Source of the DNA: Escarpia spicata
Lineage: Eukaryota > Annelida > Polychaeta > Sabellida > Siboglinidae
NCBI GenBank assembly: GCA_963995525.1
Contig: OZ023209.1
Location: 16,951,807 to 17,015,806, forward strand
DNA length: 64,000 nucleotides
Reading direction: 5' to 3'
In this document: positions 1-64,000 of the stretch, one piece after another
Numbering within the stretch: the first letter of the stretch is position 1
How the letters are laid out: each line of letters opens with the position of its first letter
Made by a program: the position numbers and the translations under genes
Notes under the pieces: model-generated
Databases searched by the model: none
What the model was told of the DNA's origin: nothing
What the model saw: only the letters and a program-made list of their open reading frames with translations

Positions 1-519
1 ATGTAATGTACGTGTAATTCTGAAAATCAAACCCAGTTAACAAGACAAAGACGCAATTGCTGTATTTTACGAAATAATTATGAATATACGAAGACGTAGA
101 CCAAATCTAGTGCATAGTAACAATGATAGTTGGAGCTAACATTTTACCACTCCCTCTTCCCTTTCACCGTAACTGAGACTCAGTTGCTGTACTTCACGGA
201 ATAATTATGAATATACGTAGACATTTTGTTGACCAAATCTGGTGCTTAGTATCAATGATACTTGTGATGAAATATATAAAAGGTTTTATTATATATTAAC
301 CGGATTTCGCTTTATTATTATGCATGCGTATAAATAGTATTGTTATTTAATTCTGGCGGAATATAAACTATTTCTTGTTTAGCATTGACAAAAATGATTT
401 GATTTAATTTCGTCTATTAAATTATCATCGTAAAACAATTGATGTACATCACAACATAAATGCATTGATCGTATCAAGCCAGATAAAATGTATACACATT
501 CCTTCTTCTTGGCTTGCAG

Positions 520-747
520 ATTGCATGGTGCGTTCTTTTGGCAGTTAGCATGACTATGGCCACCTCACATAAAGAGTACAGTGTATACAAGTTCTGCAAA
601 TTGTGGTGCGCACAATCCTTCCGGATTTGCCTCCAAGATGATTGTCGTCGTCGTAAAAACTGGCCGCTTCCGGTCTCAGTGAAATGCGTCAATGAACGAT
701 CCGATTGCTTTAATAGGTGTCAACCATTCAAGAACGGTATCCCGTAA
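520..747 (+). CDS. Secreted cysteine-rich peptide, copy A (exon 2; exon 1 lies outside the window)
   Basis: This is the last exon of a small secreted peptide; its function is not recognised. It begins after the 3' splice site ttcttggcttgcag (ends 519) in phase 0, at the same place as the other four copies. The first ~14 residues (IAWCVLLAVSMTMA) form a signal-peptide hydrophobic core. The mature part has seven cysteines spaced C-x3-C-x6-C-x4-C-x13-C-x6-C-x3-C with WPLPVS between Cys4 and Cys5, and ends QPFKNGIP-stop at 745-747. It is closest to copy B (shared SVYKFC, WPLPVS, ER, CQP). Exon 1 must lie upstream of base 1. The open frame could also be read from TTG at 514, but alignment of five acceptors favours splicing. 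Confidence 0.75.
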   Translation: MAWCVLLAVSMTMATSHKEYSVYKFCKLWCAQSFRICLQDDCRRRKNWPLPVSVKCVNERSDCFNRCQPFKNGIP

Positions 748-2090
748 AAAGGAACAAGGAATGTGGTGAAATTATTAGTGTATATAAGGTGATGGCGTAG
801 CCAGTCAGTACATCAAACGTGATGACGTAGAGTGTATAGACGGTGGTGACGTAAACAGACGGTGTCGACCTCTAACCGCTACATTCGTTGTTACCTCGGC
901 TAAGGTAGTGTCCCATTGTTCACGATGCTATACTGTTTAGTTCACTCTGCGATGGCAGCTTGGTGGTTTATAACGTCGTATTCTAACTAGAGGAATCTGG
1001 CTAGATTCGCATTATCTTGGTGCCGATAAAATCGACATCGTTCACCAAAAATGTTCGCAATTAATTCATGTGTGTAAATGAGTATTTGTTAACACGTAAT
1101 GGTGGATTGTTGCGGCTGAGTAACTGCTGTGCAGTAATTGAAACGTGACACAATGCTTCCGGAATATGTTAAAATGGGGTTTGGCTGAATGTATGTCAGG
1201 AGGCAACAAATTATATATTTTTTATTAAGGTTCTGGTATTTGTACGACAAAAACTGAACTTGTGTTTACTTTTGATAGTTTTCTACATTCGCAAAACGAA
1301 CATTATGTCTTTGCTTGGATAAGATGTTATATATTTGTTTGCTAAACGTATAATGGCGAAGCACATGTTGAACATGGTGTAAGTATTATAATGCATAGCA
1401 GTTTGGCTTACGTGCTCTCAGCTTCGGATAATTTACTAACTACTTATGTCTTGCGAGCTGTCGTGCATAACACCTGAGGTGTGGAATGTTGGTACTTGCA
1501 AAGCAATCTTGTTGAACGTATTAAATTGTTCATGCACGTAAACACAAAATACAGGTATGTAATCGACTTACCGGTGAGAAACACCATAAACAGCAGAGGG
1601 GTGAATTGTTTGAAGACGGCTTGTATAAAACATGCCGACTATAGTATATTGAATGTCATGTCAACTCTGTGTAAATAATATGAATTTTCTTTGTTCAGTG
1701 TCGCGCCTTTGAATGGTAAAAACGATCTACTCATAAATAAGTATTCCTATACACAACATGACTCGTGAACATACGTGGCCGTCTTCATTAATTTTGCTCA
1801 CACGTACATTTCTTATTAGCATCGAGTAGACCTGTCACATGGTCAGTAATTTTATTTTAGGACGTGGTGTAACTGGAATTACAGCACAAAAATGGGTCAA
1901 CACTCACTTGACTGGATATAGTCTAGACACGTGTCAATTGATAAAACCAACAATTCTATATTGCACTCCGTGGTATTTAAGAGGTCAACGAGCGAGGATG
2001 ATAACTGAGAATTTGGTAGAAGATTGTCTGTTCCGTTAACAGGAGTCGACTGAGGTTACTAAACAATCTTCAGGATAGTTTTTGCTTAAA
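748..2090. other. Unassigned sequence downstream of copy A
   Basis: I see no coding similarity, RNA gene or clear repeat here. Short open frames at 1481-1678 and 1839-2039 have no recognisable motif. No good AATAAA lies close behind the copy A stop, so its 3' end is unplaced. Confidence 0.5.
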
Positions 2091-2094
2091 TTAG

Positions 2095-2306
2095 TAATTT
2101 TAATTTTGACGTATCCAAATGAACATTACCTGGTACCTGCTTTCGTCTGACTTAATACGTCGACATCTTCAGTACCTATGACGCTGCATGATGTGATGTG
2201 TATGATGACATCATATATCGTCATAGGTATTGAAGAAGTCTATCTGATACGTCAGGCGAAAGCCTCCACCAGGTAAAATTCTTCTGGATACGCCAAAAAT
2301 GAAAAT
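2095..2306. mobile_element. Foldback / MITE-like inverted repeat
   Basis: Two arms of about 75-80 bp (about 2108-2182 and 2220-2294) are imperfect reverse complements. Paired landmarks are gacgtatcc / ggatacgcc, acctggt / accaggt, ttcgtctgac / gtcaggcgaa and acctatgac / gtcataggt. A ~37-bp AT-rich spacer separates them. There is no coding capacity. A perfect 12-bp palindrome, gttgacgtcaac, lies just beyond the right arm. Confidence 0.6.
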
Positions 2307-2900
2307 GTTGACGTCAACTAAGAGTTACTTACCTTTATACCAGAACGCTGTTTGACTCCGTTGCACTGTACCAGACTTGTGTGTTGACGTGTGTGAACAA
2401 GATTATTCAAAGGAATTGTGGGTAGGGGCGTATATTTCTGCAATATTATGCGTCAGTTATGTCTACTGGCAGTTTAATATTTGAATGTTTTGTTTACGAC
2501 TTGAACATTTTGCGGGCGGAACTTTCAAATCGGGCTTACTAAAGTCGATTAAACGGGAGGAATGCATGCAACTATATGTTATAGTGTTATGAACAATATC
2601 ATAAATAAAAGTTAACAAACGAGGAACGGACATCATGCCTTTGATATCTGGGTAGATCGCGCCCATAGGTTCCTGCTGGTTGTTGGTCTAGGAGAAGACT
2701 GACACCAAACGGAGGACATTCCATTGTTCATTTGTCCCGCCGTGGACAGCACCCAGGGTTACGGGAACCTGTAAACCGGGGGTCGGTGGCCATGCAGGCA
2801 GCACGGTATGTTGGGATGGAAGAGACAAAGAACATATTTCTCAACGCACAACACAACAGCATATGGGTATCGTTCACAATTATCGACATTTACCTATAAG

Positions 2901-2971
2901 TACTCACTCACTCACTCATTCACTCACTCACTCACTCACTCACTCACTCACTCACTCACTCACTCACTCAC
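2901..2971. repeat. (ACTC)n microsatellite
   Basis: Near-perfect tetranucleotide array with one interruption (cattcact). The open reading frames through it are repeat artefacts. Confidence 0.9.
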
Positions 2972-3909
2972 ACATAGTCGTCTTCGTACCCTAGGTGTCA
3001 CACAAGGCTGGAAGGTCGCCAGCTTGTGTGTTAGTTTTACTGTCAGCTTCCAGCCCTCACAGCTACAGCGAAGTACACTAAGGACGTTACCATTGTATAG
3101 TCTCAGTTTAGTTATCAATCTCAGCTGTCTTGACTGCATGATGGATTTCAGCATGGCGAACGCTTGGCTGCTTTGTTGATTCTAGCTGTGACGAGGTCCA
3201 CATAACGGGTAAAATACGATTCCAAAAAGTGTTGCGCACATCTGTGCCAAACGACAGCAGATAGGGTATCGATGGAGATGTATTTGAATACTCTTTACAG
3301 TTGTAATATAGTTAAAATACAATTATGCAGTAAATGGCATAGTTTCACTTATCTGGCCTCTATACTAAATGTATAGTATTATTTTTACCAAATAGTTCAG
3401 TTTTTATAATGTATAGAACTTATTACATTTCCCAGTCATGTCAGTTACTCCACCTTGTAAAGTGTGTTCAATTGTCTTTCCATCGATACATCGTTTTCTA
3501 TTGACTGCCTACTTTGTGTTGATGAAATTGTGCACAATCTATTCCTACCCCTACCTGTACTACTCACGCCACTAGTAAAAAACCACCCAACACAGTGCAG
3601 CGTTTTCCATGTAACAAACAAACGAATTTCATACTTATATGTTAAAAGCTTCCTAAACAACATCCTTGCTTAAATTACCATGAGGGGGAATGGGTGTATA
3701 TACCTCGCCGACGGACTACAAGTGGGTAAGCAATGCATGTACGACGGGGGACGCATTATAAATTAGTTACTGGCATACACATTCCTCATGTCACAACGAA
3801 GCATTACCAATTGTTCACTTGTTATTAGCTATTATTGTTAGCTACGTATCGCTAGTTAACATTTTTCTGACGGTAATTGTACCAGTGCTAAATATTCAAT
3901 TAGTGTATG
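2972..3909. other. Unassigned interval
   Basis: No gene, RNA or repeat family recognised. Short open frames on both strands have no motif. Confidence 0.5.
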
Positions 3910-4776
3910 TTTCTAACATGATTTAACAAGATTGCCGTCAAGAACTACAAGCTCCAGACCGCATGCGGACAAGGAAGCCTTTTGGCGCACCGAGAGTCCA
4001 ATAATTGTCCACCTAAGTTCAGCCCTCACTCCCCAGATAACTGTCAATTTTATTTGTGAACATACACAAACTGCTAGCATTAGCACAATCATCGGATAAT
4101 GTGTTCCAGTCATTTATTGTCCTCTGAGAGAATGAGTATTCTCTCACAACTAACCTACACTGTTATTTGACTAATGCCGCATTGTGCCCTCCGTTTCTAT
4201 TGCCTTCTTTAAGTTTGAAGAAAACAATTATATCAATATCTTCATAACCATTCAATATTTAAAAAACTTATATTTGATCTCTTTTTAGTCTCCTAGTCTA
4301 TAATGTTGTCAACCCACATTGTAATAGGCGTTTTTCATAACTAAGATCTTTCAAATCAGGAATCAGCTTAGTTGCTGTTCGTTGTAGTCATTCTAGCTTA
4401 TATAGACGTTTTTCTTTCGATATGGTCTCCATGCTTGTATGCAATATTACAAATGAGGTCTAACTACTGCTTTGTACTGTAGCAAATCAGCTCTTTCTCC
4501 TTATGTGTGATATCTCTTCTAATTAGCGCTAGTAGTTGGTTACCCTTTGAAGCAGCAATTCCATATTACTCTGAAACTTTCATACCAACACTAAATGTCA
4601 CTCTTAAGTCTTTTTAATATAGTATTAACAATTGTGTATGTTTTGCTTACATTTTGGTCTACATTTCCCAACATTGAATAACAGTTGCCATTTTTCAGAC
4701 CATTTGACTAATTTGGCTAGATCATCTTGTGAGTGTGTCCTCGAGTTTCGGTACTTTGCTCGATGTATAATCATAT

Positions 4777-4842
<66 letters not shown>

Positions 4843-6180
4843 CTGTTCCCAACACTGACCTCCACTGACCTCCACCCAAAACTGGTTTTCAGTTTGAAAT
4901 CTCCCCATCTACTATTATTCTCTGTCTTTTGTCTGTCAACCATGTTTCTATCCAGTTGATCACTCCGTCCCCTAGGCCATGTGACTTACGTTTAAGTTAC
5001 ACTCTTTGATATGGCACTTATTAAATGTTTTTTGTTGTTGAAAATTTAAGTACCCAATATCCCATTTTTTTATTTCTTCAAAAAACATAACAGATTGGTT
5101 AGACAAGACCTAGCTTTTAGGAACCCATGTTGGATTATTTTAATAATTTGTGTTTTACAAGGAATTTCACCATGTGGTATCTTATAAGCATTTCTAGTAA
5201 TTTGTATAAAACTGATGTTAAGTTAACTGGTCTGTGATTCTCTGTCTTGCTCCTCCATCCCTGTTTAAATAATGGCGTAATGTTTGCTTAACTTAAAGAA
5301 TATAGCAAGTGGAGTACTGGTTTGCTCTACACTTTCCTTAATCAGTTTCGGTGGTATCCCGTCAACTCCAGGTGGTTTGTTTTCTTTCATCTTCTTGGTT
5401 TTTCTTGATAACATTTCACGAGTAACAAACAACTGCCCTAAATTGCTTAGTCATCCCCCTCAAATTTAGTAAATGGTACTGGCACTGAACTGATATCTTA
5501 TGTGGTAAACACTGAGTAGAAATACTCATTCAGGGCCTCTACCTTCTGAAACCAATCCGATATTACGTTTCCTGCGCTGTTTTAATGTTAACTCGAACCT
5601 TCTGGTTACTCCTTACATAAGTGTAGACACGTTCGCTATCATTTTGTATGTCAATCGCGTTTTTTCGTCCAAGCGTTCGTTTAGATTTTTAAAATTCTGT
5701 TGCTGTCTTGTTCTTCATTGAGGTAGTCCAATCTATGTGTGTTAAATATGTTTTCATCTGATTATAGTTGCCTTTGTTGAAGGTTCTCCTCCGTTGCTTT
5801 TTACCTACATTCCCTGATTGTACTTTTATATTAAAATGGATCTGGTTATGATCACTAGATCCCAAAGGTTTATATACTTTCACGTTATCAACTAATTCGT
5901 TCTGGAAAGAGAACAACAAATCCAACACATTCCCACCTTTGGTTGGTTCCAAAACATGTTGAGTAAGGCAACAGTCTTGTATTTTCAAGTAGAAACTGTT
6001 GGTCATCACCTCCAGTACTCTCTTTCTCTCTCTAGTGATTTCCATGAATATGTCCGTGATTAAAAAGTTCATTAAATATGTTATATCTCGAATATGCTTA
6101 AACATATCAATTAATTTGAAATCTTTGAATATGGCATATATGTGTACCCTGACGCGTGCAAGTGTTTCAATTAGACCCAG
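3910..6180 (-). mobile_element. CR1-like LINE, decayed copy 1
   Basis: Minus-strand reading gives, from right to left, the end of an endonuclease domain (5700-6000: LDLLFS, then PLGSSDHNQIHF), RT fragments (about 4930-5250: RPVNLTSV, INWIETWL, DKRQRIIVDG), the post-RT region (about 4680-4760: KLVKWSEKW) and the C-terminal segment (about 4000-4340: DLSYEKRL, FSQRTINDWN). Many stops and frameshifts make it a pseudogene. A (TA)n tract interrupts it at about 4780-4837. The 3' end lies at about 3910, where the minus strand reads CAATCTTGTTAAATCATG, matching the ends of the two other CR1 copies. Confidence 0.8.
4774..4837. repeat. (TA)n microsatellite inside the CR1 copy
   Basis: About 60 bp of alternating TA. 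The YIYI open frames around it are artefacts. Confidence 0.9.
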
Positions 6181-6242
6181 TCTCCCTGTGTACGCATATA
6201 CGCATGCACGTATGCACATATGAACGAATTTACTAATTCACT

Positions 6243-6395
6243 AATGTATGTACGTATGTATGTATGTATATAAGTACATATGTATGCTTGTATGTATGTA
6301 TGTGTGTATGTCTGTATGTATGTGTGTATGTACGTATGTATGTATGTATGTATGTATATACTTACGTACATATGTACGTACGGGTGTATGTGTGT
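6243..6395. repeat. (GTAT)n-rich microsatellite
   Basis: Imperfect tgta/tgtgta array with CGTA variants. It creates open frames of Y/M/C/V and Y/I/H/T that are not genes. Confidence 0.9.
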
Positions 6396-6560
6396 GTGTT
6401 CTACCAAAGCGATGGAGTTACCTGCCTAGTCACGTACGGAACAAACTCTCCGCTCACCTGGTGATCAGGCGAAGAATTGATGCGCTGACAATACTTCTGC
6501 TCACCAGGTGGTGTTGCAACCGATTTGAATGAGTATTGCAAGAGGTTCGACATGTACAGG
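6396..6560 (+). pseudogene. Possible LINE C-terminal fragment
   Basis: The + frame at 6396-6532 includes KRWSYLPSHVRN, which resembles the LW(N)xLPxxVR motif near the C-terminus of many LINE pol proteins. The fragment is short and no RT core is attached, so the assignment is weak. Confidence 0.3.
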
Positions 6561-6660
6561 GTCTTTTATGTTCGCGGATAACCCGTCTTTCAATTAGTCT
6601 AGCAGTACTTAACCTTTTTTTGGCACAGTTACCTCTTGAGGAAGCCAACAAAACCGTAAT

Positions 6661-8950
6661 AATTAACCTACCATCTCATAATACCAAACCCGCAAATAGA
6701 ACATTTTTGTAAAGAACATTTAGTAGCATAATTGATCATTGTATTAATTTATTAGTAAAATAGAACATTAGTTATACATTGGCTTCCCAACTTATTAACT
6801 ACAAAGTATGATCAAATGTATGACAGGCGATACTACTTTACAGTTAAAAAATGTCTGTGTATGGTCGACGTTGCATCATCTTTATAGACTTTGGGGTGCA
6901 ACGCTTTGTTACAGCTAGAACCCATCACAAGTCATTTGCAAGATCTAACATATTTTGTGTCTTGGGTTTAATGCTGATCCTTGTAGAAATGCAAATTCTT
7001 CACAGCAATACATTGGGATGCGGACATGAGGACAGTGAGAGGTCTGTCAGAGGGAATTGAGTATTTATAACCAGCCTTTTGTCAGAACGTTACCAGGTTA
7101 GAATCCTGAAAGTCTTCTCTCGGGGTCTTCTCGCGGGCGAAGGAACTCGTATTTCGGTAGCCTTGCATTCTTCTCACAGTGTACCAGGTGCATGAAATAT
7201 ACATTATACATGCACTCTTACTCGACCAGAAAAAAAATTGTATGCAAGGACAGTTAAAGGATTTAGTCACCATCATTGTAAACTTCGCTGCATACACATA
7301 TGACTATTTTTCAAGCTGTGTTACATTAGTGGCGAACAGAATACGTTCGTGTCTTAAGCAAACAATAATCCCAGCTAACAAAAACACATTCCCAAACAAT
7401 ATACAATATACATATGTTACCAGGTTCACATTTTAAATTTGGGTTTGTCATGATCGTAACATACCAAAAACGTAAAGCTTTATGCATTGGTGGGTGGCCG
7501 TTTGCACATCACCCACCCCATTTTCTTCTTCTTCCCCTTGCTCCCTTGCGGGGTGGGGTCCACGTCACTTGGTAGCTTATTCTACTTTTCTTATCAGTTC
7601 TTTCTCTCTCTCTCTCATCCGCAATGTCCGTCCATTCATGGCTGTTTACGCCAGCCCTCCCCCGGTCTCATTTTATGCTGTCGATCCATCTCAGCCTTGG
7701 TCTTCCTCTCCTTCGTCTGCCACCCTCTTCTACTTTCCATGCTCTTTTCGCCAGTTAGTCTTCATCCATTCTATGTACATGTCCCGTCCATCTCATTCTG
7801 TTACCGGTTACTTTCCTCTTTAGGTGTTTTTTCATTAAGGTGCCCAGTTACCGCAGTGTACCACAAGGAGATCATGCCAGAGTCTTGTCTATGGAGAGGC
7901 TATGTACCAGCAGGGGAGGCTTGCGCACTCATGTCCCTTTTAGCCCTTGTGAAAGGGCTAGCTGGCCTTCGCAACTGAAAGCGAGAGCAAGAAGCGCATG
8001 CACTACAAACTACTCACTACGCTGCGACACTAGACACGTCACACAGACCTGTGCTCGCATCACACCACTGATCATGTATAAATTCACGTAGACCTATTGG
8101 GAACATCAGTACCGGGCCGTAGGGTGACATCTTGGTAACCGTGTCGCGTCGGTTGAAACCGGCAGCTATTCGCTGAGGTATTGGAAGCCATTTTTGTAAA
8201 AATATTTTTAAAAATTATTAAGACTCACACCTCGTAAAGCTGGGGTGATGGTGTCTTAAAAAGAAAATTAGATAAGTTTTGTGGACTTTGCGAACTGATG
8301 AGACCACACCTAAGTACTGACCAAACTACATATGGGAAGTTTGATGGTGCTCTTAAGTTCAAGTATTTACAGTCAATATAAAACTATCACGATATCTATA
8401 AATACACCCATCGTACTTTTTTTAAATAAATTAACTGATAATGTTGTCAACTAATTCTGCCAGCTCGTTTTTATGGCAGCAATGTATTAATAAAGGAACA
8501 AGGTAGTTGCACGAGGTGGCATTTTCCCCAAGGACACCATTCGCGTTCGTGTAAGACTTCAATTGAGTGTCCGAACGTGTTGAAACGTGTCGAGTCTTTC
8601 CTGGGTAACGAGTCAACTTGAGCCGTTTTAATGTTGACTTTCGGAATATGGGCAGTGACTGCGGCTGCACGTATTGCGGGAGCGCTGGGCTGTATTGTTC
8701 CACATACATAAGCGATTGGCAATGACGACTTGTTTACTATTACTTTGTCGTTGCCGTGCGACACAGCTGAACACTACTTATGCAACTAGGTTTTAGTACA
8801 CAGCGACTTTACGACTGCCAATCCTACGTTTTAGTGAGTTGAGTGTCAATTGTACGACTTTGCCGACAAACAAATCCGATTGACCCAAGCAATAAGCTTT
8901 TAGCACGATGCTCATTTTATATACAACGACGGATCTACTAGCATTAGAAA
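6661..8950. other. Intergenic sequence between copies A and B
   Basis: No recognisable gene. Open frames at 7482-8091 and 8431-8764 are low-complexity or overlap each other on both strands. Exon-1-like sequence for copy B is proposed just to the right. Confidence 0.45.
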
Positions 8951-8959
8951 GTCACAGTG

Positions 8960-9999
8960 ATGGCTCTAGAAAAGCAGGTAAGTGTTTGCCCGGTGGGGAT
9001 GATACATTGTATATGTGCCATAATCAACTGATTTCATTAGTGTGTGTCAGATGTTCAGCTCTCCGGATTGAAATTGTTGTTTTCGATTCCATGCCAGAAT
9101 TGCCCTTGATACAAAAGCTGCAGCATTGTTGTCACGATATTTGTAAGCTTTTAGTATGCAATTAAACTAAACGCGATGGTTAAAAATGTCTAAATTTGCA
9201 TTTATGTTTACATGTTTATTAATAATTGATGCGAGTATGTGTGCGTGTGCGTGTGCGTGTGCGTGTGCGTGTGCGTGTGCGTGTGCGTGTGCGTGTGCGT
9301 GTGCGTGTGCGTGTGCGTGTGCGTGTGCGTGTGTATCTTACAACTCATTTTATACATATTACCACGAAAGATGTGAGTGTAATTTAACAGTTTGACAATG
9401 TTGAAGTTTTAAATAACAGTTAGTAAATATGACATGTTCAAATGAAAATAACAGTGTTAACTGTTGACTAGTTAAATTGTTAAACATGTTGATTGAGACG
9501 ATGATGTTCTTTGCCACTAAGGTGTTCATCTATGTTTCGCTGGGATTGCAAAGTGAATTCATGCACATCAGGCAATACAGATTATTATTATTATCATTAG
9601 CACTAGTAGCGGTAGTAGTAGCAGTAGTAGTAGTAGTAGTAGCAGTAGTAATAGTAGTAGTAGTAGTAGTAGTAGTAGTTGTTGTAGTAGTAGTAGTAGT
9701 AGTAGTATAGTAATAGCAGTAGTAGTAGTAGTAGTATTTGTATTAGTATTAGTATTATTTTCTTCTGCTTGCAGTTAGCCGTGTATGCTCTGTTGGTCAC
9801 GTCCGCGTGTATTGCCACGGCTGATGAACCGGTCAGCGTGTACAAATTTTGTGTACGAAAATGCGATAACGCTTTTTTCGTGTGCATCCAAGAGGATTGT
9901 CCTGAGCGAACATGGCCGCTTCCGGTCTCGAGTAACTGTATTGAGGAAAGGACGAAATGCTTTAAAACTTGTCAACCGTATAAGATACGTCATCGGTAG
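8960..9999 (+). CDS. Secreted cysteine-rich peptide, copy B
   Basis: Proposed two-exon gene encoding about 80 residues. Exon 2 (9775-9999) follows tcttctgcttgcag in phase 0. It encodes a hydrophobic signal core (LAVYALLVTSACIATA) and a seven-cysteine domain, C-x3-C-x6-C-x4-C-x12-C-x6-C-x3-C, with CPERTWPLPVS. It ends at TAG 9997-9999 and is solid. Exon 1 (8960-8977, ATG plus five codons ending AAGCAG) is a weaker inference: it is followed by a consensus donor GTAAGT and keeps phase 0, but it does not match the 15-codon exon 1 of copies C-E. The 797-bp intron contains GTGTGC and TAG microsatellites. Copy A is its closest relative. Confidence 0.65.
9238..9334. repeat. (GTGTGC)n microsatellite in the copy B intron
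   Basis: About 16 near-perfect hexamer units. The CACACA open frame through it is an artefact. Confidence 0.95.
9580..9755. repeat. (TAG)n microsatellite just upstream of copy B exon 2
   Basis: Imperfect trinucleotide array ending about 20 bp before the copy B 3' splice site, so it occupies the branch-point region of that intron. Confidence 0.9.
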
Positions 10000-10154
10000 T
10001 AACGTGACTTCGCAGAATCAATAGGGTATGTGTGTCATTAACCGATATATCAATCACGAACATACATAACTGATCACCTACAACAGAAAGTTACCACTGA
10101 AATGTACTATCCAACGTTGGATCTCAGAACAATATTAAAGATGAACTACTACTA

Positions 10155-10355
10155 TGTGAAAATCTGCACCGCCATGGAGCGATGACGCGATATGACGAGC
10201 GATGCGCGATGCGATGGACGATACGCGATGCGATGCGCGATGAGATTCGATGCGCGATGCGATGCGCGATGCGTCACGCGATGCGCGATGCGATGCACGA
10301 TGCTCCATGCGATGAGCGCTGTGGTGCGTAGATGCGATGCGCGATGCGATGGTAT
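10155..10355. repeat. GCGATG-type minisatellite
   Basis: Degenerate tandem array of gcgatgcgatgcgc-type units about 160 bp after the copy B stop. It starts with tctgcaccgccatggagcga, which reappears in inverted orientation at about 15450-15490 upstream of copy C. Confidence 0.8.
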
Positions 10356-11282
10356 ACATTATAAAAATGCCGTAATGAGCATGCGTACGCCGAAAACTAG
10401 ACTTAGGCAACCAATTCTATTTTGTTAAACACATTCTTGTGTTTGTGCTCAGAGCAAGTTACGGTGGCTGTTGACGTATACAGTTAAACATATGTTTGAT
10501 TTGTACAAAGAATGTGTTCTTACATCTAAATGTTATGACGAAAGGCTGGGGCAAACATATTTCATAACATGACATATAAGTACCTCGTCTACCGATATCC
10601 TTGGTAGACAAAATAAAAACTATTATTTTGTGTTCACGGGAAGAGACGACAACTTGAAGCTGTTTTTTTAACTTTAGCTTATTGCAAATGTCGTTCCTTT
10701 GTGTCCAAATTTATAATCTTTCAATAATATAAATAGCTACAATATCTGAAGTCGGTTTAATACGAAACATGTATGTTTGTTTAAATCATCGACAAAACTT
10801 AATTTAGTAGTCACTTGCGTCACATGTTTTTCTTTCTGTCTACCTTGTACTTGTTTCTTTTTCGTTAAGTGAATCCAGTTGCTGAGGCATCGTTTACCAA
10901 AACGTAGATACGCTACAGTGTAACTGCCTGTCAATCGCAGCGGTTTACGATTCCGCCCAATATAGCACGCGGCCCGAAGGGGTAATTATTGAGACTATCT
11001 GGTCTTAGTTGTGTGTAGACAACAGCTTTGATGTGGTCACATGTGGATACGATTATTGTTTTGAAACAGGTGCCTCTAGTGAAGCCAGACATATTCATTA
11101 AAACAGCACACAATCAATTTGTACCAAAAAGTGTCACACAGTAAGAATATCTTGTATGTGTCAATCTGTTCCCTTACATGGAAGTACTGTGAAGGCTGTC
11201 AATCTATGAATCGCCTATCTTGCGTACCCCCTGTAAATTCCAACCAAGGAAGATACGTTTGTAATCTATTCCTATGTGTGTG

Positions 11283-11314
<32 letters not shown>

Positions 11315-12265
11315 TGTGTACGTGTGTGATTATAATAAACCTATAATTACAGCCTGCATGTGTGTAAATTTTATTGTTATAAATACAGTTGCAGCATCGT
11401 TGCCAGGTCAAATAAAGCTAACTGCTGCAAACTTGTCGGGTATTTTTTCATGAGCGTGCATTTCACAAAAAGTGTATATATTCACAGTTTAGTAAGACAG
11501 TGTTTCGTGGCAGGCTACACTAATGTTGAACTCTGTGCGATACACAGCCACAATGGAATATCCATCAGGTGTGTCCTTTATATAAATATAATATGTTAAT
11601 GATATAGTAATCTGAGAAAAAAGCATAACGTGTTCAATGATGGCATCCTCGCGCGCCAGGTGGCGCTGCTGATTACATATGTCTCAGCAGAAACTCGGAA
11701 TATAAGCTAAACCATTAATATCGCCTGCCGACAAATTCCGGTGATTTTCATTTTAGCCATATGAGTTTGCAAATGTTATATGTAATGCTGGGGAAGTAGA
11801 TGCAATTATTTGAATACACAATACCGCTCAGCCCCTCGTGTGAATGTTGTGATTCCGTGAAGTCACTGGCTTCGTCTTAGAATTGAGGTTCGGGTGGGGC
11901 GGGTGTCAGCACTGTTCTCAAGGGTGGTACAGTTGCAGCGAAGCTAATTACTAGTTTGAATCAGCTGACTTCCATACATTGCGTAGGATACCTGCCAGGG
12001 GTAGTGCACGTTGTCATCGACCTGGCTTGCGAGGATGATAGAGGATACTCTTTCAAATTGGATTTGTCACGTAGGCCCCTACTACTCAATTGTTTAGAAA
12101 ACTGTTGCACTTCCATTCGCTCTGTTTAAAGAGAATGACAGTTTGTTGTTGACTAACTGCGTCCTGGATGCTGAAAACGTATTGATTAACTAGCCATGCA
12201 TATCGAAGGCATTAATGTTTACAAACTCAATAAATTCACACGGACACGCACACCAAGGATGGCGG
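10356..12265. other. Intergenic sequence between copies B and C, first part
   Basis: No gene recognised. It contains a short (GTGC)n array at about 11277-11318. Sequence at 10920-10995 (taactgcctgtcaat...) recurs in diverged form at 15029-15112, so it is an unnamed dispersed repeat. Confidence 0.5.
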
Positions 12266-12267
12266 TA

Positions 12268-12680
12268 AGAAGGGAGGGAGGGAGGGAGGGAGGGAGGGAG
12301 GGAGGGAGGGAGGGAGGGAGGGAGGGAGGGAGGGAGGGAGGGAGGGAGGGAGGGAGGGAGGGTGAGAAGGAGAGAGGGAGAGAGGGAGAAAGAGGGAGAG
12401 AGGGAGAGAGGGAGAGAGGGAGAAAGATGGAGAGAGGGAGAGAGGGAGAGAAGGAGAGAGGGAGAGAGGGAGAGAGGGAGAGAGGGAGAGAGGGAGAGAG
12501 GGAAAGAGGGAGAGCGATAGAGAGGGAGAGCGATAGAGAGGGAGAGAGAGTGAAAGAGGGAGAGAGGTAGAGGGGGGAGAGTTAGAGAGTTAGAGAGTTA
12601 GAGAGGGAGAGAGGGAGAGAGGAAGAGAGGGAGAGAGGGAGAGAGGGAGAGAGGGAGAGAGGGGTAGAGGGAGAGAGAGA
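12268..12680. repeat. (GGGA)n followed by (GAGAGGGA)n
   Basis: A clean GGGA array to about 12361 passes into a longer, more variable gagagggagaga array. The GREGERERGR open frame is an artefact of this tract. Confidence 0.95.
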
Positions 12681-13200
12681 GTTATAGTAAAAGACATAAT
12701 GCATTCAATAAGCACAATTATTTAATAGCAAGCGGGCTTAATGCTGTGCACTGTCTCATCTGAACGATCGTCCTTCAAAAACACATTCGCCTTTCCTCGT
12801 CCCATTCTGATACACCTTAGTACGGCTGTAACACAGCTAAATTTGATAGATGACTTGATAGCAATATCGTTTTATATATGAATCAGCACAAACGAGTATG
12901 TCAAACAATTGCCAATTACATTTGGAAGTGCCGTTGGACTAAAGTGGTTAAGTATTACTTGCTGTTAATTGCATCTCTTGTCTGGCAAGTGGATTTACAT
13001 GATGTGTCAAAGTCGGTGCGTCTGTGGAGACGATTTTACCTGGACCAGGAGCTATAATTAGAACAACACCACCTCCCAAAATGATAGCAGTGGACTAGAA
13101 TGATGCAACTTATTGACATCGTCTGGTCGTAGTACCGCCTGCGATTAATTGTGTCTTTGGTGTGACTAGTGGACAAAATTGTTTCTGAACAAACATAAGC

Positions 13201-13460
13201 ATGAGTCGACTAAGTTGGGCAGGGCATGTAGAGAGAATGAGAGAAGAACGGATGGCAAAGAGAACAGATGAACGGAGAGTGGAAGGGAAAAGTAGGCGTG
13301 GAAGACCTACACTGCGATGGGAGGACTGTGTAAAGAGAGATTTTGAAGCAGTGGGAGAAGGGTGGAGAACGAGAGACCGAACGATAGAGAAGAACGGAGA
13401 GGACTGGTGGAGAGCGAAGTGCAGGATCAGTGAAAGAAAAAAAGATCAGAAATCGAGCAT
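13201..13460 (+). pseudogene. LINE 3' end fragment (C-terminal tail of pol)
   Basis: The + frame reads LSWAGHVERM...RRVEGKSRRGRP...LRWEDCVKRD, the characteristic tail after the RT of 'craniofacial development protein 2-like'/RTE-type LINE proteins. The same tail type follows the RT in the 20.0-21.7 kb copy (SYFGRVKR, RRSRGRP). Only the tail is present, so this is a 5'-truncated insertion. Confidence 0.7.
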
Positions 13461-13524
13461 CGGACTCGAGGCCAGTTTCACCCTTGATGACAGACAGGGA
13501 GATAAGAGGAGTTCAAATTCATGT

Positions 13525-13690
13525 TTGTAGAGAGCCTCAATGTGGATGGGTTTTTTGGGGGGGTGCAAATCGAGGTTTATGAAGAGCCTGAAGATGGAGT
13601 TATTTTGGCGAGCCTCAATGTGGGTGTTTTGGCGAACCTTAAGAGGAGAGTGCAAATCGAGATTTTGGAGAGCCTCAACCCAACAAATAC
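13525..13690. repeat. Degenerate tandem repeat
   Basis: Two to three diverged units share gagagcctcaatgtgg and gtgcaaatcgag blocks. Open frames on both strands here are overlapping and repeat-derived. Confidence 0.6.
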
Positions 13691-15515
13691 CCACCATGTT
13701 CCGACGTCAGTGTTTTGGATTTGGCTTTGTTGTCTGGGCGTGAACAAATTCGTGACCTTAGGCAACACTGGGTGCCTTTTATGTTCAACGCATATGTCCA
13801 TGGTTGATGACTTTGAGTGTATCATACGGTTACACTTTATTTTGTTTATTCTGCATACAGAATGGTGTGTTCGTACTTCTAAATAATGTGATAGAAGCCT
13901 AATGCGATCGCGTTTAGACTAAGATAAATGGGGGCATGCGAGCAATCACTTTATATAATGTAACCTAGGTTATCGCACCAAAATCGGATACAAAAAAACG
14001 ACTTACTTCATAGCATGAGGTGTGTACCTCTTCTACCACTCCCCATTTCATTTTTGAGTAGTTTCATATGAATATCCTTGATCGAAAATATAAACGATAA
14101 TTTATGTACCTCCACACATGTAAAACAAGGATGTTGGTGGTATCGTTAAGTTGGACATTACTCGTCGACTTTGAAGTGTACATTTCTTGATTATTTATTC
14201 ATTAATATAATAATAATATTTATAGAGCGGAATATCCATACTATGCTCAAAGCGCTGTACAATAAAATTCAATCAAGCGATTCAATGTATACTAATAACA
14301 AGTGCAAAAATGAAACTTCAGATGAAATGTAGAACAAATTAAGTTAGTTATATTAAAGCTTTTAATTAAAGACAATAGATAAATAAAATTAGATACATTA
14401 TAAATTATACCTATTATTGCTATATTTACATATATGCATACCTGTACACACAAACCACACAGACGTACGCACGCACGCACTAATGACATGATATACTTTC
14501 ATAGCTGAACATATCATGTTAATTATACCTTACACACAAAACATATATGTATATATAAATAACTATAATCAATTAGACCCTACAAAGATTTAGTGTTTTT
14601 AGTTTATGATAAAATATCTAAATCATAAACTAAAATAATATTGTCTCTAAATGTTATACCAAACCTACATAAAAAAATGCACAAATGAGGTAGCGAGTCG
14701 TTGTTCCTAGAGTGTAGTTTCATTTTTATTAAGGGATCGCCTCAGAACATCGATGTTCGATATCAAGAGAAATTATTTTCGTTTGGGGAGGGGGTAAGGC
14801 AGTTTCATCTGGCGTCGAACATTTATATTTTTACGCTTCTGACCGACACTGTTAATTATACTGGTATCGTCATATTAATGTTTAAAAAAATTCGTCTGAG
14901 GGAGGGGGTGGGACCTGAGGCAAGATGAAAGTAATTTCGTCTGATATCGGACATCGACGTTCTTAGATGATCTCTAAGTGACTCGAATTGTAGACGCACC
15001 GTGTACCTCCTAGTAGACCTACTACACGTTAACTGCCTGTCAATTCCGGCTGTTTACTACGTGACCCAATAGCGCAGGTAGCCTGATTTGAGTGGGCCTA
15101 TTTATTGACACCGTTATTCATACTTGTACTTTGGCGCAACGCTGCTTTTATGAGCTACTACGGGACCCAGATTAAGTCATTAAACATCACTGCATTTGCA
15201 TCGAAGATCGTCTCACGGAATATATGTCAGTTTTCCCAGAAATTGAAGTATTGGGGACCGGGGAATACATCCAGAAGCATGAATTATTAAAAGTTTATAT
15301 TTTAATTTGTATAAGGCATAAATAACATGTTTTGCATTCTGAACATATAGTATGTCATTAATTAATAATTACAAACAGATAGGCTTAAAACCTCTCGGTT
15401 TTTGTTCAACTGGAGATGCCGTAACCATCCCTGGTTCATCGTGTCTGGAGGCATCATCGCCCCATGGCGGTGCAGATTACCACACAAAACGCGAAGGCCC
15501 TTCTCGGTCATCATA
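13691..15515. other. Intergenic sequence upstream of copy C
   Basis: AT-rich with no gene recognised. At about 14215-14265 there is a tttatagagcggaa...ctcaaagcgctgtacaa stretch resembling a widespread interspersed-repeat tail. A small inverted repeat (tagtttatga / tcataaacta) lies at about 14600-14632. Confidence 0.4.
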
Positions 15516-15519
15516 CGTC

Positions 15520-15577
15520 TCGACGGAGTTGTTTCTTCTCGAACTTCACTTGACCTCGGCTATGTGTCCGTGACATT
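15520..15577 (+). promoter_or_regulatory. Conserved upstream block of peptide copy C
   Basis: The block ctcgacggag...ttcttctcgaact...cggct recurs in the same order upstream of exon 1 in copies D and E and at two orphan sites. Here it lies about 330 bp before exon 1. Conservation among paralogues is seen; promoter function is inferred. Confidence 0.45.
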
Positions 15578-16439
15578 TGGATGAGACACCACAAGCCTAA
15601 GGTCACACCTACATATAGGAGCTACACAAGGGAAAATAAAATATCCAGCAAAGGGAATAAACTCCCATGGGGCTATATGGTTGTGTAGAACATATCTAGC
15701 CCACCTGTAATACAAATGCGTTGCATAACCGTGGAAGTAGGAGTGTTTATTGATTGCGATCATGCGGCCACGCGGTAAACGTGACATGGTTACCATCGTC
15801 AGCTAAGCATTTCTCCCTCTCATTATGAAACCTCCACATAGTGTCGGCCTTTGGTACGAAAACGACTCAGACTTGTAAAGAACTCGTCGTATCAGCAGGA
15901 AGCTCAGTGTGCGGACTGTTCACTCCAAGTCGTCAACGGCAATGTTTGAACTGGTGAGTTTCCAGTTGTTTACTCAAGGTATGAAGATTTCACAGTTTAC
16001 GACCGATGACGCAGTGACAATAGCGCGCGTCATCGCATGCAGTAGCAGTAGTTGTACCTTCGACTTGTTAATTGGCTCCTAACATAGGCTTTTGTACGTT
16101 CTTAATTTACTTTACTTTGCCTTACCTTTCTGTAGTTGTTTTTCCAATGTTCTATATTGATTTTTACCCTATTGTTGTTATTGCATGCGTCGTATTAGAC
16201 CCTAATATGCTTCAAATTTATCATAACTGATGTTCAAATGTCACGTTTCGCAAGCGGCATGAGTCTTGTTTACGTTATTCCTTCTGTCGCTTGTCTTACC
16301 AGGACACCAATTAACATTATATCAGTTGGTAGATGTAATTAAGTTTAATATATCATGAATAGTGTACAAAATAATGTCAATATAAATGATTTACAACTAA
16401 TACGTAAATATGAACAATCAACGTTACCGAGCATTGTTA

Positions 16440-17105
16440 GTTTGTAGAATATATGTCAAGTATTATGAGCCTCTCTCTGGAGAAAGGTCATGCTACAGTT
16501 ATCTCTGCCTATTCACCCACTTTGATAGTACAGTCAGACGTCAAAGATATCTTCTATGCGGCACTCGCACAAGTAGTTGTGTCTACACCTACTTCTGACA
16601 AGTTAATCCTACCTGGGGATTACAAAACTGCAGTGGGAAATGACACAAAATCTTAACCTGACGATATAGGTGTTTTTGGCATTGGGAAAATAAATGACAA
16701 TGGACAACTACTCATAGAGCTTAGTGTTCAATTTCAACTATGTGTCGCTAATACCTACACACATTTAATGCAAAGCTCATCACAAGGTATCCTGGATGCA
16801 TCTCGACCTTGTTCTGGTTCGACGATGCAACCTGAACGATGTCACCAAGACTAGATCATACCACAGTGCAGACTGCGACACGGATCACGCTCTGAAATAT
16901 GAAACTGCCGCCACAGTCCTACCATAGTGGAAAGAAACACGGTCAACGAAAGGTTGATATAAGCAAAACTTGTATTCAGCAACTGACAACGGATTACAAC
17001 GTAACCCTCAGACACCATATCAATCAACTAGACGAACACGGGAATGCAAATAATTAATGGCGGCTTCTCAAACAAACAATTCACAAATCAGCCTTGGAAA
17101 CCTTT
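16440..17105 (+). pseudogene. LINE endonuclease fragment in the copy C intron
   Basis: Reads LSLEKGHATVISAYSPT, then DKLILPGDYKTAVGND, then GKINDNGQLLIELS and FQLCVANTYT. These are the middle and end of an AP-type endonuclease of the 'craniofacial development protein 2-like' kind. Stops and frameshifts interrupt it. Confidence 0.75.
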
Positions 17106-17239
17106 GGCATAAGCTCTTGTCATAACCCAGACTAGTATGCCTAATTTAATACCCTTACATTTTTAGAGCAAAAACGTGCGAAAATGTTAATTGTGTTAAC
17201 ATATTGTATACATACAGAGTCGCTTTTGCCATTTGGGGT

Positions 17240-17332
17240 AATGTGCGTGCGTGTGTGCGTGTGTGCGTGTGTGCGTGTGTGCGTGTGTGCGTGTGTGCGT
17301 GTGTGCGTGTGTGCGTGCGTGCGTGTGCGCAT
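17240..17332. repeat. (GTGTGTGC)n microsatellite
   Basis: GT-rich array in the copy C intron about 130 bp before exon 2. The HTHTRTHA open frame on the other strand is an artefact. Confidence 0.9.
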
Positions 17333-17680
17333 GCTTATCAACGTGTGAAACGTGAGTGTGTGCGTGTTACATGCCTACGGTAACATTTTATTATTGACAA
17401 CGAGAATGTCTCAGAAATTAGATGCGAAAGATAGTAATACCTTCGTCGAATGTGTTTGTTTTACAGCTTTTTGTGTGCGCCTCTTTCCTCGCCACAGTGA
17501 CGACGCCCTGCTCCGCCAGCGTGTACCAGGTGTGTCTGGATGCCTGCGACATCGTCTTCTCTAACTGCCTCAAGCGTGAATGTCCGGGCGACGATGGCCG
17601 GTTCCAGTGACACAGAAGTGCATCGATGTACGGTCTGACTGTATTGAAGGATGTGAGGCATTTAAGATTATGGATTTGTA

Positions 17681-19311
17681 AATGTAAGCTGAAAACAATC
17701 CTACTAGACAATGTTAGATATGTGTGAACTGGACTACACTCCGATGTCAGTCGTGTAATATGTACCAGGCATATCGTTTAGTATTATTTATATAGCAGAT
17801 CTGTCTCGCCTTGCAACACAGGTGGTGTATTAACATTACGTAGTGTGCGAACTACAGTGAGCGTCGTTCCGGTACGCTGAGAAATATGAGGTGTGACATT
17901 TGCTTACAAACAGATACAATACATCGGCAAGTGTGGCTGAAATGTATGCACGCCACCTACTGAATGCGAATGTGTGGAGTGTGTTTTCATGTGTGCTGTT
18001 ATGTAACTTGCAATTAACGTCTCAAAACCTCTCATTTTGCAATGTAACGTACACCCTTACTAGGGAACGTTACACAAACAACATACAACTGGAATGTAAT
18101 GTGTTGCTACACTTAAAGTTTATACGAAGACAAAAGACATAGAAGACATGACACATTTTCACTAGTTAGTGTTATTGGTAGAATGTGCTCAATCGTGATA
18201 ACCAGTCTTTCGCATGGATATATTGACATTGCATGTGTTCCTTTGCAGGGCTCAGGGCAACTGTGTACTTGTCTTCAGCAATTGTTGTTAGTTGCTTTCA
18301 TTTAGTACGAGTGTACATACTAATAAAACTACCTCCCCGGTTAAACTGTATATATTTATGTTAGTTATACTATATAATCATTTATGTGTGTACAAATAAA
18401 GCGTGTTGCTTTCTTCTGCAATCTTACCAACTTGCTTCGACATGTGTTAATCTTTTAAAAGTATTTAACTTGGTCGACAACTCACCTGCATTGTCAACAT
18501 ATGCGTTTCCTATACTTAATCAATCTTGATATTAACCATTCTCGATTTCATGTGGATTCGTCGTGTGTTCCCTAAGCTATCACTTACACTATCTCTATAC
18601 CCGGATCTATTAAACGCAATCACCCACCACTATCTTCCTCTTCACGTGTTTTCTTTTGTCTGGTCTGTTGGCGTAATTTAATCTTCTTTATATAATATGT
18701 CTTCGTGTATCACTTTACATGTACTTCGTTCAAATGTGATGCTACCACGCGTCCATTATATTAGGTTCCCCGTTGTATCACAATTACATACTTCCACTTA
18801 GTGGCGCCTGTACCTAAAAGGTAAATCATCTAAAGACGCACGAGGCTGTTAAAATACTCCACTTAGTTGTAGTTGTTACTTTCCAATTTGTTTATATCGG
18901 TTGAATGCGGCTGACACTTTCCTTACTCTACAGCTTAGTTCACAGTCTGTTATTCTTTGGTTGTTGACGAAAATTTGAAGATTGTGTACACTTTCTACAG
19001 TTCCCACTTTGTTTCTAAATTTATTTATCCAAACAAATATAATGTAATGGATATATAATTTATTAATTGTATATATATTGTACGGTAATATATTGTAATT
19101 ATATATGTGAAAACAAATTGTGATCTGTCTGGATAAATAAAATGTTGAAACATCGTTATATATAATTACCATATTTTTATTTTTGTCGCGAATAAATAAT
19201 TACTATAAATATAGAAAAAATATTTACAAACAGTGCATCATAGTATAACAATTATTTGGTTTATATTATTTCGTGAAAACATAAACAAAAAAGTGTAAAG
19301 AAAAGCAATGG
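17681..19311. other. Sequence between copy C and the tRNA-like element
   Basis: No gene recognised. AT-rich short open frames at 18876-19172 have no motif. Confidence 0.45.
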
Positions 19312-19397
19312 TTGGTGTCGGGATTGAACCGGCGTCGCCCGATTGTAAAATAAACGACAAGAAACCAACGCGTTTACCAACTGAGCTAGCGGCACCG
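19312..19397 (-). tRNA. tRNA-like sequence (tRNA pseudogene or SINE head)
   Basis: On the minus strand the 5' part reads GGTGCCGCTAGCTCAGTTGG, a good A box and D-arm, and the 3' part GGTTCAATCCCGACACC, a good B box and T-loop. The anticodon stem does not pair cleanly and the acceptor stem has a mismatch, so I cannot name an anticodon. It is more likely a decayed tRNA or a tRNA-derived SINE than a working tRNA. Confidence 0.5.
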
Positions 19398-20010
19398 AGA
19401 GAAATCAATTGACTGATTTAAGTTATTATGATAAATTGTACATGAGATTATACATGGTATTTTATGTAGCTGGATACAATATATGTTTGCTATGTATGTA
19501 TATTGGTGTAGATTATCTCCCGTTGGTTGCATTCGATATAATTATTCTGAAAACGAGCCCAAGCTCGGCGAAACCTAGTCGACTTGTAGGCCCATTCGCA
19601 TTCATTGTTTTGAATAAAATTGGATTCATGTGGAACCATAAAATAACTGCTTGTTCTTCTACGATTACTAGTGTTTGTATTACATGGGAATATTGTACAA
19701 TAACTCATTCTCACGCTCGTTTCGACCCAAAAGCTATCCTTGTAAACATGCTCTGAATGCTTGGAAAGGGTCGGCCTGATACGAGTGTGGGTCATACGGG
19801 ACGTGACGATATCACGTGATCGCCTAGCTCACTAATTTTAATTTTCCGCGGGAATCGCTACACAGACGGGTTTAAAATCGAATTTATGCTACAACTGTAT
19901 TTTTCTGAATTTTTTTATGTTTTCGAATGGTGCATACAATATTAAACTTTGTGTACACATGGAAAACGGATTTTAGCTAATGCCTTGTTTTGATTTCCAT
20001 TAAGTGCAAT

Positions 20011-21742
20011 AACGTATATAGATCAAATCATGTCTATGACACAGTCTTTCAAACCTAGACTTGGCGTTATTAAAGATGAAACGGGAATGACTCTGACAGA
20101 AAGCGATGACATACTTGAAAGAAGGAAGCAATATTGTGAAAGCATGTTTAAGAAAGAAGAAACAGAAGAGGTAGACATGGATGAAGGCAGAGAGGGGACA
20201 GAACCAGAAGATGAACTTGAGCCTTTGCGTTCAGAGGTGGAGTGGGCAATAAAAAGTCTAAAAGACGGAAAATCACCTGGCACTGATAACATCACTGCAG
20301 AGCTAATAAGAGCAAGTGGAGAAGCAGGCGTGGATATCTATCACACATTATGCAAGAAAATATGGAGAAGTGGAACATGGCCCATGGACTGGAAACGAGC
20401 CATCCTTATACCAATACCGAAAAAAGGTGACATACAAGAATGCTCAAACCACAGGACTATATCCCTCATCAGCCATGCGAGCAAAATTATGCTAAAAATC
20501 ATAATGAAGAGAATCACAACAAAATTAGAATGTGAAGTCAACAGAACACAAGCTGGTTTCCGGACTGGAAGAGGAACAAGAGATCACATTTTCAACCTGA
20601 AGATGTTAATTCAGAAATGCAGAGAATTCAACCATGACCTTAGGATCTGTTTCATAGATTATTCAAAAGCTTTTGATAATGCTAGTCATCAACAACTCTA
20701 GAAAACCTTGATTTGAACAGAAAATTACATCACCTATCCAAAATGTATATGTTGGACAGCAGTCTGCAGTGAGATTAGAGTGTGGTACCACAGATTGGTT
20801 CCCAGTCGGCAAGGGTGTGAGACAAGGGTGCATTTTGTCCCCCCACCTATTCAGACTATACAGAGAGAATATCATGAGAGAAGTCGAGACTGACACGAGA
20901 AGCAAGTTTTTTAATGGACTGAAAGTGAATGGACAGGAGATATATGAATTGAGATATGCCGATGACATAGCGTTAATATCAGATACAAAAGAGGGATTTG
21001 ATAAACAGATAACTACTGTTAAAGAGCACAGCGAGATGAAAGAATTGAAACTAAACGTAAAGAAGACTAAGATTATGGATGTGAAGGGATGTCGAGAACC
21101 ATCAGAAGTCACAGTAGATGGCGAGGAAATAGAACGAGTGGAAAGTTTTGAATATCTGGGGTCACTGATAGAAGCGGATGGAGATGGGACAAAAGAGATC
21201 AAGCGGAGGTTGGAAATGGCGAGTAAAAAGTTGACGAAGATGAAGAAGCTGTGGAAAGCAACGAACAAAGATATGAAATTACGAATTATCCGAGTCTGCA
21301 TAGTTCCAACGGCTACATATGGATGCGAAACCGGGACTCTTAGTAAGAACATTACTAAACGTATAAATGCATTTGAAAACAAGTGATATAGAAAGATATT
21401 ACGAGTTCCGTGGACTGAACGCAGAACTAACGAATCCATCGCAGATGAGCTTGGTGTTATACCCGGGACTTTATTGAACTTTGTAAAGAAACAGAAACTA
21501 AGTTATTTCGGCCGTGTGAAACGGCATCAGTCTCTAGAGAGACTAATAATGAAAGGAAAAGTGGAAGGCAGAAGAAGCAGAGGAAGACCTATGAGACAAT
21601 GGGGAAGGACATAGAGGAATGGATGGGAGCCGACGTCTGGCGAGTGGGGAGACTGGCAAACGAAAGAGCTGTCTATAGACAATCCATCAAGGCTGCAACG
21701 TCCGGAAATGGATAAGCAAACCAAACAAAAACGTATATAGAT
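20011..21742 (+). mobile_element. 5'-truncated LINE with 13-bp target-site duplication
   Basis: The element body (about 20024-21729) is bounded by the direct repeat AACGTATATAGAT at 20011-20023 and 21730-21742. It has an A-rich end, as expected of target-primed reverse transcription. It encodes only RT and the C-terminal tail. There is no endonuclease. Confidence 0.85.
20030..21720 (+). pseudogene. LINE reverse transcriptase (RTE / CFDP2-like type)
   Basis: Frame 1 (20030-20701) has DGKSPGTDNITAELIR, ILIPIPKKGDIQECSNHRT, TQAGFRTGRGTRDHIF and ICFIDYSKAFDNASHQQL-stop. Frame 2 (about 20760-21386) has GVRQGCILSPHLF, the catalytic ELRYADDIALISDT, LNVKKTKIM and FEYLGSLIEADG. The tail continues to about 21600 with ILRVPWTERRTNESI and RGRPMRQWG. 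A stop at about 20700 and a frameshift separate the parts, and a further stop follows FENK. The YADD core is intact but the protein is broken. Confidence 0.85.
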
Positions 21743-22507
<765 letters not shown>

Positions 22508-23005
22508 ATTTAAGGCGACACGATGAATGAGAGATCTACATACCATATACATAAAGCGTACGTAAATACTGCAATGACTGATTGTGTAAATATACTGTAA
22601 ATATACTTATTTGAATGAATATCAGAGGGTTACACATTGGGTGAACGAAGGCCCTATTATGCTAGGTTAATAGATACTAAACGATCTAAATCCAATACCA
22701 GGAATTCACATTCGTACCTATCAGCACAGGTTCGTTATAACACACACAACATATACTTCATGGTTGTGGTTAATATTATTTTAATACACATCAACGTTAA
22801 ATGACTAAGTCAAACGATTTAGTAGGTCCTACCTAATATCGACTATAAAAAGGGTTGCTCTGCCACTGGAAATGTGTGCTAACTATATAGTCATATCAAT
22901 TACTAATCAGTTATTAATCGCTATGATTCAATCATCATCTCCTTAATTACACTTGTGATTATATAACGCATACATAAAACATGGCTTAACGGCCTACGTG
23001 ACTAG

Positions 23006-23007
<2 letters not shown>

Positions 23008-23054
<47 letters not shown>
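23008..23054. repeat. (GCGT)n microsatellite
   Basis: About 11 units, near perfect. Confidence 0.9.
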
Positions 23055-23280
23055 CTGCGTTATGGATAAACCTACCAAAAGAAAGCTATGTTACCATAGT
23101 TATTACAATGACATTATTGTTATTATGATATTCATTATTATTGTTATTCTCTTGATGATGACAACGATGACGATGGTGGTTACAATGATTAGGACGACAT
23201 TGATGATGATGGTTGTTGCTGCAGCATTATCGGATCAAACAACATTTTTTTAAATAGCATACTACTTGTACGGAAAATAC

Positions 23281-23380
23281 CATTCCCAGTGGCTATTAGC
23301 CAAACAATGCAACGGCACAATAACACTCATCTCGACTGAATTCTTTCTACTCGAACTATGACAAAATCGGCTGTCACACA
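23281..23380 (+). promoter_or_regulatory. Conserved upstream block of peptide copy D
   Basis: Contains ggctattagccaaacaatg, ctcgactgaattctttctac, tcgaactatgac and cggctgtcac, matching the blocks before copies C and E and the orphans at 50851 and 62672. It lies about 45 bp before the ATG at 23425, close enough to overlap the core promoter or 5' UTR. Function is inferred from conservation only. Confidence 0.5.
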
Positions 23381-23424
23381 CGGCTGGTCGACACAGTTGC
23401 CAATATGGTAGTAGGAGGTGCATT

Positions 23425-25758
23425 ATGCGGGCTGTCTGCTCCAAAAAATCTACAGTCACTTTTGAACTGGTGAGTTTCCTGCTGTTTATGCAATGTTGTC
23501 TGATTACAATCGATAGCCCAGTGACAACGTAACATGCAGTATCGTTGTACACTCATGTTTATTTATTTTGTTTTACTGGGGGAGGGTTTATTCAAGTTCA
23601 AATAAAATGTGCCTCTGTGTGATTTTTTCTTTGATGCCGTCCTCACAGGTTCATTTAAACTAAACATAGGGAGTGAATTTTGGGTGGAATTGTGATAAAA
23701 ATATAAACTAATCGTTCCAGGCGTAGGTTAATTTAAATTGCTAATTGTTAATTTAATTAATTAACTTTCTCGAAATATGAAAATTAATTTAGTTTAATTT
23801 TTGTCTGGAAGAGGCTAATTTAATTTAATTTAATTTAATTGACAACATCTCAATTCACTTTCAATTAATTATGTTTTAGTTGGCAGTTTTTAGCATTCCT
23901 TTTGTGATAGTCACTGATCTGCTGTCACCATAGGTATCTCACTTGACATCACACACAGTACCAGACACAGGTAATTGTTTGAATAGTCTCACTGTCCAGC
24001 AAGTGTCAATAAGTGAAAAGGGTCCACTGGGAGTATGGCAGTGGGCCTACCTGGCAGTGTACTGTGTTATGTAAGAGTACTGACTACTTTTATGACTGTT
24101 ATCAACCATCCAAGTACATGCAATACATAGGGTATCTGGAGTCTGGAACTGTTTAGTGTAGCTGGAAAAATATTTAGTGCTGAAAGATGCTGGTTTACTG
24201 ACAACTGGGATTATCTGTTTGAACTGTTTGAACTCATGTTCTTGAAATGTAATACATGATCTGGTCCAGACAGTGAACACTGGTTAACAACAGCCTGATG
24301 AACTAATACTAGTTACAGTACTCATTTGGTACAGTTATGTCTATGTATTCTTAGAAAACATTTATTATATGTGTTAATGCTGTCAATTAATGAATTGTTG
24401 TGTGTTTGCCTGTTTTGTTCCCACATAAAGTTGATTGTTATTTGAATTAAAGTTAATTATTAATTTAATTGAAGTTAATTGAAGTTAATTGAAATTAATT
24501 GTTAATTGAATTAAAGGTCATTGTTAATTTAATTTAATTAAGAAAATGAGAGGATAATTTAATTTAAATTAATTGACTTATAAATGTGAGAGGTTAACTT
24601 AATTTAATTTAACTGGGACATTTTCGAGTTAGTTGTAATTTAATTTAGTTAATTAACTGTTTTCAAAGTTATTGCCTAATGCCTGAATCGATCAATATAT
24701 AATATGTTCATAACATTATATTTGCATATGACAAATTCATTGGTACTTAACTTGTTTTGTTTAACACATGTGCTACCACAATTGAAACGTCCACTGTCAC
24801 TGTACTATGCTTTTCTCTCCCGCGCCACTCTCAGCTGTTCACTCCAACCATTTAAAGATATCCCTTAAAGCAATTTCCATCTTAGTTTCGGTTTTTCGGT
24901 TTTCCTTCTATACCGTCTTCTGTTTTCCATGGTATATTGGTTAAGCTTTCCTTACCCATTCTCTGTGTGTGTTCTGCCCACCCTCAATTTGCTCCCCAAA
25001 ACGTTCATTTTCATGAATTTTGCCGTTCCGATCTCTTCACTTAATTCCAAAATCACCCTTCTGTGTTTTTGTGTAAGTTTACGCCTTAATAGAACCCAGC
25101 TATCCAATGCATATCCTCTTCCTATATGAACCAGAGCAAGTATTCACATCAAATATACCCAAACTGGTACAACGCAGATTTCCTACAACTTTCCCTTTAA
25201 CTGTTTCTTAAACGCGAATACAGTCCACCTTCTCGACTACTTCCTAGCTTGTTACACACTCCTAGCTTGTTACACACTGCTAGCAGTGTGTAACAAGCTA
25301 GGAAGTAGTCGAGAAGGTGGACTGTATTCGCGTTTAAGAAACAGTTAAAGGGAAAGTTGTAGGAAATCTGCGTTGTACCAGTTTGGGTATATTTATATAT
25401 ATATATATATATAAGGTTGTCCAAATGATAACGGCATTTCTTTCGACTATTGCAAACAATATATATATATATATTTATATAACTACACTAATGCTAGTTT
25501 ATTTGTTTTTTTCAGGTTGTTGTCTATGCCTCTTTGTTCGCCATAATCACTACCACATGCATCGCCTCAGATGGTCATCGCAGCACCATGTACGAGCGAT
25601 GTATGGATGGGTGCAGTATGGTCTTTTTCAAGTGCGTCCAAGAAGATTGCCCTGGTCATTCGTGGCCGCTCCCAGTTCCTCAGAAGTGCCTCACTAAACG
25701 GTCAAGTTGTATTGATGGATGTCGGCCATTGAAACTTCTTGACAGGTTTCGTCGCTGA
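23425..25758 (+). CDS. Secreted cysteine-rich peptide, copy D
   Basis: Two-exon gene, 95 predicted residues. Exon 1 (23425-23469) encodes 15 residues starting MRAV, ending FEL, and stops at CTG|GTGAGT. Exon 2 (25516-25758) follows tttgtttttttcag in phase 0. It encodes the hydrophobic core VVVYASLFAIITTTCIA and the domain C-x3-C-x6-C-x4-C-x12-C-x6-C-x3-C with CPGHSWPLPV, then a basic tail (RFRR) and TGA. Residues before Cys1 are DGHRSTMYER. Copy E is the closest paralogue (shared MY-RCMDGC, FF, HSWP, GC-P-KLL). Export is predicted from the signal sequence. The 2,046-bp intron contains TTAATT-rich tracts and a 245-bp palindrome. Confidence 0.8.
23710..24665. repeat. TTAATT-rich tracts in the copy D intron
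   Basis: Repeated taatttaatttaa / gaattaaagtt segments at about 23720-23870 and 24430-24660 flank more complex sequence. They look like two related AT-rich arrays, possibly ends of a decayed element. Confidence 0.5.
25151..25394. repeat. Long near-perfect palindrome
   Basis: Left arm 25151-25279 and right arm 25280-25394 are reverse complements with almost no mismatches (aaatatacccaaactgg ... ccagtttgggtatattt). The left arm has one extra 18-bp tandem copy of ctagcttgttacacactc near the centre. It sits about 120 bp before copy D exon 2. Confidence 0.9.
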
Positions 25759-28530
25759 TTATCTTATATCAAGAGAGGATGAAGAGAAAAGATTGGCATG
25801 AAACGACACACGAAAATAACAGTACTTGGTAGCAGACTGAGCTTTAAATGTACAAGGAATGAGTAAGGAAAGATTGTCACAGAGAGCACGGGAAACACAC
25901 GAAGACGGTATATAAGAAGGAAAAACCAACGCTAAGATGGAGAGACCGTATGAAGAGATATCTCAATGGGACTGGAATGACAGAATCATTCCCGACGACA
26001 TCAACGTTTCTTTTAACGTCGATATGGATACATGTTTTTTTATTAAGAAGCTGAGCATAATTGGTGCATAATATAACATCAATCACTTATAGATACTCCG
26101 AAAGCTGTTGTCGACGAATATGGCAAGTAATGATTTACTTTAAAGTACAGAGTCAAAACAACATTGACAACGGAAGTACAGTTATCTTTTTAGCTAAGTA
26201 TACAGCATATTAACAATAACGGTTAACAAACGCTGGCAAGATAACAAAAAACCGTCGATGTGACGTATACATTTAGTTGTTGACGCGGTCAAGCACGCGC
26301 TTGCATAGATACGCAATTATTTCAGCGCAAGACAAAACAGTCCCTGAAATTTGTTAGGTGTGTAATTGTTTATTGTATTCGTATTATAAATATCGGCAAA
26401 AATGCTCAACCTCCCAATGGCGCTACCCACACATATAGGCAGAAAACTAGTTCACGAAGTAGTTGTAGGTCCATTCAACAAATATGACATAATCTTGGAC
26501 AATCTGTCAACAGGCTGCGCGTGTTCTCTATGATTGCTGCAAGTTGAAATCAATCGCTTAATATAACGACCGTCAAAATCCTTAACCAACGGAGAATTGA
26601 CAGATCCGCTACTTCGCGGTTTGCCTACGTCTCAATCAAAATTATATTCGTGACCTCTGTCATACTTTCTTTCTTGGCAAACAAACTTACTCTAATCGAG
26701 CTAGCGTAGACGACTTGCACCTCGGACGCATAAATCTACGATCATGCAAAGTGACGCCTCTTTTTCAAAATATATGTAACATTTATCACCTTCCATAGCG
26801 CAATTCCATCGTACGGACCACAAAACGCGTGTGAAACGTAACTTAACAAACGCAGGAAACATCGGCACTTCAGTCATGGACGAGATCGTCTCGCAACATA
26901 TGAAATGAACGCTTACACAATATACTTACATCTACCCTCATGCCAATATCATAGCAATACGAATAGTATTTGACAAGTATAGCATGTTGCGCTATAGAGC
27001 AAAGGTAACGATGTTGTGTGTTTTCTAACGTTCGGGTCAATATTGCCATCCCGATAGTTAGGTATAAACTACAACTATTTCGGTATGAAACCTCCTAGGA
27101 ACTAGATAAAACAGTCCCTCCACATTTGTCATTTTAAAAACTGCTTTATGCTTTGTTATAGAGAAAAGGACCAGAATGTCAATAACAAAATATACGACGG
27201 AATGTGCGAACGCTCCATGTGTTCGGCAGCCATTTTCGATGGCTCCATTGAATTTTTGCTAGGCAATAGGTCACCTGATGGATATTTCAATTTCGAAAAT
27301 ATTAAAGCCGTTTCTACTTTCCGAAGGGTCGAAGACGAATTCCTGAACGGCTAGCGCTCATGATACACCGCTTCTATGAGACAAAAGTTTATATACATAT
27401 ACATACAGACATACATGATACGTGCACATATGCACGCATGCACGCATGCACGCATGCATGCATGCATACACGCATACATGCATACATACATTCATACATA
27501 CATACATACATGCAACCATACGTATACCTCTATTATAGCAAATAAATACACAGTGTTTATTCATGTATATATCAATATGCTAACTTGGAGGCAGTTAAAG
27601 TGCATCTCCTGCGATGTGTCGATGTCCGCTAGCCATTTTTGTGTTCGCCCGCTTCCTGTGACCATTAGCCACTGATCTACAAAGTGGTGCTGTATTAAAA
27701 ATAGAAACTTGGCATGGATATCCACACTGTGACATTCTTCAAATCCAGTCGACGCACCGTTTGAAAATCCAAGTTTTTTTCCAAAATGGCCGACATTAAA
27801 AACTAATATTTTTGCGGTGATTTAAATGATTTATTTAATCTTTTTTTTTCAAGCTGACCAATCTAAAGTCGTATTTTCAAATATATCTGAACATCCAAGA
27901 TTGCAGCATTATTTTCAAGATGGCTGTCCTTTTAACATTTCTATATATTTTCAGTTTTCAAATTGACTCATCGTTGAATAGTCTGCATTGCATTCAAAGC
28001 ATGCCAATGTATGTTTTGCACTGGATATCATTCCTGAATTATGTCCTTGTACCTAAACATGCTATTACTGATATATACTGCTACATAGTGCTGCACAGGC
28101 GATACTACAATGATAGCATTGTAAACCTTCGATTTTTGTATTTCTTGTAGCGACATTTCCAGCGAAACGTGTTCATTTTCTACAAATAAATGAGTATGTT
28201 GTACATATTGGTAGATAGTGGATGTATGATTTGAACCTAGCTATGAATAAGCACGCATCACAAACAATCAGCGAATGGCCATTCCGCCTGCAGACGAATA
28301 CGATCAGCTGTTCTCTATCTAAAACGAAGTTTTCAAAGCCATCATCACATCGCGATTTGAACTGCTGAATTTCAGTTATATAAGTTATTACATAGCGCAG
28401 TATCGAGTCACTGTAACTGCATTTTACACCTTACGTCCTAGCAGACCTGATCAATCGAGCACCATCTCGACTTTTCTGGGATACATTCAGCCACGCTGCA
28501 ATTAATGCGCGAAAACTATTCGTACACAAA
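25759..28530. other. Intergenic sequence after copy D
   Basis: No gene recognised. About 25770-25990 has weak resemblance to a LINE 3' tail in broken frames. A (CATA)n/(CATG)n microsatellite lies at about 27400-27520. Short open frames at 27148 and 27920 have no motif. Confidence 0.45.
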
Positions 28531-28534
28531 TACC

Positions 28535-28725
28535 TACCACTGTCTATTGCCAGGTAATCGTGCAAACAGCTGAGTGAATTGGAGCAACGTAGAGTAAACT
28601 GATTTGCCCAAGTATTCGAAACGGCAACAGAAGATTCCAGCTCGGGTTCTCGACTGAGAGTCCGGTGCTCTAGTTACTGCGCCGTCACGGGCCACAACAT
28701 CGCCCATCTGCAACGGATGCAGACT
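28535..28725 (-). mobile_element. tRNA-derived SINE
   Basis: The minus strand has a tRNA-like head (TGACGGCGCAGTAACTAGAG, A-box type; decayed B box GAACCCGAGCTGGAATC). A body follows containing CTTGGGCAAATCAGTTTACT, CACTCAGCTG and ACCTGGCA, the conserved central/tail pattern of several invertebrate SINE families. Confidence 0.6.
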
Positions 28726-28879
28726 GTGCGACTGATATAGTCCACGCTCTACCATTAATCAAGTACACAAGCCAACAACTACGCTAACTGTGTCAGCGGT
28801 CCACGAAATCGTTAATGCGTGTCATCAGGGCAGCATACCATGACCTGCAACAATTGGCATTTGTTACGCAACATCAACT

Positions 28880-29698
28880 CATAGAGGTCAGTGTCAACTG
28901 CTAACGCCCAAGCCAACTCCAGTCATTGTAACAACGATGAGGAACTCTCTGCCTACCGGGTCAATATAAAGCAACAACACACCCCAAACTAGCGCACCAG
29001 GTAACAACAAGAACAATCTCATACACGTCAACCGCACTACAGATTTTCTGAGATATACAGGTAAATCCGTGAACACTAAATTTGCCTTGGTGAACACCCG
29101 ATCGGTCAGAAATAAGGCAGATTTTTATCAACGATTACGTTGTTGAACACCACCTAGAAATCATCGCACTGACAGAAACCTGGCTCTCACACGACGACAA
29201 TGCTGACATCAACCCACTGACGGCGGGCGGCTACAATCTATGTCATCTGCCACTCAAGAACCGTCGAGGTGGTGGGGTCGGAGTTCTCTACAAATCAACC
29301 TTTAACATGATTTCTGAAACTTATTTAACGACTGATACTGTTGAACGTCTGAGTGTTACACTACAATGCCCGGACGCAGCAACGTCCGAATATACGTAAT
29401 ATATCGTCTCCCGTCGTCATCTCTGTCTCATGATGTTATGGACGATCTAGGCGATATGCTTAGCTCAGCTGCAACCCACCCAAATGAAGCAATTATACCT
29501 GGCGATTTTAACGTTCACTAGGCGCGATGAACCTTCGACTCTTATAGACAACGACGGTTTTGTACAGCATGTGACAAGTGCGACGCATGTGAGTGGAAAC
29601 ACACTTGATATGTTGATTACTTCCCGTGCATCTACCCTACACTCGACACCTGTAAGGCCGACTACTCTGCTTAAAGATCTTCTATGTACTTATATGCT
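28880..29698 (+). pseudogene. L2-like LINE, part 1: endonuclease
   Basis: In shifting + frames one reads ALVNTRSVRNKAD, IIALTETWLSHDD, RRGGGVGVLYKST, VYRLPSSSLSHDV and IIPGDFNVH, ordered motifs of an L2/CR1-group AP endonuclease. Frameshifts break it. The reading is cut at about 29695 by the Gypsy element. The same LINE appears to resume at 32580 and again at 41576. Confidence 0.8.
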
Positions 29699-29699
29699 A

Positions 29700-29953
29700 G
29701 TCAATATCACCAAACAGTGAGTATAATTAGAGAAACATTTAATACTGGCAGAACAACTGAGAAACACATGTGGTCACTTCCACAAACAAGATGGCAGACA
29801 CTGTAATATAATTGGTCAGAGTCTGGTCAATGGTCACTAGAGGGTGGTTCAATAATAACAATGAGAAACGTGCCACTGACATAAAATAGCATGGACTGCA
29901 ATGTCAGTGAATACAACATAGTTCACATATCATGGAATGAGAAACATAACAGT
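29700..29953 (-). repeat. 3' LTR of the Gypsy element
   Basis: Directly follows the polypurine tract in element orientation and begins TGTTATGTTTCTC. Only one LTR is present, so its far end is approximate. Confidence 0.5.
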
Positions 29954-29977
29954 CCTCCCTTCCAGATTGTTCGTTGC

Positions 29978-30979
29978 TCATTCCTCAATAAGCCTCTTCG
30001 GCCGAATACCAAAATTAACGCGGGTCGAACGACGAGGTACCAAGGGCTGATCAACAGGGACAGGCGGTTCATCATTCATGGCTTCGTCAACGGAACGGGC
30101 AAGTCGGGAACACCGTTGTCGTATTGCTGCTGATCCGTTTTTGTAGGACGTTAAGTCGCGAATAGTGCAGAATGCTTCAGATTGCGCTGGCGGTTCGTTG
30201 TTGGAACGGAACGCGACTTCAGCTGATCTTCGTGTCGGCGGCAATGTCCATCAGGTCCTTGGACAATGAACATTTTCTTTCCGGCATGACCAGTCACTTT
30301 TCCAGCCACTAATTTTGGACGATTTTTTGTGAAATCTCTGTAATGGGCATATGCACCGTATTTCGGCTTGGCTGGCAATGTTGATTTCTTCTTGTTTTCT
30401 CTTTGTGCACATGTTGTTGTAGAACGGAGAGAGAAGACCGCAGCTGGTGTCCGAGCATCAGTTCAGCTGGAGTACGACGAATACTGCAATTTGGAGTGAC
30501 ACGGTATTGCTGGAGGAATTCTAGCAATGCCAGATGTTTCGACTTCCTCTCCCTTCTGACAGCTCGTTTCATGGCAACATGCCGTTCAGCTTCACCGTTC
30601 GATGGTGGGTGAAATGGCGCAGAAGTGCGATCGAGTGTGCATTGCACCAGTCAGCGAACGTCTTTGCGGCGAACTGCGGGTCATTGTCTCAGGCAGGCCC
30701 CAGCAAACAAGTCATCGAGCGCGGATGTAGTAGTCTCCGATGTCGGATATTGTTTAATTTAAGTACGTGCGGCCATTTCGAGTGGGCATCCATCACGACC
30801 AACCACATGTCATCTAGGAACGGACCGGCAAAATCAATATGAGTGCGCTGCCATGGGCGGTCCGGAACGGGCCATGCAGACAGATTTCCAGGTTGATTTG
30901 GGCTTGTTTCGGCACAAGCTGTGCAGTTCTTGCAGTGGGCGGCGATGTCGACCTCGATATTAGGCCACCACACATGCAT
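29978..30979 (-). pseudogene. Gypsy integrase and pol C-terminus
   Basis: Readable segments are an HHCC-type zinc finger and core start (30979-30689: AAHCKNCTAC, WQRTHIDFAGPF, VVMDAHSKWP), a later core segment with PPSNGEAERHV (30647-30309) and the C-terminal tail ending RRSTRVNFG (30244-29978). Frameshifts separate all segments, so no integrase can be made. Confidence 0.85.
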
Positions 30980-32543
30980 GCGTGCGAGCGAGTGACTTCG
31001 TGCGCACTATTCCAATGTGCGTCAAGTGCAGCATGTTGAGGACCCTAGCACGAAGTGTAGTCGGAATTATGACTCGGGATTCGCGTAGAAGGACACCATC
31101 CTTCGATGTGATCTCCGTCTGGGCGTTCAGGTAAGTACGGACTTTGTCCTTATCCTGATTATGCGGCCATGCAAAGAAGTTTAGCACCTTTGTCAGAATC
31201 TGGTCCTTTCTGGTGTAGTCGGCGACGGTTTTCGCAGAGAGCGGCAAATTGAGAATGACCTGCATGTCGAGCAAGTTCACTTCATTGTCGATTTCGGCTA
31301 TGCTCTCCTCTTTGTCGAAGTTCGGATCGGGACCAATGGGCAGGCGAGACAGAGCATCTGCGTTGGCGTGATGAGCAGACTGTCTGTAGACGATGTGGTA
31401 ATCGTAGCCCATCATTATCAGTGCCCATCGCTGCAGTCGCTGTAGCGTCATCACTGGTAAACTCTTCTCTGGATTAAAGATGGCCAGCAGAGGTTTGTGA
31501 TCTGTGGTGAGCTGGAAGTGGCGACCACTCATGTACTGATGGAATTTCCTCACACCGAAAATTATTGACAGTGCTTCCTTCTCCACCTGGCTGTAATTCT
31601 TCTCTGCCGACGTCAGCGTTTTGCAGGCGATGGCGATCGGTTCCTCAGTGCCATCCGGTGCACACTGAGAAATAACAGTCCCGATGCCATAAGACGATGC
31701 GTCGGCGGCCAGAGATATCGGCCTAGTTGGATCGTAGTGGACCATGCGCGTTTTCTGGGCCAGCATCTCCTTCAGTCGGTTGAACGTCCATTTGGCGCCT
31801 TGTCTGCGCAGTCGGTTTAGAGGGGCGCAGATGGTAGAGAATGATGGCAAAAACTTTCCGTAATAGTTCAGCTTGCCGATTAAGCTTTCCAGCTGTTTAA
31901 CGTTCTCGGGCGTCGGAAACTTGACGATGGCGTTGACGCGTTCCTCAGACGGTTTGAGACCATCTGCTGAGATCAAATGTCCTAGGTATGTGACCTGCTG
32001 TCGGAAGAACTCACTCTTGTCAAGTTGCAGTCTCATTCCATACTCGTTCAACGCAGAGAGGACCTGCTTGTGGTTTTGCAGGTGTTCTTCCTTCGTCCGT
32101 CCGGTGACGATCGTATCGTCCAGGTAGGCAGTCACATATGGAATGCCGGAGATCATATTATCGACTAACTTCTATAAAATGGTCGACGCTGGTGCCGGTC
32201 CAAACGACAATCGATTGTACCGGAACAGTCCTCTGTGCGTGTTTATAAAGAGTGGTTGCTTAGTGGCGTCATCTAGCTCTACTTGTAGATATGCGTCGGA
32301 CATGTCAAGCTTTGAAAAGTGCTGACCTCCTTGCAGCTTGGCGAACAGTTCGTCTACCCTCGGAATGGGGTGCTGATCTACGTGCAGCTGAGGATTTACA
32401 GTCACTTTATAGTCTCCGCAGATGAGCATTTTTCCGTTCGGCTTCTGCACGACGACAATGGGCGTCGCCCATTCACTGTGATCGACACGAATTATGATGC
32501 CCAAATCTTCGAGACGATGTAGCTCTTTGTCAACGGCATTCAT
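30960..32543 (-). pseudogene. Gypsy reverse transcriptase-RNase H
   Basis: Two in-frame blocks (32543-32172 and 32156-30960) are separated by one nonsense codon just before the KLVDNM segment. RT motifs include WATPIVVVQKPNGKM, FSKLDMSDAYLQ and the catalytic AYLDDTIV. RNase H follows with SLAADASSYGIG, SQVEKEALSII, LTTDHKPLL and NADALSRLP. The 398-residue block is otherwise open, implying fairly recent insertion. Its end (HLTHIGIVRTKSLAR) is the start of the integrase finger, then the frame shifts. Confidence 0.9.
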
Positions 32544-32579
32544 GCAACTGAATGGTACTGGTCTCGATATCTACAACGC

Positions 32580-32810
32580 ATTGGCTGTGTGACTATGTGG
32601 CACACGGAAGAGTTGTCCAGTGCGAAGCGTGACCTCCGCCGCGCCGAGCGCCGATGGCGAAAGACGCGACTCGCTGTCCACAGACAGATTTATACGACGC
32701 TTCGAGACGAGTACTGCCGACAACTTGCCGCTACGAAGGCCAGTCATTTCTGCACAGTGATACATGAAGCTGGACACAACATGAAAACAACGAAATCCAG
32801 CGTCACCAAT
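32580..32810 (+). pseudogene. L2-like LINE, part 2: linker before RT
   Basis: The + frame reads WHTEELSSAKRDLRRAERRW, then YCRQLAATKASHF and KSSVTN. This is the K/R-rich linker between endonuclease and RT in L2/CR1-group LINEs. The reading is cut at 32810 by the Mutator-like element and continues as ALLGRYAPSQLPES from 41585. Confidence 0.75.
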
Positions 32811-33277
32811 GGGGCTCTGTATTCCCCGGAACGTTTCCGGAACGGATTTTTAAAGTCACCTACCACTCGTTGTATGCTTCGCCTCGGACTGATATTTCAC
32901 ACATAGTTAAATATTGATATAACATGACGTCTTGAAATATTAAGGCATAATATCTACATTAATGTCGCGGAACGTCGATGAAACGGATTTTTGAGTTCAC
33001 CTACCATTCGGTGTATGCTTCGCATGAGACTGACACTTCGCATATAGTTAACTATTGATATAATAGAACATGTCCATCAATATAAAGTCATAATATATAC
33101 AATACCATATATCCATGTGCGATGGAACGTCACTGAACGTCGATCGAAGATGGAATTAAGTCGTGAGTGTGGTGCGTGTGCTTGCATGTGTGTAATATCA
33201 TATACCAGTAGTACATATCTGCTGACTATATTTACTATATATATATATATATATATAGTATGTATAGTATATATATT

Positions 33278-33425
33278 GATTTTTTCATCATAAATATTTA
33301 AAATGTTACACAGTTGTGGTTGTTTGTTTTTCAATGTATATATATGTATATATATATATATATACATTGAAAAACAAACAACCACAACTGTGTAACATTT
33401 TAAATATTTGATGAAAAAATCAATG
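33278..33425. repeat. Hairpin within the left TIR
   Basis: About 65-bp arms (ttgattttttcatc ... gatgaaaaaatcaa) around a TA-rich loop, nearly perfect. The right TIR has only one of the two arms, so the second arm was added at the left end. Confidence 0.85.
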
Positions 33426-33638
33426 TACAATTCAAAAGTCTGAAACAGTCCAGCCCTCAGCTATCCTATACAGCCAAATGTAATTAATTGGAACACAACT
33501 ATTGATTTTTTAGTTCATTACTGGTTAACCTTATGTCCTTATTATTCACATTAGTACATACGCCAACCATACTAACGTTGACTCACGTATCGGTTATTAG
33601 TCCATCAAATCATTATGCCCGCTACACAGCACACATGT

Positions 33639-33776
33639 GTACATTGTGGACACAACCACTTCTGTGGGAGAACAGCAGGGTCCTCTAATCCAACACACAC
33701 CTTGTGATGCCAGGTGTCACAGATATCACAACAAACCATGTCAGCACAAAAGTTGGGAAGACCACAGTGGCATGGA
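33639..33776 (-). CDS. PHD finger encoded in the left TIR
   Basis: The minus-strand frame reads PCHCGLPNF, MVCCDICDTWHHKVCVGLED and KWLCPQC. This gives the C4-H-C3 zinc ligands of a PHD finger (CxC, CCxxC, WHxxC, CPxC). It is probably the last exon of the transposon protein and follows the Ulp1 segment at 34151. PHD fingers bind histone tails, so a chromatin-targeting role is plausible but inferred. The frame is open in both TIR copies. Confidence 0.7.
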
Positions 33777-33926
33777 ACTAGTATTACATATGATGTAGTC
33801 TTTGTTTATTTACATATGATGCAGTCTTTGTTTTTGCTGGAACCTTCTTATCCGGGGGAAAATGGAGAAAGTACCATTGTTGAAACAACTGATCAGTTGG
33901 CTCCGCAAATCGTCTTGTTTGAATTC

Positions 33927-34589
33927 TCACATTATCTTTTCTTCTGGAAAATTATCAAATCCACCCTGGCAGAATTCAAACATGTTGGCGATGGCGTACA
34001 TGCCGCAGTCAGATCCCATTACCTGTGTGCTGAGAGAAGGAACTAGTATCACCAGCTGCTCATCAGTAGATCCATAGATCTGGGCCAGCAGTATCTGAAA
34101 TGAGGCTGGTAACTCCGGGTAACCTGAAAAAAGACTATCAAGCAAACACACACGACTGTCTCCGGCTCTCTGAAATGATGCGACTCAGTGAGAATGTCCA
34201 GTGTAGTGGACCTGGACAGAAGGTGCTGGAGTACGCTGAAAGGATATTGTGGGTATCTCCCAGTGTTGTCTCTTGTCACTGAACTGTAGGGCGAAGCTAC
34301 AACATTGCATGCCTTTTATTGCGGGGAACTGCTCACGCATCATATCATGTGCTGCATTGATTACTATATCATCCAACCATTTCCCACTCTGAATAGAGTA
34401 GTTATCTTGAAATGACAGCTGGCGTGTGGGGACCCAAAACCTGCGTTGATTGCTAGTCTGCTCAGTGTCTGATTTATCACTGCTAGCCCGATTAATCTCA
34501 CAATGAACATCTATAAAATCCGCATCATGCTCATCATCTATCAAATGTTTTGGCTTCCTAAGACTAAGCCTCTTTCTTCCCCGTCTCAC
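33927..34589 (-). pseudogene. Ulp1/SENP-type (C48) cysteine protease domain
   Basis: The first block (34589-34185) has SFQDNYSIQSGKWLDDIVIN, the usual start of an Ulp1 domain, and ends VHYTGHSH followed by a stop (34187-34185) just after the histidine, where family members normally continue with an aromatic residue. The second block, in the same frame (34151-33927), has VCLLDSLFSGYP and the catalytic-cysteine motif GSDCGMYAIA. Such domains cleave SUMO-like modifiers and are common passengers in Mutator-like elements. A single nonsense codon separates the halves. Confidence 0.75.
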
Positions 34590-35373
34590 CCACCATGTTA
34601 ACTGGAGTTAGTGTATGTTTGATATGTGGGGGAGATGCGTCAAGATCACTAAGCAAACCGTTTGTTACCGTGTCAAATGTTACATGAAGCGTTGATTTGT
34701 TACGCGCACGACTGGGAGTGGAACATTTCACGTGGATGACTGGGGTGTCTGGTTGATCTGCTAAACTGACATCCTGTGGACCATCATGCTCTACTCTAGA
34801 CCTGTTAACCTGGCTGTCTGCTGTCAAGTCCAACAGCTTACTAGAATCGGGAGCAGGATTTACCTCATAATCATTGGTCCTAGGCTTCTTTAAACCACCC
34901 TTCTTATCTATCCGTTTCCTGCTGTTTCGTTTAAGCTGCGAAAGGTTTAGTGTTCTCTTTACACGTGTTGTTGACAATCCAATGATTATTCTCGCTGCTA
35001 GAATGTGGTAGCCGTTACCGGTGGAAGGACACTGACACTTCTCATTTGGGAATAGCGATACTGCATACTTACCCCCCCCCCCCCCACGACTACCCTCTAC
35101 CATAAATGCTCTCATCTCTAATACATGTCTTAGCCTGCCTTCTCGCACCACTGCATCTGCTAGGGCTCTCTGTGATACGTCTCTCTGTTATGCATTGCGT
35201 TCTTCACTTGGCGTATCATCCACCGCAGTCAGATTAACCTCACTCACTTGTCTATGTACTTCATCATCCTTTGTGGTCTCTTCCTGTGCACTGTCTGTGG
35301 TCATTCGCTTAATTATGTTAACTATTTCTTGTGGCTGACAAACTTTCTTAGGCATATGGGTGAAGAGGTTCAT
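34564..35373 (-). pseudogene. SWIM zinc-finger region of the transposon protein
   Basis: The frame 35151-34564 starts near KYAVSLFPNEKCQCPSTGNG, followed by YHILAARIIIG. This is the SWIM pattern CxCP-x(n)-CxH found after the transposase core in Mutator-like proteins. The third cysteine position is Gly, so metal binding is probably lost. The rest is a basic, low-complexity linker (KRNSRKRIDKKGG) and an acidic/Ser-rich stretch leading to Ulp1 in another frame. The small frame 35373-35188 lies just upstream, next to the Penelope insertion. Confidence 0.6.
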
Positions 35374-35758
35374 CGAACTGGGTAGTTCAAATGAGTGATA
35401 TTTTTACTTATTTCGCAGTCAGTTTACCTTTTGTTCTCGTGACGTTTCGACTGCTTTCAGCAGTCTTCTTCAGATGACTACCGCTAGGTGGCGATACGGT
35501 AGTCCTTCAGCGCAGACGTAGTCACTCAGGTGTGTGCCCCCACGGCTGCGCTCTGGGTGGCTCTTCACGAAATCGTCATAGATGTGTGAAAGCCGGTACC
35601 GTCGTTCGTCTCGGTTCATGCAGGCCTTGGTTTTCTAATCCAGATCGCTTCTTTGATGCCTATTGTCCTCCAGTCCGACTCCCTGTCCACACATTTGGCC
35701 CACACCCCTTCTACTATGTGATTTTGCTGTGTCATGTGGTCTGTGATGGCTGATTTGT

Positions 35759-36316
35759 TCATCTCCTTTTCCGATTTTTTCTGTTGTTTCTGGTGTAGGG
35801 TCTGTTCATTGTTGCTTTGCCTGCATCGTCCCTGTGTTCTGTGATGCAGGTTCCAAGTGTGCGTTTAGTTTGTCCGATGTATGTGGCGTTGCAGTTCTTA
35901 CATGATATAGCGTACACTCCTTCACATATCTTGTGTGGTTCCACTTTGTCTTTTGGTCCTACCATTGACCTCTTGATGGTGTTGAGAGGTTTCATTGCTG
36001 TGTTCACTTTGTATTTCTTCATGATGCGTGATGTGGTTTCGGATAATCCTTGGACATACGGAAGTACCACCATGCCTTTGCCTTTGCCCTTGTCTTTTTC
36101 CACAGTCTTCTTCCTGGTGTTAGCTTCACTCTTTTGTTTCATCTTTCTCTGTACCGTTGATATGGTCCACTGTGGATACCCGCATCTCCGTATGACTTCT
36201 TTGATGTGTTCTCTTTCTTTGTGTTTATCTTCCTCCTCTGTGACAAACGTTTCACATCTGCTTAGTAGCGCAGGATCACTCCCATCTCCTGGTGTAATGG
36301 ATGGTGTGAGGAGCAA
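35759..36316 (-). pseudogene. Penelope GIY-YIG endonuclease
   Basis: Contains EGVYAISCKNCNATYIGQTK, then RTLGTCITEHRD, the GIY-YIG core and downstream E-H motif. The residue where Penelope proteins usually have the catalytic Arg (R in TR-x-x-EH) is Cys. After THYTR-type sequence the frame shifts and ends NRKNRKRR-stop, so the usual C-terminal extension is lost. The inverted arm preserves that extension on the + strand (KKAIWIRKTKACMNRDEGRY). Confidence 0.85.
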
Positions 36317-36398
36317 TTTAGATATTGTTCCGTGTGGGTACTCTTTCGGACGATCAGCAGTTTCACTTTCCCCGATTCCTTTCTGACTAGTAATGTGA

Positions 36399-36719
36399 CT
36401 AAAATAGCATATTTCCTTCCATTTCCTCTTCGTGTGTAAATGTTATGCTGTTAGTTTCATCCACTGTAAGATGGTCGGTCAGGTGTTGTGTCATCCCTGC
36501 CTTTATAACTTCTAGAAGGTCATCAACATAGCGTTTCCACATTCTTGGTTTACATGTGACAGGGGCTGTGGTGATGGCTTCTTTCTCGAGATGTTCCATG
36601 AAGAGGTTGGCAACAATGGGGGACACAGGGCTACCCATGGCTGTGCCAGATTTATGTTGGTATACAGTGTTTCTGATTGTGAAGTAGGTTGTGTTCAGAA
36701 CAAAGTCCAGTAGTTCCAT
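36399..36719 (-). pseudogene. Penelope reverse transcriptase fragment
   Basis: Reads MELLDFVLNTTYF, QHKSGTAMGSPVSPIVANLF and MWKRYVDDLLEVI, the C-terminal half of a Penelope RT with the catalytic YVDD. The N-terminal half is missing (5' truncation at the inverted-arm junction). A frameshift separates it from the endonuclease block. Confidence 0.85.
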
Positions 36720-36753
36720 AATGTCTTCTATTTCCAGTCTCGTCCGGTCTGCT

Positions 36754-37168
36754 ACAATGAACAGACCCTACACCAGAAACAACAGAAAAATTCGGAAAAG
36801 GAGATGACAAATCAGCCATCACAGACCACATGACACAGTAAAATCACATAGTAGACTGGATGTGGGCCAAATGTGTGGACAGGGAGTCGGACTGGAGGAC
36901 AAGAGGCATCAAAAAAGCGATCTGGATTAGAAAAACCAAGGCCTGCATGAACCGAGACGAAGGACGGTATCGGCTTTCACACAGCTACGACGATCTCTTG
37001 AAAAGCCACCCTGGGCGCTGCCGGGGGGGGGGGGGCACACACCTGAGTGACTACGTCTGCGCTGAAGGACTACCATGTCGCCATCTAGCGGTAGTCATCT
37101 GAAGAAGACTGCTGAAAGCGGTCGAAACGTCACGAGAACAAAAGGTAAACTGACTGTGAAATAAGTAA
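36754..37168 (+). repeat. Inverted 3' arm of the Penelope-like element
   Basis: Reverse complement of 35391-35812. Encodes in + frame WIRKTKACMNRDEGRYRLSH, the expected segment after GIY-YIG. Carries a (G)12 run at about 37022. Confidence 0.8.
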
Positions 37169-37663
37169 AATATAACTCATTCTTAGGCATAATAATATCT
37201 TCACGATCACAAACACATGACTTGTACCTCTCTTAAAGTGTGCAGTTACATACACTTGCAAAACAGCATCTAATCGCAGCTTGGTTGTAGTTCTGAAGCA
37301 GTCTAAACAGAGAACAATCACATCAACGGGGGCTTCTTTCCATTGCAATAGGTCTTTAATCACACGGTTCATGCTCTCCGAAATAGTGTTGGTAATGCCA
37401 GAGTATGGACCATACAAGTCGAGGGGAGCCAACACAAACTTTGCAGAATGACGAATATTGCCTGGCTTCATCTCACTGTTGAAATGGACTACCAAAAAAG
37501 AAATGCCTCGGATTGCTGCCACCTGATCAATGGATGCTTTCAGCAAGTCATACAAGCCAGGGGTCACCTGTCCAGCACGTTCAGGACATCTCTTTCTGGA
37601 ACAGAAACAACAGGAATTATGGCATGGGCACAAAGAACAGGGAAGTCCTCCTCGGACAAGCAT
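37150..37663 (-). pseudogene. Mutator-like transposase C-terminal segment
   Basis: Minus-strand ORF with a cysteine cluster (CSLCPCHNSCCFCSRKRC), then LDLYGPYSGITNTISESMNR, VIKDLLQWKEAPVD and VLCLDCF. The TN-x-SESMN-x-x-KDLL-x-WKE pattern is typical of the region after the DDE core of Mutator-like transposases. The upstream DDE core is not seen, and the downstream end is cut by the Penelope insertion at about 37168. Confidence 0.55.
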
Positions 37664-37883
37664 GGACAGCTCTCTGCGGGTACAAAGTGAACACTGGCTC
37701 GGATCTCAATTATCCAGTCGTAGGCTGCTTGCTTCGGTACAATCTTCGAAGACGGAATAGCGGGTTGACATCTCTTTGCTGGAACAGGAAAGGCATGAAT
37801 TACTGCAGGGGCACAAAGTACAGGGAATTTTTCCTCCGACAAGCATAATCTGCAGGTGCAGAACGAACACTGGCATGGATCGC
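37589..37883. repeat. Duplicated ~115-bp cysteine-coding segment
   Basis: Segments 37589-37706 and 37768-37883 are similar direct repeats. Both contain, on the minus strand, a ttcctgttccag-type 3' splice signal followed by (c)aaagagatgtc and an upstream LCPC-NSC-type coding stretch. They join the end of the SGNH-like frame to the transposase-like frame. Confidence 0.6.
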
Positions 37884-39672
37884 TCTCAGTAGGTCATTGG
37901 CCAAGGCTTTCACTCCCTGTGGTCGAAGATGCAGTCCATCAGTACTCAGTAGACGGGACTGAATGGCGGAGTTTTCCACAAACTGCAAAAGAGGAAACCG
38001 ATTAAGGGCCCTACCAAGAGACCCATTGAGTTCAGCTGATCTTGTGTTGCAGCTTGACAGGAAGCCGTCCTGAGAACTCGTATCCCTCTTGAACTGATTG
38101 TGTTTCCCCGGTAGAATTCCGGAGATGATGATGCAGGATCTGAAACATTGTATGTACATTTTATTGATGGTTGAAGTAGTTATGATATGTCATTGTGTAC
38201 ACCTGAAACTACTGTTTATGACACACCTATACTATAGAACCATAATAATGTACCTGTATGTTGTACGGAGTCTGCAAATAAAGCAATAATTATTATTACT
38301 ATTTTTTTATTTTTTTAGAAGTTATTTTTTCTGTGGAAAAATTTTACATTTAGAAAAAAAAAGTATTGTTTCCCTACTACACAAATAATTTATTATATAT
38401 ACAGTTAGACAGCGATTATATTGTTTTCGTGTGATAAGTAAAAAATACAGTGGATTATCAGCTGTGTGAACAGGTCGGTACAAGTATGCTCACTGTTGTC
38501 ACACCCGATATTGTTGGTCCCCACGTGCAACACAATGACCTGTAAACACAGACAGTATTGGCATTCAGCAACATTGGATTACTAAATGTTTTACAACAAC
38601 TGGAATTTAAGCAATATTCCATCACAATATTATAAGGATGTAATGCAGGTTTTCCCAAAAGTAATACACAGAGTAGTAATTTCAGAGCGGTAGCCAATTA
38701 GTGCTAATGAGAAAGGAATACACATTGCTGTCCCTCAGCACTACCCTTGCAGACTTAATCTGCTCTTAATTGCAATTAAACACTTGAATGACAGTCTCTG
38801 GAGCTGAGAGTACATAATACACAAGATAAGAGATAAGTAGAATGCTTTGTAGGTACTTAAAAAACAGATCAATCAGGGATGAATAATGGGGGTCACTCGA
38901 TAATTTGTCAGTCTGATTTGTATTTTAATGAAACTAAACCATATGAAAATTAGATCAAAAACTGTCATCCGAAGAATATTCAGTAATCAAATGATAATTA
39001 GTTTCCAATTGCTAAAGGACGCAAACTGGTTTAACAAATTATGTTCCCACTAAAATGCATTTTATGTTTTGACCCTCGTGATACTATTTTGCAAACGTTC
39101 AGGTAAAAACACACACTATAGCATGTATTGAACATGTCATATTGTTATTGTAAACTGTCAATTACTAGGTCAATATCACCAAATTACTAGGTCAAGTTCA
39201 CAAGTGTCACACGCTTAAAAAAATCACAACTTACATAACATTTTTTTTTAAATAAATGTGCTTATTTACGATAACGAAACTTATTAACATATTCAATAAC
39301 TTCATAGACTTTTGGCCATAACTGATGCATCCATCAAAATGTTGTCACACACACAATGCTGTGTATGATATAGTTTTGAAAATCAACTACCTGTGGTTTA
39401 TACCCTCATTAGGAACTGCGACAATGTCTGTATAAAATGGACAATTGAGTGTATTGCATCATAGTTTTAATAAACCATCAGCATCAATAACATGCAATAA
39501 CAATGTTATGCTTATGTCCTACCTCAAACCGAGAGAAATCCGAACTGACAGCATCATCCAATGTGAGCTCATCAATCTTGCACCCAGAGTAGCTCAGCGT
39601 TGGTATGTCAAAGTCACTGACGTAGCGGTGCAGATACTTGGTCTGAGAATCTCCGATAATAACAGATGCCAT
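37830..39672 (-). CDS. SGNH/GDSL-type hydrolase-like gene inside the transposon
   Basis: Three minus-strand segments in order carry the SGNH blocks. Exon 1 (39672-39523, ATG start) encodes MASVIIGDSQTKYL, block I with the Ser nucleophile position in GDS, and ends ...SRFE at donor GTAGGA. A middle exon beginning 38539 after tgtttacag encodes VIVLHVGTNNIG, block III (G-T-N). A third segment beginning about 38138 after gtttcag encodes SCIIISGILPG and STDGLHLRPQGVKALANDLL, block V (D-x-x-H). SGNH proteins are esterases/lipases. Phases of exons 2 and 3 do not join directly, so another small exon or a different donor is needed. A TATA box precedes exon 1. Confidence 0.6.
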
Positions 39673-39736
39673 GATGGACTTGACTTGACAGTACAAGACT
39701 CAAGAGCAAATGATTGACCCATCCTGGACAGCACGG

Positions 39737-39746
39737 CTTATATAAG
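39737..39746 (-). promoter_or_regulatory. TATA box upstream of the SGNH-like gene
   Basis: The minus strand reads CTTATATAAGCC about 65 bp before the ATG at 39672, a suitable TATA position for a transposon gene promoter. Confidence 0.5.
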
Positions 39747-39749
39747 AGG

Positions 39750-40534
39750 GAATGAGCACTGGTATTGTATATCTGTGTATTTGTTCTAACAGATGTTATT
39801 ACACCTAGAAATGTTTCGCTTTTTGATAATGCAGTCAACAAGATTAATTTTGTGAAGTGTCGTATTGTACTAAGAGTTAGTTTGTGTTGTGGCTTAACGG
39901 TATTAGGTTGTGTGCACACCTTATTTGTTATCTTATTAGGCCCTAAAGTTATTTATTTTTTTATGATGCAATCAACATGATTAATTATGTAAATTCAGCC
40001 TCTCTATGCTAGTAGTTTTATTGTACTCAAACTTTATCAAGGTGTACTTGTGTCAATGAAGTTGGTGAAATACGTGTTTATGTCCACTCCTCCTAGTCAC
40101 CAAACACAGCAGCTGATTGCAGGCGTTCCCTCATTGCATACACAGGTTGATGTATACACTGTACAAAAGTTGTTATTATAGTAGAACTTAGAACGTATCA
40201 ATGATTCAACACTATGTAAGAAAATGCAACAAATAAGGGATGGTTTTCAGAAGGCTTGTCCACGGGTAAATTCGTTGATAACATTTATTTGATTTATTAA
40301 GAGAAACACGTCGTAATGTTGCGTGTTTGTTTCAATTATTTGTTCCCATAGCATAGACCTAATATAATCCATAGATGATAGAATATATATACCATAGTAT
40401 ATTATTTATAATTGTTATCCATTCTAAGAGTCTTAGACAATAAGACTAAGGTAAGTGACATAGATGGTATGTTAGCCATTGATGAGATGTAAGCTGTTTT
40501 AACTGTGTATGCTAAGTTTAGGCAGTGGTGATTT
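39750..40534. other. Non-coding interval inside the Mutator-like element
   Basis: AT-rich; no protein motif seen between the SGNH gene promoter and the right TIR. Confidence 0.5.
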
Positions 40535-40565
40535 TTTTATTTTCCCCCACAAAGATAAGAAGGCT

Positions 40566-40752
40566 CCAGCAAAAACAAAGACTACGTCATATGTAAATAA
40601 ACAAAGACTACATCATATGTAAATAAACAAAGACTACATCATATGTAAATAAACAAAGACTACATTATATGTAAATAAACAAAGACTACGTCATATGTAA
40701 ATAAACAAAGACTACGTCATATGTAAATAAACAAAGACTACATCATATGTAA
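40566..40752. repeat. 26-bp minisatellite in the right TIR
   Basis: About seven copies of aaacaaagactacatcatat + gtaaat with single-base variants. The left TIR carries only two copies (33785-33835). Confidence 0.95.
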
Positions 40753-40760
40753 TACAAGTT

Positions 40761-40907
40761 CTATGTCACTGTGGTCTTCCCAACTTTTTTGCTGACATGG
40801 TTTGTTGTGATATCTGTGACACCTGGCATCACAAGGTCTGTGTTGGATTAGAGGACCCTGTTGTTCTCCCAGAGAAGTGGTCGTGTCCACAATGTATGCA
40901 AGTGTGA
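40761..40907 (+). CDS. PHD finger encoded in the right TIR
   Basis: The + frame reads LCHCGLPNFF, MVCCDICDTWHHKVCVGLED and KWSCPQCMQV-stop. It is the same PHD finger as in the left TIR, with all zinc ligands kept. On this side no Ulp1 segment lies upstream, so it is a duplicate carried by the TIR and not a complete gene. Confidence 0.65.
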   Translation, partial: LCHCGLPNFFADMVCCDICDTWHHKVCVGLEDPVVLPEKWSCPQCMQV

Positions 40908-41174
40908 TGTTTAGTGGACATAATGATTTGATGGACTAATAAACGATACGTGAGTCAACGTTAGTGTGGTTGGCGTATGTACTAATGTGAATAATAAGGA
41001 CATGTCGTTTACCAGTAATTAAATAAAAAATAAAAATTTGTGTTCCAGTTCATCACATTTGGTCGTGGAGGAAAGTTGAGTTCTGCACTGTTTCAGACTT
41101 TTAAATTGTATATTGATTTTTCATCATAAATATTTAAAATATTACACAGTTGTTGTTGTTGTTTTAAATGTATA

Positions 41175-41247
<73 letters not shown>

Positions 41248-41575
41248 GAGTCAGTAGATAGGTACAACAGGTATATGATATTACACACATGCAAGCACAC
41301 ACTCCACACACACGACTGTGTGTTCAATTGGTGGAACAGCCAAAACAAAGCTGTCATCGTCCGCCATCTGAATTCCATCTTCGCTCGACTTTCAGCGACG
41401 TTCCATCGCACATGAATATATATTATTTATATATTATGACTTCATATTGGTGGACCTGTTATATTATATAAATAGTTAACTAAATGCGAAGTATCAGTCT
41501 CATGCGAAGCACACACCGAATGGTAGATGAACCTAAATATCCGTTCCATCGACGTTCAGGGGAATGCATATCCCC

Positions 41576-42700
41576 GTCACCAACGCACTGCTGGGCCGAT
41601 ATGCACCCTCTCAGTTGCCTGAGTCATGCAATGACGTAGCCTTCGCTGAGACATTTCAACAGTTTTCCGTCGAGAAGCTTTCAAACATACGTCGTGTAAT
41701 CGATTCGGGCGCCGAGACGAACACTCGATCGACAGACGTCTGACGATTACCAACACGCGCAGCTCTGAGAATTCACGCCGGCATCGACTACATGCAGACA
41801 TCAGACGGGTCGTCCTCCAGTCGTCTGCGAAATCCTTCGACCTTCACCCGATGCCGACGAGCCCGGCTGAAACAAAACATCGACGTACTAGCACCGATTC
41901 TTACAGACGTCTTCAACACGTCACTCGAATCGGGCGTCGCACCTGCGGTTATGAAGCATGCATTAATGACACCGTTACTCAAAAAACGCGGTCTCCACGT
42001 CAACTGTCTCGCTAACTACCACCCGATATTGAACTTACGTTTTCTGTCGAAGACGCTAGAATGGTATGTTGCAAACGAATTACGCCGCTATATTGACACC
42101 AACGGCTTCAACGACCCGTTCCGGAGCGCGTACCGGCCCAGACACAGCACGGAGACGGATGTAGTCCAATTACACGAAGACATTCTCATTGCCAAGATAC
42201 GAACAAGCCTGACTATTACAACGTGCAAGACTCTTGTCCACTCCCTTGTTACATCACGGCTCGACTACGGGAACGCTGCTGTGTATGGCATCTCCGACCG
42301 CCTCTTGCAGATGGTGCAGCGCTCCGCGGCCAGTCGTGCTGCGAATCAGGCGGGGCAACCGGCGAAGCATGACGGCCCTATTGCGTTAGCTCGACTGGTT
42401 GCCCGTGAAATACCGCATTGAGAACAAGCTACTCGTCATTGTGTTTCGCGCCTTCCGCGATCGGACGCCGGCGTACCTCGCCTCGATTATCACGCCTTAC
42501 GTGCCGTGCCGCGCCGCGCCCTACGATCTGTCGACCGCGCGTTGCTAACCGTTCCGCGCCACAACCTCGAACGATATGGCCGCTGTTCATTCTCTTGCGC
42601 GGGGCCGACTCTGTGAAATGCGCTACCTGAAGATCTACGTCTGACCGAGTGCATGAGCATATTTAAAGCGCGTCTTAAAGGTAAACATAAGGGAACTTTT
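41576..42700 (+). pseudogene. L2-like LINE, part 3: reverse transcriptase
   Basis: Starts with ALLGRYAPSQLPES and CNDVAFAETF, continuing the frame broken at 32810. It then has LTDVFNTSLESGVAPAVMKH, LLKKRGL, LANYHPILNLRFLSK and FRSAYRPRHSTETDVVQLHE. The frame then jumps to TLVHSLVTSRLDYGNAAVYG and IENKLLVIVFRAFRDRTPAYL, the post-RT region. The central RT including the FADD box is deleted. Further frameshifts follow to about 42690. Confidence 0.85.
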
Positions 42701-42936
42701 GGTGTTATGCACCTAAAAGCGTTATTGCAAACTAACTATTTCCAACTATAATCATATTTTTAACTTCAGTGGTTTACTGATAAAATTATCTCAAAATGGA
42801 AAATTCTAACGAAATCTTCGATAACACGAAGGCTGTCATCTTACTGATGACGCGGCAGCTTGACAAAAACAACCAATAAACGAGCAGCATTATTTTTACC
42901 ACGGTGCTCCCATGACGTAGCCAATGTTGTCAACAC

Positions 42937-43149
42937 ATGTTACGGCATACGCTGTACAGTTCACTCTGTTCGGCTCATTTTGAAGAAACGTGTTTCGAAG
43001 TGGATGTATTTGATCAGTTATTGGAACAAGACCCGTCGAAACGTCGGCGACGTCGGGTTTTGAAGCTTGGAGCAATGCTGGCGATATTTAGTTACAGACC
43101 ACAGCCGTCGAAACGCCGCACATTCTCCGTCGAGCCCGCTGCCAAGTGA
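42937..43149 (+). CDS. THAP zinc-finger domain, C-terminal half
   Basis: The + frame has LCSAHFEETCFEVDVFDQLL, a basic run (KRRRRR) and VLKLGAMLAIFSYRPQPSK. This matches the second half of a THAP domain: the C-x-x-H zinc ligands in CSAHF, then CFE and the LK-x-GA-x-x-x-IF motif. The N-terminal C2 ligands and the conserved Trp are not found upstream. It could be one exon of a THAP gene or a fragment of a P-element-type transposase. Confidence 0.6.
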   Translation: MLRHTLYSSLCSAHFEETCFEVDVFDQLLEQDPSKRRRRRVLKLGAMLAIFSYRPQPSKRRTFSVEPAAK

Positions 43150-44080
43150 AGTCAGATCGCAAGAAGGTTAGTATTGAGTACCTAAATTATAATCTTGTAC
43201 CATTTCACTTTGCACGATCTGACGTTATATACGTAATTATATTGTTTATCCGGCATAGTTAACGTTCTAGTTTTGGAATGGTGTTAGCAGGAACTGAACC
43301 TCAGACAGACTTAGCCTCAGCTCTTGCTCTTATTTTACTTGGTCTTACTTTGATTGGTATCGCGGCCACGTGAACAAAGGCATAGATATGTTGGAAATAA
43401 TCTAGAACTACATGACACGTTGAAGACTACAAGAAAGTCGACGACTAGCAAAGGTTAACGGCAATCAATTCGCGTGAGCGATAATATAGCACTTTGATTA
43501 ACGTCATCGGGCAGAAAAGTCTGGAATTGTCGCTGTGACCTCTTCAGAATTTCAAAATGTTTTGTAATAACATTTCAAGGCAGAATATGTCTGTGTGTTA
43601 AATAAATTTGTTGTAAATACATTATGTTGAACATTTGTCTTATAAAAATCACTGACCGATGACCATTGTCATTGATAAGGGTTCCAACACCAAGATTACT
43701 AAATGACACATATATGAGTATACATCAAGTAAGCATCAAAGGACTGAATGACTACGCAGGGTATATTCTTCTTTGTTCAAATAACTAACTACCCATAAAT
43801 CAGCAGCAGGGAAATGCTGGATAATCAGATCCAATTATTTAACAATGACAATGTGTTTTTATTTCATTAAAAGTGCGTGACAATTCTACTGGTGTATTTG
43901 GAGTGATAATTGACAATTTAACAACTTTCATTTGATTTTACAAACATTCGTAGGCTCCAGATGCACAAATATGTTGCTATAGTTAGAGAAAAGAAATTAA
44001 CGGACACAGTGTAACAGTATACAACGTAACGCACTGTTTATATGCGTGAAAATCCAAGAGCATTGTACGGGATACTACCC
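43150..44080. other. Unassigned interval
   Basis: No gene or repeat recognised. Confidence 0.4.
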
Positions 44081-44084
44081 ACCC

Positions 44085-44725
44085 AGCCAACCATCTCTTT
44101 GAACTTCTTTCCTCTGGCAAGCGCTATAGAAGTATTAAGACAAGGACCACTAGACTTAAAAGTAGTTTTTATCTGCAGGCTGTGAATCACTTGAACCGCG
44201 AGATGCCATGAATCTGTTTTCAGTCGGTTTAGATTTTATGTCGCCATGATAAATTATTTATTGATATTTTTAGTTATTTTTTTTTTTTTTAATTTATATC
44301 AATTTTTCTTTACTAACTTGACTACATGTATGTACATACTTTTTAACTGTCAGCTTAGTTTTTATCGTCAGTTAATTTATTTATTCATTTATTATTTATT
44401 TAACTACATGTATACTTTAAAAAAAATTAGGTAATGTGTCAGACGGTATTAATATTGTTATCAAGTTCACTTTATGTCAATAGATGTACGACTGTCTTAA
44501 AATATGTTGGCAGTTGGCCTTGGTTTAAATTTGTACTAGTTTTAGCATAGTTTCATAATGTTTCTGATTGTATATTTATTTTGCGTGTGGATGATGGGGG
44601 GGGGCAGGGGGATAAGCGTGTATGTATGTTGACGCCACAACGCCAAGAATTCCTTGTACATGTTAAATGCTACTAGGTAATAAACAGTCTGAATCTTACT
44701 CTGAATGAATCTGAATCTGGAATCT
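44085..44725 (+). pseudogene. LINE 3' end fragment
   Basis: Reads ANHLFELLSSGKRYRSIKTR, then TTRLKSSFYLQAVNHLN-, a C-terminal segment common in invertebrate LINE pol proteins. A non-coding tail follows, ending in taataaacagtctgaatc and a short (TGAATC) repeat, typical of LINE 3' ends. Confidence 0.5.
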
Positions 44726-44982
44726 TACTTGGCCATTTGAATACGATTCAAACAGTCCGCATTTTTAAACACGATTACCGAGTGCAATTATAGAAGACAT
44801 ATTTATACATTATTGTCATTTGGAAAAAGGCGTTTCAAAGTTCACTGAAAGCCAACCAGTCGTAAGGAAAGTAATTCACAGCAGCTTACTAACAAGATAT
44901 AGATGCTGATGGGTTTGTTGCTTTTTGTTGGTAAGAATTTTATTACAATACTATACGACCTGTTTATCATAGGAACGAAAGC

Positions 44983-45280
44983 ACGGCTCATGCTGTCTGC
45001 TCTGGCATGGAACTTCCAGCCACGCCCTAGCGCAGACAACCCTGTTAACGCGGCGGATGTCTGGTCAAGAAGGCGCAAGCAGTGGGTGCTGAGGAAGACA
45101 ACACAGCAGCAGATTTACCTGCAAACCTACCTGCCTATGCTGATGGAAAGAGTGAATGATGTATTTGTGAGAAATCTGAAACTGCCAGGAATCGCTGTCC
45201 CAATTGGAATTGCAGTCCTTGGGGGCAGATGTGTCCAAGCCAATGAAACATCAAGAGGCAGTCGATTTGTAAATAAATAG
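44983..45280 (+). CDS. Terminal exon of a transposase-like or host gene
   Basis: Open frame after the acceptor tttatcatag, reading ARLMLSALAWNFQPRPSAD, VWSRRRKQWVLRKTTQQQ and YLPMLMERVNDV, then a variable end and TAG at 45278-45280. The pattern (LxALxxN...W...KxxxYxYxxxLM) recalls the C-terminal segment of an amplified invertebrate transposase-like family, but I cannot name it. The stop codon lies inside a perfect palindrome that supplies AATAAA. Confidence 0.4.
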
Positions 45281-45311
45281 TCAATCCAACTATTTATTTA
45301 CAAATCGACTG
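45259..45311. terminator. Perfect palindrome with AATAAA on both strands
   Basis: 23-bp arms (45259-45281 and 45289-45311) are exact reverse complements around a 7-nt loop caatcca. AATAAA occurs on + at 45272-45277 and on - at 45298-45293. It sits between the ends of a + strand ORF (stop 45280) and a - strand ORF (stop 45415), so it could provide poly(A) signals for both. Function is inferred. Confidence 0.65.
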
Positions 45312-45414
45312 ACAATTGACAAGGACGTTTCAAGGGATTGGCAGTTTTGTTTGCATTCCACCTACAGCCATAGTTTTGTATAAGGTGACAAGAGCATCCT
45401 TGGTTTAGTCTAGT

Positions 45415-46540
45415 TCAGTCCTCAAGTGCTAAGAGGTATCCCTCATGTTGTGTCCCATCGAGTGCAGGGAAGTGTGATCGTATTTGATGACTGGCACACG
45501 CTGGTGTAACTCTCCGTACCCTTCGGCCCAGCCTGCCATGGATCCACCAGATGAACTGTCTATATGCAGCACACACGAGAGACGTGAAATAAAATAAGGC
45601 TCCAATAAATTTACTAACATTGTCAGCAGGTGATGTATGAAAATGGGTTTGAGGTAGTTCGTTTCCTTGTGAAATTGGTATATATCAACAAGCAGTGTTT
45701 GTATGAAATCATCTGAACTTTTCTTAAATTCTCACATCTCAAATATTGTTTAATGTTGGCAGATTTCTACTAATTATGCCTAATATGTACAGTTTATGAA
45801 ACTTCATGCATATTATACATGTTTATACATTTTTAAATTGCTGTTGTTTTGCTTGATGTTCTGGTTACTGTAGTATTATCTTCATTGTTGATATATGTCA
45901 ATAAATATTACAACAACACATTTCACTGCTGTTATAACACACGAATATATACTTACTTGTTCGTTGGCGGTTCTGGTTGCCAGTTATCTAACCGAATGTG
46001 ATTCATAGCAACTAGTAAATTTCGTAGTACTATCTGCTCCAAACACACAATACCAAATCCGTGGCCATTCGTAACGCATTGTAGTCCACCTGCATCAAAG
46101 AACCAACCGTTTAAATGAAAGTATTACATGAATGATAAACACTGCCACGGAGAGTGAGAACTGAGGCGGAGTCGGGACTGTCTTCGAACCGGTCCGAGGT
46201 GCCACCGAGCGATCGACTCACTCAGTTCATACATTTATTTATTTAAATTATTACCCGGACCTCATAATGAGCAGTTATTTATACTAGACAAATAAATAAT
46301 TACCTTCGAGTCGCAGCCGTTTTCTGACAGCAGCCACCAGTCGGTTATGTATCGGCTTGTTAATCGCCTCTGCATTTCCACTTCCCGCGGGTCTTCTTTA
46401 TCATGCTTACGGCCACCGGTACACGCTGGTCTATCTTGCAATATTGGCCCTTGACTTTGCGGTTGAAACCGTTATTCAGCTACTTCTGAATCCATTTCAT
46501 TTTCACCAGACGAAGAATCACAACCGTAGCGACACGCCAT
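45415..46540 (-). CDS. P2X7-like intracellular C-domain protein (broken first exon)
   Basis: Three exons on the minus strand. Exon 2 (46089-45957) follows gatgcag and ends at donor AA|GTAAGT. It reads LQCVTNGHGFGIVCLEQIVL and RNLLVAMNHIRLDNW. Exon 3 (45613-45415) reads AAYRQFIWWIHGRLGRRV, then VTPACASHQIRSHFP and a stop. Exon 2-3 phases agree exactly. The cysteine/AYRQF/VTPAC/IR-x-x-FP pattern matches the zinc-binding C-terminal domain of P2X7-like proteins, abundant as stand-alone proteins in invertebrates. Proposed exon 1 (46540-46304) has MACRYGCDSSSGENEMDSEV, an in-frame stop at codon 23, and EVEMQRRLTSRYITDW. Its donor phase does not fit exon 2, so this part is decayed or misjoined. Confidence 0.6.
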
Positions 46541-47225
46541 CTTGTCTAAACTCAGTGGGTAATGTAGCACAGCGCCACCTGACGTTTTTTGGAAACACTA
46601 GTACACACAAAATCCAGAAAAGTACACAGCATTGCATAGGTCATTTGCTGTTCAACAATGGCGCGATTCATGAAATTCGAGTCTTTTTATACGTTTAATT
46701 CTATTATCTACACTCTAGTAGCCATTAGTGGTCAACACCCTTGGACAGAGTCCTACTCTGGACATGAGAGCACAAATAAAGTATACTATTATTATTATTT
46801 TAGTGTTTACGTAAACCGTAATGCATGGTAATACGCCTACGTACTTACGTGAACTCGTGTGTCGATATATACACCGACAAGAATCCTGTACGCTGCTTGC
46901 ACCAACATATTCCCAGTTACACACGCTCACGATAAAGTTGGGGATGGCTCGTTCGCAATGGTTACGGTGACGGTGTGGAATATTTTGTGTTACCATATAT
47001 AGACATCGGATTCTAGTGCTAGTTTCATACGTTGACTAAACCTTTATTAGACTGTGTTTTCCAAAACCCAGTTTGGCATCTAGATTGAGAGGTGTTTCGT
47101 TTATCCGGCTGGCAGACGAGCCACGCACACTAGCATTTTGTACTGGGATTTGGCAGAGAAAGTTACATTTCAGTGGTTCTTTGCCTAATAAGGTACTTAG
47201 TGGGATCACCAGACCCTCGGTCATT
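46541..47225. other. Unassigned interval
   Basis: No gene recognised between the P2X7-like ORF and the long inverted repeat. Confidence 0.4.
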
Positions 47226-50200
47226 TCAAGTTGTTATAAAAGTTTACATTTCGGTACCGCCTGATAGTGTTTGGTTCGAGTGTACAACGACCATCCCCCT
47301 GGGGGGGCTGCAGGGGGGCACTTCAAGCAACAACCGTGAAACAGCCTTAACTTCCGAACCGTTCGCACTACGTCAATTTTGGAGTAGCAGTTTTTAAGTC
47401 AGATGCACTATTTGCGTGAAGGCAGCCATATTGACGTAATTTGCGAAAATCCGTAAAAGCATGTATTTTTCACGATAATTTTCCTAACTATTTCCACCAT
47501 TAGCCAATCAATTTAACTCTAAACATCACCAAACCTAGATGAAATTGCACAAGAAACCTCGAACGCTTGCCAAGCAAAAATAATTGACTCTATATGGGAG
47601 AAAGTAACTACTTTTGTATGTTAATTGCTACCATGTCATAGCAATATTTACATCACGCCACCTGGCGGATGTTTCATAAAACGGTCGTAAGTTATGAACT
47701 GTTCATCCTACATCAATGTATGATGTACCTTGCGATTCGAAATGAGGAGTAGCACTATTAGATTATGTATTTTGTGAGAAATAACAATCACATTGGTGTT
47801 ATTTGCGAGAAAACAAATGTGTGGTATTCTTATGCTAATTTCCCTCACAATTTCCATTTATGTTCCATGTTGATGTGTATCATGAGGTACTTTTAAGCGA
47901 ACAAAGTGAACCGAGTCTAATTTCTAAACCATTCATTACACATCAATATGGATTCAAAATAAGGCGTAGTAACTTTTTGTTCGATGAGGCGTTGAGAGAG
48001 CCATATTGATATTATTTACGAAAACCTGTAAAATCATGTCATTAAATTTTATATATTTTTTTTAAACATACAAATTGTGTATGCAATACGGCTTGATTTT
48101 GCCCTGCTTATATAATTTATGCTGTCAAAGCATGTTTTGCATCTTATGATAAATAAAACAAAGCCGCATATATTATCCCGTAAAGCAGTGACAGATCATG
48201 AAGATGGGTCATTCCCTTACGGTTGTGAAGAGTCAGTCATTCCACCAATGATGAAGTACTTCTTACGCCAGCTCCTAGCAGGACCTAGTTCGTCGACTGC
48301 AAAAAACATTGTACGAAGATCCTCTCCGTGAGTCAGGTTGATGTAAATATGTATTCCAGTCCTATGAACACGAAGTGTGAACCTCTCTTGCAAAGTTTTT
48401 TTCGTAGCGCTCAAGAACCGTTTAAAATTGATTCACAATCTGGACGGTTAGGTACATGTGAGTCCATCTTTCCTCACTCATACAAGTTCAATCCTAAACT
48501 ACCTGTGACAGATTTAGGGCGAATGCCAACGAGTTTGTTCGACGAAGAGAAGAAGAATGAAGCAGCATTGATAGATACATTACATCAGCTTCGTGGAGGA
48601 CCAGCAACGGATGCTGTTGCTCTGGTCATGTGGTCTTCGTACCATGATTCTCGATTAGATGTTGTTGGAAGATCAGTGACATACATTTATGCCCACTTGC
48701 CCATTTTCTACAACAAAGTAACTGTTCTAGACATGATTAGAACAAAACAGTACCAAGCACCTAATCCACAACTGCCTGTGGTGGATTGATCAGCTTAAGA
48801 CATTGCCAAGGAAAATAAATTAACGTTCCTAGAAAATCTAAGAAAAGACAGGTTTGTCGTGATGCTAGGAGGCATACATATACAACTGGCTTTGTGGGCC
48901 ACTATAGTATAGGTCTGTTCTAGATGGCCTGATGTTTTAGCCGAAGCCAGGATCACTAAGAATGTGTCAGCAAGCTGCCGTACTATACCTTCACAAAGTG
49001 ATAGTTGTTATACTGGATAATGTTATAACGCGGGTGCACATGAACAGTGGAATTGAGTTGCCTCTAGAAGATAGGATCGCCGTGGTTGCACGAGAGCTAT
49101 AAACATACCTTGCTTGCTACTGGTGCACAAGTTCCAACATATCATCTTCATGTTCGTCCGAGCACGCCGAAGAGGAAATACAAGTTATGGTTAACACACT
49201 GAAGCTGTTCGCACCTCTGTTCTTTTCTATCGATCACTAGAATTATGTCCTGTGGAACCCTCTCTTCATTCGAGACCTCAATGTGTTTCTTCCGAGCATG
49301 GAAAATGAGTGAGACGAGGGTCAGTTGACAACAACGAGGAACAATCGACGGTTCTCGACCATACCAATTGGCCATGCCGATGAGCATGTCAACACAAGGG
49401 CAAAGGAAGTTTGCGATGTGATCGGCCTTACTCAGCACCTGTTAGAATGCTGAACAATGGCTGGCACGGCGATCAGCCGAGTATTTGGGGGGAATTTACC
49501 AGTGATAATAACGACGACGATGACAATTAAGTGTTACGAAGAAGACTACGCATACCAGGAACGTTTTCGACGCCACCTTATAAATTAGTTGGAAGCCTTG
49601 CTGAATAGAAAATTAAAAAGAGCGTGAGGACTCAATTACGTTGACGAACAAGGTGTGCGTTACGTATGTTGGTGAGCTTGAATCGAAGGTATGCGAGTGC
49701 TGCGTGGAAAATGTGCTGAATTCGAATGTTTTGTATCTGACCCCACAAATCGAGCGAAACATCCTATCCAATAACACAGATAGCGGAAAGTTAGAGCATT
49801 CATTGTGCGCGAAAGCCGAGGAGAAGACCTCGGGGAGTTTGTTCTAATCTGGCATGAATCTTCCCATACCTCCTGCATTGTTCTGTCAAGGGAACCTTAA
49901 CTGTTGCCCCAATTATGACTTTAATGCATGCATTCTCGAAACCAGTAAAAGTCTGACTTGTGTGTGACCGGATTCTTACGACGTGTTGTCATCGATGGTG
50001 GAGCACTGATCCACTCATTCGCCAACTAGACGAGTGGCTTGTTTCTGAGGCAGGTTGTTCTAACGTTTATTTGGATTGCATGTTTAATATGCATAACATG
50101 CTATAACACAATGTACAAGCAGGGCAAACTCAAGCAGTATACGGTCCGAAATACACGTTTTATATGTTTTTTTAAGACAAACAAAAAATAGCATTACATT

Positions 50201-50830
50201 ATATCTTCGCAAATAATACCAATATGGTTGCATTTACGCGCAAAATACACATCTTGTAATCTCAAGATACATTATACGTTGAAGTAGGATGAACGGTTCA
50301 TAAATTAGTACCGTTTTACAAAAAATCCGTCAGATGTCGTAATGTTAATATTGCTCTGACATGGTAGCAATCAACATGTAAAATTAGTTACTTTCTCCCA
50401 TATACTATCAATTCTTTTCTTTTTTTGGCAGGTGTTCGTGATTTCTTTTGCAATTTAATCTAGGTTTGGTGATGTTTAGAGTTAAATTGATTGGTTAAGG
50501 GTGAAAATAATAAGGAAAATTGTCGTGAAAGTACATTATTTATTTTATTTTTCGCAAATAAAATCACTATGGCTGCCTCCACGCTAAACAATTGCAATAA
50601 ACAATAAAGTTGCTACTCCAAATTTCGAATTCATAGATACATAGTACGTTGACGTAGGATGAACGGTTCAGAAGTTAGGGCCGTTTCAAGATTGTTGCTT
50701 AAAGGAGCTCCCACGCCCCCCCCCCAGGCGGATGGTCGTTGTACACTCGGACCAAAAATGTTACTTATGCTCCAACCTACCTGTCGATATCGAAAAGTAA
50801 ACTTTTGCAACAACTTGAAATGAAAATGAA
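47226..50830. mobile_element. Second long-TIR DNA transposon, unclassified
   Basis: Sequence 47226-about 48060 and about 50130-50830 are diverged reverse complements. Paired landmarks include cgagtgtacaacgaccatcc, the G-rich run, cttccgaaccgttc, ggagtagca, ggcagccata, taactctaaacatcaccaaacctaga and catgtcatagcaatatt. The core (48.1-49.6 kb) has broken coding sequence. The outer ends and any target duplication are not resolved. Divergence of the arms marks an old insertion. Confidence 0.7.
48119..49010 (+). pseudogene. Broken ORF of the second long-TIR transposon
   Basis: Readable pieces are LLAGPSSSTAKNIVRRSSP (48119-48331), then GRLGTCESIFPHSYKFNPKL, LHQLRGGPATDAVALVMWSS and KVTVLDMIRTKQYQAPNPQL (48328-48789), then after stops ENLRKDRFVVMLGGIHIQLA. 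The G-G-x-H-I-Q segment resembles an amplified but unnamed invertebrate transposon protein family. I do not assign a superfamily. Confidence 0.45.
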
Positions 50831-50850
50831 ATTTAACACTGGGTTGATTC

Positions 50851-50940
50851 GCCACTAATAGTTATTGCTCGAAAACACTCCTCTTGACGAAACAGTTGTT
50901 GTTTCCCCTCGAACTATGTACGCCCTTGGCTGTCACGTAC
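50851..50940 (+). promoter_or_regulatory. Orphan copy of the peptide-gene upstream block
   Basis: Reads gctcgaaaacactcctcttg, gtttcccctcgaactatg and ttggctgtcacg, matching the blocks before copies C-E. A gtcagtgtaagta stretch at about 51002 matches gtcattgtaagtg before copy E exon 1, but no start codon or GAACTG|GTGAGT follows. It is a relic of a lost gene copy. Confidence 0.45.
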
Positions 50941-51339
50941 GCTGTTCATAGACTTACATTGTATACACACTAACATCGACCTTTGCATACTTGTGATAAC
51001 AGTCAGTGTAAGTATGAGTCATCTGAACATCTTACCAAACGTTATCTAATATGTACACAATGTCAGGTATTTACTCTAACTTCTCAGCAGGTACACACGC
51101 ATATCATGCGAGGGTTACTAAGTTGCACGATAAGATTTAAGACAGAGATATTATTTCATGACCAAGAATTTTTAATAATGATCTTACTTCAAGTTCTACA
51201 ATTTGAAGCATCACCATGAGTTATTCTGATTAGAGTCACAACATTCTTATTGAACGGTTATCAAAATGGTACGGCATATCTGGTACAGCTTTGAGCTGAA
51301 GTTCTTTATATCTAACTGATATATATATACCATGCCGTA

Positions 51340-52256
51340 AAGATAGAGAACTGCTTTTCGGCTGTATTGCCCACTTTTTGTGGTGTTCCCCAGGACTCTG
51401 TTCTTAGCTTTTCACTCTTTGCTTCGCGCCACTAGGATCTGTTATCCAAAGTCATAGCTTGGATTATCATATTTACGCTGATGACACACAGATCTACATT
51501 TCTTTGGTTACACCTGACACAATTTACTCCCTAAACCAGCATAGTGATTGCCTCCGAGATATCTTCTACAGGATTACTAACTGCAAATTAAAGTTAAATG
51601 CAACTACCACCAGGGTAAACGTAAATTTCTCATCATTGATATTCCAATGCAGCATGGTAAACTTGGTGGGTTTTCCCAATGCGTATTTTCAGTCAGCAAA
51701 TCACGCCAACAACCTCGGCGCGGAATACAGGAGTAATCTTTCATAATGATTTTAATTTTATACAACATATATATCAAGCGTGTCGCTGCTGTTTTTGTCT
51801 TATCCGTGATCTTCGCCGTATTCGCCGGTGTAGTTTCTGTCGCTAAAAAACTATTGCAACAGCAGTAGTTTTAGTCTGTTAATCTGCTTAGTGTATTTAA
51901 TCTGTTTAGTGTGTTAGACGGTTAGTCTGTTGGTCTGTTAGCAGCAGACTTTACTATTGCAATTCCCTCATTTATAATAAGGACATTACACAACTACAAC
52001 GTTTCCAAAATTGTTGTGCAAGTGTAGTTATACGATCTCCTCGTTTTTCCTGCTAAGTGCCACTTATAAAATCACTTCATTGGCTACTTGTACAAGCCCT
52101 ATCATCCAAACAACCTGCATACCTACATTCATTGCTCACTCCAGCACACAAAGCAAAACAGCTTCGGTCGGCAGATTCTAATCTACTTTACATTCCCATG
52201 GTTAAGACGAACGATATAACTCTGCACCTACTTTTTTTTACTCCCTATCAGTGTTA
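51340..52256 (+). pseudogene. L2-like LINE RT and C-terminal fragment
   Basis: Reads CGVPQDSVLS, then LDYHIYADDTQIYISL (catalytic YADD), CCFCLIRDLRRIRR and finally LIKSLHWLLVQALSSKQPAY with SLLTPAHKAKQLRS. Order and motifs fit the second half of an L2-group pol. Stops and frameshifts occur throughout. Confidence 0.75.
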
Positions 52257-53240
52257 AGTAATAAAGACATATAGGTTAATTTCGCCGTCATCTATAAGCT
52301 TATCTTTTTAATGCTGCATGTCCTCCTTGCTTCTTAGCAATTCCATCCATCTACAATGACTTTTGCTCTGCACATGACAGTGGAAATGCTTAATCCTTTG
52401 GATTTGTTGCGCCACTGAGCTCGGATTTACCGGAGATATTGGCGCTAAGGAAGTCATTCCATTATAATTGTTAATGTAAACATGTTAATTTACATTATCG
52501 TTTAATTACTGCAGCTTTGCTTTAATATATCTGAGAGATCTGAACGGTGTCATAATGTTGTTTTTCCTGTAACAAGTGTTATATCAATCAACAAGTTAAC
52601 AAATCTAGCAATCAACAAACCAATCACCCAAATAATCATTACATAATTAACCTTTCAATGAAACAACCAAACAGTCAATATTTATTTCGCAACAAAAATG
52701 TGTTATTGTAATACGTGTTATTGTAATAAGTGCTCTCCCCTTCTTCTTTGGCAGATGGATCATTTAGATATAGACAATTTAGATAAGCATCCGTTCATAT
52801 TACACGGATACGATAGTTTAATCGCATTTTATTTAACTATCTTTTATTATCGATATACATCCAACGGAACTGATGGCATAGTAAGTCACGTGATTAATGT
52901 ATGGCATACTTCAAACAAAATACATTGAATTAAATGAAACAGAAATCGTAATCAATTATAATAGTTTCATCGATACCGATAAAATGCACAATCATTTGTT
53001 GCCAGACGTCCTTACCTTTTGATGTTTCGCCAAATACACTAAGCTGTGTTATATAACCAAGACATACAACAATTCCGAAGTGGTTATCAAACAAATTTCA
53101 CACTGGTATGTTTAAATTTCATATAAATAAAACCAGCGTGACACTAATACGGTATATCGTACGACCAGTGGACCGTGACGTACTGCCCTGGGATGCTCGT
53201 ACGGAAAGTTCAGTGGCTCCGTTGCAAATATGCAATGTCA
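52257..53240. other. Unassigned AT-rich interval
   Basis: No gene recognised upstream of peptide copy E. Confidence 0.4.
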
Positions 53241-53320
53241 CAAAAACACTTGTCTCTCGAACCACACATGACCTTGACTGTTGCATTAGTCATTGCACTC
53301 ATTAACACATCTATAAGTAG
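53241..53320 (+). promoter_or_regulatory. Upstream block and TATA-like box of peptide copy E
   Basis: Contains caaaaacacttgtctctcga and gaccttgactgttgc, a diverged version of the block before copies C and D, and CTATAAGTAG at 53311-53320. The ATG follows 73 bp after the TATA-like box. Confidence 0.5.
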
Positions 53321-53383
53321 TATCGACCGCACCACCCTAACTTCTAGAGAAGCAATTGTCATTGTAAGTGTAGAGAGCTCACT

Positions 53384-56300
53384 ATGCGAGTTGTACGCCG
53401 AATATCTTCAACGTCGCTTTTAGAACTGGTGAGTTTCAACTCAGGTAGAGTGGGATTATGTAGTCTGAATTGTATTTCAACTTCGTTTATCTCGTTTCTA
53501 ACGTTGGAGCTTTTACATATTGTCATGTACAGTCGTCAATCTATGTACAATCTACGACATCAGATAACACGTAAAAGAACAGCTTTGAAATTCCTATTCT
53601 GCCGTACATTGTTGCTGTGTTCCTGCAAACAAGTTACTTTTTCTTGATTGAAATCAGTATGTTTTATTTGACATTCTTTTAGTTAGTCGGCCTTTAGCAT
53701 TATTATTCCATTATTATATCGTCATCATCTACTCGGCTAGTAAAACGATTTGCATAAAAAATAATCTACATTTAGTAAGATATCTGCATGGTGTTAACAA
53801 AGGTATTAGCTCTTCGGCAGCTATAAGTTTATAATTCTCAGTTTTTAACAAGATTTAACAAGATTGCCACCCAGAGAATTAACTCTAGGTAGCAGGTGGA
53901 CAAGGAAGCCCTTGGCTTATCGAGAGTCCGACCCTTTTATCTATGTGTATCACGCCTTTCTGAGGTATGTGTCGATTTTATTTTTAAACATATTCACTCT
54001 ACTAGCACCCACACTGTTCCATTCAGTTACATTCCTTTGTGAAAATGAGAATTGTTTTATATATATAATCTACATTGCTCCTTTGCTAATGTAACTTCAT
54101 GTCCTCTAGTCTTTCTATCTTTCTTAACTGAGAAAAAATATTTCTATCAATATTTTCATAACCATTCATTATTGTAAACACTTCTAGCTGATCTCCTCTC
54201 AATCTCCTGGTCTCTAGTGTTGTTAAACCACATTCTTTTAGGCGTTTCTCATAACTAAGATCCTTCAGTTTTTGTATCATTTTAGTCGCTCTTCTCTGTA
54301 CTCTTTCTAACATATATATGTCTTTCTTGCGGTATGACCTCCACGCTTGTATACAATATTCTAAATGAGGCCTAACTATTGTTTTGTACAGCGGTATTAT
54401 TACTTCTTTTTCCTTATACGTTATATTTCGCCTAATTAATCCAAGGATTTGATTTCCCTTTGAAGCTGAAATTCCGCACTGCTCTGAAACCTTCATATCA
54501 GCACTAATGGTTAACCTTAAGTCCTTTTCTTTTACAGTAGTACTTAGTACAGTACCCTAATTATATATTCCACCTCTTCGTTCCCATGTCCTGTGTGTAG
54601 GCATTTGCATTTCCCAAAATTTAACAGCATTTGCCACTTTTCAGACCATTTGATCAACCTGTCAAGATCATCTTGTAAATGTTGTCTATCTTCATCACTT
54701 TTAATACTTCTAAACACTTTTGTATCATCCGAAAATTGCAACACCTTGCTTGTTATTTCATCGTTGATATATATTTAGAATAATGTAGGTCCTAGTACTG
54801 ATCCCTGTGGTACCCCACTCAATACCGATTTCCAGTTTGAAGCCTCCCATCTACTACTACCCGTTGTCTTCTGTCAATCAGCCATTTTTCTATCCAGTTT
54901 ATTATATCATTTCCTATGACATGGGCCTTTAGTTTAAGCAGTAATCTTTGATGTGGAACTTTGGCGAAAGCTTTTTGAAAATCTAAGTAGAAGATATCTA
55001 CTGGTGATTCCTCATCTACCCACTTAGTGATATCTTCCAAAAAATATAACATATTTGTTAAGCATGACCTCGCTTTAAAAAACCCATGTTGAGATGGGTT
55101 TATCAAGTTATGTTTAACAAGAAAATCCACCATGTGATCTTTAGTTAGTCTTTCTAATAATTTGCAAATCACTGATATGTTAAACTCACTGGTCTATAGT
55201 TATCTGACTTGTTTCTCGAACCTTTTTTAAATCACGGTATATATGTTTGCCTCTTTCCATTCTAAAGGAAACACACCTTCTTCTAATGACAAATTGAAAA
55301 CTGTTGCAAGCGGTACACAAATATCCTCTCTTTCCTCATTGCCCCTTCAATCACTGCCTCAGAGTAGCTCCATCTCCGGTTTGCATATGTCTGGTTGTTG
55401 TCTTTTCCCCTGCCGTCTTCTCTCCTGTCACATTCTCTTCCGATCCATTCTTTCCTGTCGCTTTTTCTTTTGTCACCGTTCCACCTGCCATCGTCCCTTT
55501 TATCGACTTCTCTTTTATCACATTTACTCTCACTTTCTTTCGTCCCTTCATCTTTACTACCATCTAATTTTCTTTTCTCCTCTCCCGTCCCATCTTCCCT
55601 CCCTCCTTCTGTACGGTCACTTTCTCCCCTGTCACCTTCACGCTTGTCACGTTTTCTGTTGTCGATTTTACAATTTCTTCCCCTCCAATCATCTTCCCTT
55701 CTCTCATTCTCCTTTCCTCAGTCTTCTTGCAAATGCTATTCTCCTTCAGTCTTGCATTATTCCCACCTCTCTCCCTGTCGTCTCTCTCCATTCCACCTGT
55801 TTCCTTGCTGATTCCTATCTCCATCCCCTTTAAAATAACTGTCAACCAAACTATGTCCTTCTGCAGACACTCCACCTTCCAACACCCCATGCACTGAAAG
55901 GTGAATCACTCCCCCCATGGTTTCTGCCCATGACTTCCCACAGCCGGACAATACAAAATCTACCCAGCTGTGGCAGTGATCGCACACCAATTTTCGCTTT
56001 GCCTTGACTTGCCGCTTGCAAGGCGCCATATCACTATCATAATTTATTTAATAACTGAACTAACTTAGTCTTTATAAAGACTGTTTCCTGTGTACTATTG
56101 CACACTTTATGTTACAGATTTTAATTACACAGCTGACTATCTATCCTATCACGAACACTAACATTACCGGTAGTGACCTAATTTAAATACAATCAATTAC
56201 ATTACGTTAGGCTGCTTTAGTTATTTAGATTACGCCGCGCCCTAACGAATACGAATGACACACTCTACATAAACAATCTGGAGTTCGCCCGACTATCGCC

Positions 56301-57813
56301 CTTGCTTAATTTTACCAACAATGCCTAATCAAAATATCTAGCAAGTATGTAAGTAGTTTTATGGTTGTTTCTTTATCTCCTATATATTCTACAACATAAT
56401 CAGGTTTGTTAAATTTTGTTTACAACTTATCGAAGGCTAAGTTACCCTATTATCATTCACTATACTAAAGTGTTCTAAAATACTAACTAGCCTTAAGCAC
56501 AACTGCTACTCAATATATGTTTACTGCAACTTTATGAATGATATTAAGGCAAGAATAATACTTATCAATCAGTAATTCCACTTGTTTATAAACTTTTCTG
56601 CACCACCAATTTCTACGATCTATCTCCGCCAAATATAGTCTCGAAGGAAAGTTATACATGTGTGACGAATGCAAGAAAATACGTACCTTAACAGGAATTT
56701 TATATTTGAGATAAATTCGTATTAAAACGGCCACATTCCTAAAACAAAATCGCAATATCCGTATTGAGTAAATGCCGAGCGATATGTCACGGCAGAACCT
56801 ACGCATAAGGTTTATCGGATAGAGGAAACAATTCCAGCCAATCCCGTCGTGTTTCACAAAGCGAAAGGTCATATATATCTATATATGATGTTTCCATCTG
56901 ACAAAAGCTGAAAATCTCAGTAGATTTGTTGTAATGATCACGTATTGCTCGCTCGACATTACGTTATTCCCTGTGCCTATAATGTAAACCGCATGTTGTT
57001 GTTTTTTCTCTCAAAAATTGTGAATCTGCACGTATGCCATAAAGAATAGGTCGAATTAGAATTCATGATTAACGAGATGAACATGCGACGTTACCGGTAC
57101 TGTAAATTACATATTAATTCGTGAAAACTTTACTTCTTTCCACTGATAGTGATGCGAAGAGGTATTCTCAGTGGTTTCTGTCAGACATGGCGTTAGCAAG
57201 ATTAGTTCCACTGATTATGGTAACCCCCTCCAAGGTCTCTTCTACAAGGGCCCTCGGGTTTTCATAGGAGAACTTTGTTTGTTATTTCGTCATGGCGCAT
57301 AACATGACCTACAAGACGGTGACGCTGCATCACAACGCTTGGAAGCCGTGGTAGGGTGCCGTATAATTAAGTCACGCAATTGTGACAAACAATCTATCTT
57401 AATGGCTAACCATTTATTTTATTTGAAGGTAAAATAACATCATCAATAACGTTAAAATACTTAGTGTTAGTATAAAAAAAGCGTTTTGTGTGAACTAATT
57501 AATTTTAAATATTTTCCTCAAAGTGCGCGATATTAAATTGTATATTTTAGATATATTGCTACCCGATATTTTGCTTGTTTTGCAGTTTATTGTATGCGTC
57601 TCCTTAATTGCGATGACCACGACGCCTTGTTCAGCAATAGACAACTACCGGACCAACATGTATGCGAGATGTATGGACGGATGCCGGATGTTGTTTTTCT
57701 TATGCGTCAAAAAGGAATGCCCTAGTCACTCTTGGCCGAATACAATTCCAAACAAATGCATCAAGGATAGGGCGAATTGTTATGAAGGATGTCTGCCATT
57801 CAAGCTTCTTTAA
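53384..57813 (+). CDS. Secreted cysteine-rich peptide, copy E
   Basis: Two-exon gene, 90 predicted residues. Exon 1 (53384-53428) encodes 15 residues from MRVV to LLEL and ends CTG|GTGAGT. Exon 2 (57586-57813) follows tgcttgttttgcag in phase 0, continues the hydrophobic core (FIVCVSLIAMTTTPCSA) and has the domain C-x3-C-x6-C-x4-C-x12-C-x6-C-x3-C with CPSHSWP, ending LPFKLL-TAA. The combined N-terminus has a basic start, hydrophobic core and small residues before a likely cleavage site, so secretion is predicted. The 4,157-bp intron holds a CR1 copy. It is the nearest relative of copy D. The domain is not one I recognise. Confidence 0.8.
53855..56040 (-). mobile_element. CR1-like LINE, copy 2, in the copy E intron
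   Basis: Minus strand: ORF1-like start (56029 downward: KRKLVCDHCHSWVDFVLSGC, a zinc-finger-like N-terminus), a low-complexity K/E/T-rich part, then a direct jump into RT (about 55325: LSLEEGVFPLEWKEANI; 55172-54819: SQHGFFKARSCLTNMLYFLE, IFYLDFQKAFAKVPHQRL; 54744: LQFSDDTKVF) and the tail (54496-54086: IVRPHLEYCIQAW). The endonuclease is deleted, with frameshifts elsewhere. The 3' end reads CAATCTTGTTAAATCTTG. Confidence 0.85.
56041..57580. other. Rest of the copy E intron
   Basis: No gene or repeat recognised. Confidence 0.4.
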
Positions 57814-58590
57814 GAAGTTGTTCAGTTACCCACTAATAGCGGGTACGCTAATAGTGGATACATAACGACGGGCTAACGATACGTCCAAGGTGTTAGCCCC
57901 GTCGACATTAATGTTATTGTGTTTTGACTTCGCCACACTTATATTTCGTATTAAGTAATTGGTCGCTCGCGTGAACATTGTGAAAAGAAATGCACGCCTC
58001 GTGTTATTATTAGTGTTTGTTATTAACAACGACGCGATAACTAAATGTGTGTTGCAGTGCAACAGTAGAGGGCGTCACCATCGCCTAGGAAGCGAACTAA
58101 TTTGTATTGCGTACCAATGAGCGGGAACGTGTCGTGTATGATTTTAGGTTACAAACGTTGCTCCTCCAGCATGTTGGCCGGGTAAACAGGCTGTCGTTGT
58201 GTGCGTATATCTTAGGAATTTAAATAGTTGTGTTTTAATTAAATTATTTTCTCTAAGTATGCGTTATTAACCGTTACAGTTTCTATCTTAGACAAATAAC
58301 TTCTCTGTGTAATAGACATAGAAAGACATATATACATAAATATAAACGCACGCACGCACACACGCTCGCTCGCATGCACAAAAATACAGACACACGCACA
58401 CTCAAACACACATGCCCGCACGCACGCTTGCACACACACACACACGCTCGCGTGCACAGAGGGAGGGAGGGATAGGGGTAGGAACAGACAGATAGAAGGA
58501 GATACAAAGATAGAGAGCGATGGTGCTAGAGATCGATAGAGAGTGCTGTTGAGCATTAGTGAGCGCTGATGAGGGCTAAAGCTAAAGAGG
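57814..58590. other. Sequence after copy E
   Basis: Opens with a short hairpin (agcgggtacgctaatag region). No poly(A) signal was found close by. No other gene recognised before the satellite. Confidence 0.4.
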
Positions 58591-59828
58591 GAGTGAGTGA
58601 GTGAGTGAGTGAGTGAGTGAGTGAGTGAGTGAGTGAGTGAGTGAGTGAGTGAGTGAGTGAGTGAGTGAGTGAGTGAGTGAGTGAGTGAGTGAGTGAGTGA
58701 GTGAGTGAGTGAGTGAGTGAGTGAGTGAGTGAGTGAGTGAGTGAGTGAGTGAGTGAGTGAGTGAGTGAGTGAGTGAGTGAGTGAGTGAGTGAGTGAGTGA
58801 GTGAGTGAGTGAGTGAGTGAGTGAGTGAGTGAGTGAGTGAGTGAGTGAGTGAGTGAGTGAGTGAGTGAGTGAGTGAGTGAGTGAGTGAGTGAGTGAGTGA
58901 GTGAGTGAGTGAGTGAGTGAGTGAGTGAGTGAGTGAGTGAGTGAGTGAGTGAGTGAGTGAGTGAGTGAGTGAGTGAGTGAGTGAGTGAGTGAGTGAGTGA
59001 GTGAGTGAGTGAGTGAGTGAGTGAGTGAGTGAGTGAGTGAGTGAGTGAGTGAGTGAGTGAGTGAGTGAGTGAGTGAGTGAGTGAGTGAGTGAGTGAGTGA
59101 GTGAGTGAGTGAGTGAGTGAGTGAGTGAGTGAGTGAGTGAGTGAGTGAGTGAGTGAGTGAGTGAGTGAGTGAGTGAGTGAGTGAGTGAGTGAGTGAGTGA
59201 GTGAGTGAGTGAGTGAGTGAGTGAGTGAGTGAGTGAGTGAGTGAGTGAGTGAGTGAGTGAGTGAGTGAGTGAGTGAGTGAGTGAGTGAGTGAGTGAGTGA
59301 GTGAGTGAGTGAGTGAGTGAGTGAGTGAGTGAGTGAGTGAGTGAGTGAGTGAGTGAGTGAGTGAGTGAGTGAGTGAGTGAGTGAGTGAGTGAGTGAGTGA
59401 GTGAGTGAGTGAGTGAGTGAGTGAGTGAGTGAGTGAGTGAGTGAGTGAGTGAGTGAGTGAGTGAGTGAGTGAGTGAGTGAGTGAGTGAGTGAGTGAGTGA
59501 GTGAGTGAGTGAGTGAGTGAGTGAGTGAGTGAGTGAGTGAGTGAGTGAGTGAGTGAGTGAGTGAGTGAGTGAGTGAGTGAGTGAGTGAGTGAGTGAGTGA
59601 GTGAGTGAGTGAGTGAGTGAGTGAGTGAGTGAGTGAGTGAGTGAGTGAGTGAGTGAGTGAGTGAGTGAGTGAGTGAGTGAGTGAGTGAGTGAGTGAGTGA
59701 GTGAGTGAGTGAGTGAGTGAGTGAGTGAGTGAGTGAGTGAGTGAGTGAGTGAGTGAGTGAGTGAGTGAGTGAGTGAGTGAGTGAGTGAGTGAGTGAGTGA
59801 GTGAGTGAGTGAGTGAGTGAGTGAGTGA
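58591..59828. repeat. (GTGA)n array, 1,238 bp, uninterrupted
   Basis: About 309 perfect GTGA units with no visible variant. The minus strand reads (SLTH)n without stops in all three frames, which explains the very long open frames there; none is a gene. A (GAGAAA)n array follows to about 59920. Confidence 0.98.
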
Positions 59829-60149
59829 GAGATAGACAGACAGACAGAGAGAAAGAGAGAAAGAGAGAAAGAGAGAAAGAGAGAAAGAGAGAAAGAGAGA
59901 AAGAGAGAAAGAGAGAAAGAGGAGAGCACCAAGGAGATAAAAAGAGCGAAACAGAGCACCAAGAGAGAACAATATCAAAAATCGTGAGCGTTTGCCAATG
60001 AACCATAGAGGCTTTAAAGGACGGCGGAAGAGAGGAAGGTCGTTGACTGATCAAATAAGAAATTATACTGACTGCTGACGCCAGAGCGGCAAGCTGTAAG
60101 TAGAACAGAAAGAAGGGGGTAACGCCGCTGCGACAGCACTGGTAAGCTG

Positions 60150-61500
60150 ATCGCCGATCAGATTACCACAGTGGAAAACTCTAACCCTCACTCACTGTCT
60201 AAAGACTTGCTAAAGATTAAGCAGCATGTCAAAACCTTGGATCACTGCTACAGTACAATCAAAGATGCCTGTCATGCGGTCCCACGTGCGTCCAAGTACA
60301 GATTGGACTCATTTAAACACGTGTGCCAGGCATTCGTGAATATGCAGACACCGTGACGTCTTACATAAGCTTCTGCCAGGATCTGTGTATTCCCAAGAAG
60401 ACTGTCAAAGTGCTCAGCAACAATAAGCCGTGGTTCACCAGAGACCTGAAATTCAAGCTGAAAGAGAAACAGGATATTTTTAAGAGTGGAGACTGAGCAC
60501 TATACAAGAAAGCCAAGTACGATGTCAGAAGAGCGATACGGTGAGCAAAGACTGACTACAGGCGCAAGCTTGAAGGCTTGCTCCTCTCCAACGACATAAG
60601 CTCTCTCTGGTATGCCTGCAGAGTGTTACTGGCTATAAGCAATAGCCATCCATTCCTGGATGTTATTCTGCAACACAGGACTACCTCAACAACTTTTACG
60701 CTCGCTTCGACCGTCAGAATTTGACGTCTGTTTCGGTCAGCTCATCCGACCCTGCTATGCCACTCCCTCCTACCTTTACCGTGCAGGAGCACGAGGTGAG
60801 GAAGCTCTTCAAGCAGCCAAGCAGCAGGAAGGCAGCTGGTTCTCACAATGTTTCCGCCTCCACACTGAAACACTGCGCTGGTGAACTGGCTCCTGTATTC
60901 ACGGAACTGTTTAACCCCTCACTCCATCAGCACACTGCTCCTGTCTGTTTCAAGGCAGCAGCTATCATCCCTGTCCCGAAGAAATCCACGGTGACAGCTT
61001 TGAACGACCACCGCCCTATGACCATGAAGATACTGGAGCTCTCGGTTATCAAGTACCTGAAGTCGGTCACAAATTTCATCGTGGATCCACTCCAGTTCGC
61101 GTACAGGGAAAACCGATCCACTGATGACGCTGTTGCTGTGCATTGGCCCTTCACTTCGACATGCAACACCTGGAGTCTCCGAACATGTGTGCATGCATCC
61201 TGTTCGTAGAATACAGTTCAGCGTTCAATACAATCGTCCCGCACAAACTCTTCGACAAGCTGCTCCTGCTGTCGGTAAACGTCAGTGGATCCTTGATTTT
61301 CTTCTGCTACTTCTTCTAGTCGTCAAAATGAATGACATGGTTTCCAACACTATCATCTTGAACACAGGAACTCCCCAGGGTTGTGTCCTCTCCCCGCTCC
61401 TGTACTCGCTCACACGAATATCTGTGTGTCCCAACATTCTTCCGAACAACTGGTGAAGTTTGCAGATGATACCACTTCGGTAGGGTTGGTGAGGAACTCA
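60150..61500 (+). pseudogene. LINE (CR1/L2/Rex-like) linker and RT fragment
   Basis: Broken + frames read NNKPWFTRDLKFKLKEKQ, ALYKKAKYDVRRAIR, KTDYRRKLEG (60420-60580), then SSRKAAGSHNVSASTLKHC, AAAIIPVPKKSTVTALNDHR, DPLQFAYRENRSTDDAV (60720-61140), and finally FVEYSSAFNTIVPHKL, TPQGCVLSPLLY and LVKFADDTTSVG (61200-61480). The fragment stops just after the FADD box and is joined to a CR1 3' end. Confidence 0.8.
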
Positions 61501-61504
61501 GACG

Positions 61505-61962
61505 ACTAAAACGATACCAAACTGAGGGATCTTAGTTATGAAATACGCCTAAAAGAATGTGGTTTAACAACACGAGACCAGGACATTGAGAGGAGATCTG
61601 ATAGAAGTGTCTAAACTATTGAATGGTTATGAATATATTGATAGAAACATTTTTTTCTCAGTAAAGAAAGATAGAAGGACAAGTTACATTAGCAAAGGAG
61701 CAGTGTAGATTACATATAAGAAAATTCTCATTTTCACAAAGGATTGTAAATGAATGGAAAAGATTGTCTGCTGATTGTGTGGGTGCTAGTAGCGTGAATA
61801 TGTTTATAAATAAAATCGACACATACATCAGAAGGGCGGAATACACATAGATAAAAGGGTTGGACTCTCGATAAGTCAAAGGGCTTCCTTGTCCAGCTGA
61901 CGTCTACAGTTAATTCTCTGAGTGGCAATCTTGTTAAATCCTGTTAAATCTTGTTAAATTTG
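61505..61962 (+). mobile_element. CR1-like LINE, copy 3 (3' end only)
   Basis: Reads LSYEIRLKECGLTT, then FSFSQRIVNEWKRLSADCVG, ASSVNMFINKIDTYIRRAE, and ends CAATCTTGTTAAATCCTGTT with three TTGTTAAAT-like units. Same 3' terminus as the copies at 3.9 and 53.9 kb. Confidence 0.8.
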
Positions 61963-62304
61963 TATTTTTGTGCGCGTGCGTTTGACACACTGACATGGCC
62001 TTGTCCTTGCGCTATCACTCTGCGTGGAAGCGCCATAAAATGTACATAATAAAATTAATCAGAAATATCCGTGCGAAGACAAATCGTTTCCGAGACAGTT
62101 TCTATCCCCGTGCCTGTGGCTACGTTATCGGGTATTAAATATAGACTTCAGTGAAAGACAGAGACAATGGAATGTTAATTTTGCCCGATGTGTTTTATAC
62201 TTCCTTTATGTCTTAGTTTTAGGTTAACCTATCAATCTTAATGGATATTTTAGACATTATTAGACTTAAATTATTTTTACTTATTTTTAGTATATTTATT
62301 CATT

Positions 62305-62372
62305 TATCGTGCGTTCGTGCGTGTGCGTGTGCGTGTGCGTGTGCGTGTGCGCGTGTGCGCCCGTGCGCGCGT
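62305..62372. repeat. (GTGTGC)n microsatellite
   Basis: GT/GC-rich array, imperfect at its right end. Confidence 0.9.
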
Positions 62373-62671
62373 GTGTGCAAGTGAACTTCAAACGAATTCA
62401 CGGATCAATGATATTTTAATCGTCTTGATGACGAAGATGGCGACAACGACAATGACGACTACGACGACGATGATAACGACGACGACGACGCCACAATGAT
62501 GCTGCTGATGATGATAGTGATGGTGTTGATGATGATGATTGATATGTAAAATTATGCATTACTTCGATATACGAAAATTATATTGACATTCAAATTATAT
62601 TATGTATAGAATAATGTTATGTATCGGAATGTTTGTACGGAACAATTGATTGACAGGGGCTACTTGCCAAA

Positions 62672-62860
62672 ACACAATAGCCCGAAAACACTCCTCTCGA
62701 CGGATTTCTTTCTCGAACTGCGGACAACGGCTGATGCGTTCATTGCTTTTTGTCCGTGTCAAACGTTTATATAATATTAACATTTCGCGACCGAACACTT
62801 AATACAAAAAACCTATCTAGTACGGAAGCCGATGTCATTGTATTAGTTGAACTAGTGAGT
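62672..62860 (+). promoter_or_regulatory. Second orphan upstream block, with TATA box
   Basis: Has acacaatagcccgaaaacac, tcctctcgacggatttcttt, ctcgaactgcgg and a TATA-like tttatataat at 62766-62775. Then gtcattgtattagttg aligns with sequence before copy E exon 1. The aligned exon-1 position lacks ATG. Either a gene copy whose exons lie past the window end or a relic. Confidence 0.45.
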
Positions 62861-63076
62861 GTATCACTGTTAGTACAACTTTCTATTACAACTGTAGCGC
62901 ACGACTTGACAATGGTTGTACCATCAACTTGCTTATCGCCCGTAAATTTGACTTGTATTCGTCAGAGTAATGTATTAGACGAACACTGTAACTTTAGTAG
63001 ATTATTTTCAATGTCGTGGTTCGTTGCATCTGCCATTCGGACACTATTTCTCAGAGGAGAATTTGCACATATAATA

Positions 63077-63077
<1 letters not shown>

Positions 63078-63119
<42 letters not shown>

Positions 63120-63165
63120 ACTGATTGATTGATTGAATGAATGAATGAATGATTGATTGATTGAT
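63078..63165. repeat. (ATTG)n microsatellite
   Basis: Tetranucleotide array; followed to about 63245 by gattggaact repeats of 14-15 bp. Confidence 0.9.
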
Positions 63166-63329
63166 TGTTTGTTTGATTGAAACTGATTGATTGGAACTGA
63201 TTGATTGGAACTGATTGATTGGAACTGAGTGATTGGAACTGATTGATCGGCGAAACCAATATCCCGTTCTGTTCCAGTACAGAATGTCACAGTCCAAAGA
63301 CAAAATGGCAGGTGTTATTCAATTCTGGG

Positions 63330-63366
63330 AAATGTAAATATCTCCACATGGAGATATTTACATTTA
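63330..63366. repeat. Short perfect palindrome
   Basis: aatgtaaatatctcca paired with tggagatatttacatt around a tiny loop. No nearby gene explains it. Confidence 0.8.
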
Positions 63367-63709
63367 CAACGAATGTGTACACTATAACATGGGGGATAAT
63401 CTTCTAAGTACCACCATAACAAAGAGTAACAGTTTTATATATTTTTGTTATTGTATGTTCGTGGTATGTTTTATATGACTGTATGTTTTAAGACCAAGTC
63501 ACATTTCTAATTGACAGGGATTTTATGTCAATAATGTCAATAAAGTACAATCTGAGTCAATTTGACCTATGCGCTGAGGTAAAATTTGTGCTACTTTTAT
63601 CAGAAGAGTGTTTGTTTAATTTGACATTGAGATGGAGCCCTTCACAGGGTAACACTTATTTCACCGTTGTGATCAATTTATCTTCAGCAATAGTTGAAGT
63701 AGCCAACTA

Positions 63710-63831
63710 GTGTGCGCGCGTGTGTGTGTGCGTGTGCGTGTGTGCGTGTGCGTGTGCGTATGTGCGTGTGTGCGTGTGTGCGTGTGTGCGTGTGCGCGTG
63801 TGTGCGTGTGTGTGTGTCTGAGTATGTGTGT

Positions 63832-63916
<85 letters not shown>

Positions 63917-63935
63917 CGTGCATGCGAGTGCGAGC
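63710..63935. repeat. (GT)n / (GTGC)n microsatellite
   Basis: Long GT array with GC variants at both ends. Open frames on both strands are artefacts. Confidence 0.97.
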
Positions 63936-64000
63936 GTTCGTGTAGGTGCGCGTGTGTGCGTGTGTGTGCGAGTGAACTTGAACGAATCCATGGATGAATT

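Follow-up and report, generated by a model that had tools for sequence, protein, structure and literature searches.

A large, unannotated family of predicted secreted seven-cysteine peptides in vestimentiferan tubeworms

We show here that the five exon copies noticed in a 64,000-nucleotide stretch of the Escarpia genome (the window, by which we mean the whole stretch of DNA analysed) belong to a real and sizeable family of peptides of apparently secreted type, which is under selection, is unannotated and appears to carry a cysteine framework that is new but of a familiar type. Judged by sequence, it is a family of vestimentiferan tubeworms and is common to two genera. Vestimentiferans lack a gut and depend on bacterial endosymbionts, and it is an open question by what means they recognise these partners, keep them in check and digest them. 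A large, unannotated family of secreted type that is under selection and occurs in two tubeworm genera provides a concrete list of candidates for addressing it. Whatever the role of the peptides may be, their cysteine framework is undescribed as far as our searches reach, and the interest of the family hinges on the site at which it is expressed.

The window copies all lie on the plus strand, and their second exon is intact in four of them: copy A (520..747), where it encodes most of a predicted signal peptide, the mature seven-cysteine domain and the stop codon, and copies B (9775..9999), D (25516..25758) and E (57586..57813), each again with seven cysteines. The homologous segment of copy C (17467..17681) is broken, its first four and its last three cysteines lying in different frames, and a profile scan recovered its domain in two pieces (E-values 2.8e-9 and 1.1e-10). 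The first-pass annotation had described acceptor boundaries, a common cysteine spacing, a Trp-Pro motif, signal-peptide-like N-termini and repeat-rich intergenic DNA, and all of these features were found again. An acceptor AG with a pyrimidine-rich stretch and phase-0 entry is present at 520, 9775, 17467, 25516 and 57586; a hydrophobic segment upstream of the cysteine domain in the exon 2 copies of the window supports, by eye, signal-peptide-like N-termini; the spacing in copy A is C-x3-C-x6-C-x4-C-x13-C-x6-C-x3-C, with x12 at the loop in B, D and E; the loop starts with WPLP in A, B and D, with WPNT in E and with WPVP in the second frame of C; and the DNA between the copies holds retroelement-like frames and simple repeats. 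The stop-free seven-cysteine pattern occurs four times in the six frames of the window and not once in 300 dinucleotide shuffles (matches with more than eight cysteines being excluded from window and shuffles alike), which rules out a chance origin of the pattern. The profile scan revealed no sixth exon 2 copy in the window, the next best E-value being 0.73.

The earlier description of a five-copy tandem family was correct but understated. The genome searched comprises 1,060,511,957 bases, with the window on contig C5. Its mitochondrial contig was located through the COX1 family, and the NAD2 encoded there, translated with genetic code 5, matches one Escarpia spicata record at 100% identity (97% of the query covered), a second E. 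spicata record at 95% and the best named records from other vestimentiferan genera at 83-88%, among the best 120 of 1263 matches listed; this marks the host as an Escarpia-type vestimentiferan. Family places were defined as matches at E<=1e-3 from four protein queries (30 places with copy A, 37 with a C3 copy, 15 with a divergent copy and 39 with a C1 copy). Merged by hand, and with all counts being lower bounds, these amount to at least 49 distinct exon 2 places on five contigs: 28 in a main cluster on contig C5 (16.46-17.06 Mb), 11 in a cluster on contig C3 (47.90-47.99 Mb), six in a second cluster on contig C5 (46.17-46.30 Mb), two on contig C9 and one each on contigs C4 and C1; this count does not include copy C or the fragments present within L007 and L034. 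Tandem arrangement is true of the clusters, where copies stand about 2-65 kb apart in both orientations, and in the largest of them, on contig C5, the minus strand carries 11 of the 12 places to the left of 16.7 Mb and the plus strand 14 of the 16 beyond that point. Seven cysteines are found in 43 of the 49 places (29 of the 30 from the copy A query and 14 of the 19 others), the exceptions being L012, L050, L055, L056, L063 and L066. In L061, L062, L064, L067 and L068 the third and fourth cysteines are separated by x5 rather than x4, and L007, L021 and L028 have seven cysteines together with a stop elsewhere within the matched stretch. Broken copies in the family are C, L007, L012, L021, L050 and L066; the exon starts of L051 and L052, where no clear acceptor is present, were placed by eye.

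A two-exon gene model had also been proposed, and the sequence shows this layout, with a phase-0 intron inside the putative signal peptide, for C, D and E, with weaker candidates for A and B. Scanning the plus strand of the whole window for stretches of at most 24 codons that begin with ATG and end at a phase-0 donor yielded eight sites; the three that precede C, D and E have GAACTG immediately followed by GTGAGTTT at the donor in common and align across the exon. Exon 1 of copy D (23425..23469; MRAVCSKKSTVTFEL) and that of copy E (53384..53428; MRVVRRISSTSLLEL), both on the plus strand, consist of 15 codons each and end in a phase-0 donor; the homologous segment of copy C (15909..15953, plus strand) has the same donor as D and E and no ATG at the homologous start. 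The introns measure 1,513 (C), 2,046 (D) and 4,157 (E) bases. P0124, a protein of Lamellibrachia satsuma, starts MRAFRYKLITANFEL, continues into the domain and is 65% identical to copy D; its N-terminus has the same length and ending as exon 1 of D, with 8 of 15 residues equal (by eye), and this agreement backs the exon/intron model from another genus, P0124 being itself a hypothetical protein. The weaker candidates are a plus-strand segment at 8960..8977 for copy B (MALEKQ, donor GTAAGT, intron 797 bases), for which no homologue was seen, and a segment about 130 bases upstream of the window for copy A (L029 8843-8854; MHKL, donor GTAAGT, intron 645 bases). In a matrix scan of 20 upstream stretches no clear counterpart of the D/E-type exon 1 appeared in most other subfamilies; the single plausible site belonged to copy A, and L043 had a weaker one lacking an open frame. 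Wherever both exons were located, the gene would consist of a short exon 1, holding the start codon and the head of the predicted signal peptide, and an exon 2 encoding the rest of that peptide together with some 50-65 residues of mature domain.

The first-pass annotation regarded the family as unrecognised, and Pfam, NCBIfam and PDB indeed gave no convincing match. In Pfam, copies D and E scored 12.2 and 16.2 bits against a cut-off of 27, A and B had no match and the best E-value among other members was 0.01; DUF7014 (best E 0.01) was put aside as weak, the scores given for it falling under the cut-offs. The best NCBIfam E-value was 0.00095, for Lepto_8Cys (TIGR04453), with member 1 at 17.9 bits against a cut-off of 34; this is a bacterial family matched weakly by 5 of 32 members, which we take as chance or convergence. 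Against PDB, the profiles A1 and A2 had no matches at E<=10, and copy A alone had one (E 1.1). The profile search against proteins that had been suggested found only five unnamed L. satsuma proteins and two proteins from unnamed metagenome contigs: of the 301 candidates of a first search three were matches, each an L. satsuma protein, and a wider profile gave two further L. satsuma proteins and the two metagenome-contig proteins among 112 candidates, with no other protein match up to E 10. The wider search missed the three proteins of the first, although they were part of its own profile; its recall is therefore limited, and failure to find the family elsewhere carries little weight.

The five L. 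satsuma relatives (LSAT2_004053, LSAT2_004052, LSAT2_025886, LSAT2_005545 and LSAT2_001870) carry neither a name nor a function. They share with the Escarpia family the cysteine frame (LSAT2_025886 is partial and lacks the first cysteine) and a hydrophobic N-terminus, and four of the five have a WP[LV]PV loop. A 37-row tree, in which only 6 of the 34 inner branches are strong, places these proteins beside different Escarpia subfamilies, and three of the five sit in strongly supported groups (99/90, 97/93 and 100/99). Their presence in three strong subclades implies that the expansion started before the split between Escarpia and Lamellibrachia.

Purifying selection acts on window copies A, B, D and E. 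Selection had been claimed from the aligned exons, and dN/dS across these four copies is not near 1: a codon model puts omega at 0.317 in the mature part, where neutrality is rejected (2dlnL of 22.4 relative to omega 1), at 0.388 for the mature part without cysteines (2dlnL 13.2) and at 0.284 for the signal part (2dlnL 9.6), the fits at omega=1 reusing the tree and kappa of the free fit. With 60 bootstraps each, omega ranged over 0.13-0.52 (mature) and 0.09-0.64 (without cysteines), and none reached 1 or more; an alternative model gave 0.287 (mature), 0.424 (without cysteines) and 0.521 (signal). Among 30 paralogues without cysteines, a set that is saturated, omega is 0.401 (2dlnL 113); this 30-row set, which also served for charge and tree, comprises 30 of the 49 places and excludes L007, L011, L012, L021, L023, L027, L050, L055, L056 and L060-L069. 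The four-row L010 set without cysteines (omega 0.618, 2dlnL 2.6) is indistinguishable from neutral, and omega in the C3 group is close to 1 (0.905) for the signal part.

Comparison of exon 2 with its flanks points the same way in most pairs. In four of five diverged close pairs (L010 belonging to two of the five) the exon is less diverged than the flanks, with 18/219 versus 45/328, 2/219 versus 79/597, 23/222 versus 21/158 and 17/219 versus 48/377 differences; in L020/L055 the exon is the more diverged (27/219 versus 24/281) and cysteine C4 is lost. A sixth pair, L026/L027, is nearly identical (exon 0/222, flanks 2/633). These data bear on the notion that the copies are non-functional, decaying repeats carried by transposable elements, which the repeat-rich surroundings and the six broken copies named above would suit. 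Decay of A, B, D and E is excluded by omega well below 1 and by the agreeing bootstraps, and for the family at large we consider this explanation scarcely credible, given also the seven cysteines in 43 of 49 places, the lower divergence of the exon in four of five pairs and the existence of relatives in another genus.

Positive selection is not demonstrated in the close diverged pairs. Whole-exon NG86 ratios are 1.05 (L010/L016), 0.68 (L020/L053) and 0.71 (L022/L026), and mature-part maxima are 1.13 (L010/L016) and 1.06 (E/L018), most pairs being lower; in the signal part of L022/L026, dN is 0.132 against a dS of 0.044. The alignment behind these ratios also held L021, whose rows were misaligned and left unused. 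The lack of demonstrated positive selection counts against the peptides being toxins that attack or deter grazers or fouling animals, a role that clustered, diverged, disulfide-rich copies on a fixed framework, the layout of a toxin family, would otherwise fit. We know of no venom apparatus in tubeworms, and no animal toxin family was among the matches, the one toxin-named Pfam match being to bacterial Ibs and weak (E 0.13). A toxin role thus seems to us quite improbable, and, with a tubeworm as host, interaction with microbes would be more attractive than venom.

The framework C-x3-C-x6-C-x4-C-x(11-13)-C-x6-C-x3-C is present in exon 2 of A, B, D and E and in all 30 scored members, which were picked partly by the cysteine frame itself. 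An alignment of 22 exon 2 products (alignment A1, that is 22 of the 30 places of the copy A query, excluding L007, L011, L012, L016, L021, L023, L027 and L059) has the majority residues C-x3-C-x3-F-x2-C-x4-C-P-x2-T-W-P-L-P-V-P-Q-x-C-x-D-x-R-x2-C-I-x2-C and little else conserved, part of the cysteine invariance being due to the choice of rows, because the frame served to locate exon coordinates. On either side of the loop the spacings mirror each other (3 and 6 on the N-terminal side, 6 and 3 on the C-terminal side), and when each half is drawn as an ideal helix its three cysteines lie within 40 degrees on a single face. We suggest that the mature peptide is probably a disulfide-laddered helical hairpin, a model that fits the cysteine spacing: two antiparallel helices would be pinned by disulfides C1-C7, C2-C6 and C3-C5, and the odd cysteine C4, which opens the WPLPVP loop, may be free or may bridge two chains. 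In a hydrophobic-moment test of the two segments for amphipathic helices, values as high as those observed arose in 476 and 198 of 2000 shuffles (1272 and 307 of 2000 without cysteines). As far as the searches reach, this framework, with its odd conserved cysteine and a helical ladder of possibly three rungs, is undescribed and apparently new.

The odd conserved cysteine invites interchain bonds, and the conserved Pro-rich loop between the halves could serve as a binding loop. Both would be compatible with tube, cuticle or mucus peptides, acting either as matrix cross-linkers through the odd cysteine or as protease inhibitors making contact through the WPLPVP loop, and the Paraescarpia genome paper, where it deals with the tube, lists a trypsin-inhibitor-like cysteine-rich protein (PMC8476170). 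We nevertheless hold such roles to be improbable, since a wide charge range and strong divergence among copies suit matrix proteins poorly and no inhibitor family was among the Pfam or NCBIfam matches.

Net charge was computed from the seventh residue ahead of C1 onwards; across the 30 members it spans -8 to +9, with 10 at +3 or above and 11 at -3 or below, a distribution unlike that of classical, purely cationic antimicrobial peptides. Our preferred reading, held tentatively and with somewhat less than even confidence, is that the family is a large tubeworm set of secreted peptides, folded as helical hairpins with disulfides, that act on microbes; as effectors they would serve in defence or hold symbionts in check, which is the least certain step. 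The charge range counts for action on microbes: the nodule-specific cysteine-rich (NCR) peptides of legumes vary in charge in a similar way, and the bacteriocyte-specific cysteine-rich (BCR) peptides of aphids show no obvious relation of pI to activity. The 20 of 30 members with a net charge below +3 count against it. Also against the preferred reading are the odd cysteine number, the absence of a clear helical signal in the moment test, the near-neutral L010 set and the lack of demonstrated positive selection. A more specific version, in which about 50 disulfide-laddered helical-hairpin peptides form a tubeworm-evolved arsenal controlling symbionts, an animal counterpart of NCRs and BCRs on an unrelated scaffold with a bridging odd cysteine, is in our view unlikely as a whole. 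For symbiont control the Paraescarpia genome paper points to receptors of the immune system, digestion in lysosomes and cathepsins (PMC8476170); antimicrobial histones are a speculation of a Riftia study (PMC6918071). Passages of the former and of two Riftia papers (PMC6918071, PMC8789280) name no such peptide family, nor did one appear among the matches listed for literature on cysteine-rich peptides of tubeworms or vestimentiferans. Overall we infer that microbial effectors are the most likely role, followed by signals and by matrix or inhibitor roles, with toxins the least.

Several known systems invite comparison. Small Tim and other twin CX3C proteins form a helical hairpin with two CX3C motifs, and are mitochondrial, have no signal peptide and possess a shorter loop; the tubeworm family differs from them in a possible third rung and in a secretory-type N-terminus. 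The Aplysia pheromone attractin is an antiparallel-helix ladder (I-VI, II-V, III-IV) with six cysteines at spacings other than those described here. It resembles the tubeworm peptides in being small and secreted and in the antiparallel helix ladder that we propose for them, and it differs in its three disulfides, seven cysteines being found here. Attractin has 58 residues, three intrachain disulfides and one copy per precursor, and illustrates that small disulfide-rich secreted peptides act as pheromones in marine molluscs (PMC3484142). By analogy, the tubeworm family might supply water-borne or contact signals (pheromones, settlement cues or reproductive proteins), laddered hairpins passing between individuals with many isoforms for recognition, and diverse charge would be compatible with this too. 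We regard signalling as possible but rather unlikely, as neither attractin nor any other named pheromone was among the protein-search matches and attractin has a different cysteine number and spacing. Returning to the microbial effectors that we favour, legume NCR peptides, which may be cationic, neutral or anionic, likewise form a large, lineage-specific, secreted and cysteine-rich family (PMC7230169), and differ in having four or six cysteines in a defensin-like, nodule-specific setting, against seven in a helix-type spacing here. Aphid BCRs are secreted, have mature peptides of 44-84 residues, show no obvious link between pI and activity and have no matches outside aphids (PMC6594739). The likeness to BCRs lies in a signal peptide (judged here by eye) followed by a short mature peptide, and the differences in their six or eight cysteines, their number (seven peptides) and their known bacteriocyte expression. 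Set beside both systems, the tubeworm family is an expanded small cysteine-rich family (at least 49 places), has an odd rather than an even (4, 6 or 8) number of cysteines in most places, and has matches, in a search of limited recall, only to tubeworm proteins and unnamed contigs. Peptides that share a single fixed scaffold and vary in charge and surface would reach a broader range of targets, as in NCR peptides and BCRs.

Pairwise comparison of exon 2 with its flanking DNA demonstrates that L010 and L011, two copies of the peptide family on contig C5 (at C5:16605283 and C5:16599270), differ at 2 of 219 exon-2 bases as against 79 of 597 flanking bases; such near-identity over diverged flanks may reflect gene conversion or strong constraint. 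The same comparison applied to L055 (C5:16845675) and L020, a further family copy, places the greater divergence in the exon rather than in the flanks. Both L055 and L056 (C5:16843532) have lost the odd cysteine, C4. Members of a third, divergent cluster on this contig (L058, L060–L063 and L068; C5:46.17–46.30 Mb), about 29 Mb from the window, in some cases have an x5 spacing between the third and fourth cysteines, and the sole copy on contig C1 (L024, C1:82147516) carries two additional cysteines immediately ahead of the domain.

Between the peptide exons of the window lie five open frames (19994–21386, 30960–32570, 41744–42421, 54086–54556 and 60646–61209), which we take to be retroelement-like from reverse-transcriptase-like motifs judged by eye. 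Directly after copy E lies a very long low-complexity array (about 58500–60000) whose minus-strand frames encode SLTH repeats.

Finally, 5 of the 32 members of the family alignment A2 weakly match the bacterial family Lepto_8Cys (best E 0.00095), and A2 member 1 scores under its cut-off; this likeness is perhaps a convergence on similar cysteine spacing.
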